A stretch of DNA of 64,000 nt from Rhynchopus sp. YZ270_cl-10 (lineage: Eukaryota; Euglenozoa; Diplonemea; Diplonemida; Diplonemidae). The stretch is from contig OZ037903.1 of the NCBI GenBank assembly GCA_964035575.1, forward strand, positions 1,079,001 through 1,143,000. The letters run 5' to 3'. The translations under genes and the position numbers were made by a program. This document shows, in pieces, positions 1 through 64,000 of the stretch (position 1 is the first letter of the stretch; every line of letters starts with the position of its first letter). A model generated the notes under the pieces. It ran no database searches and was not told where the DNA came from. It was given only the letters and a program-made list of their open reading frames with translations.

Positions 1-3000
1 GCAAACCCGATCACAGGGCTGCGCATGATGGACTTACAGGAGTGTGCGGAAATTTGCGACCAGCTGACAACGTGCATCGGGTTTGGTGTGCACACCCTGC
101 TGCACACCTGCCAGTTTGTGGCGCAGATCGACGGCGACGTTGAGTTTGCGTTGGGCGTCGCGGCAGTGTCCTACGAACAGAGAAACGCGACTGAGTTCAC
201 CTACAAAGACATCGACTCCTGCGCAGACCGGAACTGCTCCTTACCCGACGAGGCTGGGGAATACGCCTGCCTCTACGAGGTGCCCAGGAGACAGTTCTGG
301 TCTGCCCTGCAGTACCTCGACACACATATCGGCATTTCCTTTGACACTGCGTTAGGTGTCGACGCAACCCCTGCGGGCGATGCAGACGTCAACGTCACAC
401 TGACCGCTACCGAGTTTGCAGCGGGCGTCGAACAGACCATTGTAAACGTTCTCAACGAGACGTTCAACGCAACGATCGATCCAATTATCACACCAACCAT
501 TGTGAACACAGCTGTCGAAGGCAACGAGACGTATACACCGTTCCAGCTGGCGTTCCTGCAAAAGGCGTTGGCATTGTTCAAGTTGAACAACCCTCCAGGC
601 GATGCATGTGTCCAGCCGATTACACAGTGCATGGAAAGGCACCCAGCAAAGCCGCATCCAGAGTTTTTCTTTGCAACAACAACGCTGATCACGATAGGGG
701 AAGGGAAGCCCCACCACTTAAGCTTCATCGGGGAGTACAGCAGGGGGACGACCAACAGAAGGCAGCTTGATGTGCAGCCTACGGTGCTTATTGTTGACGT
801 CGCGGATAACGAGGTGCAGACCTTTGCAGGCGCGCCCTTGGTGCGTGCGGTGGTGCGTCCATACTGTGTACGAAGCCTTTTCCAGACTCTTGACGATTTC
901 AGATATCCACACCGCGCGCCAGACCAGAGCCGTGCTGGGTGTCTTGAATTCATCCCCAACTCAGTACTGGAGCAAGGGGTTGAGAACTATGGCCGTCGGT
1001 ACGGACCGACCTGCCACGGTACTGCGCCGGCAGGGAAGGCGGCAGAGTTTGAGAGGACGTGTACCCGTCTGCGTGGTGATGCTGCATGGATCGTCAACGC
1101 CCGGGCGAGATTCACAGAACTCCACTTCCGTGGCTGTGCGTCAGACCTAGGTCTCGCCTGCAACGCCGACGTGCAATACAAAATCCACTTCTCCCTGGAA
1201 GGTGCCGGTGTCGAAGTCCCCGTCCTCTCCACCCTCCCGATCTACACCATCAACTGCCCAAAGAGCAACGCCGCACTGTCAGGTCTCATCCCTAAATGGG
1301 CGAAGCTCTCCGCAGGGGCTGTCGTCACGATGAAGGGCTGGGATTTCCAGCCGACCAGAAAGCTTTCTGTTAAGCTTGCGGGGGTCAAGCTTGTACCGGT
1401 GTTCCTGGACACATGCACCTCGTTTGTCCGCATTCCTGGTGCTGCGGGGGCGTCCATTGAAGAAGCCGTCTTTGACCGAGATGCATCCGTTCTCGAGACA
1501 GACCGCGATGCGGAGACACAGTCCCTCTTTGGGGATCCTGCTGCAGCGACATTTGAGGTGACGGATGAGGACAATCCGGACTTTACTTCGCCGCCTCTGG
1601 CGTTTCAGATTAAATCCTCACTTGCGACCAAGGTGGGTGTTGCTTCGGAGCCGGAATTCAACGAAACACTTCCCATGGACAACGTACCCTGCACTGGCGA
1701 TGCAGACTCAGGGGTGGAGCCGACCTTCCCACGGCGTTGCTTCGTAACCGATGCGGAGGTCAACGTCGGTGAGATCCACATCATCCTGAAGGACGCAGCC
1801 GACGGCGACCTCTACGCAGTAGGCACCCACGAGGCAGGCACCAACTATGGGTTCTACGAAACCGTGACCAACCCCCTCGACCCAAAAGGCCCAAAAGTCT
1901 GGGGACGAGAATACCCCGGCTCCGTCTCGCAAGCCATCGACGTCCAGATCGACGTCGAAGTATACAACCCCGTCGAAGGCGGTAAATCACAACAACACAA
2001 AATCAACCAAGCCGACTCCCGTGTGAACATCTCCTCAGGGGGGAGCAGCAGGACACACCAAGGGCTGTACGTGCTGTCAGATGCTATGCTGTTCTACCCA
2101 AAGTTCGGAGAGTACATCTTCCGTTTCAAGCCGTCGGGAAGAAATGCGCGTGGCAAGGAGCACCAGGAAGGCGGTCTCCGCATCAACATCGTGAAGGGGC
2201 GTGCCCGCACGTTCGCCTTCTCAGAGGAGGCAACTCTGAGCACGCAGTCCGACGGGAAGGTGCCCTTGCAGCCCACCCCACGACTCTCCCTCTTTGACGT
2301 CTCCGGGAACTCTTTGTCGAACAGCGACCTCCCCTCTTCGGACACCAGCTTGGAGGTGAAGGCCTTTATTGTCCCTACACGTGTCCTCAAGCATCCTCCA
2401 CTGGACTGGGTTGGGTGGAATGCGGGTGACGGATTGGACGAAATCGACATCAAGGACCGTGTCCTTGGGGACTACTACATGCTGCTGGACGACATCCAGG
2501 AAAACATGAAATGGAAGACAAAGGTGGACAAAACGGGCACGCTGCACCCGCTTGGGTCCAAGGAGGACCCGGAGTACTCCTTCTACCCGACCGAGCTTGG
2601 TGGGGAGACCTTCGAGGAGCCGGTCAGCATTGCGGTGCTGACTGCGACAGGCGAGGTGCGGATGGTGTCGTCATACCACTCGGGTGCTTCGCTTACCCAC
2701 GGCTCCGCACCTGTCGCGCTTGGCGTAGAATTCAAGGACCAGAAAGTGCTTGGCCTCTTCCACGGCGTGATGTACAACATCACCTACACCCTCTCCCTTG
2801 ACCACTACAAAGCGCTCGGCACGCTGAACCACACCATGGTAGCATCCACCTGCAGTGACACACAGTTTGCAGTCAACTTTTCATCGATCTGCACAGAATG
2901 CCCTGCGGGGGCGAAGTGCTACAGAGACCAGTTCCTTCGTGCACTTCCAGACTATTGGCGTTACGACCAACAAGACGTTGTGTTTTATGAGTGTCCAGTG

Positions 3001-6000
3001 AAAGGCGCCTGCAAGGGAGGGTACTGGGCTGGTGACAGAAGCTGCCAAGAGGGAAGCGAAGGGATCCTCTGTGCAGTGTGCTCCGACGGATACGGGAAGA
3101 ACACAAATGACATGTGTGAGAAGTGTCCAGGCATTGTGCTGAACATTTTTATGGTTCTCTTCATTGTGGTTATGCTCGTGGTATGTAACTCACCAAGACT
3201 AAGCACCCTTTTTTCCCCCAATACACAACATTCACAACACAGCTTCTCGTCTACGTCCTGGTCCTCTCAAACCTCTCAAGCTCCGCGAAAGGAAAGTCGG
3301 TTCTCTCAGTCCTCCTGAAGCTGTTAATGAACTATTTCCAGACTGCAGTTCTTTTGAGCGTCTTTTTGGTATGCCCCCCGCTCCCCTCCCTCCTCCTCTA
3401 CGGTTGTTTACCTCCTTTTCTTTCACAGCGCAAACTGAAAGGCGTTATGCTCGACACCCTCAAAACATTTGAGAAGGTGTCCGGCCCTTCGACCCAATTC
3501 GTTTCCTTCTCTTGTCTGGTCCGGGCGAGCCAGTATGATTTGTTCACTGCGTGGGCGGTGTTCCCTATTTTGGTTGTTGTTGTCCCGGGGTCGTTGACAT
3601 TGTATTTGTACCTGAAAAGACGTCGTGAGAAGGCGAACCTCATGAGCGGGATGGTGCAGGAGAGGGACAGAAGGTTTTCTCTTGGTGTCGATGCGGAGGA
3701 GACGGAGAAACGCATTGCGACGCTGCATGCCATCTGCACTGGGGGACAGCTCCCGGAGAACTCTTCTGATGGAGTGACGACCGAGCAGGGTGATGTTGCA
3801 TCCATTGTGACCGGCTCGGATGAGCTTGCCCTGGACGCCTTAGAGGCAAACGCCATCATCGGCGAAGAAGAGGAAGGCTTCGGCGGAGCGCTCCGTGCTG
3901 CCGCATATGACCAACAGCTTGCCGCAGCGGAGGCTGCTGCCCGCAAAGAGCTTGTCCGCACTGCACGGCGTATGGAGAAAGCAGAGCACCTCGCAGAGAA
4001 GGACTGCGCGAATATCGTGCAAATGCTTGAATCTGGAGACAAAGCGCAAATGACAGAAGCACGGCGCCGTCTTCGCAAAATAGAGCGTGAATTTGGAACA
4101 ACAGACACAACCGCGATGTGCGATGAGCTAGACCGCCTAGAGCAAGCAGGAAACGACGGCCCTCTTCAAGAGCCGTCCACAAAAACGTTGGTTTGGAAGG
4201 AAAAGACCAGCAAGACTCATGACAAAACGTATTGGAGAAATGCGGAGACCGGGGAAAGTGTGTGGATCAAACCCCAAGAGATTGAGGACTTTGAGGCCAA
4301 GGTGGAGGCCTGGAACAACCTGAAGATGAATGAATATCGACGCAACCTCTCTTCCGCTGGCCCGCAGGAGCAGAGCACGGCGGACACCTTCCGCATGGAG
4401 GACACTGCTTTGGTGGAGCCCTTGCCGCCTAGCAAGATCGCGTCGCGCAGACGGTGGAACATCATCAGACAGATCATCACCGAAGGGGTACGCCAGAAGC
4501 AAGAAAAACGCAAGAATTTCGAACGTAAAATCACGACCACCAAGGAAGCAAAGGGGACCGCCATGGCACGGTGCCACATCTGCAACGCAGATTTCGCGAT
4601 TCTGATGTGTCGTGAATGCGGAACTACAGAAAAAGCTGAATACGAAGCGCGTTTCGCTGAAATGCGCGAAAACATGTTTAGCATCTGCAACGACGAGGCT
4701 TTGGTCCGCCTCTATGAAGAATACAATGAACACCCTTATCAGTACACCTGCCAATACTGTGACAAGGTTGTCCACGCGCCGAAGGGAAAGAAAAACGCTC
4801 ACGTCCGTTTGAAGATTAGAAGAACGCAGAACAAAGATGCGGTAGACAGCTCGCAGATCAAGGACGGCAACCTCCGCATGCTTCATAAGCGCGAGATGAA
4901 GGCGTCTGCCGAGACGGTGTTCTTTTGCACGGTTCTCATCGTGGTGTTCATTGCGTTCCCTACATTGATCCGAGAGATTGCGTATATGACCCGCTGTGTG
5001 GAGGTGCCTTCCACAGGAAAGTCCTTCCTCAAGACCGACATGGACATCGCATGCTCTGACCCAGGCTACGCAACGTGGAAGACTGCTGCCGTCGCCTTCT
5101 TCTTCTGCTACGGTGCTGGCATCCCCACCATTGCCTTCAGCCTGCTATCCTATATGGCAGGCGCAGACGGAACAGGGCTGCTCCGCAAAAAGACCATCGC
5201 TTCATTTGGGTTCCTCTACTCTGGATACCGTCTCAAGAGGTATGAAGCCGTGAAATCATGAAAACAAAAAAAAAAAAACACCACAGATACTACTGGGAGA
5301 TTTTGATTTTGTACCGCAAAATGTTGGTTGTTGTCATTGCTGTGTTCTATGATGGGCGTCCGCAGTATCAGGTATGTATTTTTTTCACAACTTCCTCAAT
5401 CCAAACACCCTCATACCATAGACGCTCCTCGGCCTCTGGATCATGGCGTTCTTCCTGTTGCTTAACATCTTCGGCAAACCTTTTATGTACCACGTGCTCT
5501 GGCGCGTTGAGAACCTTTCGCTTGCATGCATCGGTGTTTCCCTTAACCTTTCTATGTTGTTCGAGAAGCGCTACAAAATTGAGGATGGAAGTGCGTTGGA
5601 GAACATTATTCTTCTTGTGATCACTGTGTTGAACCTGATTTGCGTGGCGACGTATACTTATTGCATTCTTGTTGCCGCGAAGGCGCAGGTTTTGGAGCAC
5701 TTCTCAGACCCGAACGATCCAGACGGATCACTCTCTTGGGAAGAAATCAAGGTTGTCGCGAGGGTAAAGTTCTACCGTGTCGTTGCACCTAAGCTGCGCA
5801 CCATGGGTATCAAGCTTTACGACCCCGAAGCGGAGCTGGAGAAGGAGATTCTCGAGATGATGGAGGAGGATGAGCTAGAGCGCTCCCAACGGTCACAGTC
5901 ACAATCGCATGCCTCTCGCCCAGCGCTGATGAACCAAAGCACCACTTCTGACACAGGCGCCGCTCTCTTCGAAACCGGCAACTGGCAGGACAACTACAAA

Positions 6001-6501
6001 ACCGCCCCTCGCCCCGTCGCACAGCAACCCCTGACACCCAGAGGCACCCGGAGGCGTTCCACCCTAGGTGTGTCCATTGCGGCGGAGGGCAACTCACGTT
6101 CAGTCATTGCGGCGTTGGGTCGTGCGGATGATGACGACGATGTGTTCGGTGCAGCCACCTTCGACACAAACATCGGTGGAGGTGACGTAGGGGAGAGGCG
6201 GGCAACACGGAGGCGCTCCTCGCTCGCGAATTCCATGGAGTTCCGGAGGCAAAGCGGAGTGTCGAGACACTCACAGCTCAACAAGAAGTCGTTCACAGCA
6301 GACATGATGCCGCAGGTCATGGTCAAAGAGCTCGGCTACGACATCAAATACCCGAAGCTGTTCAACTCTCAAGGGCAGCGGAGGTCGACAGTCAGGAAGT
6401 CTCTCGCACAGCCGCAAGACACACTCGAATCCATTATGATGCAAGCCACCAAAGCGCACGAACAAAGAACGGCCAAAGCCAGGAACTCTGAGGCAGAGTG
6501 A
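1..6501 (+). CDS. Multi-pass receptor-like membrane protein with WW domain and zinc knuckles (5' end outside window)
   Basis: Exons 1-3180, 3243-3368, 3429-5239, 5287-5371 and 5422-6501; the introns are 62, 60, 47 and 50 nt and start GTATGT, GTATGC, GTATGA and GTATGT. The frame is open to base 1, so the start codon lies upstream; 2,093 residues are visible. The outside part begins with a PAN/apple-like Cys cluster (about 25-130) and ends with a Cys-rich ephrin-receptor/GCC2-GCC3-like module (about 2850-3130). Roughly nine membrane spans follow. Splicing restores the signature run from YYWEI through YRKM to LLGLW and NIFGKPF, which is typical of large protist GCC2/GCC3 membrane proteins. An insert of about 430 residues between spans carries a WW domain (about 4180-4290, ending SVWIKP) and a CxxC/CxxC zinc knuckle pair (about 4570-4770). 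The C-terminal tail is Ser/Arg-rich. A sensory or adhesion role is inference; the ligand is unknown. Confidence 0.85.
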
Positions 6502-6523
6502 AGTTCTCTTTGTTTCCCCCCCA

Positions 6524-6552
6524 GTGCCTGCGTCAGAGGCGTTTGCATCACC
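6524..6552 (+). repeat. Family B stem-loop, copy 1
   Basis: Short-loop form: GTGCCTGCGTC, loop AGA, then GGCGTTTGCA. It sits 22 nt after the stop codon of the first gene and is followed by a T tract. Confidence 0.65.
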
Positions 6553-6729
6553 TTTTTTTTGACAATATTTTCACCAATTTTAATCCATGGACGGTTGTTA
6601 GCCTTTTTTTTTTTTTTTTTTTTTTTTTACTTGGTATTTACTCTCGTCTCTTTAGCGCTGCCGAAGCAGTGTGGCTGCTCTTTTTTTTTGTTCTAACATT
6701 ATTCAAACATGCCTTTTTTTAGTTGATTT

Positions 6730-6862
6730 CCTGCGTCCACCGATGTACGGTAGTGTTTTAAAATCGCCACCCTTCTCTTTTTCTAAGGGGCACGTTGTAC
6801 CCAAATATCCACCTTTTTTACGTCACCCCGGTTGTCCGGTGAGGCGTTTGCACACTTTCTTC
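6730..6862 (+). repeat. Family B stem-loops, two degenerate copies
   Basis: 6730-6760 keeps only the left half (CTGCGTCC, then CCGATGTACGG). 6824-6862 keeps the right half (CCGGTGAGGCGTTTGCAC) followed by a TC-rich tail. Confidence 0.45.
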
Positions 6863-7237
6863 TCTTTATGTTGATTTTCTTAGTTTGAGGGGGGGAGATC
6901 CAAGAAGGACGCTGTCCTCTTGTGATCTGCCGTTGTGTATCCATTTTACGTTAGGCATTTTGGAGGTTGGGTGGGGGGGTAGCGAGCATTTACATCTCCT
7001 TACCTACTCCTGAACCCCATATTGTTGATTTTTTTTTGTTCTTCTTCCCCTCCACCCTGCAACGACCCCCTGCTTCTTCAGGGCTTGTTTTTGCTCTCTC
7101 TCCTCTGTGCAAATAGAACCGCTTCCTTTACCAGGTTGTCTTACCAGGCTGCCCCGCGTTGGCGCGATATACACAGCTTATTCCTTTTTCTCTTCTTTTG
7201 AACTTTGTTGAAGGTTTTTTTTTATCGTTCTGTAGAG

Positions 7238-7350
7238 TGTTCATGCTCTGCGTCCCCAGAGGCGTTTGTACTGGCACTTCAATTTCCCTTTTTTCCAATA
7301 GCTGCGCCCCGCCGATGAACGGTGAGGCGTTTGCACAAGTTCTCTTTTTT
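7238..7350 (+). repeat. Family B stem-loops, adjacent short-loop and long-loop copies
   Basis: 7238-7290 is the short-loop form (CTGCGTCC, CAGA, GGCGTTTGTA). 7300-7350 is the long-loop form, in which an extra small hairpin CCGatgaaCGG is inserted at the tip before GAGGCGTTTGCAC. Both end in pyrimidine tails. Confidence 0.65.
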
Positions 7351-7439
7351 TTTTGAAAATTTGGTACCGTAGACAGGATAAGCTACACCAAAAACCCTTT
7401 TTAAGTAACTGCTGATGAACACGATAACCTTTTGTTGTT

Positions 7440-7495
7440 TGCATCCAGCCGCTGTACGGTGAGGCGTTTGCACCCGTTTCAAGCTTTCTCTTTCT
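7440..7495 (+). repeat. Family B stem-loop, long-loop copy
   Basis: TGCATCC and GGCGTTTGCAC form the outer arms; the tip carries CCGctgtaCGG. The tail reads TTTCAAGC followed by a CT-rich stretch. Confidence 0.6.
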
Positions 7496-7646
7496 TGTCT
7501 GTTGTCGAGTCAATTCTGTTTAAATCTCGCCATGCGTGTTGTTCACCACCTTGCAGTAATTTTCTAACGTTTTGTTCATTCCTTGGAAGCAGTCGTCGGG
7601 CTGCGTGATTCATTTAAGTTTTCATTTTTTTTTGTTGTTGAGTAGC

Positions 7647-7690
7647 AGTGCCCTGCGTCCCAGAGGCGTTTTGCACTATCAACGTCATTT
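7647..7690 (+). repeat. Family B stem-loop, near-consensus copy
   Basis: GTGCCCTGCGTC, loop CCAGA, GGCGTTTTGCAC, then the tail ATCAAC and a T run. The outer GTGC/GCAC and inner GCGTC/GGCGT stems are both intact. Confidence 0.7.
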
Positions 7691-7710
7691 TTTTTTTTCT
7701 TCATTCTCTT

Positions 7711-7790
7711 TGTTTGGGTACATTTAGTGTACCGAAACAATATTATACCTTCTATTCAGTAGAATAGTTAGTATATGAAACAATTTTCTT
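7711..7790 (+). repeat. Family J repeat, copy 1
   Basis: About 75 bp, nearly identical to 19985-20057. It contains two small hairpins, GGTACA/TGTACC and CTATTC/GAATAG. Copy 2 lacks a few bases between them. Confidence 0.7.
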
Positions 7791-7935
7791 CATTTTTTTT
7801 GAGGTGGCTTACGTTCATCTGATACACTCTTCTTCTTGTTTTTGTTGAGTGATGATATCATCTAGACAAACAACTCGCTCTCCCCATTCATGCTCCGTTC
7901 TGTATGCTGTTTTTTCTTCTTCTTTTTCTTTTTGA

Positions 7936-7985
7936 GATGTGTGTCCCAAGAGACACCTTTTTGTTCATCTCGCAAACCTTCTTAC
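7936..7985 (+). repeat. Family C stem-loop
   Basis: Inner stem GTGTC/GACAC around the loop CCAAGA; GATG and CATC form an outer pair with a longer right-hand spacer. The tail holds CAAACCTTC. Confidence 0.5.
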
Positions 7986-8120
7986 TTCACTCTTTTGGTG
8001 TTCCTGGGTACCAAGAACACATCCAACTCCCTCCCCTTTTTTTTCTTCTTTGCACACCACACTCGTGTGCATTTTTTACTTTCAGTGTTTATGCAGTCCT
8101 ACCCCCACCTGGCGTCACCT

Positions 8121-8167
8121 GCACTACACACGCCCACGAGAGGTGTTTGTAGTACACATTTCAAGCC
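8121..8167 (+). repeat. Stem-loop of the ACGAGAG superfamily with unique stems
   Basis: Outer stem ACTAC/GTAGT, internal loop, inner stem ACGCC/GGTGT, loop CACGAGA, then ATTTCAAGC. The stem bases differ from families A, B and C, yet the pairing layout is the same. Confidence 0.55.
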
Positions 8168-8339
8168 TCCGTGCCAGCTGCACCCAAATAAACCCTCCCT
8201 CCTTTTTTGTCTCAAACTCAGGACTACCACCTGACTACACTTCCATTCACATCGAACCCCCCTCCCTCTCGCCCCCCCCTTCTCTTTTTCGACCAACCTA
8301 TAGCCTGCTTTTCAGTTTTCCTTAATACACTGAAGGGGG

Positions 8340-8372
8340 TGGTTCGATGACACATCATCGGATACCAACTTC
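8340..8372 (+). repeat. Hairpin upstream of the channel gene
   Basis: Outer GGT/ACC, inner CGATGA/TCATCG and a 4-nt loop CACA, followed by AACTTCC. It resembles the superfamily layout but lacks the ACGAGAG loop. It lies about 90 nt before the ATG of the calcium channel gene. Confidence 0.4.
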
Positions 8373-8463
8373 CATGCTATCGAAAATTACATCATATTTT
8401 CCCAAAAAAAAACCTCCACTCCATCAGATATGCCCGCACCCCTCCCCCGATAACAGTTGATTC

Positions 8464-11400
8464 ATGGAGGAGGGAGAGGTATGGGGCCAGGGTGAGTATG
8501 ACCTTGCAGTGTCCTTGGGGACACGCACGCATTCTGCAAGCATAATTCTGTCCGACCGATCCGAGCCCAACGCGCTTGTTTTACCGATAGCGGATGATGA
8601 TGAGACCTCCGTTCCGCCGTCCAACCTGCACACCAGTCTCTCCCGCTCCGTGGTGACCCCCACCTCAGACTCGCAGGACGCCTTCTCCTTCATCTACCAA
8701 CAGCCCAAGGCGCCCCCAAAGCCGTCCTTTGTGTATGAGGAGAGCTTTCCTGCCTGGCGGATGCGGGTGCGCCGTGTGGTTGTGGAGAGCCCCTGGTTTG
8801 AGCGTTTCATTCTCGTGGTGGTGTTGTTGAACTGCATCACCATGTCGGTGGATGACTCCTGGGCGAGGGTGGTGGATGCGGTGTGCTTTGCAGCATTCTC
8901 TGTGGAGGTTGCAGTCAAAATGGTGAGTTGTGGGTTGTACAAAATCCAACCCTGGGCGGGCAGTCCTGCAAGCGAAGTGCCGGCGCATTCTGGCGCGTAT
9001 TTCCGCTCCGCATGGAATACCTGCGACTTTTTGATCACCGCCGTCACCGCGCTGACCGTCTTCAGCAACGGCTCCTCTTTGGCAGGGCTGCGCTCCTTCA
9101 GGATCCTGCGGCTCCTCAAGGTCGTCTCCGTCAGCGAGGTCCGGGTTCTGGTCAGTGCGCTGCTTGCTTCGTTGCCGAAGCTGTTTGACGTCATTGTACT
9201 GTACGTCTCCTTTTTGTTTGTCCTCGCGATTCTTGCAACACAGCTGTGGAAGGGGGTGCTGCGAAACCAATGTGTCTCGGTAGAGGTTATCGCACTGCAG
9301 GATATCACGACCTTTGAAGCACAGTTTTCGGATGTGAGCGAGAGCTACCGCGAGCTGTACGATGCGGTCCTGCAGACGGGGTCGGTGCTTGACATCAAAA
9401 ACTTCCTCCGCACAGTACTGTCTTGGGAAGACTTTGCTGCCCTCTTCCCTGTCAACCTCGACCAGGCTGTCTGCACCACAGACAACGACGACCTAGGCGG
9501 CTTCCACTGCCCCTGGGGCTTCGTCTGCACGGAGCAGCAGAACCCCCACCACAACCTCCTCTCCTTCGACAACGTCCTCTCCTCCATCCTCTCCCTCTTC
9601 GTTGCGGTGACCCTCGAGGGCTGGTCCGACATAATGTACAAAACTGCTGACGGAACTGCAAATTTTGGAGTAGTTTTTGTTTTTTACACCTTTCTTTTGG
9701 CGTTCGGAGCATTCTTTATCATAAATTTGACTCTAGTAATTATAACCTACGCATTTGAGGGGCAACATCAAAAAGAAAAACGGATTGAAACCGAAAAACG
9801 GCGGCAAAAACGGGTTCAGAAGTTGAAGAAGAAGCGGATGATGAGTAGTGAGGATGTGGTGCCGGCGGGGCATACCAAATCCATTGGGAATAAGGTGAAG
9901 AACTGGTGGAAGAAGATTAAGAAGAGCGGGACGTCCAAAGCTTTGACACAGGGCATGCCTTGCGAGGTGCGCCACAATGGTGCATGGGTGCACGGAGTAG
10001 CAGGCGAGATCTTCATACCTTCAGCCAACCTGAACCTCGGCGTGCAACACTCCCCCACCCTGCCAAGCAACGACAACACACAGAACTCCATGATCCGCGT
10101 CTACCTCACCAACGGCGAAGTCGTCACCGCAACACGCATCAAAGACGTCAAACCACTCCCCCTAGGCACCGCACCTCTCCGTGTCCGCGAGCTGGTCCGC
10201 CACCGATACTTCACCGTCATCGTCGTAGCCGCCATCATCCTCAACACCATATGCCTCGCCCTCGACCACCAAGGTGAATCTGCCGACCTAAACACCACAC
10301 TGAACACAGCAAACTTCGTCTTTTCCGGTGTCTTCCTCATCGAAATGGTCCTCAAACTCTTTGGGTTTGGGGTGTACGGATACTTCCACGATGCATGGAA
10401 CGCCTTTGACTTTGCAGTAGTAATCCTCTCTGCGATCGACATCTCATTAAACCGTACAGCAGGGACTACTGTACTACGCGCACTCAGAATTCTCCGGTTG
10501 TTCAAGCTTGCACACCATTCAACCCATATCCGGAAGTGGGTTTTGGCGATCATCCGATCCCTGAAGGAGACCGTAGTGCTGAGTGGGATTATCCTGTTGG
10601 TAGTATGCAGCTATGCGTTGGTTGGTGTGCAGTTTATGAAAGGAGACTTTTGTGGATTAGATGAGACCTGTGCAGCAGAGCTTCACCACGTTGATGGTGA
10701 GGATGCGTTACAATGTGTCTGTGAACCGCGGGAAAACTTTAACACCTTTGGCGATGGGTTTCTCTCTATGTTTCAGGTTCTTACTGGAGAGAATTGGAGT
10801 GTTTTGATGTATAATGGGATGGCAGGGATTGCGAGGGGGCGTGCGGATACTAACTCATATGTTGCTGTGCAGGATATGGCTTCATGGTGGAAGGAGGCGT
10901 TGGTGGCGTCGTTCTTTGTTTCGTTCTATTTCGTTGCGCACTATCTGTTGTTGAATCTGTTTGTTGCAATCATTTTGCATCAGTCAGGCGTCGCAGAAAA
11001 GGAAGCAATCCTTGCAGGACAACGCGAAGAGGCCACCCTCCTCTCCCTCCAGCACAACAACAGCATGAACACCGATACCGCTACACTGAATATCTCGAAA
11101 GGGCGTAAAAAGAAGCCTCGCTCCTCAGGTGGTGTTACCTTTGTACGTGATACTTCTCCAGATGGATCTTTCGCATCAAATGACGTTTTTTTTGAAGCAC
11201 GGCAGCTTCCTGCTCAACTCTCAGAGAGTATCTATGAAGTAAACAATGAGGAAGAACTCCAGGAAATCAACCAAAACATCCCGCAGTACTCTCCAGTTAA
11301 CGTACACGATCCAAACGATCCGAGGGAGAATGATACTAAAGAGACCTCCTTTGTGCGAAGCCACGCAACAAAGCAAAATTCAGTGTCGTTTGCATCAGAG

Positions 11401-14400
11401 GCACCCTCTTCGGTGGGCCCGCAGAGGGGGAAGCAAAATTTTTTTGCGAAGGCGAAACACAAAAGCATGTTGGCCGCTTTATCCATCCCTGTTGCAGAAG
11501 AGGTGGAGCCTGGACACGAAGATGACGAAGTGCTGCCACAACCTTCCCCAGTATCCTGCATCTCTGCAACGCCGAAGAATTCAGGGTCTCCTGCGATGAA
11601 ACGCAAAAAATACGGTGTGTTTGATGCAGAAGATAGGGACGAACCGTTGCTGGCATTAGGGGATGACCGAGAAGAGGAGGAGGAGGAGGAAGAGGAGGAG
11701 GGGGAGGAAATTCTCGAGCGTGCCTTCTTCTGTATTAGCGGTAGGAACGTTGTGCGGCGGGTGCTGCGGAGGGTTGTGACGCATCAGGTGTTCGAGGTGG
11801 GGGTGTTGTTGTTGATTCTGGTGTCTACTGTGTTTATCACATTGTGGCGTCCGTTGGAGCCCCCAGACACACCAAACAACCAAATGCTGGATTCCGCGAA
11901 CATCGTGGTGACCGCGCTCTTTGTTCTCGAGGCTGTGTTGAAGATTATCACCTTCGGGTTTGTGATGCACCGTAGCTCCTATTTGAGAAGGGAAAATGCG
12001 TTTGTCTGGAATTTTCTTGATTTTTTCATTGTAGTGACGTCGCTTCTCAGCTTTGTTGGCCCTGATTTGGTGTTTTTCCGGATTCTTCGCGTTCTCCGGC
12101 CCCTCCGCTTTATCAACAGATCAGAAGGGATGCGTACTGTTGTGCATGCATTGGTCGGGTCGCTTCCTGCGGTGGCGAATGTGATGTGCATAACGCTTCT
12201 TGTATGGACAGTCTGCGCGATTATGGGTGTACAGCTGTTTGGAGGCAAATTCTACGCCTGCAGTGAAAGCGCTTGGGGTGACGTTGGGGGTTTGGTGACG
12301 TACCGTGGCGTGGTGTACGACTTATCTCAGAGAAAAGGGTGCTTGGAGTACCCGGGAGCGGAGTACCGTTGGAGCACATATCCGTCAAATTTCGACAACG
12401 CGCCGGAAGCGCTGCTGTCGCTGTTTCATGTGGCAACGGTGGAGGGGTACTCAGACCTGCTGCACCTCGCTATGGATGGTGTTGGGTATGATGAGGCGCC
12501 ACAGAAAAACCACAATGCGTATGTCGCAGTGGCGTTTTTTGTTGTGTTCACCTTCATCGGTTCGTTCTTCGTGAAGAATCTGTTCATCTCTGTGTTGCTG
12601 GACACATACTATGTTGAAGACCGCCGCCGTGCAAAGAAAAGCCTGCTTCTCTCCGACAAACAGAAGAAATGGGTGCAGTCCTACAGAGAAATGCTAAGGG
12701 GAGTGTCGCGACCACCAGAGTTCTTTTATGATACACATTCGCAAACCCCACGCTATGTTGCGAGGAAGGTGGCAGGGTGGAAGCACTTCGAAGTGATGAT
12801 CCAAAGCGTCATCGTACTGAACGTTCTGATCATGGCAACCGAGCATTATGAGCAGACACCGTTTTGGGATATCCTTCAGAACAGCGCGGATATTACCTTT
12901 GTTGCGATATTTACTCTAGAATTTGCGGTGAAGATGATTGCGCATGGTGCCAAGGGGTATTTTGCACAGAGGTGGAACCGCTTCGATTGCTTCATTTTGG
13001 TGCTCTCTTGGGTCGGCTTCATTGTTGTCATGGCAACCTCTGTTAGCGTAGATGTTTCAGTATGGCGGATCTTGCGTTTAGCTCGTCTACTTCGCCTTGT
13101 GAAGTGGGCCAAGGGGATTACCTTGCTCCTGAAGACATTGTATCTGGCGCTACCGCTCATGTTGAATGTTACAGCAATCCTCGCGCTTCTTTATATAGTG
13201 TATGGGGCAATAGGTGTCCGTCTCTTCGGCAGAGCCAGCAGAGGAAGCGGTATCACAGCGAACGCAAACTTTGAGTACTTCACGACAGCGGTTGTGACCC
13301 TCATCAGGGTCTCGACAGGAGAGGGGTGGAACAACCTGATGACCGCATACCGGCGGGATTCCCCGGAGTGCGACGCGCAGTTGGATGGGTGTGTGTCGAC
13401 CCCGGTGGTGGTAATCTATTTTGTGTCCTTTATTGTGGCGTCTGGGGTATGTTTTTTTCGCATTTCTTTATGGTGACTAAGCGCGAGAGGCTTAGGATCA
13501 TCTTATAAACTTTTCTTTATTTTCGCAAACGCATTCTGCACAATGCCATAACACATCTTCTCACAGTTTGTCCTGCTGAACCTATTCATCGCAGTGATCC
13601 TTGATGCCTTCCAAGAGGTCGTCCAAGAAGCCCGCTTCGAAGGTGAGCTACGCAAAGCCGACATGAAAGGCTTCAAATCCGCATGGAAACGGAAGGACCC
13701 GAAACAGACGTTCCGAATGAACGCAGCGGACCTGCCGGAACTGCTTCGTGAGATCGGACCTCCGATGGGTGTCAACAAGGACACAGAGATGCACCATGTG
13801 TGGGATGAAGTTTCCGAGCTCGACCTCTATGTATGTACCCCTCTGAACAACTGCATGATGCAGATTAAACAGTTGAAAGTGGAGATTGTCACAACCGAGA
13901 CAACTACACTTATCACATTTATAAAAAAACAAATAAAAGCTACTTTCCAGAGTTGAGGACGACTTCCGTCTATATCTTTTTAGTACAATAGCCTTCGGGC
14001 GACATTGAGTACAGATCCTGCACTAGCAGGTGATTGTCGACACAACAAAAACACCCAAACACCAAACAGGCCACAAACGGCTTCGTCGACATGCAGCCTC
14101 TCCTACAAGCATTGTTCTCGCGTCTCCACGGCACCTTGGAGGACCTAAGGCTGCCAGACGTGATTGTCCAGACTGTGGCTATTAAGGTATGTCACCTAGC
14201 TTGCGTGCCTCTGTCATTGCGTTCTTAACAGGCGGATGTGAGGTTTCAAGCACGGCAACGTGAGGAGCGATACAAGGAGCAGGGCTTCACGAAGATACCT
14301 ATTCATGCGATTGTAGGGCTGGTGAAGGCGCAGGCCAGCGTCCGGGGCATGCTTGTTCGGAATAAGATCCGCAAGAACTACTTCAGCCAGAAGACAAAGC

Positions 14401-14489
14401 ACGTCTTCCGCTTCGAAACCAACAGCAGCAACAGCGCTCCATCTGACGAGTCGCTCTCCTCTCAAATCGTCCTTCCAGTGTTAGAATGA
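8464..14489 (+). CDS. Voltage-gated calcium channel alpha-1 subunit, four-domain
   Basis: Exons 8464-13446, 13567-13830, 14070-14186 and 14232-14489, all introns phase 0; 1,873 residues. Four six-helix repeats are clear, each with an Arg/Lys-rich S4 (for example RILRVLRPLRF in III and WRILRLARLLRLVKW in IV). The pore filter residues are TLEGW (E385), TGENW (E776), TVEGY (E1327) and TGEGW (E1620). An EEEE ring is the established mark of calcium-selective channels. Intron 1 falls just before S6 of repeat IV; splicing gives FVLLNLFIAVILDAF. The C-tail has the Cav-type EF-hand-like region (DPKQT ... PELLREIGPPMG) and an IQ-like motif (about 1815-1836). Oddities are a possible Tudor/SH3-like segment in the I-II linker (about 490-575) and an acidic Glu run at 11673-11709. 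The likely role is plasma or flagellar membrane calcium entry. Confidence 0.93.
13472..13524 (+). repeat. Family A stem-loop inside intron 1 of the channel gene
   Basis: GGTGACTAAGC, loop GCGAGAG, GCTTAGGATCA, then CTTATAAAC and a T-rich tail. The host intron is 120 nt, against 44-62 nt for element-free introns in this window. Confidence 0.8.
13872..14041 (+). repeat. Two dispersed structured elements inside intron 2 of the channel gene (family I and a companion)
   Basis: 13872-13912 (GTGGAGATTG, then CAACTACACT) recurs at about 55118-55178. 13991-14041 is family I: CGACA pairs with TGTCG and encloses the hairpin CCTGCactaGCAGG. At 55 kb the same two boxes occur in the opposite order, so they are separate units. 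The intron is 239 nt. Confidence 0.65.
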
Positions 14490-14514
14490 TGGGCACAACG
14501 TTTTTTTTTTTTCA

Positions 14515-14546
14515 TTTTTTGAGAAATTTCCCCATTTCTCAAAAAA
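14515..14546 (+). terminator. Hairpin after the channel gene stop codon
   Basis: A 13-bp perfect stem (TTTTTTGAGAAAT pairing with ATTTCTCAAAAAA, loop ttcccc) begins 25 nt after the stop. It may be a 3'-end processing structure; that role is inference. Confidence 0.4.
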
Positions 14547-15068
14547 AAAATAGGTGGGATGAAAATGGGCATTTTTATGGGAGCAGAAACCTGTTCTCAA
14601 AACTAGTATATAAAAGAAACTCTTGTTCAAAGAGGTTGTGCGTTTTTTGTTTTTGTTTTTGTTTTTGTTCCAATTTTCGTTTTCTAGTACCTCTGCTGGA
14701 GAGACGTTTCGTATCTTGTGTGTACTTTTTTTTTGGGGGATGTAGTGAGGTCTGGACAACATTTTCCATACGAAAACCTCTTGAAACGAAACCATGCAAA
14801 ACCACAAACAAACAACTATTACGGAACCACCCCTTTTTGCATGGTACCCCAGCAACAATTCTATGATATTGTGAGTTTTTCGTCCGGCGTCTTTTTTTTT
14901 TCTCGTTTTTTTTCAATCCGTATTTTTTTTGTGGCCAAGTGTCGCAACTCTTATATTCGTATCGTACGCTTGGTATAGGTGCCCGTATTGTGTATCGTGA
15001 AGCAATGTTGTGTGAGTGCCCATGATGGCCCCATTACTTCATTGCCTTCACCTGTTTTGTTAGGGTGT

Positions 15069-15168
15069 GGTGTGTATGAGAGACCCATTCATTTTTCATG
15101 TTTTTTTCCCCTTCTTTGCACAGAGCCTGCATCCCAAAGGTATCTCCACGTTATCAACTTTACCTTTT
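15069..15168 (+). repeat. Family C-like and family B-like stem-loops
   Basis: 15069-15110 (TGTGTATGAGAGACCCATTCA) is a weak family C copy. 15126-15168 (GCCTGCATCCCAAAGG, then ATCAACTTT) is a diverged family B copy. Confidence 0.45.
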
Positions 15169-15591
15169 GCGTGCATTGTGGAAAAGCATCGTTTTGAACG
15201 ACAAAAATGCCTTATTTTGAACGACAAAAAATTGCGGCATTTTTAATACATTTTTTCGGGAAAAAGACGGCCTCATCGTTTTTGGGGGTTTTCCACAATT
15301 GTTTCTCGGGGCAGCTTGCTAGAGTTGGTGTCAACATGCCAACTTCAATTGTTTAGTGAGTTCTTTTTGGTTAGCATCTTAAAAAAAATCATACACCAAA
15401 TTCACAGTGACAGGCCTTTTTTTTCCCCCTGCTTTTTTTTTGCTTGCTTTCTCATACAAAGTCTTGTGTACAAGCGTGGACATATTATTATCAACTTTCC
15501 TGTGTTTGTTAGAGTTTTTTTTGAATGGGTGCGGGGGGTTCAGAGGCGTTAGTGGTTTTGCCGAAAAAGGAAAAGATCAAAGCAGATCTAT

Positions 15592-15670
15592 GTCCGCGTG
15601 CTTTCATCGGATGGCTGGCATCGTGCAGTCGGTCAGAGGTGTGCCTGTATCAGTAACTAATCTCTCTTTG
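15592..15670 (+). repeat. Family H repeat, copy 1
   Basis: GTGCTTTCATC-GGATGGCTGGCATCGT, then GTCAGAGGTGTGCC and a TATCA box. The same order of blocks recurs at 16392, 36179 and, shortened, at 55480. Confidence 0.55.
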
Positions 15671-15842
15671 CTGAGTGTGGTGTTGGCAGGTAAGGACAGT
15701 TGTTATTAGGTGAACCCTGTGTTCTTTTCTAAAAGGAAAAAAAAATAAATGTGGTGTGACTGAATAAGGGGGCGCAAAAAGTGCGCAAGAAGTGCGAATC
15801 ACCCTCCTTCAGACACCCCAATATGGGCGGTAGTAAAGAACT

Positions 15843-15888
15843 GTGTGTGCCTGAGAGGTACATTCGTGTTACCAAGTTTTCTTTCATT
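15843..15888 (+). repeat. Family C stem-loop
   Basis: TGTGTGC, loop CTGAGAG, GTACATTC, then ACCAAGTTTTC. The inner stem pairs through a G-U wobble where other copies have G-C or A-U. Confidence 0.55.
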
Positions 15889-16391
15889 TTGCGTGTTCAT
15901 TGTTCTCTCAAAATACCACGTTCCAAATTTGTGATGTATTTTGTTCTCGATGTATGTTTTCTTCCCATGAAAAAAAGGCTCATTGTCCACGCTTTCTTTC
16001 ATGAGTCAAAAAAAGGCTTGTTGTCTTCTTTCCTTATTTGTTCAGTATTTTTTTTTTCATTTCATTTCTCTTAGTGGTTTTCACAATTTTCTTTTTGTTG
16101 CGGTTATGTATTTGGAAGGTTTGCACCGATTTTTTTTTTGACCCTTTTTTCTAGTTGGGTTGTGGTTTTGTTTCTGTGAAAAAGAGAAGCCTGATATGAT
16201 ATTTTCTAGGGGATGTTAACCTCGTTGGGGGTTAAATCCATTTTCCCCCTTTATAGGTGATGTTCTGGGAGAAGTGTTCCTACAACTATGTGCCGTATTT
16301 CAACACAGTGACAATGTTTTCAGTTAGCTTTGTGTCTCTTTTTGTTCACATTTATTATGGGTACGGGAAAGTCATAGGTTTCCTTTTTACA

Positions 16392-16492
16392 TCTACTGTT
16401 GTAGCCCGCAGGGTACTTTGTGCTTTCATCCGGATGGCTGATCGTACGTAGGTCAGTCGGAGGTGCCTGCATCAACCACAGTTTATTATGGT
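16392..16492 (+). repeat. Family H repeat, copy 2
   Basis: Blocks: TGTTGTAGCCCGCAGGGTA, TGTGCTTTCATCCGGATGGC, GGTCAGTCGGAGGTGCCTGC, ATCAAC. The centre contains the palindrome ATCCGGAT. Confidence 0.6.
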
Positions 16493-16933
16493 ATAGTTGT
16501 ATCTGCCATGCACCTATATAAGGGAGGGGGTCTTACTTTAAACACCTCTGGTGGCGTAGCGTTCTTTTGTGTCAAATCTAACAGTTTGACCCTCTCTGAG
16601 AGGGGGGCGGAACAGCTGGTGTCGCTCCTTAGCGTTGTGCACAGAACAACTGACAAAAAAAAAGAGGTGTTCTAGTTGCCTTCCCGTTTGTGCAAAATAT
16701 ATTAAAATCTTTATACCAATTGAGGTGTAAAGTGAGTGTCGATAACAAAAAAAAGACAAACATACGCATAACCCAAACGTGCCGAACGAGAATTGAAAGA
16801 ATGAAAACTCCCCCCTTTTTTTCTTCTCACAGTACCGCCCTAATAAAACATATTTCTTGAGACTCAGATACCAACCTCAAAATGGATGTAGTACTGCATG
16901 GGGTCCACCCCGGTGCACCCGTCAATGTACCAA

Positions 16934-16990
16934 GGTACACTGTTCACGAGAGGGGGGGGTTTTTTTTTTTGTATTTCAAATCAACTTCAT
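16934..16990 (+). repeat. Family G stem-loop
   Basis: GGTACACTGTTC, ACGAGAG, then a G run and T run replacing the usual GGCTT, followed by TGTATTTCAA and ATCAACTTC. The copy is interrupted by homopolymer growth. Confidence 0.5.
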
Positions 16991-17017
16991 TTGATTAACG
17001 GACACTCACCCCACCTC

Positions 17018-17065
17018 TGCATCATGAACTCGACCGAGCTGCGTTTCTTATGTTTCAACTGACGA
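17018..17065 (+). repeat. Family F stem-loop
   Basis: GCATCATGAACTCGACCGAGC then TGCGTTT and TGTTTCAACTGACG. It is diverged from the other three family F copies at 19681, 35820 and 63485. Confidence 0.5.
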
Positions 17066-17266
17066 CGCTCACCTCTCCCCTCCAACCCCACTCCATACCC
17101 CACCCACTTTCCCCATTTTCCAGAAAAGCAAAACACTCTTTTACACGAATTTCCCACCTCCTCTCTAGCCCCTTTCTATTGGGAATTCACTGTTTACTTT
17201 TCCCCGAAGATTGTTTAGGGTAGTATTTACCCCTTTAGGACCCTACCACTACACAAAGACTGCCTG

Positions 17267-18038
17267 ATGTCGAGCACACACTCCACCCCCTCCGACAACA
17301 GCCTCTCGCTGTCTACCGTACCACTCTCTTTGGCGGACAGATGTGCGAGCATGCAGCAGCTGTACCTCACTACGCCGGGACAGCTGCAACGTGCGGAGGA
17401 CACTGTGGAACGTGCCCGCGCTGCGTGGACGAAGCTGCCGAAGAACTTTGACCCTTCCCTGACAGGATCGGTCCTCCACTTCGAAGAGGTTCTCAAGGTA
17501 TCCACCCCGCCCCCTTCATGGTGGCAGTATTGTGATAGGAGCCCATTGGAATACGCAAAATACATCAAAATACATCACAATACGTATTTTGATGTATTTT
17601 GCGTATTCCAATGGGCTCCCATCACAATACTGCCACCATTATCTCCCCCTCTCCCCTCCCTCTCCACCCCTCTTTCCAAACCCAAACCAACAGTACCACA
17701 ACCGTAAACGCGGTATGGCAAAGCGCTTCTTGGTAGTGACCCTCAAAGGCATCCACATCTACTCAAGCGATGGGAAGGCCAAACGTTTTATCTCTCACGC
17801 CGACGCAGACCGACTGTACGTAGAAGAGAAGCTGGGCTGTGTCGTCGCATTCCACTGCAAGCGCAAAGAGCCGCTGAAGCTGAAGCTGCTCCGTCCCGCA
17901 GGCGAAGGGCTTGAAAAGGTTCTCGAAGCAGCAGGTTTGGTCCAGATGGGAAAACCTATCCCAGTCGATCACGTCTCTCTCGACCGTCTTGAACGTCGCC
18001 TCCGCTGCTCAAAAAAAGCGAAGAAAAGGCAACACTAA
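17267..18038 (+). CDS. Small protein with PH-like (myosin-I TH1-like) domain
   Basis: Exons 17267-17497 and 17694-18038, phase 0, 191 residues. The N-terminal 77 residues end FEEVLK; the second exon opens YHNRKRGMAKRFLVVTLKGI, then a beta-rich stretch and a basic tail (SKKAKKRQH). The block EVLKY followed by a basic turn and a hydrophobic strand resembles PH-like or TH1 lipid-binding modules. The gene at 24647 has the same block with an intron at the same point, so the two are probably diverged paralogues. The 196-nt intron carries a 122-bp fold-back element, and its donor is GTATCC. A membrane or cytoskeletal adaptor role is inference only. Confidence 0.7.
17518..17639. mobile_element. Fold-back MITE in intron 1 of the PH-like gene
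   Basis: Near-perfect inverted repeat with arms of about 55 nt; outer ends ATGGTGGCAGTATTGTGAT and ATCACAATACTGCCACCAT. It is followed by TA on the right; the left flank reads TC. A second copy, full of later insertions, lies at 36827-37189. Confidence 0.85.
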
Positions 18039-18054
18039 AAATTCAACAATTTTT
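18037..18054 (+). terminator. Hairpin overlapping the stop codon of the PH-like gene
   Basis: AAAAATT, loop CAAC, AATTTTT; the left arm begins within the TAA stop. It is short and AT-only, so it could be chance. Confidence 0.3.
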
Positions 18055-18530
18055 GAAGAGAACAAAAAAGAGATTTTTTATAATCTCTGTATCAAATTTT
18101 ATCCCATCTGGAGTTGGTTTTTTGAGGCAGCAGTCACGTAAAACCTTGCTCTTTGTTTTCTTTCCTTCTTTTCTGGTGTTTTGCATCCCTTTGGATTTTT
18201 CCGGAGAGATGCGCACAACATTTCTTGTCTATTTTTTTTGTTTTGTTTATTTGTTTTGTATCAGAGACCACACACCTCAACGCTTTATTATTCACTGGTA
18301 GTGGTCTTTTGAATTTCTGATTTTCTTTGTTCATTCTTTTTAAAAAACCTTCTCACATTTTGTAAACCCTTTTTATGCATTTCTTTCTGTTCTGTTGAGC
18401 ACCAAGACTTCTTTTGACCTCTGAGGAAAAGAAGAAGTTCTTATTAGAATAATCGAACGCAAACTGAAAGAAAACCGGGTGTAGAGAGTTGGGAGGAGTA
18501 TTTTTGCATCGCGCTAAAAAACTAAAATAA

Positions 18531-18665
18531 TATAGTGCAGCACACTCGTCTAGGGTGGCTACACTTTAACACGGTGGCCTGACGAACCCTATTTTGGGCT
18601 GCCCCACTACGAACGTACCTTGAGGGTTCGTACAGGCCACCGTGAATACAACCAAGTTTTCAAAA
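18531..18665 (+). repeat. Family D repeat interrupted by a hairpin insertion
   Basis: AGTGCAGCACACTC, TAGGGTGGCTACACT, then an insert (18570-18644), then AATACAACCAAGTTTTCAA. Uninterrupted copies are at 21617 and 62970. Confidence 0.75.
18570..18644. mobile_element. 75-bp hairpin insertion within family D
   Basis: Arms CACGGTGGCCTGACGAACCCT (18570-18590) and its reverse complement (18623-18644, one extra base) enclose a 32-nt loop. Only the arms are palindromic. No exact target duplication is evident. Confidence 0.7.
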
Positions 18666-18683
18666 TTAAAAAACGGTCTCATA

Positions 18684-18740
18684 GACCTTCGGACATTGAA
18701 GACAGAACCCATATCTTGGTGGAGTCATTGTCGATGTAAT
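18684..18740 (+). repeat. Family I element, copy 2
   Basis: CCTTCGGACATTG, then ACAGAACCC, a short hairpin region and CATTGTCGA. GGACA pairs with TGTC at the outer ends. Confidence 0.55.
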
Positions 18741-19094
18741 AAAACAAAATGAAAATTTCAAAAAAAAGAAGGAAAAAGGGAAAACGGCACAAACCTATCA
18801 CCTTTAAGGTGTTTGCGGTTTGATTGTAGACAAAAAACAAAATAATAAACTTCCCAAACTTCCAAAACTAACCTCAAAAAAAAAAAAAAAATCTTGATCA
18901 GTATTCTTCTTTCCATGATAGCGCCGTCTTGGGCCTCTCAAATGAGTTTTTTTTTTTTTATATTCCTACGAAGCTCGCTTTAAAGGAGAAATAGTATTAC
19001 CGGGATACAGTCGCCAATCATCCTTCTAGAGGATTGTGCAATCAACGAAAACAACTTTACCTACCGATCCTACTGTTTTCCCTCTCCCTTTTGT

Positions 19095-19561
19095 AATACC
19101 GTCTTTTGAAAAAATATGGACCAGAAATAACATGGACCAGAATAATGATGGACCAGAACAATTATGGACCTTTTGGGATTTTTTTTTTTTTTTATGGACC
19201 TATTTTTCTGGTCCGACACATGTGTGGGGTTTTTTTGTACTTGTCCAGAATTTTGACGACCGCTTGTGTGGGGAGAAAGCTCGGAATGGGTCTACCGGGC
19301 CCACATATAAGCCGAGATGCCCCGCCAACGTGCGATACCGAAAGCTCGGAATGGGTCTACCGGGCCACATATAAGCCGAGATGCCCCGCCAACGTGCGGT
19401 ACCGAAAGCTCGGAATGGGTCTGAAAATGGACAAGTTCAAAAAAAAAGCCTAACACAGATGGACCAGAAATAACATGGACCAGAACAATGATGGACTTTT
19501 TGGGATTTGTTTTTTTTATGGACCTATTTTTCTGGTCCATAATTTTTCAAAAGACGGTATT
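19095..19561. mobile_element. Inverted-repeat element with internal minisatellite
   Basis: Ends AATACCGTCTTTTGAAAAA and TTTTTCAAAAGACGGTATT, followed inwards by ATGGACCAG blocks that occur several times. Terminal repeat of about 29 bp with one or two mismatches. No gene inside; no clear target duplication. Confidence 0.75.
19276..19421 (+). repeat. Tandem repeat, about 65-nt unit, 2.3 copies
   Basis: Units at 19276-19340, 19341-19404 and a partial 19405-19421, each starting AAAGCTCGGAATGGGTCT. Units 1 and 2 differ by one missing C and one A/G change. It lies wholly inside the inverted-repeat element. Confidence 0.85.
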
Positions 19562-19630
19562 TTCTTTTTGGATGTATCATCCTTTGCACTTTCTGTTCTT
19601 TGATTGGAAAGTGCATGAAACTATTTTAAA

Positions 19631-19679
19631 GATGTGTGTGCACGAGAGGCACATTCATCTTATAAATTTTCTTCTTTTT
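19631..19679 (+). repeat. Family C stem-loop, reference copy
   Basis: GATGTGTGTGC, loop ACGAGAG, GCACATTCATC, then TTATAAATTTTCTTC. Outer GATG/CATC and inner TGTGC/GCACA stems are separated by a small internal loop. Confidence 0.75.
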
Positions 19680-19680
19680 T

Positions 19681-19730
19681 TTGCATGAGCTCGACTGAGA
19701 TGCGTTTTATCATGTTTCAACTACTCTTTT
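19681..19730 (+). repeat. Family F stem-loop, copy 2
   Basis: TGCATGAGCTCGACTGAGA then TGCGTTTT and TGTTTCAACTACTC. GCAT/ATGC is the outer stem. It directly follows a family C copy. Confidence 0.65.
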
Positions 19731-19984
19731 TTTTTTTTTTTGCTTCTTTCTTGAAGGTGACTGTACTAAGGATCATCTCAACATCTTTTTTTTTTTTTTT
19801 ATTGTCAGCCCATATAATCCGTACCAACGAGGATAATGCTATTTTTAAGAGGTAAATTTTACTGGCTGTAACCTCACGGACTTTTATTAATGGGTACATG
19901 AAACTTTCTTTTCCAAAAAAAAACATAAAAAAACGAGTCACGTCACTATCAGAAACAAACAATCCACATAAAGTAAAAAAAAAA

Positions 19985-20057
19985 AGTTTGGGTACATTTA
20001 GTGCACCCTATTATACCATCTATTCAGTAGAATAGTTAGTATATGAAACAATTTTTT
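19985..20057 (+). repeat. Family J repeat, copy 2
   Basis: Same order as 7711-7790, with GTGCACCC in place of GTGTACC and a short deletion. The CTATTC/GAATAG hairpin is preserved. Confidence 0.7.
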
Positions 20058-20205
20058 TGCACAAAAGTGGTGATTTCGGAAGTCGGTCAACGAGATGTCG
20101 GCGACCTGTCAATATCAGGGAGGTGTGTATAAAGTCCCTGTGTCAGCGACCTGTCAATATCGACCCCTCCCGGAGCACCAAAAATGCTATCATTCTGCGA
20201 CTAAC

Positions 20206-20300
20206 TACAGTAGTCCAAATAACTTGGCGTCCAAAAATAAGGTTTTGCGGATTTGGGTTATCGCCTTTTTAGACGCCAAAACCATATCTGGACCACTGTA
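20206..20300. mobile_element. TA-flanked fold-back element (mariner/pogo-like ends)
   Basis: TA, then CAGTAGTCCA ... TTGGCGTC on the left; GACGCCAA ... TGGACCACTG and TA on the right. Ends match at 9 of 10 bases and again in the inner block. CAGT ends with a TA duplication are typical of Tc1/mariner/pogo relatives. Confidence 0.6.
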
Positions 20301-20733
20301 CATGGAACACCTCAGTAGGAGACCGTGCGCATATCGCAGCTGTCCTCCCTTCACAACTCCCTTTCTCTTTCGTTTGTCATATGAGAGTACGGTATACCAT
20401 GTTTCAAGTTCCCCTTTCTGTGCCTGCATTCTGTCGAAGTGGTAAAAGGAAGAAAAACGCCTTCTTTCCCCTGATCACCCCCACCTCATGCTCCGTTGCA
20501 CGTTTTTTCTTCTTTACATTTACTTAAACGACGTGCGACGCGAAATGGCTTGAAGGAGCGAAACAAAAAGTGTTCGGGATAAATTTTTCTAAATTCCACG
20601 TTCTTTTCTGCTTTTTGCTGATAAAAAAGAAATGTGGTAACTACCCAACACACTCTTTCTCTTGGTCGTAGATGTGCATCCTTTGCTTGCACATTGAGGT
20701 AATATGCATCTTTTGCGCGAACTTTTCTGATAA

Positions 20734-20787
20734 GGTGACTAAGCACGAGAGGCTTAGGATCATCTTATAAACTTTTCTTTCTTTTCG
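20734..20787 (+). repeat. Family A stem-loop, reference copy
   Basis: GGTGACTAAGC, ACGAGAG, GCTTAGGATCATC, then TTATAAACTTTTCTTTC. Inner CTAAGC/GCTTAG and outer TGA/TCA stems have a 2-nt GA bulge. Confidence 0.8.
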
Positions 20788-20887
20788 TTGTATGCCATTC
20801 TGGTGCATTGCTTCTGTAGAAGCGTTTTTTTTGCCCTATAAAAACTTCTCCTCCTTTAAGATGTAAGACACATGATATCTCAAGTTT

Positions 20888-20930
20888 TTGATGTACACGA
20901 GAGGTACATTACAGCTGTCAAAATTTTTCT
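20888..20930 (+). repeat. Family C stem-loop with changed inner stem
   Basis: ATGTAC, ACGAGAG, GTACAT gives a perfect 6-bp inner stem. The G-C pair of other copies (TGTGC/GCACA) is here A-T (TGTAC/GTACA), a compensatory change. Tail CAAAATTTTTC. Confidence 0.65.
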
Positions 20931-21552
20931 CTCTGAATGGAAAGTACATAAAAATTGGTTTCTTTTTTTGGGCCTTTTTTTGACATTTTTCCACCAGTCT
21001 TTTTTGCGACTCTCGAGTAAGGCGATTCTTTTCCTGGTGAATATCCCCCAGTTGTTCTCCACTAAAATAGAAAACAAAGAAATGGCATTGTACAAGATGA
21101 GTGTATTCATTACATTCAAATTTTCCTCCCCCTTTTTTGCGAGCATCAGTTAAAAAACATACAAAGTGATAACCCTTACCCCGTAAGGTAGAACCTCGTT
21201 TTTTTCTTCTTTCGAAACGTTTATTGTTTTTGCATATCATTGTATTTTTTGTGCGAATTACAATTTTACTCTTCTCTTTTCTCGCAGCTTCTCTTTTGAT
21301 ATTTCTTTGTTGGCCGCCTGGTTTACACATTGTGTCAAACCCTCTTAACCCCAACATTATCATTCAAAAGAAAAGAAGTGAAAAAAAAAATCATCTACGA
21401 AAACCAGGCTATATCATACATTCCAAAAAACCGTATCCTTTTTTTTTTGACAAAAAAAATTCCTCCATACTCGCTCGACCTAGCGAATGATGGTGCGCTT
21501 CAACGGTATCAATTTAATGTGGGCTCCAAAAAAAACAGGATTTTTTCAAGGC

Positions 21553-21588
21553 GACGAAAACACGAGAGGCTTAGGTTATTGCCACCCA
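21553..21588 (+). repeat. Partial family A copy
   Basis: ACACGAGAGGCTTAGGTTATT: loop and right arm only; the left arm is not recognisable. Confidence 0.4.
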
Positions 21589-21616
21589 CGAGTAGCAATA
21601 ACACACAAAATACTAT

Positions 21617-21666
21617 ATAGTGAAGCACACTCTAGGGTGGCTATACTAATACAACCAAGTTTTCAA
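21617..21666 (+). repeat. Family D repeat, copy 2
   Basis: AGTGAAGCACACTCTAGGG, TGGCTATACT, AATACAACCAAGTTTTCAA. It lacks the insertion seen at 18570, so it shows the empty form. Confidence 0.75.
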
Positions 21667-21720
21667 CAAAACAAACGATTGATGAATAAACCAAAGAATA
21701 ACCTCAGACTAAGCATCCTC

Positions 21721-21775
21721 AGATCAGACTGGGCACGAGAGTGCTTAGGTTCATCTTGTAAACCATTCTTTTTTC
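21721..21775 (+). repeat. Family A stem-loop, diverged copy
   Basis: GACTGGGC, ACGAGAG, TGCTTAGGTTCATC, then TTGTAAACCATTC. Pairing is weaker than in the reference copy. Confidence 0.55.
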
Positions 21776-22267
21776 AGGCTTTTTTTTTGATAAAACAACT
21801 TGTTGTCAATTCTAAAAAGATTGGAGGCAGCGCTGCAGGGCAAACAAAACGGATTGAAAAAAACAGAAGCTTGCTTGTTTTCTTTGAGTACTCAATTAAC
21901 CACAACAACCGTACTTCAGTTTAACACATTTTTTCACCTTTTTGTTTTCCCGGCTTTGAGCGCACAAACAAAAGACCCGATCTTTTTTTTTAAATACGGC
22001 CATTCTTGCAATGTATTGATATGATTACCTACCTATAGCAGTTGTATGTATACTGTTGCCGCAGCCCCTTCCCCTGCCCCTTTCATGTGTTTTTGTGCCT
22101 TTTTTGTCTTGGTTCAATTCTTTTCTCTATTTCTCTCTAGTCTTTGGCTTTCAGAGCGTTCCGCCGTTGTGGGTGATTATTTTTTGGGGTGCGAGACTAC
22201 TGTTAGGAATCTGACCCATTTTCTTGGAATTCCCATTAGTTTCAAACCCCAGGCGTTCCATGGTAAA

Positions 22268-22306
22268 GATGTGTGCGCGAGAAGGCATCATTCATCTTAC
22301 AAAAAA
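22268..22306 (+). repeat. Family C stem-loop
   Basis: GATGTGTGCGCGAGAAGGCATCATTCATC followed by TTACAAAAAACTT. The next base begins an inverted-repeat element. Confidence 0.55.
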
Positions 22307-22308
22307 CT

Positions 22309-22411
22309 TACCGTAAACCGCAACAATAGTTGACCGTAAAAAATGTGAAACATTTTCAGTTTTTGGGGAGCGTGGAAACATTATTACGGTACACTATTGT
22401 TACGGTCGGTA
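22309..22411. mobile_element. Fold-back element
   Basis: Left arm TACCG-TAA-ACCGCAACAATAGT...ACCGTAA; right arm is its near complement without the TAA. About 33-nt arms, 103 bp overall. The terminal TA on each side could be a target duplication. Confidence 0.55.
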
Positions 22412-22430
22412 TTTTTTGTTCTTTTTCTGC

Positions 22431-22475
22431 ATATACTTTCAATTCTGTGAACTGAAAGTATATGGAGCTAATTCT
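22431..22475 (+). repeat. Family E stem-loop, copy 1
   Basis: Perfect 9-bp stem ATACTTTCA/TGAAAGTAT around ATTCTGTGAAC, then GGAGCTAATTC. Confidence 0.75.
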
Positions 22476-22493
22476 TGTTTTTTGGTACACCAC

Positions 22494-22673
22494 TGGTACT
22501 CCAGAAATAAAAAATACCAAGTACGCAACAACTACGCACTAAGTACGCAACAAGTACGCAACAAGTACGCAATATAGGGTATTCCTGTATTTTTTTTTTT
22601 CGTGCACAAAGTGCGCAACAAGTACGCAGCAAGTACGCAACAAGTACGCAAAATGGAGTTATCAGGAGTACCA
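22494..22673. mobile_element. TIR element rich in GTACGCAAC units, copy 1
   Basis: Ends TGGTACTCC and GGAGTACCA, flanked by ACCAC on both sides (22489-22493, 22674-22678). The interior has repeated AAGTACGCAAC units around TATAGGGTATTCC. 22777-22790 gives an empty-site-like sequence (GGTACACCACCTG). Confidence 0.8.
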
Positions 22674-22674
22674 A

Positions 22675-22754
22675 CCACCTGCTTTTGCATGAAATTCTGC
22701 GGCCAAGGCTACACGTGGAAAGCACAGGACCGTGTTCTCGTAAAACAGGTGGTT
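22675..22754. mobile_element. Short inverted-repeat element related to the next
   Basis: CCACCTGCTTTTGCATGAAATT on the left resembles the left end of 22785-22870; AAAACAGGTGG closes the right. Terminal match of about 10 bp. Confidence 0.4.
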
Positions 22755-22784
22755 CTCCTGTTGAAATACCTTTTTTGGGTACAC

Positions 22785-22870
22785 CACCTGATTTTACATG
22801 AAATTTGATGGAGTTTGGTGGTATTCAAACCCCCTCCAAACTCTACCAAAATTTCAGACAAAATCAGGTG
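22785..22870. mobile_element. 86-bp fold-back element
   Basis: CACCTGATTTT, TGAAATTT, AGTTTGG on the left; complementary CCAAACT, AAATTTCA, AAAATCAGGTG on the right. About 35 of 40 arm positions pair. Confidence 0.65.
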
Positions 22871-23017
22871 TGGACACTGCCATGGGAACTTTGTATATCA
22901 AGTCACCTTTTTTTAACCCACACACGGTCTCTTCATTCATGCATCACAAAGAAAGCCAACCTCTACAGAGCTGTGCTCTATATTTTTTTTCTGCGTTTTT
23001 GTTTCTTCTTTTCCAGA

Positions 23018-23056
23018 GATGTATGTGTGTGCAATACGATGCACATTCACTCTTCA
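23018..23056 (+). repeat. Family C stem-loop, longer loop
   Basis: GTGTGTGC, loop AATACGA, TGCACATTCAC. The stem is intact but the loop differs from ACGAGAG. Confidence 0.45.
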
Positions 23057-23251
23057 CCATGAAAGTTTTCTTGCATAAAACAAACGCATTTTTTTTAAAT
23101 GTTGGAGACTTATGTCACCTGCCAACTTTTCTCATTTAAAGTCTTGTTGTACCCCACCCAACGAGGGAAGTTTTTTATTCTTAATACTGCACACTCTTCC
23201 CTAACCTTCACAACGACATTGTAACTGGAGTATTTCCCCCCCCCCCCCGAG

Positions 23252-23290
23252 ATAAGTCACGAAAGGGCTTTGTATTTCAAAAATCAGTTT
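23252..23290 (+). repeat. Family G stem-loop
   Basis: AAGTCACGAAAGGGCTTTGTA then TTTCAAAAATC. The left arm has lost GTACACTG. Confidence 0.45.
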
Positions 23291-24646
23291 TTAGTTTTAT
23301 TCGTGACAGAGTCTTTAGAAGTAATCCCCTTTTAAAATTTTCTTTTCTAAAAAGATGGGAACATTTTTGTTGATCCCTCACCATATACTATCAATGTATT
23401 GATTGCATATGATGGAAAATTTTTTCTTCTATTTTCTTTTCGTTCGATGGACCGTACGTATCTCTCTAAATATTCCTTTTAGAGGTCAGAAAGGTGTGTC
23501 ACATTTTTTTTTTCGACCTTGTTTTGTTCTTCTGGGAAAAAAGGGAGTGCAGTTGTTGGTGCAATCTCCACTCCTTTTTTTTCCTTCTCAAAAATAAAAA
23601 AACTGATGCTCTTTTTCCATTTGTCCCTCCCGCAAAAAAAAGCAACTGATTATTGAAAACTGGCAACACCTTTAGTTGTCTATAACCCAATGAACATTTG
23701 TCCCTCCCCCCAATTGTTTGCCCAAACTATTCTTTGCTGCGAAACTCTATGTTTTGCCGTCTTTCTCTCATACAGTATTTTTTTTTTGCTTTTTTTTTTT
23801 TCGTTCTTGGAAAAAAACACGTCCCTTTTATAATGCGAGATGATTATTCTATTGTATCCAGTGCTCCTTCTTTTGGCCGTAAAACAAAGAAATTAATGGA
23901 ACATTTTTATTAAAGGTGTCCACACCTTCAACTTCTCTTTTTATTTGGTACAGATGAGTAACGCAAAAAAAAACGCAGTGTTACGCTTCCATCCTTGTTT
24001 TACAATATCAAAAGAACTCGGTGTGTGGGAAATGTAGGGGGAATGGAAAGTACCGTACAAGAACTGACACGCCTTTTCTTGTGGTACGTTTCCTGCCCCA
24101 CGGCCCAGCTGAGGTATCATCTTATAAAGCCATTTTCCTTTCATTTTTTTCGTGTTTTCCTTCAAATAACAAAAACGGTCATCTCCTTTCCTCATTTCCC
24201 ATGAATCTAACTCATTTCCCGAAACCATTCACCTCCCCCCTCCGCCACTATTGTTCCTCCCCGGATTAGTGGCTCAGGGATTGGCTCCACTACAGCCTTT
24301 TCCACGCAGCAAAGAAAACGGGGGAGGACGCACCCCAGCCGGAACGAACGACTCGCAGTCCCCTCATAATTTTAGTTCCCCGGTGTCTCCAATGATCTTG
24401 GTGTGTTTTTTTCGTTGTGTTTCCACTCAAACAACCCTACCCTAGCACACACACACACAGAATCGGAGGGAAAGGGGTAACGGTTTCCCCCACATACACA
24501 GAAGGGTGCGAACAGCACTTGGTACACACAGCACAAGGCAGTACTGGGGCGGGGGTGGGGTCTTGTATTAGGGATCACACATCCGCTGAGTCCCCACAGC
24601 CTCCCACCACCTCTCGCACCGACAACGTGCTCGGCACAACGCCACA

Positions 24647-26767
24647 ATGGCCGACCGATCGCAGATTGAGATGACCGCGTTTGGGGCACAGCCTGCTTCG
24701 CCACTCTCCCCGGTGCAGCTGGACGACAAGCAGCAGTTGCTGCAGCCCAAGCCTATCACCGACCCGAGGTTCAAAGCGTTTGCACATTGTCCTGATGTGC
24801 TGTACATTCAGGAGGTTTTGAAGGTATGCACATCAACCCTTTCTCCCTGAACCCCTTCCTTTAACAGTACTGCAGCACCTTCGGAGTGACGACAAAACCT
24901 CGTGTGTTGATCCTGCGTCCCAAGCAGGTCCTGCTTGCACAGCAGCAGGCAGGGAACGCTGCCATCCGTCGCATGATCCAAATCAACAAGATCAAAACTG
25001 TTATCATCGAGCGTGGCCCCAATGCGGACCTGGTGGCAATTCTCTCCGACAACGAGCCTGCACTCAAGCTCGAGCTCAACCGCACAATCCCTGATGCGAC
25101 ACGCTTTGTGAAGACACTACACGCAGTCGCAGAAGCGAACGGCCGTTCCATTGAAATCGCCCGTGCACCTGGCCCTGGGAAGACCTCGCAGCAGGACGGC
25201 GTCAACGCGCGGGTAGGGAAGAACCTGCTGAAGAAGCCAAAGGGGTACGTCAGCGCGACAAACACGCTTAAGAAGGTCGAGGACCAGTGCGCGAGGGAGA
25301 AGAAGTCCTTCCCCAGCCCGCCAACCAACCTCCCTACATACCCGAACTCACCGCTGAACAAGAAGCCTGCAGCGCTCCCCGCTGTGCCAGAGCATTCGTC
25401 TGCCTTTGCCGCTGCCGCACCCCCAAAGGACAGCTCCTTCAACCCACACTCCCCGCTCTCTGCCGCCTCACCCCCAGTCCACCCCGTCAAGCCCGATCCA
25501 GTCACCATGGCTGACAGATACGACACGCCTGTTGCAGAGCCCGAGGTTGTGCCGCTTCTGCACAGCCCACCGCATGCTCCCGTAGAGTCGCCCCCAGGCT
25601 CGCCCCCGCCAGAGGCAGTGGACTTCGGTGCGCAGACGGACCCTAGGCAGTACCCCACACCCATGGAGCAGCCGCTGCTGTTGGAGGAGGATGTGTCGCC
25701 ACCGTCGATGTCGTCACAGCAGAGACAGGAGCGTGAGAGGCAGCAGGTGCTGCAGCAGCACCAACAACAGCAACAGTACCAGGTGTACTATGAGCAGGTG
25801 GCCGCCTCCCAGCAGGCGCAGCTGCAGCAGCAGCTGTATGCACAGCAGCAGGCGCAGGCACAGCAATACGCACAACAGCAGCAGCAGGCGCAGCTTCAGA
25901 TGCAGCAACACTACTCACCACCGCACAGCCCAGCATACCCGGAGGTCCTTCATAAGTATGTCTATTTATCTATGCCCCATTTGCCTCTTCTCAACACATC
26001 ATTCCAGGAACAGAGTTGCCGTCTCCCTAGACGACTGCGAATACGTTGCCAACGCACGCACCAGAACACAAAGCATTGGGCAGTACTCTGCGGCCTCCCC
26101 GTATGAGTCGCCCCCAGAGTCGCCCACCGAGCTGCCGGTTCGTTCGTTCAGTCCGAACAACACCGGAGCGATGCTGCAGTCCATGACCGAAGGGTTTGAG
26201 CGTGAGGTATGTACACCCCCTACTCACCAAGGCTCATCGCATACGTCGTCCACAGATCGCGGACCTTGAGGAACGCAACCGCAACCTCCGCACCGATCTC
26301 GCCAAGGAGAAGGAGTCCAAACACAAAGGCGAGCTTTCACTGCAGCAGAAGGTATCCCACATCCTCCTCCCTCCCCCGCCCCACCCCAAACCTAACAGAT
26401 CACCGATTTGTACGTCCGTGTGGAGCAGCAGCAGAAAATGATTGATATGTACGAACAGAGGGATTCCCTGCGGGAGAAGATCTCCGCAGGTGTGGACAAG
26501 GCACATAGGGTGCAGGGGCAGTACCAGGCGCCGGTGGCGACACCGCCGAGGGTGGGGGTTGCGTCTGTGCACTCGCCGGTGCATGTGGCGTCGTTGCCGG
26601 CCTACAGTACACCTGTGTACTCGCCGCAGTCGTCGCAAGTCCCGACCTCGCATGTGCGCTCTGTCACCACACCACACAACCCCCACCACCACGGCCCCGC
26701 CACCACCTCCTCCTCCCCAGTCCAAAACGCGAGGAAGGCTTCGTCGCGGCTGCTTGACATAATATAA
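24647..26767 (+). CDS. PH-like domain protein with long Pro/Gln-rich tail and short coiled coil
   Basis: Exons 24647-24823, 24868-25955, 26008-26206, 26256-26351 and 26399-26767; introns 44, 52, 49 and 47 nt; 642 residues. Residues about 45-165 form a PH-like module (IQEVLK, intron, Y...PRVLILRPKQVLL...), matching the gene at 17267 in sequence block and intron site. Then follow a Pro-rich stretch (about 200-330), a Gln run (about 340-420, from CAG-rich DNA at 25735-25915) and a charged helix across exons 4 and 5 (DLEERNRNLR ... VEQQQKMIDMYEQR). The C-terminus reads ASSRLLDII. It could be a scaffold; partners are unknown. Confidence 0.78.
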
Positions 26768-26937
26768 GAGGAGGGGGGGGTTGTTTTTTGTGTTCAAGAA
26801 CTGACTTAAGATCTCAGCGACTTTTACTGTCAGTAAATGGACAATTGGAGGTTCTTCGGGGGGTCGAATATCTCAACCCCCTGAAAGGGGATGTGGGAAG
26901 TTTGATTGGAATTTGAGATTTGAAAATGTTGGGTTCA

Positions 26938-26993
26938 GGTGACTAAGCACGGAAAGGTTTAGGGTCATCTCACCAAACATTTCTTTCTTTTCC
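26938..26993 (+). repeat. Family A stem-loop
   Basis: GGTGACTAAGC, ACGGAAA, GGTTTAGGGTCATC, then CACCAAACATTTC. The loop has changed from ACGAGAG. Confidence 0.65.
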
Positions 26994-27285
26994 TTGTTGT
27001 GTATTTGTGCGTTTTGAAAAATCAGTTACAGAGTAAATCTCGGAAGAGCACTAAGTATTGTCCCCTAGAGATTAAAAAATAAATAATCATGGGGGTTTTC
27101 TTCTTCAGCTTCGTCGAATTGTTCTGTTTTTTTATTGTATCATGTTCTCATCCATTTGTATTAAACCCTTAGTCCTTTCCCTTTTAGTTAGATGCCTTTT
27201 TTTTTTTGGGGGGAGGAGAACACTGACATGATTTTGGTGGTCGACTTGAACCCCGTTTGATCGATAGCTATTTTTTTTTTCCCCT

Positions 27286-27332
27286 CTCAAATACTTTCAA
27301 TTCTGTGAACTGAAAGTAGATGAATCTAATTT
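27286..27332 (+). repeat. Family E stem-loop, copy 2
   Basis: TACTTTCA/TGAAAGTA stem around ATTCTGTGAAC, followed by GATGAATCTAATTTC. Confidence 0.75.
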
Positions 27333-27632
27333 CCCTCATGCACGGTGGAGTCCGCCCCAAAAGGGACCGCCCATTTTGGGCTGATTCCACCCGAGTGTAC
27401 TGCCGTTTTATTCAGAGGGTATTGCGCCACATCAAGTGAAGCCCAATCCTATCCTTTTGTGTCACCTTTTTGTTTCCAGTTTTTTTGCATGCTGTTATTA
27501 CTGGATGTAGAAACCGGCGTAAAATCGAAGTTTCTCTCCCCCTCATATTCCCCAAAAAAAAAAATCATCGAAACAAAAAAATCCTCCCCACTTTTATCCA
27601 AACCCCTTTCCCTTCCAACTCCACTTTAAATA

Positions 27633-27668
27633 TTCACTGTCATAAGAGGGCTTTGTATTTCAATTTTA
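27633..27668 (+). repeat. Family G stem-loop, partial
   Basis: TTCACTGTCATAAGAGGGC, TTTGTATTTCAA. The loop reads ATAAGAG. Confidence 0.5.
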
Positions 27669-27819
27669 AAAACCACCTCGGTTTTTAAAAGCGTTTTTTT
27701 TTGTCCTTTCAACTTCTCCTCAAAATCCCAAAAAAAGATTATCCAAAAAATCCAGAAAAAATGTGATTTTATCTCATTTTGTTTCGTTTCTTTGAAAAAA
27801 ATTGCTTTGCTTCTTTTTG

Positions 27820-28641
27820 ATGACATTGTACAAAGCACAAAAACTTCTTCGCAGAGGAGAACGCGACGACTTGGTACGATGTCAGCACTGTGCGTACACT
27901 GCGGTTTACCAAGGCTCTATGGAGGTCCACATTGCACGGTACCACTCCACACCTACACCTACATGCGATAGCTACGAACAGATTGCCTATGGGGTACGAA
28001 CTGAACTAGAAGGGGGTGGACCTAGGTCTCCTGCATTGGGAAGACGGGTGGTGCAGACGTCACAAAACGAACGTCTCCGGAATAGGCTTTTACATGATGT
28101 AGACAGCGCGCGGCACGTTCAGGTGTCGTCTGCTGTATTAGGTAAGCCTTGCTCCGTGCTGTGCCAGACTCCGCAAAAGCAGAGTAAAGGAGGAAACCAC
28201 CGAAGTTCTTGTGTTGGCAGTCCGTTGGTTGACATAGGGTATTGGTCGCGAGGTGAGGGGCGTACCCCACATCCACCGGTTCCTCCAGAATGTCCGCGAT
28301 CTCCAGCGTATATTGCAGGGACGACGAATGGTGTTGCAGATGAGGCTGACTGGCGGGGGTCACTTCGCGCGCCGCAGCCGTTGGCACAGCTTTGTACAGA
28401 AGGTTCGACGCTGATGACGCGAGCGGAGTTTGTGATGCCCATGGACAGACAGAGGAAGGTTGTGTCGCCTAGGGTCAAAAAGGCTGTGAGGCCGAAGGAG
28501 GAGAAGACAGTGTCCCCGAAGAGGAGGGTGGTGGTGGTCGAGAGAGGGGAAAGGGAGGGGAAGAGCGTGCCCTCGCCGTTGGAGGCGTATTTCATGGCAG
28601 ATGCGGCGTCGGTGGTGGTAAGGGAGTCGTCGCGGTGTTGA
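27820..28641 (+). CDS. C2H2 zinc-finger protein
   Basis: Single frame of 273 residues from the first ATG; the frame also runs 18 nt upstream of this ATG but without another ATG. One zinc finger sits near the N-terminus: C-x2-C-x12-H-x4-H in RCQHCAYTAVYQGSMEVHIA and following residues (about 21-43). The remainder is low in hydrophobics and rich in Pro, Ser and Arg. A basic segment near the end (RKVVSPRVKKAVRPKEEKTV) may be a nuclear signal. Beyond the finger I recognise nothing. A nucleic-acid-binding role is likely for a C2H2 module but untested; an upstream exon cannot be excluded. Confidence 0.6.
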   Translation: MTLYKAQKLLRRGERDDLVRCQHCAYTAVYQGSMEVHIARYHSTPTPTCDSYEQIAYGVRTELEGGGPRSPALGRRVVQTSQNERLRNRLLHDVDSARHVQVSSAVLGKPCSVLCQTPQKQSKGGNHRSSCVGSPLVDIGYWSRGEGRTPHPPVPPECPRSPAYIAGTTNGVADEADWRGSLRAPQPLAQLCTEGSTLMTRAEFVMPMDRQRKVVSPRVKKAVRPKEEKTVSPKRRVVVVERGEREGKSVPSPLEAYFMADAASVVVRESSRC

Positions 28642-29345
28642 GTGTTGGAGGTGGAGGTGAGGTGGAAAATCTGTTATGTTAGCGTCCTCATCTGAGCATC
28701 ACCGCCTGTCGATTGTAAAGGTGGCGAAGCGAGAGTCGTAGAGGGTTATCTCAGTCTCGTGTTTTGCATTCTTTTCGTTTCGTCAAGAAAAGAATGTATG
28801 AAATAATAGATGAGTGTGGCGAGGCATCTTCATCTTTCCAACTTTTGTTCTGTATCTAGCCTTCGAATGGGGAGAAATGTGTGTGTTTTTTTTATAAAGC
28901 CCCGCCAGGTATTGCATTTGCTCATCTTTCTTTTCTCCTTCCCATCAATTTTTTGAACTGTATTTGTAGATTAAACACAATGCTGGCATTTATTTTGCAA
29001 TGTTTTTCCCCACCTCAAATAGCTCCCTCAACTCTCACCCAACTACACTACTCACCCAGATTCTACACAAAACACTGAACACACTAAAAAAAAGCTACGG
29101 CAAGCAAACCTATACAACCTTTAGGTTACTGATCAACAGACCCATTAAGGTCGTCTTTATCAACCTATCCTTTCTCCCCCCTTCCGCTCGCATTGGTTCT
29201 ATTTGAAGGCATTGTTACGGAGATTCTTGAAAAAAAATTGTTAACGTAAAACGGTTCCCTAGATTCTAGCAAAACGGCGAATTTATTGCAAAATACGTTG
29301 AAGTCAACAGAGTTTCGTTTGCGGTGTTGGAGTTAACAAAAAACG
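28642..29345 (+). other. Spacer
   Basis: Apart from the hairpin at 28767-28796 I see no gene or repeat family. The sequence becomes A-rich towards the next start codon. Confidence 0.5.
28767..28796 (+). terminator. Hairpin downstream of the C2H2 gene
   Basis: Perfect 10-bp stem CATTCTTTTC/GAAAAGAATG with a 10-nt loop, 125 nt after the stop codon. A role in 3'-end formation is speculative. Confidence 0.35.
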
Positions 29346-30032
29346 ATGATACCAGCGTTCCGGAGGGAGCGTATTGAGCGGGAGCAGAAGAGGAGGGGTT
29401 CAGTGCAGGCGTTGCCTGTTGATGTGGCCCCGGTGGTAGCTACAGGGACGCAGTCTGCAAAACGTCGTCGTGTTGCGTCGCAGCAGCAACTCCAACGCGT
29501 CTTTGCTGCAGAACACTTTCTCTCTGCAGGAGCCTTCGACGGTATCCTCGCTGGCCCTGCGGAGACGCAGGACAGTCGGGCCAGCTTTGTTCTGGTGCTG
29601 CCGAGCGACGTGCTGTGCTACATCTTCGCGTTTCTCCCGCTGTTCCCTTCGCTTGGGTATTTGCGGAGGGTGGGGTCTGTGTTCCGTAGGGTGCTCTCGC
29701 TTGCGCAGTATTGGGGTGTGCGGGAGGCAGGGAAGGTGCCGACACCGGTCCCAGGTGGTGCGACGCCAGAGAGGGTGCATGTCTGGCGGTATGTGGAGTG
29801 GCGGTGCGCACTGTGCTTCCGTGCCTGTGTGCTCTGGGAGCATGTGACCCTCGTGCGGCCCTTCAAATGCACGATGTGTGCAGACTGTCTCGACACCTGC
29901 TTCGATGCACTCCCAGTAGGTGATAGGCGAAAGGGTGGAGGGATCATTACAACGCGGAACCGACAACGATACGTCCTGGTCAGGTGGCTGGGGAAGGGGC
30001 TCGATCCGTTGGGGTTGTTGAAGTTGTTGTGA
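29346..30032 (+). CDS. F-box protein with Cys-rich C-terminal region
   Basis: Single exon, 228 residues. An F-box lies at about 83-127 (LPSDVLCYIFAFLPLF, then LRRVGSVFRRV), the usual Skp1-binding signature. Upstream is a basic stretch with a possible nuclear signal (AKRRRVA). Downstream is CALC ... CTMC ... C (about 151-182), which could bind zinc. F-box proteins are substrate adaptors of SCF ubiquitin ligases; here the substrate-binding part would be the short Cys-rich tail. There is no leucine-rich repeat, WD or kelch domain. The length is short for the family, but both ends look natural. Confidence 0.75.
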   Translation: MIPAFRRERIEREQKRRGSVQALPVDVAPVVATGTQSAKRRRVASQQQLQRVFAAEHFLSAGAFDGILAGPAETQDSRASFVLVLPSDVLCYIFAFLPLFPSLGYLRRVGSVFRRVLSLAQYWGVREAGKVPTPVPGGATPERVHVWRYVEWRCALCFRACVLWEHVTLVRPFKCTMCADCLDTCFDALPVGDRRKGGGIITTRNRQRYVLVRWLGKGLDPLGLLKLL

Positions 30033-30535
30033 GGAGCATGTGTACGTCGACGTATTTATAAAATAGCGGAAATACTGAAACTTTAAATCTGGCTCCATCT
30101 GTTGCAGTGTCGAAACAACATCGTTGTATGTGCATACGTCCGTCGAGGTGTGTGCACTCTGATCCCTTCATGTGAAGTACAGTTCCACGAGACTTTTTTT
30201 TTCTTCGACCCCACGCTTTTGCGCTTTTCGGTGCAAACACAAACAAATCACACTTTCCAATTTCTTAACATTTCCACCACCTCACCTCATCCCACCCCAC
30301 CCCCCTCCCCTTCAACTCTACCAAAGGAAAACACCCCCCCTTTCACCCCCTCATGACTATGTAACGAATAAGCAACATAAGGGCCCATCCAGCTACACCA
30401 AAAAGGGAGTTAAAAGACAACCGATCTGCCACACCAATTAGCGCACAAGGACGCATCACTTTTCTTTGGTGGCTAAAGAGGTGGCTGAGGAGGCTTAGGA
30501 TCATCTTACAAACTTTTCTTTCTTTTCCCTAAGGG
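30033..30535 (+). other. Spacer ending in a family A copy next to the following gene
   Basis: C- and T-rich. It has a small palindrome TACGTCGACGTA at about 30041-30052 and the family A copy described next. No gene. Confidence 0.55.
30468..30533 (+). repeat. Family A stem-loop abutting a start codon
   Basis: GGTGGCTAAAG ... GGAGGCTTAGGATCATC, then TTACAAAC, TTTTCTTTC and TTTTCCCTAAG; the ATG of the next gene begins 2 nt later. The tail reads like an AAC box, a pyrimidine tract and an AG acceptor. Confidence 0.7.
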
Positions 30536-31348
30536 ATGTATCGACACACACTTAACATAGAGGATTGCGAGAACATTGTGGAGTGTCTTGGTAGATACAC
30601 CCCGTCTACACAGCAATGGGAGACGGACCTCACCCTGGAGGATACATATTGGGGTGGTGTGACTACACTTCCTGGTGACAGTGCTGAGGCGGAGTACCCG
30701 CAGGATGTGCACACAGGGCACCCTATGGAGGAGTGGTGCAAAGGGGCCACAGACGCACCCAAGGCGTACGCACGCCTGCACTACCACGAGGCTCAGCAGA
30801 CTCTTCTTAGAAGCGACCTCATCAGAGAAACGTCGCTGCGGAGAGAGCAGCTTAGGAATAGCGTGGAGGCAAATGAAAAGGTATGTCGAGAATTGTGTTG
30901 TTTCCCCGCCCCTTTGTTCGATTTTTACCCCATACAGGTGGCCAGTCTGAACAGCTTGGTTGAACACCAGGAGAAGTTGATCGCAACGCTTTTTGGGCGG
31001 GTTTGGCCGGGTCCAGGGGAGACCTTCAGGGGTGTGGAGGGTGCAGTAGGTGTGCAGGCACCACCGTCGTCGTGTCAGAGCTTGGTCAGTGCGGAGGGTG
31101 ATGCCTGTGGTGGTGATGCTCAGAGTCGTAGTGTCGGTGTGGATGCCTTTCCGAGTCATCGAACGGTGAGAAAGCAAAAGACGCCCAAAACAGAGCCCTT
31201 AGATGTGAAAAGGGTAAAAAGCGCGAAAAGTACCAAAAGCGAAAGAACAGAAAGAGAAGATTCCACAGCGAAAAAAACCCCGAAAGACCCAGAGAAGCGT
31301 TTACGACGGAGCAAAGGTCCGTCAAAACGGCTGCTTGAGATAGTGTAG
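30536..31348 (+). CDS. Unrecognised protein with short helix and basic tail
   Basis: Exons 30536-30880 and 30938-31348, 251 residues. The 57-nt intron (GTATGT...ACAG) is a multiple of three without an in-frame stop, so an unspliced form would add 19 residues. Splicing joins VEANEK to VASLNSLVEHQEKLIATLF, a plausible short coiled coil (about 85-135). The last 55 residues are Lys/Arg/Thr-rich, and the end (PSKRLLEIV) resembles the C-terminus of the gene at 24647 (ASSRLLDII). No known domain is recognised. Confidence 0.65.
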   Translation: MYRHTLNIEDCENIVECLGRYTPSTQQWETDLTLEDTYWGGVTTLPGDSAEAEYPQDVHTGHPMEEWCKGATDAPKAYARLHYHEAQQTLLRSDLIRETSLRREQLRNSVEANEKVCRELCCFPAPLFDFYPIQVASLNSLVEHQEKLIATLFGRVWPGPGETFRGVEGAVGVQAPPSSCQSLVSAEGDACGGDAQSRSVGVDAFPSHRTVRKQKTPKTEPLDVKRVKSAKSTKSERTEREDSTAKKTPKDPEKRLRRSKGPSKRLLEIV

Positions 31349-31377
31349 AAATAGCGTTTTCTTCAACAACGTTATGA

Positions 31378-31404
31378 CCCCCTGATTGTTGCGACGACAG
31401 GGGG
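31378..31404 (+). terminator. GC-rich hairpin after the unrecognised gene
   Basis: CCCCCTG/CAGGGGG, 7 bp perfect, loop of 13 nt, 30 nt after the stop codon. Confidence 0.4.
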
Positions 31405-31488
31405 GAAGGGGCTGTGTTCCCATAATGTTTTTGTTGTTTTCTTTCCAGAGTTTTTCCAGCTCCGTAGAAAATGCATTTTTGTCTTGAA

Positions 31489-31511
31489 GATGTGCGCACA
31501 GAAGGCACATC
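31489..31511 (+). repeat. Family C stem-loop
   Basis: GATGTGC/GCACATC, 7 bp perfect, around GCACAGAAG. No internal loop in this copy. Confidence 0.6.
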
Positions 31512-31610
31512 CGCCTTGTGATAACCTCGTGGAGAGAACGAGATATCAGGGGTTGTTTTATTTTTGTGCCCCTTTTTCCAGATCATATACCATTTTTTGA
31601 ACCAAAATAG

Positions 31611-31662
31611 TGACTAAGAGGACACAAGAGGTCTTTCTGATCATCTTTTCCAACTTTTTCTT
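31611..31662 (+). repeat. Family A stem-loop, diverged
   Basis: TGACTAAGAG, ACACAAGAG, then TCTTTCTGATCATC and CCAACTTTTTC. The inner stem is weakened. Confidence 0.5.
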
Positions 31663-31720
31663 ATGTGTATGCCGCCCAATCGGTAAGCTCCTTTCTCTTT
31701 CAATTTCTCGTTTATTACAA

Positions 31721-31822
31721 GGTGACTAAGCACGAGAGGCTTGGGATCATCTTATAAATTTTTCTTTATTTTTGGTGTCTCCGTCCACAGAGGCGCTTTC
31801 ACCTCGAACTACCAACTTTTTT
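31721..31822 (+). repeat. Family A copy followed directly by a family B copy
   Basis: 31721-31772 is close to the family A reference (CTAAGC, ACGAGAG, GCTTGG). 31774-31822 is family B (CTCCGTCCACAGAGGCGC, then CCAACTTTT). Confidence 0.7.
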
Positions 31823-31832
31823 CCCCCCTGAC

Positions 31833-31870
31833 AGACACCCTGTCACGAGAAAGCCTTGTATTTCAAGTCA
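31833..31870 (+). repeat. Family G stem-loop
   Basis: ACACCCTGTCACGAGAAAGCC, then TTGTATTTCAA. Confidence 0.5.
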
Positions 31871-31939
31871 AAAAAATGTTTTTTGTTTTTCGCACGCCAC
31901 GCGCCCACAGTGGCGCATCTCAGCCATTTTTTTCTCGCA

Positions 31940-32171
31940 ATACCGTCCCCGTATTATACATTATGTACTGACCATAAAAAGGGTGAAACTCCCCTAAAAA
32001 CCCGGAAATGGTCAAACATTTTTAGGGTTGGTTTTTATTACAAAGACGGTATATCAAAGTTTCACTTGCCGTATTCGTACAAATTATCGACCGTACTAAT
32101 GTCCGACCTTTTCAGGATTTTTCTGGAAGTTTGATCTTTTTTACGGCCGAACATTTTTCCGAACACGGTAT
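31940..32171. mobile_element. Possible inverted-repeat element
   Basis: Ends ATACCGT/ACGGTAT, the first bases also found at the ends of 19095-19561. Inside, GTGAAACT ... CTAAAAA pairs with TTTTTAG ... AAGTTTCAC. Confidence 0.35.
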
Positions 32172-32306
32172 CTACTTCTAGACGTGCACAATCCTTATGA
32201 GGCCGTTTATCTAGACAAAAGCCTTCTATTTTTCTTGTTGTCCATCGTGGAGGGGGGAATCATTTTGTTTTGGGTAGCGTAAAGGTTCCTTGTTAACAGT
32301 GTCACC

Positions 32307-32358
32307 TGCGTACCACCGATGTACGGTGAGGCGTTTGACACGTTTCAGCTTCTCTTTG
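32307..32358 (+). repeat. Family B long-loop copy
   Basis: CCTGCGTACCA, CCGATGTACGG, GAGGCGTTTGACAC, TTTCAGC. The tip hairpin CCG/CGG is preserved. Confidence 0.65.
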
Positions 32359-32414
32359 TTTTGACAGCATTATTATTGGTACCTTTTGTCACCCTTTTTT
32401 TTCTTCTCCTTGAA

Positions 32415-32452
32415 GATGTGTATATGAGACGTATTCCTCTCTCAATTTTTCG
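32415..32452 (+). repeat. Family C stem-loop, diverged
   Basis: GATGTGTATATGAGACGTATTC, then TCAATTTTTC. Confidence 0.4.
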
Positions 32453-32800
32453 TTTAAATTCATACCGCCAGTTTATTTTGATTGTTCTCCACCATATTAC
32501 CCCTCTCTATTTTTGTTATATCCTGTATGTAGAACCAACACGACGCCCTTTGTTAACTTTTGTGTAATTTTTTTGAATGCTTCACCTTTCTGCCTTCTTT
32601 CCTTGAAGTGACCACATTGCTCTCCGCATTTTGTAACGAATTGTCGTAGAAGATTTTGTACGTACGTTACCGCGCCCATCCCCCATGCTCGCAAACCAGC
32701 ACTTCTCTTATTCCTGGGGCAGAAGGAGGAGGGCGCGGTTTGGAAGGATTGGCAAGGATTTCCCCGCAAACTGCCTCCGCTGCACTTTCAATGTCCTAAT

Positions 32801-32909
32801 TGGGGTGTCCTAGGGGTACCACACTAACACCCACGTTCACATGCTTTCACACCCTTTCACCCCATTACACCCCATTTCGCATGAATTACCTCGTGCCCAG
32901 GACACCCCA
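32801..32909. mobile_element. Possible 109-bp inverted-repeat element
   Basis: Perfect 11-bp ends TGGGGTGTCCT/AGGACACCCCA; the interior is C-rich (CACCCCATT blocks). No clear target duplication. Confidence 0.4.
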
Positions 32910-33048
32910 TCTCTTCTAAGGTGTTCACCATACCCATATGCAGCTTAAGTGCATTTTTTAAAACCCTTTCCCCCTCAAAAAAAATCCTTCAATTTCCCCA
33001 GGGGTTTAACGCCGGGGTGGTTCCCACCCCCAAATAGAACGGAGCACC

Positions 33049-35133
33049 ATGGAGCAAGCGAACAACCCCTTCACGCATGTGTTTGCGAAGGGGGCGCCTG
33101 TGTGCGACCGGGGTGGGGAGGCGCACGACAAGGGGCCGTTCTTTGAGCTGGGGTGCGGGCATAGTCTCTGCCAGAACTGTGTGCTGGTGTCTGCGAAGGA
33201 GTGTGCGTTGTGCAGGTGGCAGCCGCATCCGTGTATATCAGATATGTTCAGCAAGTATTGTCCCTTTGTGACGCCGTCCTCTGAGGCAGTTGTGCAGGCC
33301 CCTGTCACAGATGGTGCCAGGTTCAACGCGTTTGGCTTCTACCTTGGTGCCTCGCTTGCAGTTGAGATGTGCTTCCTCTTCCTCAACCGTGTCTTCACGG
33401 AAGCCACTGCAGAGCAAAGCATCAAATCTGTGTTCCGCTCCATCGGTGACACTGTGCCCGATCAATTCGTGGAAAGCATCGTCCACGACGTCCACTGGCG
33501 GAGTCTCTCCATTGCGGACACATGCATCTACCGGACCACCGCAGAAGCGCCTCTGGGCAACCTCGCTGTGCGGGTGGCTAATGTGAGATTGCAAGGCAGC
33601 GACTGTGCGATGGTGCTCTGCAAGCATGTTGTGCATCTGTCCCTCTTCCTCGAGGGGAAGTCGAAGAGTCATGTCTTTGACCCCTTTGGTGTGGGGCGGT
33701 GCAGGCTGCCATGTGTGTCGACGTTTCAGAGTGATGCTGCGTTGTTGGCATATCTGGCCACGCGTTTGCGGAACGGTGCATCACCGGATTTGACACAATG
33801 TCCTCTCGAAGCGGATCTGCAGGTTAGTGTCATTGTGCAGCAGGCGCCGACGGTGTTCGAGCACAGCAACAGCAACACCGCAACAGCCATAGCCACAGCC
33901 ACAGCCACGACAGTCAACACCAAACGCGATGCCGCCATGAACCGCAACGTCCTCTCCCCCGTCTCCATGCAACGTGATCACAGCGCGCAGGAGCGAGAGC
34001 TGCCGCAAGAGCTTCTCCCGCCACCAAGGAGCTTTGCTTCGTATGAACCCGAACCCAGCATACACAGCATCCACAGCAGCCTCACTGCGAACCCCGGCAG
34101 AGGAGAGTCCGTCGCCACTGCAGCGTCGGGGACGTCGCGTGCGTCGTCTCTTCAAGAAGCGGCGCTGGGGCTGCCCGAGGCACCCTGGCTGAGTGGTGTG
34201 CGCACGTCTGGCATCATGGACGAGCACTTCCACGGTACACAGCACATCGCTGCCGCAGAAGCAAGAGAACGGCGACAGCTGCAAGACTGGGCACGTGTTG
34301 CGATAGGCACAGTGCGGTGCTCGCTGCACCTCCGGCAGAGCCCTGCACCCACATTGAGGCTGGGGTACACAGGGGTGGTGTCTCCTGCATCAACGTACCG
34401 TCCACTGAGACAGACACAGCCGCACCCCTTTTTGAGTGTCCTTCGGCGAACTGAACGGCAGGAACGGGAGCGGCCGCTCTCGAGGGAGCAGAGGGATGTG
34501 CCGCCGCAGCCGCAGCAGCAGCAGCAGCAGCAGCCCCCTGAGGTGGAGGTGTCATTGCTGGCGGGGGCGCTCGATTTTTCGAATATTTCGTCGCTTGCGT
34601 CGTGCCCGCCATCACCGTCGCCAGCAGGCCTCTCCGAGCTGCCGCAGCACCGCTCCGTATCGCAGGCCATCACCGCAGTGTCCGGGGCAGAGGCAGACGA
34701 CGTTGCCTCCGTGCTCGTGGAGACATTCGCATCACACAGCTCTGCAGTGTCCAACTATGAGAGTGCCCGGTCCGGGTCGTGGGTGGAGCGGGAACGGGAG
34801 AGGGAGAGGGGTCGGCAGAGTGTGCTGCGTGCTGAGTCGGAGCGGAGTGTTGTGCAGGGTGCGCGGTCGGGGGTGTCGGTGGGTTCTGGTGTTGCGAGTG
34901 TTGGCGTTCCCAGTGGTAGTGGTGCGGCTAGCACTGTGCGCTCTGGTGGTGGTGGTGGCAGTATTGCTGGTGATACTGCAAGCATCTCTGGCCGTGCCGC
35001 CGACCTCCTCCTCCGCGACCAAGCCCACGAACGAGCCTCCTTCAGCAAATGCGAAGAAGGCGCCTGGCGTGCCCTGCGTGACTGGGAAAGCATAAAACAC
35101 TCCTTTATCGTATCGCGGTCTAGGAAAATGTAG
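33049..35133 (+). CDS. Protein with degenerate RING finger and possible papain-like core
   Basis: Single exon, 694 residues. The N-terminus has C-x16-CGH-x2-C-x2-C-x7-C-x2-C (about 19-55), which is RING-like but lacks the first Cys of the usual leading CxxC. Residues about 85-265 are folded in character (FGFYLGASLAVEMCFLFL ... SHVFDPFGVGRC ... DAALLAYLATRL). The HVFDPFG and LLAYL blocks recall the late part of papain-like deubiquitinases, but I see no confident Cys box, so this is tentative. From 290 on the protein is low complexity, with a Gln run (34515-34535) and an Arg-Glu segment. A ubiquitin-related role is a hypothesis. Confidence 0.6.
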   Translation: MEQANNPFTHVFAKGAPVCDRGGEAHDKGPFFELGCGHSLCQNCVLVSAKECALCRWQPHPCISDMFSKYCPFVTPSSEAVVQAPVTDGARFNAFGFYLGASLAVEMCFLFLNRVFTEATAEQSIKSVFRSIGDTVPDQFVESIVHDVHWRSLSIADTCIYRTTAEAPLGNLAVRVANVRLQGSDCAMVLCKHVVHLSLFLEGKSKSHVFDPFGVGRCRLPCVSTFQSDAALLAYLATRLRNGASPDLTQCPLEADLQVSVIVQQAPTVFEHSNSNTATAIATATATTVNTKRDAAMNRNVLSPVSMQRDHSAQERELPQELLPPPRSFASYEPEPSIHSIHSSLTANPGRGESVATAASGTSRASSLQEAALGLPEAPWLSGVRTSGIMDEHFHGTQHIAAAEARERRQLQDWARVAIGTVRCSLHLRQSPAPTLRLGYTGVVSPASTYRPLRQTQPHPFLSVLRRTERQERERPLSREQRDVPPQPQQQQQQQPPEVEVSLLAGALDFSNISSLASCPPSPSPAGLSELPQHRSVSQAITAVSGAEADDVASVLVETFASHSSAVSNYESARSGSWVERERERERGRQSVLRAESERSVVQGARSGVSVGSGVASVGVPSGSGAASTVRSGGGGGSIAGDTASISGRAADLLLRDQAHERASFSKCEEGAWRALRDWESIKHSFIVSRSRKM

Positions 35134-35357
35134 GGTTTTTGTGTGGCTTTTTATTTGACAAAAAAAATTAGAAATTGGGGGGTGAACAGATGCGAATAGT
35201 GCATCATAGAGTCAGTGTATGTTGTTGTTTTTTTTCTTTTTCGTCATTGCCATATTTTTTTTTGCTGTATTTTAGAATAGTGCCAGTTTATTTTTATTTG
35301 TAACCGCTCCCCAATACGTTTAAAAAGAAACGTGGTCCACATCAGACCAGTATTTCA

Positions 35358-35402
35358 GTGCCTGCGTCCCCGACGTTTGGACTATCAACTTCAATTTTTT
35401 TT
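35358..35402 (+). repeat. Family B stem-loop
   Basis: GTGCCTGCGTCCCCGACGTTT, GGACTATCAACTTC, T run. The loop is shortened and the right arm has lost GCG. Confidence 0.55.
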
Positions 35403-35473
35403 TAGAGAGGGGGCAGTGGGGGGGAGGTATCTTAGATCAGCTGTGATTTTGTTTTGTTTTTTTTATTCGTTTA

Positions 35474-35520
35474 GGTACACTGTTCACGAGAGGGCTTTGT
35501 ATTTTCAACTCTACCTTTAT
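35474..35520 (+). repeat. Family G stem-loop, reference copy
   Basis: GGTACACTGTTC, ACGAGAG, GGCTTTGTA, then TTTTCAACTCTACC. TACA/TGTA is the outer stem. Confidence 0.65.
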
Positions 35521-35703
35521 TCGTTTCAAAGGTTCCCTTGGTCAAACAGCATTTCTCTTGGCTGTGATGAGTGGTTGTTATGTGCCCCTTTATTTTCGTG
35601 GCAAGAACAGAGAGGCTCAGAGCTATCATCAGACAGTCTCTCTTTGGCTCTTTCGTCCGTTGGGGCGTCTCTTCAATTTCATCCCCCTCCTTTTTTTAAC
35701 CAA

Positions 35704-35748
35704 GGTGACTAAGCACGAGAGGTTTAGAATTTAATAAACTTTTCTTTT
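35704..35748 (+). repeat. Family A stem-loop
   Basis: GGTGACTAAGC, ACGAGAG, GTTTAGAAT, then TTAATAAACTTTTC. The inner stem is kept through a wobble pair. Confidence 0.7.
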
Positions 35749-35819
35749 GAGCGGTTGTGAACCCGCCTCCGTTCTCTTACGGGGGTACGGAACACCCACA
35801 TCCATCTCTCAGCACCCTT

Positions 35820-35932
35820 TGCATGAGACTCGACTGAGATGCGTTTTAGTACGTTTAGCACGTTTCAACTGCTCTTTCTTGTAATGTGTCTGCGGTCCGC
35901 CGATAAACGGTGCGGCGTTTTGCATCGTTCGG
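35820..35932 (+). repeat. Family F copy followed by family B long-loop copy
   Basis: 35820-35880: TGCATGAGACTCGACTGAGA, TGCGTTTT, GTTTCAACTGCTC. 35884-35932: TCTGCGGTCC, CCGATAAACGG, GCGGCGTTTTGCAT. Confidence 0.65.
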
Positions 35933-36108
35933 CTGCATTGAATATTGTTCGTTTGTTCCTTCAAAGTTTGCACTCCTTCCCCTCCCGTGAGACAAGGGAA
36001 AATGGGTGGCCCTGACGTTTTGACCCCATGATGCCCTTAGACCACATAAATTTGCCTTTGTTTCCCTAGATACAATCTTGTACTAGGGGTTTTTCCGTTC
36101 TTCAAAAA

Positions 36109-36135
36109 GATGTGTGTTGAGAGGCACATATGCTA
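36109..36135 (+). repeat. Family C stem-loop
   Basis: GATGTGTGTTGAGAGGCACATA; the loop reads TGAGAG and the tail is short. Confidence 0.5.
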
Positions 36136-36178
36136 GTTCACATGACGGTGCGGGGGAAGCCAGTAGGTTTCCTTGCCT

Positions 36179-36275
36179 TCTGTTGGCCGGAGGGTGTTTT
36201 TGTGCTTTCATCCGGATTGGCTGGCATCGTATGTGGGTTAGTCAGAGGTGTGCCTGCATCAACTACCATTTCCTT
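36179..36275 (+). repeat. Family H repeat, copy 3
   Basis: TGTTGGCCGGAGGGTG, GTGCTTTCATCCGGATTGGC, GTCAGAGGTGTGCCTGC, ATCAACTACC. Confidence 0.6.
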
Positions 36276-36899
36276 TTGCTCATTGAATCAACAAACAAAA
36301 TTACGACGACGCACATTTTCAAGCGTTCTCATATTTTTTTGTTCAAATAAACGTTGACACGAGAGTAGAGATCCACGCACAGTTCGTCGGTTGCACTCAT
36401 ATTTTTTGTGTCGTTTTTCCCCCAAAAAAAGAAGAAAAAAATAGGTTGTGGTCAATAGTCAAATTTACCATCGGGCAAAAAGCCCCAATGTTTTGTCCAC
36501 ATCAAAAAGAGTTTCTTTAATCTGCGTTGCGCGTTATGACATTGTTTATGTTTGTTTTTTGTGCGTGTTTAGGGGGTATTTTTTATCTCTTTTGCCGCAC
36601 ATCCTCCTTTCCCTGACACATTGCTACGCAAAACGCGCATCCAGAGAAGACAATAACTACCTCAGATTGATGTTACGAACACAACCCCACAAAAAAAACC
36701 TCCCCTTGTACCACCCCCCGAAATGTAGTCATATCATCGCCAGAAGGTTTTTTTGTTTCGTTTTTAAACCAATTTTTGGTGGTCCTGAGCGAGGCTGTGG
36801 CTCCCATCTCTAACCAGTATTTCCTAATGATGGCAGTATTATGAGAGCCCATTGGAATACGCAAAAATACATCAAAAAAAATACATCACAATACGTATT

Positions 36900-37057
36900 T
36901 GGTGCTCCTGAAATAAAAAATATCAAGTACGCAACAACTACGCACTAAGTACGCAACAACTACGCAATATAGGGTATTCCTGTATTTTTTTTTTCCGTGC
37001 ACAAAGTGCGCAACAAGTACGCAACAAGTGCGCAAAATGGGGTTATCAGGAGTACCA
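36900..37057. mobile_element. TIR element with GTACGCAAC units, copy 2, nested at the MITE centre
   Basis: Ends TGGTGCTCC and GGAGTACCA; GTATT is duplicated on both sides (36895-36899, 37058-37062). Removing it and one GTATT restores the palindrome ATCACAATAC/GTATTGTGAT. Confidence 0.88.
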
Positions 37058-37112
37058 GTATTGTGATGTATTTTTTTGATGTATTTTGTGTATTTCAATG
37101 GGCTCCTATCAC

Positions 37113-37170
37113 CAAACATGTTGGCACGTACGTAAAACGCACAAAAAATAATCAAAAAAAACGCGCAATG
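37113..37170. mobile_element. 58-bp insertion in the right arm of the MITE
   Basis: Flanked by ATCAC on both sides (37108-37112, 37171-37175); the other MITE copy has a single ATCAC here. The ends CAAACATG and CGCAATG show little inverted similarity. Confidence 0.65.
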
Positions 37171-37767
37171 ATCACAACACTGCCATCATTATTATTTTCA
37201 CCCCCCTATCTCTCTCTTCTAAGAGATTCGTTCATCTTTCAAAGATTCGCTATTTTTTTTTTCTCTTCTTCTTCCTGCATCTCCTCCTGGGTGGCAAAGT
37301 GTATTTGATTTCTTTGTGGTCATTCATAGATGGTATAACCTCAAACAGCTCCACTTCCATCCAGAAAATTTGTTGTTTTTTCCCCCTCCCCCCCTTTTCC
37401 TCTTAGGGGAATTCGCAAAAATAATTAATTTGCTTCCCTTCTCTCCTCCCCTCCCTCCCCTCTTCTCCCCACCTAAATGTCTGCCTCTTTTTTTTCTAGA
37501 TTTCAAAAAAAAAGTACAGCGCTCCATTTATCTTACCTTCTTCACTTTATTTCCTGTCTCTCTCTCCCCAATAAATATCACCCATTACAGAACAACACAC
37601 ACACAAAACACTTTTTCTTTCTTGCATTATACACCTTTTCAGTGTTCTAGAAAATTTTTATTCTTCCAAATTTTGTTATAGTATAGACAGCGTTTCCCTT
37701 CTTTTATTCCCTTTTTTAGAGGTACCTACACAGCCCCCCCCCTTGCTCTGTGAGGTCGATTCATGTC

Positions 37768-40700
37768 ATGACTGAAATACGGCAGAACCCGCGAATGACT
37801 GCGGTTCTTTCTTCTTCCTCCTCCTCCTCCTCATCTTCATCTTCATCTATCCGTGTGTTATTAGTACTGTCGTTGCTGTTTAGTGCAGGCGGGGTGCCCT
37901 CCATTTCACCATCATCTGTTCGCGAGGCTGGGGTAGGTGGGGTACGGACGACAGGGGGGGCTGTGGTGACTGTTGCGGGGGCAACGTGGAATGTGTTGTC
38001 AACCACTGCGGCAGACAATGTGGCTGCTGCGATGAACTCTATGGTGGGAAGTTATACGGGATGTGCGTCGTGCCCGACCCCACCGTCACCTTCTATATGG
38101 GCGTGCACCTTTTTTGATGCAACCGGCAGTGGAGGAGGCAATGCTGTCCCCGCCAGAGTAGAATGCAGCTGTGAAGATCCCTATTTCGATATCTTCCGCG
38201 CAGCAGACTATACCCTCGCATCCTGGGTCGACGACGCCGCTGCAACACACTCAACAACCACATTCCAAATCGCATCGGCCAAGGGATCCGTTCAGATGTA
38301 CACCAACGCGTCAGCAGGGTCACCTGATATGCTTCCCCCTACAACGCAGGTGTTGACGATAGGGGCGGATCCTAGTATAGGGTATGTAGGTGGCAGTGTG
38401 ACAATCCCGGCCGCGATCTACACAGAGGAAGACTTCGCGGCAGGTGGGGAGTACGCAGAGGTGCTGCTGCTTGGGGAGAGTTGGAATGATGGGACTCAGA
38501 AGAGCCTGCCCGCATCGTGGCGGGCGGCAGTCAGCTTTGATGCTCTGGTGAACCCAGGGAACCCATTGAACCCAACAGGGTTTAACACCTTGAAGGCCAC
38601 GTTGCTGCCGGATGATGCAAGCTATCGCCTGCTGACGTTGTTCCATCCGAATAATATCAACGATGTGCTGCGTGCGACGTTCTCTAGAGAAGAGAGATTT
38701 GACATCTCGCAACACGAAGTCGTGCAGGTCACCATCCAAGAGGAGGCAGTCCAATCAACGTCGCCCTTTGGTGGTGTCCCCGACTCTTCTGGTGTTTCCT
38801 TCGAGATCTGGCCTCTCCCTGGTATCGTCAACTTTACCGGTGTTACATCCCCTCTGGTGTTTTCTGAAGAGCAGCTCCGTGCAGGAGAGGTTCAATTCGA
38901 GTTGACAGTCTCCCGCGACACCTGGGACCCATCGTTCAACTGGTTGACGTTCAGGAATTCGCTGAATTCGGATCGCCCAATCACAACCGAGGTGAACGGA
39001 TGGCAGTCTCGGAGAACAGTCTTCTTGGCGGACCCTGCGAACATTGTTCGTGTAGATGACTATAGAGTGACCGTACAGCTCACGGCCGACCCGTCGTATG
39101 ACATCTCATCGATAGAAACGATCTCCTTCGACTTCCCCGGGTGTGCGAACTACAAGCGTATCCGTGTCCTCCCTGTCGGAACGGAGTGCACGCCGGACTT
39201 TGTGATGAAGAGCAAGCTGCAGCCAATCACATCGCGCATCGAGCTGCAGATCAAGCCCACCGCAGGGACACTGACGCTCCTGCCCTCGATGTACATCTCT
39301 GAGTGTGACATCCGCGAAGGGACCACCATTACCCTGAAGCTTGAGAATGAGTTCTGGGGCGCCGACGACGCGGCAGTGAAGGCCAAGGTGTTGGAGATGC
39401 TTGTGTCCGACACGTCTGCGTCGCAGCGTCCTCAGGGCGAGCCTGCGGGGTGGAACGCACTGAAGAGCGTCATCGCACCGACCACTGGGATGAGCATCGA
39501 CAGCACCCGGACGGAGCTGACGATTGCTCTTGGCCCGTCCGTTGCGTATGACATTGCGGGGAACGAGACGATCCAGTTCTCGGAGACGTTGCGCTGGAAG
39601 TACGACGCAGCTGGTGTGTTGTTTGCGTCTGGGAACATGCCGGTGTCGAATGCGACCATCGAGGTCACACCTGAGTGCCACAAGCTTGAGACCACCACAT
39701 CGTGCAGGCAGGATGTGGCATGTGGCCCTACCACGAACTGTCTTTGCATGGAGTTCGACGAATTGGATCTGCGACAGGGTGCCGCAGTACTGACCCTCTC
39801 GCTGCCCATCGGTGAGCAGTGGGTGTTGAACGAGACCTTGCCTGAATCCCTCCTGCAAAGCATCAACTGGGTGTCGCGCACCGAAGGCTCCAAAAAGGAT
39901 TGGGACGGTGCCCTCACAGACCGCTCCTTTGGCGACCCCGCTAACGCAAACGACACAAACCTCCCTTGGGGTTTCCTCGCAAAGCGTGCCATGAGCGACG
40001 ACTTCGTGCGTCTCTCGCGCATATCCGACCAGATCATCACATTGACCTTCAGCAACCCCGCCTACGACATCCACACCACAGAGTGGATCTCCTTCAACAT
40101 CCCAGACAGCTTTGTTGTGTCCGGCATTGCCCCCTCTGCCACCGTTGAGTTCAAGGTGACACCCTTCACGCCCATCGTGACCACGTTCCCAGCCACCTTC
40201 GAGGTGTACCAATGCGACATACAGGGGCCGAAGTACCGCAGTGGTGCCTCGCTGTCGTCGAATCTTGGAGAGAGTTATGTGCGGCGTGCGGAGAATCAAC
40301 TGTGTGGTGCGACGGACGCAAGCTTGGGGACGTTTGGGAGTCTTATCGACTGTGCGCAGGCGTGCTATGTGAAGGCAGGGTGCAAGTTCTTCAGCTACGG
40401 CTTCAACACCTTGGACCAGCAGTGCATCCACGAGGCAACAACACTGGCCACATGCCCAGAGGGCTTCACTGCGGGGGATATGCACTTCTACGAGCTTCCC
40501 TTGGATGCAATTCGTTTTGGTGTTTCTCTCGATGTAGGGACCTGGGATGTGACTGGCGACGACCTTCGTGCAGCGTTCGGCCCTTCGTACTCGAACTTTG
40601 TTGCGAACATCCACACACTTCTGCCGCCAGGCTCGATCGTGCTACCGTCAAACAACACTATCATGTTCGAGATTCAAGCAGACCCAACGTTTTTCCTTGC

Positions 40701-43700
40701 AGGCGGGGATGAAACCGTGCATCTCACAATCGACAAGAGTATGACGTCGTGCGACTGCCTGCCCCAGCCTGTGATCATCCCGCTGACTGTACGGAAGTGT
40801 GCTGGTGTCATCGAGTCTGTGGACATCGTCCTCACAGAAGAGGACATCTGGCTGGGCCGTGCGAACCTCACCCTCGTCATCACCGGCGACACCTGGAACC
40901 AGACCATAGGGTGGGACTTCATCGACATGCTCACCCGCACCGACATCGACCTGGTGACGTGGAACCGCCACCTGAACTGCATCTTCAAGACACTTCCGGA
41001 ACGTCTGTCGGACACGATTTTGAACATCCCGCTTGGGCCTTGCCCAGAGTTTGATATCAACACCGACTCTCTGGGGAACCTGGGGATATTCTCGCTTGCG
41101 GAGAACATGACGTCGTACGTTCATGTTGGTGGCGGGTTGACGACGTCGGGGGTTGCGCCTGTGGGGGGGAACCAGGTGGGGTTTGAGATCAGCTCGCCTT
41201 TGGCGAAAGTGTACTTCAACATCTCGTCGTCCCAGGGCACTGTGCGGGTGGTGCCGGACGACCAGTATGACGAGTCGATGGTGCGCACCAATGGGTACAA
41301 GGTGACCCTCCAGCTTGACCCAGGTGAGTCCTTCGCAAACCCGTTCAACTACGACCTCAAGAACTACATCACCACGCACACCCGCACCATCGTCAACACC
41401 CAGCCGCACGGCGGGGGGTGGGACTTCCTCTCTACTGTTCTAATCGACACTGCGTTCATCGATACCACGGATCCACACAAACTGCACTTCACTTGGCACC
41501 CTAACCAGGGATACAACATTGACCTGCCGGAGTACCTTTGCTTTGAGATTGGCAGTGACCTGACGGCTTCGGGGCTGCAGCCGAAGGCAGACGATGGGTC
41601 TTACTGTGTCAAGCCTAAGCCTATTTTGCCTAACTCTGGGTGTGTCACGATGGAGCCGTACCCATACGAGATCACGGAGGTGGACATGCGCACCACTGGC
41701 GCAACGTTCGACCTTGTGTTGGACAACTCCGAGAAGTGGGTAGCGGCTGGCCTGGACCTTCTAATCGAGAACATGACAGTCGCGCACACCACACAGAACA
41801 CCCTTGGCTGGGAGCAGCGCAAGCAGACCTACTCCGCCTCCGCCTTCTCCATCGACGCTACGGGCAGCCGTCTCACAGTGCACATCCCAGGAGGCACATC
41901 CGTCTCAGACCCGCTCTACGACATCGTAGAAAACGAGCTCGTGGAGATCGTCATCCCCGAAGTCCTCGTCGGATCACGCAAGACGCCCTGTGTGCTGACA
42001 CCTGGCCCCAGCGGGCAGCTTTCCTTCAACATCACCTCCATCGCAGGGTCTGTGCATATGATCAACAATGAGTTCACAGAGGGCGATATCAGGACCTCTG
42101 GAGGAACGGTGACGGTCACCATCGTTGGGAACACCTGGGCCAGTTCGTGGGGGACCGAACAGAAGGAGATTGTGCGCGACCACCTTCGCCCGATTTGCAA
42201 CTTCTTCGACCCTGTGCCTGCAAACATCCTTCCGCAGGCGATGCCGTGGTTGGACCAGGGCCACCCTCGTGCAGACCTGGGCTGTCCACATGAGTATGGG
42301 TTTGAGTACTACAAGGCGCATGCGGAGTCGCCCATGGTCAACATGACGCTTCTGTTGTACAACAACGACAAGCTCGAGATCGTGCTGGATCCAACCCCCG
42401 GCTACGACATCACAACGGATGAGGTCATCTGGGTGCGCATCCCCACGGAGGCCACAGCGACGAACACATTCCCCGAAAACTGGGACCGCATGTGGTTCAT
42501 CATCAGGGCGGACAAATCGATGCTTTCCAACCAAGAGATCCGTGACGCAGGTGGCGCCATCGTGCAGAAGGGCATCATCACCCCAGGCATCCCGGACACC
42601 CAGATCCGTGACGGAACTGCCCCAGAGATTAAGATTGAGCTCTTCTACGAAACCTGGGATGTGACGGAGTCGGCTCTCTTCAAGCCAGGCTTCTGCGGGT
42701 CAGGTGGTGTGTGTGGTGACGTCTCCGTTGCGTCTGGCTTCAACGCAATGAAGGATGTGATCTTCCCCGACAGCGTGCGCTTTGAGAGCGCAGCCGGCCT
42801 TGTGTGTCCACCAAACTGCCCTGCCACCATTGCCGTCATTAAGTTCAAGGCTGCACCCAACTTCGACGTCTGCAGCGGCAGAGACGAAGAGGTCTTTGTA
42901 TCACTCAACCCATACACAGTGACATCGCATCCCAGAACCGCACCAACAGCAACAGGGCTGGGGGGGCCGGATGTGCTTGGCTTCAATATCTCGGGTGGTG
43001 GCGTTGCTACGCAGAATTTGGGACTCAAGATTGAGAAGGACCTGATCCCAGGCAACACCTACAACGGGGTGGACGAGAAGCTCATCCGTGAAGGTGGCTT
43101 GAGTGTCACACTGACAACATACGACGGAGCCTGGAACGTCGACGCACCGAACTTCATTGAGCTGCTGAGGAAGTCCGTCGTGTCCTCCCTCCCCGCAAGC
43201 GAGGTGTACTCCTTCAACGGTCCGTACCTCGTTGACCTGATGCCGAAGCAGATGTCGGACCTGACCTTCTTCACAGACCTCAACTCGATTGACAACCGCC
43301 ACATGTCGTTCACCCTTTCGCACAAATACTATGACATACCCAACAAGGCGCCGAAGGGGTGTGTCACCACGGACTGCCCGTTTTTGTACCCCACCAGCAT
43401 CGACAACGTCATGGAGTGCGCGGACCTGACAACCTGCAACATCCTGACCTCGGGGTCTGGCTGCTGTGGGGATACTAACCAGGACATCAACCAATGCCCG
43501 CGGAACTTCCCTTATATGTGCAAATGGAAGGCGTGCAGCGGGGGCAGCCAATACTGCTGTGTGGACGATGAGTCTGACTGTGCGCCGAAGGGGGGGCTGA
43601 GGATTTGCGGTGACCCTAACTGTGTTGAGGATGAGACGCTCTTCTTCAACTTAGACCCTGCGTTGACTGTGTGCAACCTTGTACCTCCGAGGAACGAGCT

Positions 43701-46700
43701 GAACATCAGGATACGTGGTGCGGCGTGGTCTGTGTCGTACTGGGAGACGACGTCGACGACTGTGGAGGCGTTTGGCGAGTCTGCATATGTCGACGAAATT
43801 ATCCCTGTGCACTTTGAGGGTGGCGAGTTCCACACGTGGAACGACACCGCGGCGCTGTCTCTGCAACCGGGCTGCTCTGCAACAGACACGCTGCAGGGCG
43901 CGAAGATCAAGCTCCTGCCCGCCACACCACGCAACCCCAACCTAGGCGGCACCGACCTTGACTCCGAGGAGGGCCCCGGCCTCTACGCTGTGCTCTTCAA
44001 CGCTATCACCCCCGTACCCGGCATCTACGACGTGTGCTACAAAGACTTCCGCGACATCGAGCACACCCGTGTCCCCATCCTCGGTGCAGGCCAGACCGTC
44101 TACCCCGTTCTCACCGTCATCGGAAAAGCCTTCGACGTCGAAACCGAATGGGTCGAAGACGCGCTCAACGTCACCTCCGACAGTACAAAGCTCGCAATCC
44201 ACGGAAAGGGGCTCTGTGTGGGAAGTGTTGTGACCAACGGAGATGGGTTCCGCACCTATGCGCACGTGGGTGAGGGGTGTGACTCTGTGAAGGTGATGGA
44301 TGGGGATGTGGACTGCAACCCGGGTGCGACTGGTGTGTGGGACGACTTGAGTGGGCGTCATGGCGAAGCCATGGGGCTGATGCCGTTTGACAAATTGAGC
44401 GACCCTGGGGGTGTCCCGCGGACTGTGGGGTACGTGGACTTCCTCTTCCGTGCGAAGGGCACGTACACAGTCTGCTACCTGTCGAAGTGGGCCGTGCTCT
44501 GGCAGAAGGTCAAGGTGCTCACAGTGAAGGCTGCCATACGCCGCTGGGACGGATGCGACCCTGCGTTCACAGACATCACACTGGATCACTTCTCCGCCTT
44601 CCACTCCGTTGCACCGACGCCGTATGACGTCCACAACAACTGCAGCGTCAACTACACTGCGATCGCAGGGAAGCCGCACCGCGTGTATCTCAAGGGGCAG
44701 GGTCTCACCTCAACCAAGGAGCCGCTCGGAAACCGTGCCCGCCGCCGTGAGTACACAATGCTGGGTTCCGGCAACTGCGCGACAACGGACCCCCTGCGGC
44801 AGTGGATTGCGCAGTGCGAATGGGACGGCCCCGTCTCGCTCGATGAGTGCAAGATAGCGTGCGACATCTCTGCAAACTGCGACGCCATCCAGTACGACCA
44901 GTTCACAAGGACCTGCTCGGTGCAATTCCCTGCGAACGACCACATGTTCCCGCTGTTCAACCGCGGGCTGACGTGCTTCCCTAACCCGACCACGATCGAT
45001 GTGATCACACGCCCTGTGGGCGACCTGACTGTCCTCTTCGCGGCCAACACCATCTGCATGCTGCGGAGTGCTATTGTCAACGCGTCCGACGTTGGTGACC
45101 AGGTCAAGGTTGTGCCCTATGGTGACGACTGCCAGACGTCGCTTGGTGTGGAGGAGGGTGACCTTGCTCTCGATACACCTGCCGTGCAGAACGTTACGGG
45201 CGACCCTTGGGGCGTTGCGTGGGACGTCACCACGCGCACATGCTCGCAGCCCACTACCGCTGGGTTCTACCTCTGTGGGAACTACGCGACAGAGGCGACG
45301 TACACATTCCACATGTACGGGCGCTACTCCTTCTGCTACTTGCCGCTGGAAACGACGGAGTGGATGATCGTGCCTGACACCTACCTCGAGGTCAGGGCAG
45401 AGGTGACGGAGATCAGCCCCAGGCTGCTTGTTGCCTCGCAGGAGCCGCCGGTGGTGAACTACACTGGGACCGGCTTCTGGCGTGGACCCATTGAAGCCCG
45501 CATGCGTGAGTGGCCTGCCGACTGCAACAGCCCGCCCCGCCACCCCGGTGTGCAGGGCTACGGCTGGGAGGACGACGAGATGCTCTCCCCAGGCGAGTTC
45601 CTTCCCTTGCCGAACCCGAACCGCACCTTGCAGACAAACTGGTCCTTCGCCCAGGTCTCGCAGTCGCACGGCAACCCGAACACCGCCCTCCTGCCACACT
45701 GGTGGTCCCAGCCAGGGGTCTACGTCTTCTGCTACCGTGTCCCTGGGTTTGGCGGGCCCTTCTTCCCCATCGACAACATAACCGTTATTCCACGTCTTGA
45801 CACCTTTGGACCATCGTCTCTCGTTGCGACGCAGGATCCTAGCGACGTGGATGCGAATGGTGAGGGGCTTGACACAAGGAGCGGGATGGACATGCTGAAG
45901 TTTGTTCCTGCGGTGCTGGGGAACTGCACGGACCATGTGAACTCCTCCTTGGTCATATACGCAGGGGTGCTACAGCCGCAGCAGTCCGGCATTGGACAGC
46001 AGGGACAGGGCTTGCGTGGTCTGACGCAGATCACATCCTCTCTCGAGACCTTTGCTATGGCCGCAGAGTACCACGTCTGCCACGCATACCACAACCGCAC
46101 TGGGTACCCTGCGACGCCTCTTCAACGCGAATGCACGCTCTACCCTGCCTGCGCAGCCTTCACCGGACAGTGCTGTCCCAATGACGACGGTGTCTTCAAC
46201 CCATGCTGCAACAACGTCCCACCCTTGGTCTGGACACAGCTCCCTGATGCCGAAGGCTGCCCCAACCAACCTACGTACCCATCCTCCTGGAGTCAAGCCT
46301 ACATTGCGCAGGTCTCCAACTGCATGCTGCTGGAGGACATTGCGGCACGCCAGGCGCCATGGGTCGACACCCTGCCGCCACCTTGCCCTGCGTTTTATTG
46401 CAACAAGCTGGATGTGTTCCCTGTCATTGGGGGGATGGTGGTTGTGGATCACACTACGCCACGCGACCCTCCGCTTCTGGAAGTATCAAAAGAGTACAGA
46501 ATCCGCTTTGATGGACAGGGCTTCTCGGAGAACGACACTGCCTACATCATCCCAGGAGCAGACGCACTGTGCACGGAGGTGGACCCCAATTCACCTACAA
46601 TCATCAAGGCGACGCTTACCCCTGCTCCTGCCACTCCAGGCACACCCTGGCATGGCGAGCTCTACGGCCTCCCGCATGCCTACATGCTAGCAAAGGTTGA

Positions 46701-49700
46701 CGTCGCAGGAAACTACGTGGTGTGTCTCAGCTTTCAGTTCTACCCGGGTCTGTACATTGCAGCGGGGAACATCAGTGTCGAAAATGCGGTCACAGGCATG
46801 ACCTGGGCTGTGGTAGGGAGCAATAATGAGGACCTCGAGATTACCTTCGCTGGAGGCGGGCTGGATTCCACTATTGATGCAGCAATGATCCTTCAGGTGC
46901 CACCTGCGGGTGGTGGTGTGACATGCGACGAGATGAACGCCGTATTCATGACCTCGCTCATGTCCTCGCTCACCGCAGGAGCGAACGGCAAAACGGTCTG
47001 GACCATGCCGGCAGACTCCCTTGCCTCAGGCGCCTACCAGACCTGCTACAAGCTTGGCGGCTCCGACCGTGGCTGGAGTCTCCTTCCCGAATACATTGAA
47101 GTTCCTTATGGCAACATTCCACCAGGGTTTTCTGTTATCAGAGCGGAGACTGAGTTTGGACCTACAGAGAACTTGCATTTTTATGCACCTCGTGGCGAAG
47201 CTATTGTCTATGATGGGCCGTTTGCGACGTCCATTACTGCAGCGCTGGGCGACAATGGGGAGAACCTTGACTGGCTGCCGAGGGAGAGGGTGCAGACAAT
47301 AGAGTTTATTACGACAGACTATTTGCAGGGGTCGGCGGACCTCTTCCAGCCGCGCTGTGTGGCGAAGGAGGTGTTGTGTCTTGCACTGCCGACATACGCC
47401 AACGAGACGCTCTGCACGCAACGTGGCTGCCTCTGGCAGGGTCTGCACTGCTCCCCATCAAAGCTCGAAGGCTGCAGAACCTACAAAGCTGAATCCCTCT
47501 GCACAGCAGCAGGCTGCTCATGGAACCCAGGCGGTGCACCTAAGATCGACCCCGAAACAGGCTACCTCACCTTCTCCATCGCCGACGCACAGTTCACAGG
47601 AACGGTCCAAATCCGTGTCTACCTCAAAGACTCAGGAGGCACCATCAATGGTGGCATCGACGTCTCGGAGCCAAAAGACCTCAGAATCACAGTAACAGAC
47701 GGGCCAGTCTACACACCGGTCTCTAACGTTATCGTCATGAGGGAGGACGTTCCAGTACTCAACGAAACGATCCTAGCGTGGTCTGTTGCTCGCATCAAGG
47801 GCAGGCAGTACAGCTTTACGCTTGACTGGACGGTGCCGACACAGCAGGAGCAGTACTTCGCAGGGGGCTTTATTGTGCGCGAGACAGGGAATCTGGATGC
47901 GGTTCCCACACCGGACCGGTACACAGACCAGGTGGGATTGGAGTTTGCGGTGGTGCTGCGTGATATGACTGTGGGTGTCGCGTATTCCGAGAACTTCCGT
48001 GTCGTGATCGACCCTGTAAACGACCCGCCTGTGTTCGATGTGACGGAGGACGCGAAGCAGGTCATATGGTGGCAGCAAGGCAGGCAGACCGGGTACTCAC
48101 AGAAGGTGACGGTGTGGCCGAATGGGACGGAATGCCGCTCTGTGCAGGCAACGTCTTGCCAAGGGGAGAACATTGCGCGCGGTTGTCAGGGGGTGGCGAC
48201 ATTGGACATTGAGCACGACTGTGCTGACCTTCCTGCCGTCTGCACATCCTGTTCTCTTGCGCAAAAGGTGTGCGCCAACCTGCCACAGGATACACAGGCG
48301 TGCATTTCGGAGCACATCAAAGACTGCTCACAGGAGTACACATGCGACTCTGCAGGGTTGCAGTGCATGCGTGTTGCGTGCGCAGCGGCGCCCAACTCCA
48401 CGCTCTCCTTAGGACGCTTTGAGAACACACAGCAGGTCCTGCTTCTTGATGCGAGTGTGCCAGACTCGAATGTGTCCGGCTTCCTCACACTGCCTGCCAT
48501 CAACGCAGATGGGGTGCTCACCTTCGAGCTGTCCCCTGCCGCGATAGGCACCTTCGTCATCACACTCAGCCTCCGCGACAACGGCGGCACTGCAAACGGA
48601 GGTCTCGACACCTTCACACATCCGACACAGATCATTGCTACTACCTTCTTCGCGCCTACCCTTCGCGTCACACCGGAGTCGACAGGGATTGCACTGCAAA
48701 CCCAGTGGAAGATGGAGGCCATCGCGAACCCCAGGGATCAAAGCGGGACGGAGTGGTGGTACACCTTCACGACACTCCTGAACACACAAGACTCTCCTGT
48801 TGACTATGACTCTGCGAATGCGATTGCGCACTCGATGTCGGGCCCGCACAAGAATGCGTTGATCTTCACTGGGGACATCCCGTCTGGGAAACACACGGTG
48901 GTGTTGCACATCTTCCAGGGCGACAGAGTGATTGAGACTGCGCACGTCTTTGTCTCTGTGAACGATGCCTCCTCCTCGTCAGTGGCCTCTGCACTCAGCA
49001 ACGCAGTAGACAACACAGGCAACACCTCGACACTGCCACAGCTGGCTGCGATAGGCGGCTCTGCTGGCAGTGTCGAGGAGGAGAACAAGAAGGGTGTGTC
49101 AAAGGCTATCATCGACGCCGTCAACAAGGCAGCAACAAACCTGCTTCCAGGACCCAACGGCCAGGTGCATACCAACTCGATTATCACGTCGCTGACGGCG
49201 CTGAAGAATGCGTACATCACAGAAGGCGATTCGAACACGATTCTTGCAGGGGTGGACGCCTTCTCGACAATCCACAGCAAGGCCGGGGGGATTGGTGTCG
49301 TGAAGGGTGTCGTTGCGCTGCAGGGTGTTTCGCTTGTCGGGCTGACGGAGGAGGAGATCAAACGCCTCACGGACGCGGCAGCAGCCGACTTTGAGGAGTC
49401 CTTCTCTGTTGCACCCGGCTCCATCGCTGTCACCATGAAGAAAGACCCTGCCTTGGGTGTGGTCCTTGCCAGCTACACTGTGTCGACCAAGCCAGAGGAC
49501 GTTGCAAACGTGTACTCCGCAATCCAGAACGTGAACAACCAGAAGACCATCTCGACCACCAACACCCAACGCGTGTACAGGGAGCTGCGCGCCAACTCGC
49601 CTGTAGTGGACTATGATAAGAGCGTGTCGGGCGCGTCTGTGCGTGGTGCGGTGGTGGTGGACGGCATCTCGTGGACGGGTCTGTCTGACGCAGACATGGC

Positions 49701-52700
49701 GGCGTTGACGACACAGGTGAAGACAGACATGGCCACATCGTGGGGGATCCTGCCTGAGTTGATTAGTGTTGATTTGGTCATGATTGATGGGAAGAAGACT
49801 GTTAAGTTCACTGCGAACACACGCTCCTCTGCAGCTGCGGGGCGTGCCGTGCAGTGCAGTCTCATCCCTGCGTGCCCGAGCAACACGCTTGCCTTCCTGA
49901 CCTCTGCGCTGGTGGCGAACCTCTCCGACACAACATACGTCTTCGACGCGTCAGGCAAAACTGTCCTCAAAGACGTCGACGTCAACGCGATGACCGCTGA
50001 CGACGCAGCCAACATCAAGCAGACACTCAAAGAGGACATCGCAGACGCCTACGGTGTCGACCCCAGCCTCGTCACCATGACCTACGAGACAGGCGACGAT
50101 GCAAGCACCATAGTCTCCCACTCTGTCAACATGACGGGGATGACGGATCCTGGTGGCATTCAGGTCAAATACGTCGATTTGCTGGACACTATGACGCTTG
50201 ACCTGCCGAAGACGCGAGCTGCTCTTCAAGAGAAAACTGCTGTTGGTGTTCCTTACGACTTGACATCTGTGGAACAGCCACAGACCGTTGCACCTGACGA
50301 CAGAACGCTCCCAGGGTTCATTGGTGCAGCTGCGGCAGGGCTAGCGGCAGTGCCTGAAGGGCCTGTGGCTTGGCGCACGGAGGCGGACCTGGACGACGTG
50401 AACACTAACAGCACGGAACGCGGTCGCATCAACTACGCAGTGAACAAGCAGTTTGACGCGCTCTTCGCTGTCCTCGAAGGCAACTGCTCCGAGGCTCTCA
50501 CCAAAGCGCAGGCAGACGGCCTAGACTCGCCTGTCTACCGTGCTACAGAGGCCTCCCTTTCAGTCGAATGGCTTGCCGTGGTTGGTGCCACCAGGCCCGC
50601 CACCACACTCCTCACCTCCGCACACACCACACAGTACGGCGCAGTCTCTGTGTCCACGGATCGTCCCACCGACGACACCTGCGTGACCTCGATGGTGTTC
50701 AACAGGTCTCCATTCCTTTCGGATGGGAGGCCACAGTACCACCCGGTAGGCCCAGTTGCCTTGGTGAGGGGTGAAGGGCTTGGGGCGACGACAGCGACGA
50801 TTCCAAAGATTTCTTCTTCGGGGCTGAATTTGGTTGGGTGGAAGCGGTCGGAGGGGCAGTGGGGTGAGATCTCCGGTGCAAGTGTAGGGAGCTTGGCGGA
50901 CGGCAAGCCGACGTTGACGTGGCCACAGGGGGGTGAGTGGCAGAGGAAGCTGCAAGCAAAGGGGGTTTTTGTGGAGCAGGTCATGGCAGCCTCGGTGCAG
51001 GCACGGGAGAACAGCGATAAATGCCTTCCTTGCGTGGTGCTGCCAACCGTAGTGGGCACGTGGCTCCTGCTCGTCATAGTGGGGGTTGTGCTGCACAGAA
51101 AGTTCCTCAACACAGAGTACCCCATGGACAACAGCGCGAAGCTCATGTACTGTGTCAGCCAGAAGCCCACCATGGCCAAGGCGCTCTTCAAATACCATGC
51201 CTGGTTCTGCTACTTCCTCCCCCAGCCCATGTTGGTGCAGTTCTACATAAGGGCAGAGCGGGCGACCGTCTGGTTTGTGCCGTACTTCATTGGGGTCGGT
51301 GTGGTGTCAGCCTTCTTCGACCCAGATGCAGTCCCCAACTGGTCCGACCCGCCGACAACCAAATGGGGTGAGTGTGTCTTGGTATGGGCAAATTTGCACT
51401 TTTTTCTTTTTGCTATTCCTATTTTCTCTTCAGATCGCACTGCTGTCGATGTTTGTTGGGTGGGTGCCCTCACTGGGGCTCAGGCATTTGATGGCTACAA
51501 GGCAGCGCTACTGGCGTGCACATGCGGACAAATGCAATATCGAAGTCCCTGTCGAGTACAAGGTATGTCATGGCACACCCTTCACCCTTGGCCATTTCCC
51601 AACCCCAACCCCTCAGGACCACAAGCAAGACGACCTGGGCATGTCTGCACATGAGTTCCTCCCGTGGTGGCGTCTCGTGTACTACAGCGTGGTGCTCATT
51701 GCGTGCATGGTGATGATGGTGCTGCACGTCATCTGGACCATCGACTACAACACCGACGAACAGATCGAGCGGGTATGCACACCACACCCCCCACTACCCC
51801 ACACATCACACCCCTCCTTCTCTACAGTGGGTGTTCACGTTCTGCATTTTGATTGCGTTTCACTTTGTGTTTGAATTCCTTTGGGCGGGGTTGATGTTCC
51901 AACTGGAACGGAGGTACTGGGACTCACCGGACCACCCGAGGCACTTTGTTGGAATTAGCCGGGAGCATGACGAGAAGGGACGTGACGACCAGCCGAACTT
52001 CCATCAGCCTATTGAACGTCTCTTTGGCGACGAGGATGCGATGCAGACGCAGGACCGCATGACCATGTCGAATGAGGCGAACCTACGCTCCCAACGTGGT
52101 CGCGATCAGTACGACCGAGAGCTCAGCCACGTACACAACGAGGCGCAGGACGACTCACCCCCTGCATACGAACCCACCCCACACGACGGAGAAGGCTTTT
52201 TCGACGACAAAGGCCAGAACCGTGCCTTCGACTCCCCAGCACAACACTCCGTCATCGATTGGGACACCGTCCGCGAGCAGTCCCCAGGCAAGGAAGGCGA
52301 CTACGCGCCTATCGACCGAAACCACCCTGTTGGCCCAACTGACAGACGCAGCGGCGGTGGTGTCGCAGAACGTTATGCGAACCCAGATTCGTCTTTCCGT
52401 TCTGTACCTCTGCCTGCTGGTGGACGGGGACGTTCTGTGCAACCACCTATGAGTGGGTACGATAGGTTTTCGGACTTCAATACAGACCGGAGCATGCAGC
52501 AGGCTGACCCACTTCTTGTTACGTCAGCGAAACACCCGCTTGCACCACCAGCAACGAACCAGACGCGCGTTTCTCCACAAAGGGCGAGCTTCAACGATAT
52601 GTCAGGCATAGGCATGGGTGGTGGCATGCCCGAAGTAGGTGTTTCCCCCGAATCTGACGATCCATACGACTTCTTCGTCGACCAAGAGCAGAAGCTCCTA

Positions 52701-52712
52701 TCTTATCACTAG
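37768..52712 (+). CDS. Giant polycystin-1-like surface protein
   Basis: Exons 37768-51381, 51434-51562, 51617-51772 and 51828-52712; introns 52, 54 and 55 nt, phase 0; 4,927 residues. A second ATG at 37795 would also leave the Ser run and signal peptide (IRVLLVLSLLFSAGG). About 12 beta modules follow (residues about 50-1950; motif D-I-R-x-G-G ... W and YDI...E). One is split by a PAN/apple domain (about 822-910), another by a Cys-rich domain (about 1863-1955). Then come about seven modules ending YxxCY, a second PAN domain (about 2328-2400), Cys repeats (about 3198-3258), a cadherin-like NDPPVF motif and three SEA-like repeats (about 3844-4130). Five spans follow; LPWWRLVYYSVVLIA ... ERWVFTFCILIAFHFV resembles polycystin-1. 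The pore-bearing last spans are missing; a charged tail ends the protein. A sensing or adhesion role is inference. Confidence 0.85.
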
Positions 52713-53003
52713 ATTTTTCATTTTTTTTTCTCCAGTCAGTAGTTGTTTTTTTCGTTTCATACAAAATCTTTCCAAAAAAATACTATGAACACTTCACTGT
52801 GTGATGCCCATTCTGTGTGTTGAGCACAAAAGGGAGGGGCTTTGTTTTCTTTTAGGTGAATAATAGACGACTTTTTGGGGGGGAAAAGATTCCTTTACAA
52901 GCTTTTTCTAAAACATAACCAAAATTGTTGAGGGGTGTGGGTGTGACCTTTTTTGTTTTGTTTTCAGTTCTGTTGCTGTTCTGTTTTACGCCCGTTGTTT
53001 GTT

Positions 53004-53060
53004 AGGTGATTTCAAGTATTAGCTTAGGTCATCTCTGCCAACTTTCCGCTCTCTTTTTTA
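53004..53060 (+). repeat. Family A stem-loop, degenerate
   Basis: GGTGATTTCAAGTATTAGC, TTAGGTCATC, CCAACTTTCC. Outer GGTGA/TCATC pairing survives; the loop does not. Confidence 0.35.
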
Positions 53061-53169
53061 TTTTTTTTATTTTTTTTATTTTGCTGGTTTTGCTGTTTTT
53101 ACCTCATGTAAGATTCGTACATGAGCTGTGTGAGTGTTGAATATATCACCATATTTCGTTTTTTTTTCT

Positions 53170-53220
53170 GTGCACTACGTCCCTCCAGTGTGAGTTTTTT
53201 TGCACTTTCAACTTTTTCTG
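53170..53220 (+). repeat. Family B stem-loop, degenerate
   Basis: GTGCA ... CGTCCCTCCAG ... TTGCAC, TTTCAACTTTTTC. GTGCA/TGCAC remains as outer stem. Confidence 0.45.
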
Positions 53221-53735
53221 TCTTACGTTATGACGTTATGTGCTCTCTCTCTTGAAGGAAAGAGGTGTTGTGTACGTACAGCGAAGTATTTCGCCTTTTT
53301 ACGTTGCTTTCCTTTTACAAAAGGGGTGACCAAAACAAAATAAAAAATAAAAAAACACCAGTCGTAGATTAGGAGCTTGAAAGCCGTTCTCTTTAGAGTT
53401 GCTCCTTTAGCGTATTTCTCCGCAGTCATACTTGAAAACTTTTTCCCCCAACAGCCCCTTTTGTGCGTCATAGGACTTTTTGAGCTGATTCACCACAGCG
53501 TTCTTTCGTTCTACGTCCTTTGAGCGCAGCAAAAAAAAAGGATCGCTCCTGAAGGTAAGGGAAAAAAACACGTGTCGACCTCCCCTTTTTCAGATATGCA
53601 TGCATTGTGAGGCTTATCTCTCGATTTTTTCTTTTTTTTTGCGAAAAATAAAATAAACAACAATATCATCAAAGTTTCTCTTCCTCTCTCAAAGAGTTTG
53701 TGTTTTTTTTTTTCCTTCTCTTTTTTGTTTGTTTG

Positions 53736-53807
53736 GATGTAAGATACCACGGTTTTTCGTGATGGCGTAATGTATAGCGTTGGCTGTGGGTCAAAACATC
53801 TTACATC
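53736..53807 (+). other. 72-nt structure closed by a perfect 10-bp stem
   Basis: GATGTAAGAT at 53736-53745 pairs with ATCTTACATC at 53798-53807; inside, CACG/CGTG forms a small hairpin. It could be a structured RNA or a small element. Confidence 0.35.
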
Positions 53808-53872
53808 AAGACCTGTGCTCTATCAACGATGGTAATGGCACCCTGTGAGTAGGTTCAAACAAAGAAAAAAAA

Positions 53873-53920
53873 TAGTGGAGCACACTCTAGGGTGGCTACA
53901 CTGATACCAAGTTTTCAAAG
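53873..53920 (+). repeat. Family D repeat
   Basis: AGTGGAGCACACTCTAGGG, TGGCTACACT, GATACCAAGTTTTCAA. The AGTG/CACT and ACTC/GGGT stems are intact. Confidence 0.75.
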
Positions 53921-54125
53921 AAAAAGGAAAAAAATGGTAGTTATTCGGCATGGCCTTTTGCCCTGTGGTGTTTTTCAGCTTTTCTTAAAACGAAAGGTAG
54001 GTACAAAAGACCTCCGCTAACTCCGAAGCCCAAAATATGTTTATGGGGTGCGTAAAAAAACAAACAAAAGATTCATAACAAATGATACACTTTCCACCAT
54101 TTTAGTGTTGTTTATATAGTTGGAA

Positions 54126-54170
54126 GTGCCTGCGTTTGTATAGACGTTTAGACACTGTCAGTCAACTCCA
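54126..54170 (+). repeat. Family B stem-loop, diverged
   Basis: GTGCCTGCGTTTGTATAGACG, TTTAGACACTGTC, GTCAACTCC. Confidence 0.45.
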
Positions 54171-54297
54171 CTTTTTCGAGTACTTTCACTACCAGATTTT
54201 TTTTTTCCTTTCCTTTCCAGCATTTTTAGTGTCACAATAAATTACAAGGAAATAACTCAACAAAAGTGCATACAGTGAACCCAATAAACAATAGATA

Positions 54298-54768
54298 CTG
54301 GTGCTTCCCGGGGGGTGTGCATTTCACAAATTTTCACAAAATGTGACAAGTTTTCACAAATTTTCACCACACGAAAACTGCTACAAAATTGTGAAGGCTG
54401 GCGAAAAGTGGTGAAAAATTGTGAAAAAATGTGAAAAGTTGTGAATTGATTTTTTTTTTTGTGAGTGCTTTTTTTTTTGGGCGGGTGGTGACCCACCCAT
54501 TGAGGGGCACGCTGGGATTCACAAGATAGAACGTGATGTGGTGTACCAGTGTACCTGTGTACTGTGTGATGTGCGGAAATGACGAGAACTTGTCCATTTC
54601 GGCAAATTGACCCCACCACTGGCCGGACGGATTCCGGAAATGCAAATGCCGGCGTTTAAAAGCTTCACCAACGAGAGAAAAAAGGGTAGTGAAAAGTTGT
54701 GAATAGTTGTGAAAAGTTGTGAATTGAATTGAAAATTTGTGAAATGCATACCCCCCGGGAAGCACCAG
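54298..54768. mobile_element. Non-autonomous TIR element, 471 bp
   Basis: 39-bp terminal inverted repeats with one mismatch, beginning CTGGTGCTTCCCGGGGGGT. Flanked by ATA on both sides (54295-54297, 54769-54771). Subterminal TTTTCACAA and TTGTGAAAA blocks are repeated many times. No transposase is encoded. The near-identical ends point to a recent insertion. Confidence 0.85.
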
Positions 54769-55046
54769 ATACGGGTTTTTACTCTCCAATATGTTTCTTG
54801 GGTCGCTGTAATATAATATTCCCTCTCTCTTGTTTCAAAAGAACAGATGTTTTTTTTCTCCCTTTTTTGGGTGTGCAGCCACGCATCATCTCTCTTTTTA
54901 TTATATTGCCAGATTAGTGTGGGGAGCGGGGGTGGGGGCAAATGTTATCGTTTTTCGAAAATAAACTGCATTTTTTTCTTCTTTTTTTTTCTGAAGAAAT
55001 TTCTTTAGGTTGAAGATGCTCTGCATCTATACCTTTGAAATTCATT

Positions 55047-55178
55047 ATCCTTCGGGCGACCTTCTGTACAAGAACCCATCCTCGGATAGGGTGATCTTGT
55101 CGATAACAAAAAACAGAGTGACAGTGGAGATTGCACAACTGTGGGCAACACAACCGAGGCAACTACACTACTCCAACA
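55047..55178 (+). repeat. Family I element (copy 3) and its companion box
   Basis: 55047-55107: CCTTCGGGCGACC ... ACAAGAACCC, CCTcggatAGG, TCTTGTCGA. 55118-55178: GTGGAGATTG, AACCGAGGCAACTACACTA. The order is the reverse of that in the channel intron. Confidence 0.6.
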
Positions 55179-55199
55179 ATTTATCAAAAAGAAAAATAT

Positions 55200-55225
55200 A
55201 TAGTGGAGCACACTCTAAGTTTTCA
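55200..55225 (+). repeat. Family D, truncated
   Basis: AGTGGAGCACACTCTA then AAGTTTTCAAAA; the right arm (GGGTGGCTACACT) is missing. Confidence 0.6.
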
Positions 55226-55314
55226 AAAAAAAAAAAAATAGCAGCAGCTCCAGTATGAGATGATTACTACAGCAGCGGAGGTTTAGTTCATTCGTCTTGT
55301 ATCATATTTTTCAA

Positions 55315-55370
55315 GGTGACTAAGCAACGAGAAGCTTTGGGTCACCTTGTATAACCTTTTCTTTTATTCC
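55315..55370 (+). repeat. Family A stem-loop
   Basis: GGTGACTAAGC, AACGAGAA, GCTTTGGGTCACC, then TTGTATAACCTTTTC. The outer GGTGAC/GTCACC stem is longer than usual and fully paired. Confidence 0.7.
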
Positions 55371-55479
55371 CATTGTCGTGGTAGGTAAATATATCGCTGT
55401 TTTTTTTTTTTTTGATGTTTTTTTAGACGTCTTCCTTTTGCAGTTGTGGACGCAAAGTGAGTGTTCATTATTATTTTTT

Positions 55480-55590
55480 TGTGCTTTCATCCGAATGGCC
55501 GAGGTGTACCTGCATCAATAAACTATTCCTTTTTTAAGCTAGCAAAAAAAGTGGCTTAAGCGCTGCCAGGCTTAGGTTCATCTTACAAAA
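55480..55590 (+). repeat. Short family H copy followed by a family A-like copy
   Basis: 55480-55532: GTGCTTTCATCCGAATGGCC, GAGGTGTACCTGCATCAATA. 55551-55590: GTGGCTTAAGC, GCTGCCAG, GCTTAGGTTCATC, TTACAAAAC. Confidence 0.55.
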
Positions 55591-56085
55591 CAAAAAAAAC
55601 AAAAAATTCTTTTAGTTCTGTTCATTACGTTCCCCACCGAATTCCCAGACGCGTTTGTATCTGCAGTACAGAGTTTACGCAAAAAACCCCCCTGATCATC
55701 GATTCCCAGCTTTGCAAAACCCCCCCTTTTACAGTAGAACAGAGAGTTCTGTGTGTGTGTGTGTGTTTGGTAAAAAAATAATAAAAATAACAAAAAAAAA
55801 AAATGCAATAGCAAACCTTGGCTTTTCGCGACTAATCAAAATAGTCAGGTCCTTTTTATTCCCATCGACCACGTATACACACAAACCCGCGTTTGTGCGT
55901 GCTGATGTGTGTCTTTATTACCATTTTTTCTTTTGCCGAACACAAAAAAAAATTTTGTTGTCGTCAAAGTCGCCCACGAATAACCGCTCCAAGATGACCC
56001 ACGATTTCATAGTGACTTTTCTACGATTTCTCGCTGTCAAAACGTGTCTTTTTTTCTTTTTTTTTGGGCAGTTTCTCCCCTTCTC

Positions 56086-56088
<3 letters not shown>

Positions 56089-56124
<36 letters not shown>
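56089..56124 (+). repeat. CT microsatellite
   Basis: About 18 uninterrupted CT dinucleotides within a longer pyrimidine tract. Confidence 0.9.
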
Positions 56125-56127
<3 letters not shown>

Positions 56128-56273
56128 CCACCCTTTTTTTCAGTAGACGAGGGCAAAAAAATACCCCAAAAGCCCCCGAGAAAAAAAGAAGAGCATACCC
56201 AAAACGACTCTTTTCCCCTTTTTTTCCATACCATCGCTACTCTCTCCCCCGCCATTCCATCTTCGTTATACCT

Positions 56274-56475
56274 TCTGTTGTTGACCGCAGGGTATTTTTT
56301 TTTATGCTTTCTCATCCAGAGAGCTCTCATTGAATGTGAGTCCGGAAGGTGTGTCTGTATCAACTATTCCTTCCTTTCAGCTTCCTTCCACCCTCTGTTG
56401 TTCTTTTTTGTGTTTTCATCTGAATAGCTCTCACTGAATGTGAGTCCGGAGGTAGTTGGCGTGAGCATCTCTGGA
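56274..56475 (+). repeat. Two tandem family H-like units
   Basis: 56274-56380 and 56393-56475 share TCTGTTGTT, TTTTCATC and GAATGTGAGTCCGGAGG-like blocks. Unlike other H copies they carry a CTCTCA...GAATGTGAG hairpin. Confidence 0.55.
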
Positions 56476-56799
56476 GCGTAGGGGTGGGTGCAGATCTTGG
56501 TTGTAGTAGCGAATATTCAATGGAGAACATTGAAGGTCGAAGGGTGCCTTTCATCAACCATCCCTCCCTTCCTCCCTTTCCTCCCTTCCCTCAATTTTAC
56601 CACCATCTAACAGGGAGTCGCAAAAAAAAAGGGGGAGGGACACAGGGAAACAAAAAAAGAGGCACAAAAAAGTGGGGCTCTGGCCCCACACTTTTTTGTT
56701 TCTCCCCCCCTTTCCCCCCCCTCCCCTGACTCCCACTCCCCCCATCCCCCTCCCTCCTCCCCTTGAGGCCGCACTCAACCTCTGTTTGCCTTTGCCGGA

Positions 56800-59700
56800 A
56801 TGCTTCGATATGAAAGGGAGTTGAAGATAGGAGATTGGCACCATCCTACGGGTGACGCGCAGACACAGTTGAGGATTGTTGGGGTGGAGACATGGGGTAT
56901 GGTCATTGTGGCGCGGATAGAAGGGAAGCTCTGCTTCTTAGACGCATACGACGTGAACCACGGAACAAAGAAGAAAACTTTGGTGTCACAAGGACGGTGT
57001 ACTGATGGAAAACTTCGTGATATGGTGGCATGGGATGTGGCGGAGGCGTCGGTCACACCAGACCTCTCGCTTGTTGCGATTACTGTGAAGAACTTTCATC
57101 CAAGCGAAAAGCACTCTTCTTCGAGACCACAAAAATACGAAAGTTTTTTGATTCCAGCTCATCACGAACCTACCAAAGAAGCGTCTCTTACTGAACGTCG
57201 TGGAAAAGAACGACGGTCACAAAGCAGCGCATCGTATTATCAGCTAAAGAAGCCTACGCGACGTGAGGAAGATGGTCAGGAGAGGGAGGCGCACGGAGGG
57301 GGTGGTCCTGCAGGAGCAGTGCCGGAGCAGAAGCCTACGGTGTCCCCTTCGCTGATTGCGTTGTTGAAGCCTGCTCTTCCGGTGGTGGTGTTCACATCTC
57401 ATGCCTCAACGATCCAGGCAGCGTCGTTGTCACCCCCTGCCCCTCCAGGCGGTGCAGAGAAGAAGCGCTCCACCTTCTTCGGGATGGGCAAACGGCAGGA
57501 CCCACCCAGCCCCGCCACCGGCTTCGAACCTGCCCCGCAACAACGTAAAGTCTCTGCAGGGGCAGCTACGGTGTGCCACAAGCATCTATTCCTCTTTGCG
57601 GTGAACCAGCAGCTGATCGATCTGTACTCGACGGAGTCTGTGGAGGAGAGGGTGTTTCAAATTAAACGCAAGAAGTCTGCGTCACAGAGCCTGCAGAATG
57701 GGACGTCGCTGACCGGGGAGATCAAATTGAAGGAATTTGCGGTGAAAAGCTCGATGAAAACCCAACCGGTTCTTCTCCGGGAGATTACTGGGGCACATCA
57801 TTGGTATTCCTACCGCTCTTTACTGTCAACCCTCTACGTGGTAACCGACGTACGCAACGGCAGCGGTGCCCCCCTCTATAGTGGAAGTTCCGGTGGCGGT
57901 GTCGCATCGGGCAACCGCCACAGCTTCTCTTCTGCAGTCTCCTCAGACGACGACCTGCTGACGCTTCCCTTTGCCTCAACGGTACATCAACAACGGAGCC
58001 ATCGCGCATCACGGAGACACACACGAAACACTACCAGAGCGTCTACCAGAGATCGAGGGTCGTTTTCGGGAATTCCTGGTAGTGCACCTGGTAGTCCCCA
58101 GAACAGAGGGCGTGCGGGGTATTCATATGTCCTTTCCGCATATTCCGTGGAGAGTGACGCAGGAGAGCGTTCCGGCGCATTCACAAAGTCGATGGCAAAA
58201 CTGCGGCAGGTTATTGTGACGGCGCATTCCGGGGTGAACCCGCATACACCACATACGCAGCAGAACATTCAGATATTAGAACGAAAGGCAGATGACTGCG
58301 TGCAGAGGCAGCATGATGATGGGAATTTGGTCGGCAAAGTGGAGTTGACCATGCAACATAAATTGCCTTCATTTCTTGCAGAGAGAGTGCATGATTCGAT
58401 TTTGCGTTATGCGGCTGCTTCAGAGCAGTTGATGCATGCAGCTGTTGCAATGCAGTCTAAGGCGCATAAGGAGCAAACCTCATCGTCGTCACTACACCCA
58501 CCCTCCGCACAGCAAGGGAACCTATGGGATGTTGTGCAAGAATTTGAAACGACCCGGAGAAAGTCAGATTATTTTGGAGCTGCGGTGGATATGGTACCGC
58601 TGTACACAGGGAAGCCGTCGGCGGTGCCTAACGCAACCAGAAGGCTTCTTTTTGTACAGCAGTTTATCTCAACTCATTCCAATGTCTGTCTCAACAGGAC
58701 CGACCACGAAACGGCGTCCTACTCTGTCACCTCTAATACTACGCTTTTCCTCGACTTCTACTGTATCTATTCAAAGACCACCTTCTCGCTTCGGATTCCC
58801 CAAAAAGCGCAGGAAAGCAAATTCGAAAAACGTCGTGCCTTTGTAAAACACCTTCGTGAAGGGCTTATCTACGTCTACTCGCCAGGGTTTTGTTCGATCA
58901 TTGTGGATCTAGGGAGGTATAAAGGGGTAAACTGCCCGGTAACGGTGTTTGAAGTGGAGGAGTCTGGGGAAGGGGAGAGGATGCCTGCGATTGAAGCGTA
59001 TTATCGAACTGAGGACGGGGAGGGTGGGGAGGCGAGGGTGGTGACGTCGAGGAGTGCGGAGCTGAGGGCGTCGTACTTTAAGTTTTTGCCGAAGCCGCCG
59101 GCGTTTTGTAGAGTAAATTTGTCGACGCTGAAGGGTGTGACGACGGTGGACACAGCGCAGATGATGACGTCGTCGACGTCGTCGGCATCAACGTCGTCGT
59201 TTCCACAGAACGGAGGCAAGCCTCCACCGCGTCGTGTCGCAGACCCGCATCTTAATGAAATATTTGGGGGTTTTGAAGCGTCGCAGACATTCAGCAAAAG
59301 GCAGACCCTTCCGAAGCGTTCAGAGTCGTCACAAAGAATATCGATTAGGTCCGGGTCGCCGCCGCGTGAGTCGAGCAGCTTCGCAGCGCAGGTGCAGCAG
59401 ATGTATCATCATACCAGTGAACCTTCCGCAGGGTCGATTGTGTTGACAAAAGAACTGCAGCAGAGCTTGCTGAGAGCGCAGCATGCTCGGGTGTACCCTT
59501 CGCATGTCGCGACGGTGGTGGGGGATTTGTTGGTCGATGCAAAGTCGTGCGATCTCTTTTCGTTGAATCTTGTGACAGATGGGTTGATCCGGTGGGCAGT
59601 GCAGCAGCCGCAGGACAGTGGGGATAACAACAGCGACGAGAAGATGTTGGCCCGCGTAGTGCACATGCTGATCTCGCATGGTGGGGAGGAGGTCGCGCCG

Positions 59701-62700
59701 CAGACAGCGCCGGAGGTGTGCGAGGTGTCGGCACACTGCATGCAGCTCATATCGCGCCTGCTTCTTTCCACTGTCCCGCAGAGGGTGACCCCGAGTGTGA
59801 TCAAAGAGATTGTACTGGGTCTGTCGCACTACCGTGTACGGGAACGCCTGAGGGGTATGCTGGTTGCTGCAGGCAAAGGCGAACTCAACCGCGAACAAAC
59901 CGGACAGCAAGCTGTCGAAGAGGTGTACGGCTTCCGCGCAGGCAGCCCTGCAACGACGTACCTCGACAGCACCGCACCCTCCACATGCGCAACCCCGCAC
60001 TTCACCTTCAACGGTGTGCCCGGTCGCAGCGAGGCTTCCGTCAGCATGTCCACTGCATACGACGGACGTGAACCGTCTATGGCACCCACCGTCTCCTCCA
60101 TGGGGGGCACCGTTTTCTCGCAAGCAGTGGACCACAGCGATATCGGGAAGGGCACCGCCTCGGCAGTGGTGCAGCAGCTCCGCCGCACGCAGTCTGCGCA
60201 GTCAGGCGCCGTCGCAACACCACGCCCCCGCATCGTCACAGCCTCCTCCTTTGGAAGCCTTCCCGACGCCACCTCAGAATCCGACGCCAGAAGCGTGCGC
60301 ACCATCAAGCCTTCCGCCACAGGACGCAAGCCGTTGTCCCAATCCGCGCTGTTCTTTCTCTATGAGATGTCGGGAAAGCTGGTCCCGCACTCTCTATTGG
60401 ATGCGGTGACTATGGAGAGCTGGGACAGCATGGTCCCCTGGCCACGTCTAGGGGAGAAGAGCAAAGAGAAGGAGGAGGAGAAGAAGGAAGAACCCCAAGG
60501 GTCGTCTTGGGCAGAGTGGACTGCGTCGCTGAGGATGACAAACGAGAAGGAGAAGGAGGAGACGCGGACGGCCACGTCGCCGCTGCATGCTTCTGCGAAC
60601 AGCTCTATCGGGCACAGCAGGGAATCCTTCAGCAGCAGTGTCCCCAACAACGCTGCGAAGCCGGCACAACGTCTCCACACACATTCCAACCAACACGAAT
60701 CCATCACCGTCGTGGACAGGAGGCGCACCCTTATCCACTCCTTCTCCAACTCCTCGAACGTTTCTACTGGGTCACCACTCACCCCATTGGAGAAGGCGCC
60801 TGGGGGTGCACCCCTTGACGAGGAGAATGAGGGCGGGCTGTTGCCGGGGACGTACTACAGCGTGGACCCCTTCACAGGGACACAGATGTCTGCTGGCGCG
60901 TCTGAGGTGTATCTGAACAGACAGTCGCAGAACGTTGCGTCGAACCTCTTTGTGCCCTCCTCCGTCGCAGAGGGGCGTATTTCGGTGACTGCGGAGCTGT
61001 TTTCGTTTTTTGAAGGTGAGGCCGCAAATGGATCTGTCACCGCTGCAGACACTCCAGAGGCGCGTGCAGCGCTGTTGAAGGACCTCTGCCACCGTGTAGG
61101 CGGTGTATACGACTTTGGCACCCTCACTGAAGTCGCCGTCCGCCTTGAAGACGGCGAGCAAGAGGTCTGGGGGCAAAGCATGCGTGAACACCGTGCGACC
61201 TACTCTGGAGTGCAGACCCTGGGGGAGCGCTCTCTGACGGTGCACCTGGTGAACCAGCTTTCCGCAGAGAAGTCGCCACGCAGCAAGGAGAGGCGCCAGA
61301 AGGCTGCACAGCCGGCACCGGGCCCGCCGCCACCTACCCCGGCAAACCCTTCGCAGAACAGCCAACCGGTGTCGTTCACATCGCAGCTGGCGGCGGCGTA
61401 TGCGAATGGCAACAATGGGAGCAGTGAGAATCTGTTGAACGGCACTGCTTCGCATGGGTCTTCACCAACGGACTCACCTTTGGCAACAGCATTGGATCCG
61501 AAGGATGCAAAGAAACGTGGTGCGTCGTCACCTCTCATGTCACAGCAACGTGCTGCAGTTCTGTCCGTGCAGTATAGCCAAGCCATTACCGACGTTGTGA
61601 ACGACGTCTTCGTCGCCGTGAACAGCACCCTGCAACGCGACAGCGCCCGCAACGCAGACACAGCCGATCTGGAGTTCTCCTCCCTCCGTGCCCTCGCCAT
61701 CGCCGTGGAGGACCTTGGTCTGCCGCACATCGCTGGCTTCGCCGAAGCCTTCGCCTGCTCCGCCTACACCTGCCTTTCCCTTGCTTCCTTCTTTTCTCTT
61801 TTCCAACGGGGTGGTGTCGTTCTCTCTGACCGTCTCGCTTTGTACGTTGTTGAGAGAGAGTCGCTTCTTTTGGTTAAGGGTACAGGGAATACACGCCGCA
61901 AGCGTTGGTCTAGGGGACACAAAACTGCGGAGCACTGTCAAAAGAAGGGTTTGCAGTATTTGTTGCACTTTGCGATGTGCGTAGGCGCGGACGGCATGCG
62001 GGTGAGAATGCTGAACATCATTCAGTGGTGCGAACGCACGCTTGCAGCGAAGAACGTTCCTACCTCCACCACACAGCCACGATCCAACGCAGTACCGTTT
62101 CTCCGCACAGCGCAGTCAAGCGACACATTGGACTCCGGATTTGATGGCGGCGACTACGGCACCCTCCGCACCCACCAGGGCACTTCCTGGGAGAGCTCCT
62201 TCCTGGGCAGCGTGCAGCAGCAGGCTCGCAAGATGCGGTACGAATCAAGCACCACCGCCTCCCCTGCCCCATCCGAACCTACCTCCCCACTACGTGAGGA
62301 AACGTCAACACCTCCTCGCGATGCTCACCAAGAAGCACGCTTGGCAGCAGCAAACAGTTCCACCCTCCCGATGCATCCGTCGCAACACAATGCAAGGAGC
62401 GACGCGCCCGACGGAGAAATGGCGCTGGCAATAGAAAGCTTTGTTCTGCAGTCCTGCGCAAAGGAGGTCTACGACCGTGGCCTATGGGGGCGTGGTTGTG
62501 CCTCAGCGGCATCACGCTATAAAAAATCGGTGATGCTTATGTCTGAAGAGCCCGAAGCCAATGCGGTCCACAGGGACCCTTCTGCAGTGCCCATCTCAGA
62601 ATCACCCAGCCCAAGGCGGAAAGGTCCTCTGAACGATGAAGTGAGGGAAGGAAGTGGTGTCTTCAGCATCTCCGCCTCCCCCGACGTTGACGAAGAAGGC

Positions 62701-62763
62701 ATGCTAGCGATTAAGTCCTCAGGGTTTGTTCCGTTGGAGCTGTTGAGAGGAAGGTATGGTTAG
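56800..62763 (+). CDS. GSAP (pigeon)-like protein
   Basis: Single uninterrupted exon of 1,987 residues. The N-terminal part (about 1-330) has beta-propeller-like strands interrupted by Ser/Pro-rich inserts. Landmarks in the order of metazoan gamma-secretase-activating protein are: HHWYSYRSLLSTLYVV (about 329), GLIYVYSPGF (about 688; compare VAVYLPGHF), SCDLFSLNLVTDGLI (about 911; compare a SFDLIQEFII block) and YTCLSLASFFSLFQRGGVVL (about 1657; compare CLPLHNLLHCIDSGVLLL). I compared these from memory, so the match is suggestive. Long Ser/Pro/Gln-rich inserts roughly double the usual family length. The animal protein is reported to modulate gamma-secretase; in a protist its role is unknown. 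Confidence 0.6.
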   Translation: MLRYERELKIGDWHHPTGDAQTQLRIVGVETWGMVIVARIEGKLCFLDAYDVNHGTKKKTLVSQGRCTDGKLRDMVAWDVAEASVTPDLSLVAITVKNFHPSEKHSSSRPQKYESFLIPAHHEPTKEASLTERRGKERRSQSSASYYQLKKPTRREEDGQEREAHGGGGPAGAVPEQKPTVSPSLIALLKPALPVVVFTSHASTIQAASLSPPAPPGGAEKKRSTFFGMGKRQDPPSPATGFEPAPQQRKVSAGAATVCHKHLFLFAVNQQLIDLYSTESVEERVFQIKRKKSASQSLQNGTSLTGEIKLKEFAVKSSMKTQPVLLREITGAHHWYSYRSLLSTLYVVTDVRNGSGAPLYSGSSGGGVASGNRHSFSSAVSSDDDLLTLPFASTVHQQRSHRASRRHTRNTTRASTRDRGSFSGIPGSAPGSPQNRGRAGYSYVLSAYSVESDAGERSGAFTKSMAKLRQVIVTAHSGVNPHTPHTQQNIQILERKADDCVQRQHDDGNLVGKVELTMQHKLPSFLAERVHDSILRYAAASEQLMHAAVAMQSKAHKEQTSSSSLHPPSAQQGNLWDVVQEFETTRRKSDYFGAAVDMVPLYTGKPSAVPNATRRLLFVQQFISTHSNVCLNRTDHETASYSVTSNTTLFLDFYCIYSKTTFSLRIPQKAQESKFEKRRAFVKHLREGLIYVYSPGFCSIIVDLGRYKGVNCPVTVFEVEESGEGERMPAIEAYYRTEDGEGGEARVVTSRSAELRASYFKFLPKPPAFCRVNLSTLKGVTTVDTAQMMTSSTSSASTSSFPQNGGKPPPRRVADPHLNEIFGGFEASQTFSKRQTLPKRSESSQRISIRSGSPPRESSSFAAQVQQMYHHTSEPSAGSIVLTKELQQSLLRAQHARVYPSHVATVVGDLLVDAKSCDLFSLNLVTDGLIRWAVQQPQDSGDNNSDEKMLARVVHMLISHGGEEVAPQTAPEVCEVSAHCMQLISRLLLSTVPQRVTPSVIKEIVLGLSHYRVRERLRGMLVAAGKGELNREQTGQQAVEEVYGFRAGSPATTYLDSTAPSTCATPHFTFNGVPGRSEASVSMSTAYDGREPSMAPTVSSMGGTVFSQAVDHSDIGKGTASAVVQQLRRTQSAQSGAVATPRPRIVTASSFGSLPDATSESDARSVRTIKPSATGRKPLSQSALFFLYEMSGKLVPHSLLDAVTMESWDSMVPWPRLGEKSKEKEEEKKEEPQGSSWAEWTASLRMTNEKEKEETRTATSPLHASANSSIGHSRESFSSSVPNNAAKPAQRLHTHSNQHESITVVDRRRTLIHSFSNSSNVSTGSPLTPLEKAPGGAPLDEENEGGLLPGTYYSVDPFTGTQMSAGASEVYLNRQSQNVASNLFVPSSVAEGRISVTAELFSFFEGEAANGSVTAADTPEARAALLKDLCHRVGGVYDFGTLTEVAVRLEDGEQEVWGQSMREHRATYSGVQTLGERSLTVHLVNQLSAEKSPRSKERRQKAAQPAPGPPPPTPANPSQNSQPVSFTSQLAAAYANGNNGSSENLLNGTASHGSSPTDSPLATALDPKDAKKRGASSPLMSQQRAAVLSVQYSQAITDVVNDVFVAVNSTLQRDSARNADTADLEFSSLRALAIAVEDLGLPHIAGFAEAFACSAYTCLSLASFFSLFQRGGVVLSDRLALYVVERESLLLVKGTGNTRRKRWSRGHKTAEHCQKKGLQYLLHFAMCVGADGMRVRMLNIIQWCERTLAAKNVPTSTTQPRSNAVPFLRTAQSSDTLDSGFDGGDYGTLRTHQGTSWESSFLGSVQQQARKMRYESSTTASPAPSEPTSPLREETSTPPRDAHQEARLAAANSSTLPMHPSQHNARSDAPDGEMALAIESFVLQSCAKEVYDRGLWGRGCASAASRYKKSVMLMSEEPEANAVHRDPSAVPISESPSPRRKGPLNDEVREGSGVFSISASPDVDEEGMLAIKSSGFVPLELLRGRYG

Positions 62764-62969
62764 AATTGTGTAGGAATATAAAAAAAAATCCCCAAATAAC
62801 GCAGTTGGAAGAACATCGAGACCGCAGCAACGCACTACCTCGAGAAGCATTCGATCGAAGCTGTCCAAAAAGGGTTTGGCCCGTTGGTGGAGTGATGAGA
62901 GAGAGGAGGTGTGGAGGTGAGGTGGGGGAGGGTGAGGGCGATGGGTCGATGCAAATAAAAGAAAAAAAT

Positions 62970-63020
62970 ATTGTGGAGCACACTCTAGGGTGGCTACACT
63001 AATACAACCAAGTTTTCAAA
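62970..63020 (+). repeat. Family D repeat, reference copy
   Basis: TGTGGAGCACACTCTAGGG, TGGCTACACT, AATACAACCAAGTTTTCAA. Confidence 0.8.
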
Positions 63021-63140
63021 TATTAAGGCGTTTGTTTTTGTGTGAAGTTTTTTTTGTCTCCAGTTAGTAGCTGTTTTGTGTTTTTGTTTTTTTTTTAAAG
63101 ACTAGGTTTGGAGCCCAAATCTGGCCGGGCGAGCTGCTTA

Positions 63141-63168
63141 AGGTGTGTCAAGAGAGGTGCATTTTTTT
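63141..63168 (+). repeat. Family C stem-loop, short
   Basis: GGTGTGTCAAGAGAGGTGCA followed by a T run. Confidence 0.45.
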
Positions 63169-63400
63169 TGAGATTGTCTTGAGATTCCCTTTTTTTTGCT
63201 ATCAAATTTGAAGAAAAGCAAGTTGTCAGAGACAGAGAGAGACAGCATGCGTAGGGGTACGATCAGGGATTTTTTTTTTTGGGGGGGGATGTACTGGGGA
63301 GTTTTCTCCACACACAGTGGTAGATGTCCATTTGTGACCGCGTCTTTGCTATCGTGCGATTTTGCGCCCATTCATGCATTTTTTTTTTCTCTTTTTTCTG

Positions 63401-63450
63401 GGCCTGCGTCCCAGAGGGCGTTTCCACTGTTCAGCTTCACTTTTTTTTAA
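63401..63450 (+). repeat. Family B stem-loop
   Basis: GCCTGCGTCCCAGAGGGCG, TTTCCACTGTTCAGC, TTCAC and T run. A second, truncated TGCGTCCAGACG lies at about 63794-63806. Confidence 0.65.
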
Positions 63451-63484
63451 ATTTTTATTTTTAGTCCCCACCCTTTGCATGCTT

Positions 63485-63599
63485 TGCATGAGTTCGGCTG
63501 AGATGCGTTTTCGCACCTGTCAACTACTCTTTTCTTGGTGCATGTGTTGACCCTCTCAAATACTTTCAATTCTGTGAAGGTATATGAATCTAAATTTTT
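63485..63599 (+). repeat. Family F copy followed by a damaged family E copy
   Basis: 63485-63535: TGCATGAGTTCGGCTGAGA, TGCGTTTTC, GTCAACTACTC. 63552-63599: family E that has lost the ACTGAA of the right arm, so the stem is broken. Confidence 0.65.
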
Positions 63600-63878
63600 G
63601 CATTCTCTCCGACTTTTCCAAAAAAAAAAAAAAAAACGGCCAAAAAACGAGCGAACTATCCTCACTCTATATTTTTTTTCACGATTATTTGATTGAGTTC
63701 CCGGACGATAAACGATTGTGGAAAATGTGTTGTATCTGTTCAGGTTTCCTTTCCTGGGGGGGGGGCTCGATTTATCCCGCGGATCATCAATGGCTGCGTC
63801 CAGACGTTTTTTGTTTTGTTTTTTTGTTTTCGTTTTTGCAAATCTGCACCCTTTTTTTTTTTCTCTTCTCGTTGTGAG

Positions 63879-63922
63879 GTTTTGTGAGCACAAAGGCGCA
63901 TTCATATTGTCCAACTTTTCTT
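63879..63922 (+). repeat. Family C stem-loop, diverged
   Basis: TTGTGAGCACAAAGGCGCA, TTCATATTG, CCAACTTTTC. The loop differs from the consensus. Confidence 0.4.
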
Positions 63923-64000
63923 GCCTTTGTGAGGAACCCCTTCTTAGAGATAAAGGGGTGAGGACCGACGCTTTTGTGTTTTCTGATCGTTGGGGTCCAC

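Follow-up and report, generated by a model that had tools for sequence, protein, structure and literature searches.

A 64,000-nt stretch of contig OZ037903.1 (the window) carries many short stem-loops on one strand, which raises the question of whether they are folded RNA signals, copies of a mobile sequence, or some other mark of direction. An earlier sequence-only reading had counted roughly 40 copies, seen none on the minus strand, and proposed selection on RNA structure, with trans-splicing among the possible roles. Here, we describe these elements in the window, in sampled loci and across the genome.

Materials and methods

The genome searched, in which the window lies, belongs to a marine protist, probably a diplonemid, and comprises 152 Mb. 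Beyond the window, we sampled 20 loci at round positions on contigs C1–C5, with C1 contributing half. Two loci with long ORFs on both strands, L029 and L036, were excluded from strand counts, leaving 18 loci. In 17 of these, the strand was fixed by ORFs of ≥300 codons. L027 has no 300-codon ORF and was assigned to the plus strand regardless, with its best coding-like stretch on the opposite strand; counts are therefore stated with and without it. Coding annotation was scored solely on the strand assigned as sense.

Seed copies for each family came from the sense strand; the nhmmer searches then covered both strands. Model R1 comprises 16 typed copies, drawn from the same sample that R1 then searched. 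Family J, with one seed only, was dropped, and the palindromic family K (ACTTTCAATTCTGTGAACTGAAAGT; 5 plus and 2 minus matches at E<1e-3) was left out of strand counts. In genome-wide pattern searches, the control was the identical pattern read backwards, and places of matches refer to the first 100 listed per pattern, on contigs C1–C17 at most.

Element families in the window

At E<0.01, the window contains 49 merged elements of nine families (A–I), all on the plus strand, compared with the earlier count of roughly 40; such units occur both within the range first described and beyond it. These elements and related hairpins are as follows (coordinates, strand, feature, source).

6524..6558, +, B element, 23 nt past the stop at 6501 (nhmmer)
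6728..6756, +, C element, degenerate (nhmmer, E 5.9e-3)
6817..6871, +, C element (nhmmer)
7243..7286, +, B element (nhmmer)
7296..7354, +, C element (nhmmer)
7434..7493, +, C element (nhmmer)
7647..7694, +, B element, AGTGC..GCACT then ATCAAC (nhmmer)
7716..7790, +, H element (nhmmer)
7934..7985, +, D-like hairpin, GAGATG..CATCTC (R1, E 6.6, sub-threshold)
8121..8165, +, unit named in the sequence-only reading: outer stem ACTAC/GTAGT, inner stem ACGCC/GGTGT, loop CACGAGA, TTTCAAG next (from sequence; absent from the model matches listed)
13470..13520, +, A element in a 120-nt intron (13447–13566) of an ion-channel gene (R1; intron ends from sequence)
15063..15112, +, D element (nhmmer)
15600..15667, +, I element (nhmmer)
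15839..15887, +, D element (nhmmer)
16422..16488, +, I element (nhmmer)
16932..16991, +, F element (nhmmer)
17016..17071, +, E element (nhmmer)
18526..18571, +, G element, 5' part (nhmmer)
18644..18665, +, G element, 3' part (nhmmer, E 2.5e-3)
19629..19678, +, D element (nhmmer)
19680..19732, +, E element (nhmmer)
19754..19795, +, A element, divergent (R1)
19990..20058, +, H element (nhmmer)
20732..20782, +, A element, near-consensus (R1, 79.4 bits)
20884..20934, +, D element, inner stem TGTAC/GTACA (nhmmer)
21614..21669, +, G element (nhmmer)
21727..21773, +, A element, altered 5' arm (R1)
22267..22309, +, D element (nhmmer)
23256..23293, +, F element (nhmmer)
26937..26986, +, A element (R1)
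27632..27668, +, F element (nhmmer)
28807..28850, +, D-like hairpin, AGATGA..TCATCT then CCAAC (R1, E 0.76)
30479..30523, +, A element directly ahead of the coding start near 30536 (R1)
31607..31661, +, A/D-like hairpin (R1, E 2.4, sub-threshold)
31719..31769, +, A element (R1)
31775..31822, +, B element (nhmmer, E 5.7e-3)
31833..31881, +, F element (nhmmer)
32303..32360, +, C element (nhmmer)
35358..35400, +, B element (nhmmer)
35473..35518, +, F element (nhmmer)
35702..35748, +, A element (R1)
35817..35883, +, E element (nhmmer)
35886..35943, +, C element (nhmmer)
36204..36276, +, I element (nhmmer)
53866..53921, +, G element (nhmmer)
55122..55190 (end approximate), +, L element, G-related, AGTGGAG..CTACACTA then CCAAC
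55313..55364, +, A element, outer stem AAGGTGA/TCACCTT (R1)
55483..55532, +, I element (nhmmer, E 4.8e-3)
55550..55590, +, A element, altered 5' arm, still paired, CTTAAGC/GCTTAGG (R1, E 0.1)
56310..56377, +, I element (nhmmer)
56412..56469, +, I element (nhmmer)
62964..63021, +, G element (nhmmer)
63400..63446, +, B element (nhmmer)
63483..63537, +, E element (nhmmer)
63875..63925, +, possible D-like hairpin, CCAAC and T-rich end (by eye, unscored)

The families mostly share a common plan, in which a two-part hairpin is followed by a box (e.g. TCAAC, ATAAAC, CAAG) and a T-rich tail. The hairpin usually consists of an outer stem, a small internal loop or bulge, and an inner stem, and the loop or its 3' edge often resembles ACGAGAG or CAGAGG. 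Units measure some 40–75 nt, less in degenerate copies; in the window, the conserved unit spans 22–75 nt, the longest element being 75 nt. The stems quoted in the sequence-only reading are indeed present, for example at 20732, 7647, 19629, 20884 and 8121. Compared with dinucleotide shuffles, folding is better for the consensus sequences of A, B, C, D, G and L (z –2.2 to –3.9), and weakly so for that of H (z –1.8). For E, F and I, the consensus folds no better than dinucleotide shuffles (z +0.1, –0.6 and –0.1, respectively), and hence the hairpin is not convincing for every family.

Genome-wide, exact patterns far outnumber their reversed controls (2,687 versus 3, 656 versus 0, 1,870 versus 0, and 1,231 versus 3), in keeping with the earlier view that these are not chance repeats; for the short word GGCGTTTGCA, the counts are 3,943 versus 390. 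We estimate the number of copies in the genome at tens of thousands. No elements were found in viral contigs, which were searched with one pattern.

The fixed 3' box of the hairpins, and the intronic position of one copy, would suit precursors of small RNAs (snoRNA-like or other) excised from the polycistron. Among 4227 Rfam families, none matched the window at gathering score, and matches in 19600–21800 fell far below the cut-off. The estimated copy number, with many copies near-constant in sequence, also argues against such precursors, and we know of no guide RNA set with comparably large copy number. We regard this explanation as highly improbable. We also compared element consensus sequences with SL RNA and U6 for potential pairing (14 tests), and nothing exceeded shuffles except D with U6 (14 nt, versus a shuffle maximum of 12); this single case, which rests on a GT run, was set aside.

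Orientation relative to genes

Before merging, the window contains 44 plus and 0 minus matches at E<1e-3, and 53 and 0 at E<0.01, so that the reported lack of minus-strand copies holds. The sequence-only reading had also called for a comparison with gene strand, and this gave far from equal numbers. For the window and 17 loci, the sense:antisense ratio is 131:1; it becomes 138:1 with L027 included, or 131:8 if the genes of L027 lie on the minus strand and its seven matches are antisense. Randomly inserting DNA transposons or MITEs are expected in both orientations relative to genes, which is not what we see. This near-constant gene-sense direction suggests folded RNA signals rather than ordinary jumping DNA.

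Among the 100 matches listed for each pattern, strand changes are rare, numbering 7 in 94 adjacent pairs for family A and 16 in 89 for family D (in either case, none of 10000 random assignments gave so few), and orientation blocks are of megabase scale. One control repeat changes strand in 46 of 84 adjacent pairs, which is random, and lies in both orientations genome-wide (matches listed). Many contigs show a single switch among the matches listed, from minus on the left to plus on the right, with whole chromosome arms alike. A point against the RNA-signal reading is that other sampled repeats also lean towards the same strand (296 same versus 79 opposite alignments, some of them tandem gene copies).

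Shared orientation of whole arms is what one would expect of polar DNA signals of chromosome direction, read on the DNA by a factor that acts in replication, segregation or transcription; KOPS and Chi sites are such signals in bacteria. However, orientation alone fits transcription and replication direction alike, and the compensatory pairing and conserved loop of family D, described below, are features of RNA. Polar DNA signals therefore strike us as very unlikely.

Pairing and conservation within families

The sequence-only reading held that stems differ yet stay paired, and saw in this selection on RNA structure. Across families, the first statement stands; within families, both depend on which one is considered. 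In family D (GATG...CATC), for which hairpin interiors were left free in the pattern search, folding is better with a copy's own partner half than with a swapped half (z –5.9, 0/200), and the same is true of the divergent copies (n = 46; z –4.0, 0/300). Paired cells make up 0.715 of the total, versus 0.662 when shuffled (5/5000 as high), and doubly changed paired cells number 21, versus 12.1 (15/5000 as high). With the register slid by –2, doubly changed cells rise to 28 but paired cells fall to 0.579; we attribute this excess to TG repeats within the stem. The best-kept free positions in D are a loop A (42/47) and a loop G (41/47).

In family A, covariation was sought in three ways and none was found. 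Paired cells in the inner stem are equally frequent in observed and shuffled data (0.885 in both), and one-sided changes keep the pair in 13 cases and break it in 32 (13:11 for transitions). With three outer pairs left free, no compensatory pair was seen by eye among the 100 matches listed. For family B, the pairing level of 0.892, versus 0.876 shuffled, is not significant (301/2000 shuffles as high), and covariation there is suggestive only. Selection on pairing is thus borne out in D and not in A.

In 95 of the 100 family A matches listed (5 too-distant rows dropped), one bulge base is nearly free (A 40, T 28, G 25, C 2), and the other 21 free positions are 87–100% a single base. We take this pattern to favour the cis-element reading proposed below, although variation at the bulge base could instead mark young subfamilies. 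Identity over all 21 positions in 40 of the 95 copies, and by eye among 64 of 100 listed copies of B, makes both families look master-copied. Such copying would be natural for non-autonomous, SINE- or SIDER-like retroposons of very small size. A reverse transcriptase would recognize hairpin, box and tail, and new copies would often be 5'-truncated and mostly functionless; the sense bias would then reflect either the way copies insert or a later loss of those in antisense. The absence of pair selection in A is consistent with this, as is the greater persistence of the 3' half. Among 37 3'-anchored A copies, 15 lack the family 5' arm, 3 of which nonetheless reach a rank of ≤0.1 for an upstream arm against local controls. 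By eye, 12 of 14 listed sense 5'-anchored matches keep the 3' half (the copy at 13470 escaped this search). Substitutions in A number 39 in the 5' arm and 19 in the 3' arm plus its first bulge base (Fisher P = 0.010). Overall, the upstream 5' arm of copies found by their 3' half outdoes most local controls in only some cases (rank ≤0.1 in 10/37 for A, 9/22 for B, 4/10 for D, 1/8 for F and 2/7 for I), which weighs against the cis-element reading.

On the other hand, the control repeat lies both ways genome-wide, so random insertion does not yield 131:1 (matches listed), and D copies are diverse yet paired, which we read as old copies under constraint. The duplicated gene gaps of L034, one set of tandem gene copies, gave no clean empty site to judge by. 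We consider retroposition a doubtful explanation, though one to be taken seriously.

Placement relative to genes

No element midpoint lies within predicted coding sequence (0/147, versus 63 expected). This is weak evidence, because T-rich, stop-bearing units could not fit reading frames anyway. Among 44 gene gaps, 19 contain no recognized element, which indicates that the elements are no universal gene signal. One A element (13470..13520) is intronic, an observation that we count against the cis-element reading proposed below.

The box and pyrimidine-rich tail resemble a 3' splice-site region, and the elements might thus be RNA-processing signals of the polycistron, marking polyadenylation or trans-splicing sites with a branch point-like box and polypyrimidine tract. 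Some copies lie shortly ahead of an AG and one ahead of a coding start, examples being 30479–30523 and, in L019, a copy near 9556–9590 on the sense strand. However, the features expected of splice acceptors, an AG soon after the pyrimidine tract and a coding start soon after that, were not found. In the 44 gaps, only 10 of 78 elements have the next coding start less than 300 nt away, versus ∼15 expected from gap lengths. Measured for family A, the first AG follows the end of the match at a median of 16.5 nt (n = 42), versus 18 nt past other T-rich stretches (n = 792). Moreover, the sense-biased box ahead of T-rich stretches is TCAAC (49:6 sense:antisense), with ATAAAC, and not the branch point-like TAAC (34:25). 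In C. elegans, the Ur element of SL2 trans-splicing likewise consists of an intercistronic hairpin, a short box and U-rich sequence, but gap position and AG distance reveal no tie to trans-splice sites here. These data lend no support to the trans-splicing role first proposed, and we consider processing signals unlikely.

Discussion

We propose that the elements are cis-acting structured RNA elements in the pre-mRNA and 3' UTRs of polycistronic diplonemid transcripts, probably protein-binding, a reading to which we give about an even chance and which draws on copy number, sense orientation, absence from coding sequence, and compensatory pairing in the D class. Where genes lie in long arrays that run in one direction, control of individual genes has to act mostly after transcription, as has been established in kinetoplastids. 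A single RNA-binding protein, or a small set of them, may bind the elements in pre-mRNA or mRNA, reading the loop, 3' arm, box and U-rich tail. The elements would then modulate the carrier gene by way of RNA stability, processing or translation, and the families may be variants recognized by the same or related factors.

The iron-responsive element and kindred UTR stem-loops have a conserved loop and a two-part covarying stem. Our elements are similar in loop conservation, two-part stem and restriction to the RNA strand, with compensatory pairing seen in D only. They differ from the iron-responsive element in having another loop, a 3' box and U-rich tail within the unit, and genome-wide copy number.

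SIDERs are some hundreds of bases long, and the elements described here (22–75 nt in the window) are too short to be counted among them. SIDERs also bear a 79-nt trypanosomatid retroposon signature; the longest element in the window measures 75 nt. In Leishmania, SIDER1 and SIDER2 reportedly number 1,853–1,986 copies per genome; within gene clusters, sense copies outnumber antisense ones ∼4-fold, and spacers are enriched in antisense copies (PMC2689281). They are reported to act post-transcriptionally via 3' UTRs, and like our elements are dispersed non-coding repeats with sense bias in euglenozoan directional gene clusters (PMC2689281; PMC11520807). In contrast, the bias in our sample is 131:1 rather than ∼4:1 (PMC2689281), and the elements are apparently more numerous, fall into many families and show compensatory pairing in one class. 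Structured 3'-UTR elements predicted in Trypanosoma cruzi, reported as 38 motifs of 28–87 nt, enriched in metabolic groups and near the stop codon, are likewise short, sense-oriented stem-loops proposed as RNA-binding-protein sites (PMC3728762). Here, by comparison, the families are few, the copies apparently far more numerous and spread through gaps. Diplonema papillatum, probably a member of the same group, is reported to have many dispersed repeats, the most abundant with ∼6,000 copies, along with polycistronic arrays and long 3' UTRs (PMC10161547); arrays and dispersed repeats are shared with the genome studied here. The main text of that paper contains no words beginning with hairpin or palindrom, and strand-locked hairpin families appear not to be described there (PMC10161547).

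A bolder, and tentative, proposal is that the elements may constitute a genome-wide, strand-locked code of diplonemids: tens of thousands of small structured modules of RNA that fall into some ten families, interchangeable and alike in plan (hairpin, NCAAC/ATAAAC box, U-rich tail). These modules would have arisen, or been retained, solely on the transcribed strand, and together would form the layer of post-transcriptional control in a genome whose genes lie in long arrays of one direction. Part of this code would evolve by compensatory change and part by master copying. If true, this would be a repeat class living at the RNA rather than the DNA level. Should the sense bias prove mechanistic rather than selective, it would imply that copies are made at the level of RNA, and that would be even more surprising. 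The orientation of the elements also allows transcription direction to be read from the DNA sequence alone and, among the matches listed, suggests a single switch in many contigs. As a short, countable and strand-locked class, partly with compensatory change, the elements offer a direct experimental handle.

Element families and their setting

The assembly that holds the window comprises 152.4 Mb in 126 contigs. Non-overlapping open frames of at least 300 codons number nine in the window, all on the plus strand, and introns, as read in the sequence, are short (GTATGY...AG). Genes and other repeats in the window include:

1-3318: ORF with a DUF7630 domain
8464-13476: four-domain ion channel, with four Ion_trans stretches in a domain search
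17518-17641 and 36825-37112: long inverted repeats with arms common to both, the second containing a tandem TACGCAACAAG array
22494-22673: the TACGCAACAAG array again
21781-21987: 207-bp repeat, recurring on the same strand in the sampled genome loci L025 (3564-3770, 99.5% identity) and L028 (426-635, 96.7%)
37750-51654: open frame of 4,634 codons
54578-54682: dispersed repeat with the word TTTCCGGAATCCGTCCGG (527 exact genome copies, both orientations), which served as a control

Among ion-channel relatives with a telling protist label, PhM_4, presumably a prokinetoplastid, scored highest. A pattern modelled on the Diplonema spliced leader matched 706 places genome-wide with at most one mismatch, many of them in tandem clusters, versus 0 for the reversed control. 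At ~1479-2255 of locus L011, tandem SL RNA genes share a stretch with a U6-like gene (names by reading of the sequence). The intron part of this SL RNA also has a hairpin, with CACAACTTTGTC after it; CACAACTTTGTC is similar to the box and tail of the elements described below and may be an Sm-type site. D. papillatum is described (PMC10161547) as having genes in polycistronic arrays, trans-splicing of an SL and a median 3'-UTR length of ~800 nt, and its SL RNA genes are reported with 5S and U2, not U6.

Families were pattern-seeded, with entry through the sense-strand words TCATCTTA (26:1 sense:antisense), GAGGCGTT (30:3) and AGGTTCAT (19:0), and then extended by profile search. Nine families of short hairpin-like elements (A–I) account for 147 elements after merging (A 42, G 26) at E<0.01 over 244 kb, and the window holds 49 of these. 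A tenth family, L, has seven members, each of them sense; one lies in L027, a locus of uncertain gene strand. Consensus folding beat shuffles for A, B, C, D, G and L (z -2.2 to -3.9) and weakly for H (z -1.8), while the E, F and I consensus sequences folded no better than shuffles. In family A, seven outer pairs lead through a 2-nt bulge to the inner stem and its loop, and ATAAAC and TTTTC follow. B has outer and inner stems separated by a 2x2 internal loop, with ATCAAC downstream, and C adds an apical hairpin to this plan. D, the GATG...CATC class, pairs AAGATG/CATCTT outside and TGTGC/GCACA inside. On our reading, the pairs B/C and G/L each have a common outer frame but differ at the tip; A and D agree in loop and tail but not in the inner stem.

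Strand orientation

The sequence-only reading had placed the stem-loops on one strand, and comparison with gene strand, assigned from long ORFs except in L027, bears this out. At E<1e-3, the nine families gave 138 sense matches and one antisense (131:1 without L027). The sole antisense match, of family C at L019 antisense position 4001, is probably identical with an antisense C-type copy recognised in that locus. Searching 264 kb with a covariance model of family A yielded 37 matches at E<0.01. Of these, 35 fall in sources with an assigned strand (34 leaving out L027), every one sense; three antisense matches were at chance level (E 1.7 to 5.8). In non-coding sequence, TCAAC ahead of a T-rich stretch occurred 49:6 sense:antisense, ATAAAC 17:2 and TAAC 34:25. 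L027:836-1615 on the minus strand, opposite to the local elements, holds a coding-like 259-codon ORF, which may be a solitary reverse gene or a chance frame.

Genome-wide, among the first 100 matches listed for each, the A tail switched strand in 7 of 94 adjacent pairs and the D pattern in 16 of 89; none of 10000 random strand assignments gave counts as low. The control repeat TTTCCGGAATCCGTCCGG switched in 46 of 84 pairs among the matches listed. Within the sample the control is weaker: four control repeats gave 6:3, 2:1, 5:1 and 2:2, and other repeats, with the elements masked, gave 296 same-strand versus 79 opposite-strand alignments, partly tandem gene copies.

Among the matches listed, few on some contigs, C3-C12 and C14-C16 each show one orientation switch, minus left and plus right, and look like two divergent transcription arms; the exceptions are a single D match on C5 that runs against its surroundings and a palindromic site on C9. 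C1, C2 and C13 show additional blocks. Two GGCGTTTGCA places among 100 listed (C1:2838651, C2:189919) oppose their block; about one-tenth of matches to this short word are expected by chance.

Covariation and constraint

The searches left the inner stem unconstrained, so that its variation was unbiased. Paired changes had been taken as a sign of selection on RNA structure; this holds in D, not in A, and falls short of significance in B. For D, with only AGATG and TTCATCTT fixed, copies folded better on average with their own 3' half than with swapped ones (97 distinct copies, kinship ignored; -8.93 against a mean of -7.63 kcal/mol; z -5.9, 0/200), as they did in the subset of 46 far from both consensus sequences at a cut of our choosing (z -4.0, 0/300). 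In 47 equal-length copies, again ignoring kinship, paired cells reached 0.715 vs 0.662 (5/5000 column shuffles; 20/5000 with whole arms permuted), with G-C to A-U changes in six rows at each of two positions. The loop A (42/47) and loop G (41/47) are better kept than the stem, the pattern expected of a loop that a protein would read while its stem is free to vary.

In A, paired cells were 0.885 both observed and shuffled (55 distinct rows from 100 matches listed, one D-type row excluded). Across 95 copies, stem changes on one side alone number 45, of which 13 kept the pair and 32 broke it (transitions 13:11), as expected without selection. B gave 0.892 vs 0.876 (301/2000 shuffles as high) and one clear double change in 26 distinct rows. 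One base of the family A bulge varies almost freely (A40 T28 G25 C2 of 95; A21 G11 T7 C1 in 40 copies identical elsewhere) and other positions are 87-100% one base, which we read as strong sequence constraint on the remainder; young subfamilies are a possible alternative.

Strand orientation and compensatory pairing together argue that the elements act as RNA. Polar DNA marks are a very improbable reading, and small RNAs, one of the roles raised from sequence alone, are equally improbable.

The 3' arm of family A has changed less than the 5' arm (19 vs 39 substitutions, p 0.010). Models of the 3' half recovered 37 A copies that had sufficient sequence upstream, 15 of them without the family 5' arm; among the 5'-anchored sense matches listed, 12 of 14 kept the 3' half, by eye. 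Upstream pairing of 3'-anchored copies was modestly above local controls (rank <=0.1 in 10/37 A, 9/22 B and 4/10 D; F 1/8, I 2/7). It was not clearly so in the 15 divergent A copies (3/15), some of which form new stems (window 55550, 21727). This would follow if the core of the element consists of 3' arm, box and tail, or if new copies are truncated at the 5' end. The main rival to a reading as cis-acting RNA elements, a set of short retroposons, is a doubtful but serious one and would leave the strand lock unexplained.

Number and placement

GGTG-N22-TCATCTTA occurs at 2,687 genome places (control 3), GGNTCATCTTATAAACTTTTC at 1,870 (control 0), AGATG-N18-21-TTCATCTT at 1,231 (control 3) and GTGC-N19-GCACTATCAAC at 656 (control 0). 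Outside the window, 18 of the 20 sampled loci, 180 kb in all, hold 98 elements; scaled to the genome, this gives a rough estimate of ~83,000 elements, 27,000 of them A.

No element midpoint (0/147) lay in predicted coding sequence, versus 63 expected, which is weak evidence because T-rich units are unfit for reading frames anyway. The 44 gaps longer than 400 nt hold 78 elements dispersed along their length, 11 within 300 nt of a gap start and 10 of a gap end (~15 expected each by our arithmetic); 19 gaps hold none. One A element sits inside a 120-nt intron of the ion-channel gene, and two further gaps of 374 and 377 nt, each flanked by coding stretches and either intron or spacer, contain two elements apiece.

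The trans-splicing role first suggested finds no support here: the first AG after A elements is hardly nearer than in controls, and elements do not cluster ahead of coding starts. Splice-acceptor or poly(A) signals are improbable, less likely than retroposons. The reading that we prefer, at about even odds, is that of cis-acting elements of pre-mRNA and 3' UTRs that RNA-binding proteins would recognise.

Among the open-licence titles and abstract openings listed, none describes elements of this kind from diplonemids or their euglenozoan relatives. Closest in form are the structured 3'-UTR motifs of T. cruzi (PMC3728762). Closest in behaviour are the SIDER repeats of Leishmania, for which PMC2689281 gives 1,853-1,986 copies; these are fewer than estimated here, and their sense excess is only about four-fold, compared to 131:1 here. 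We place the Rhynchopus elements with the structured sense-strand elements of polycistronic transcripts, among which their scale and strand lock are unusual.
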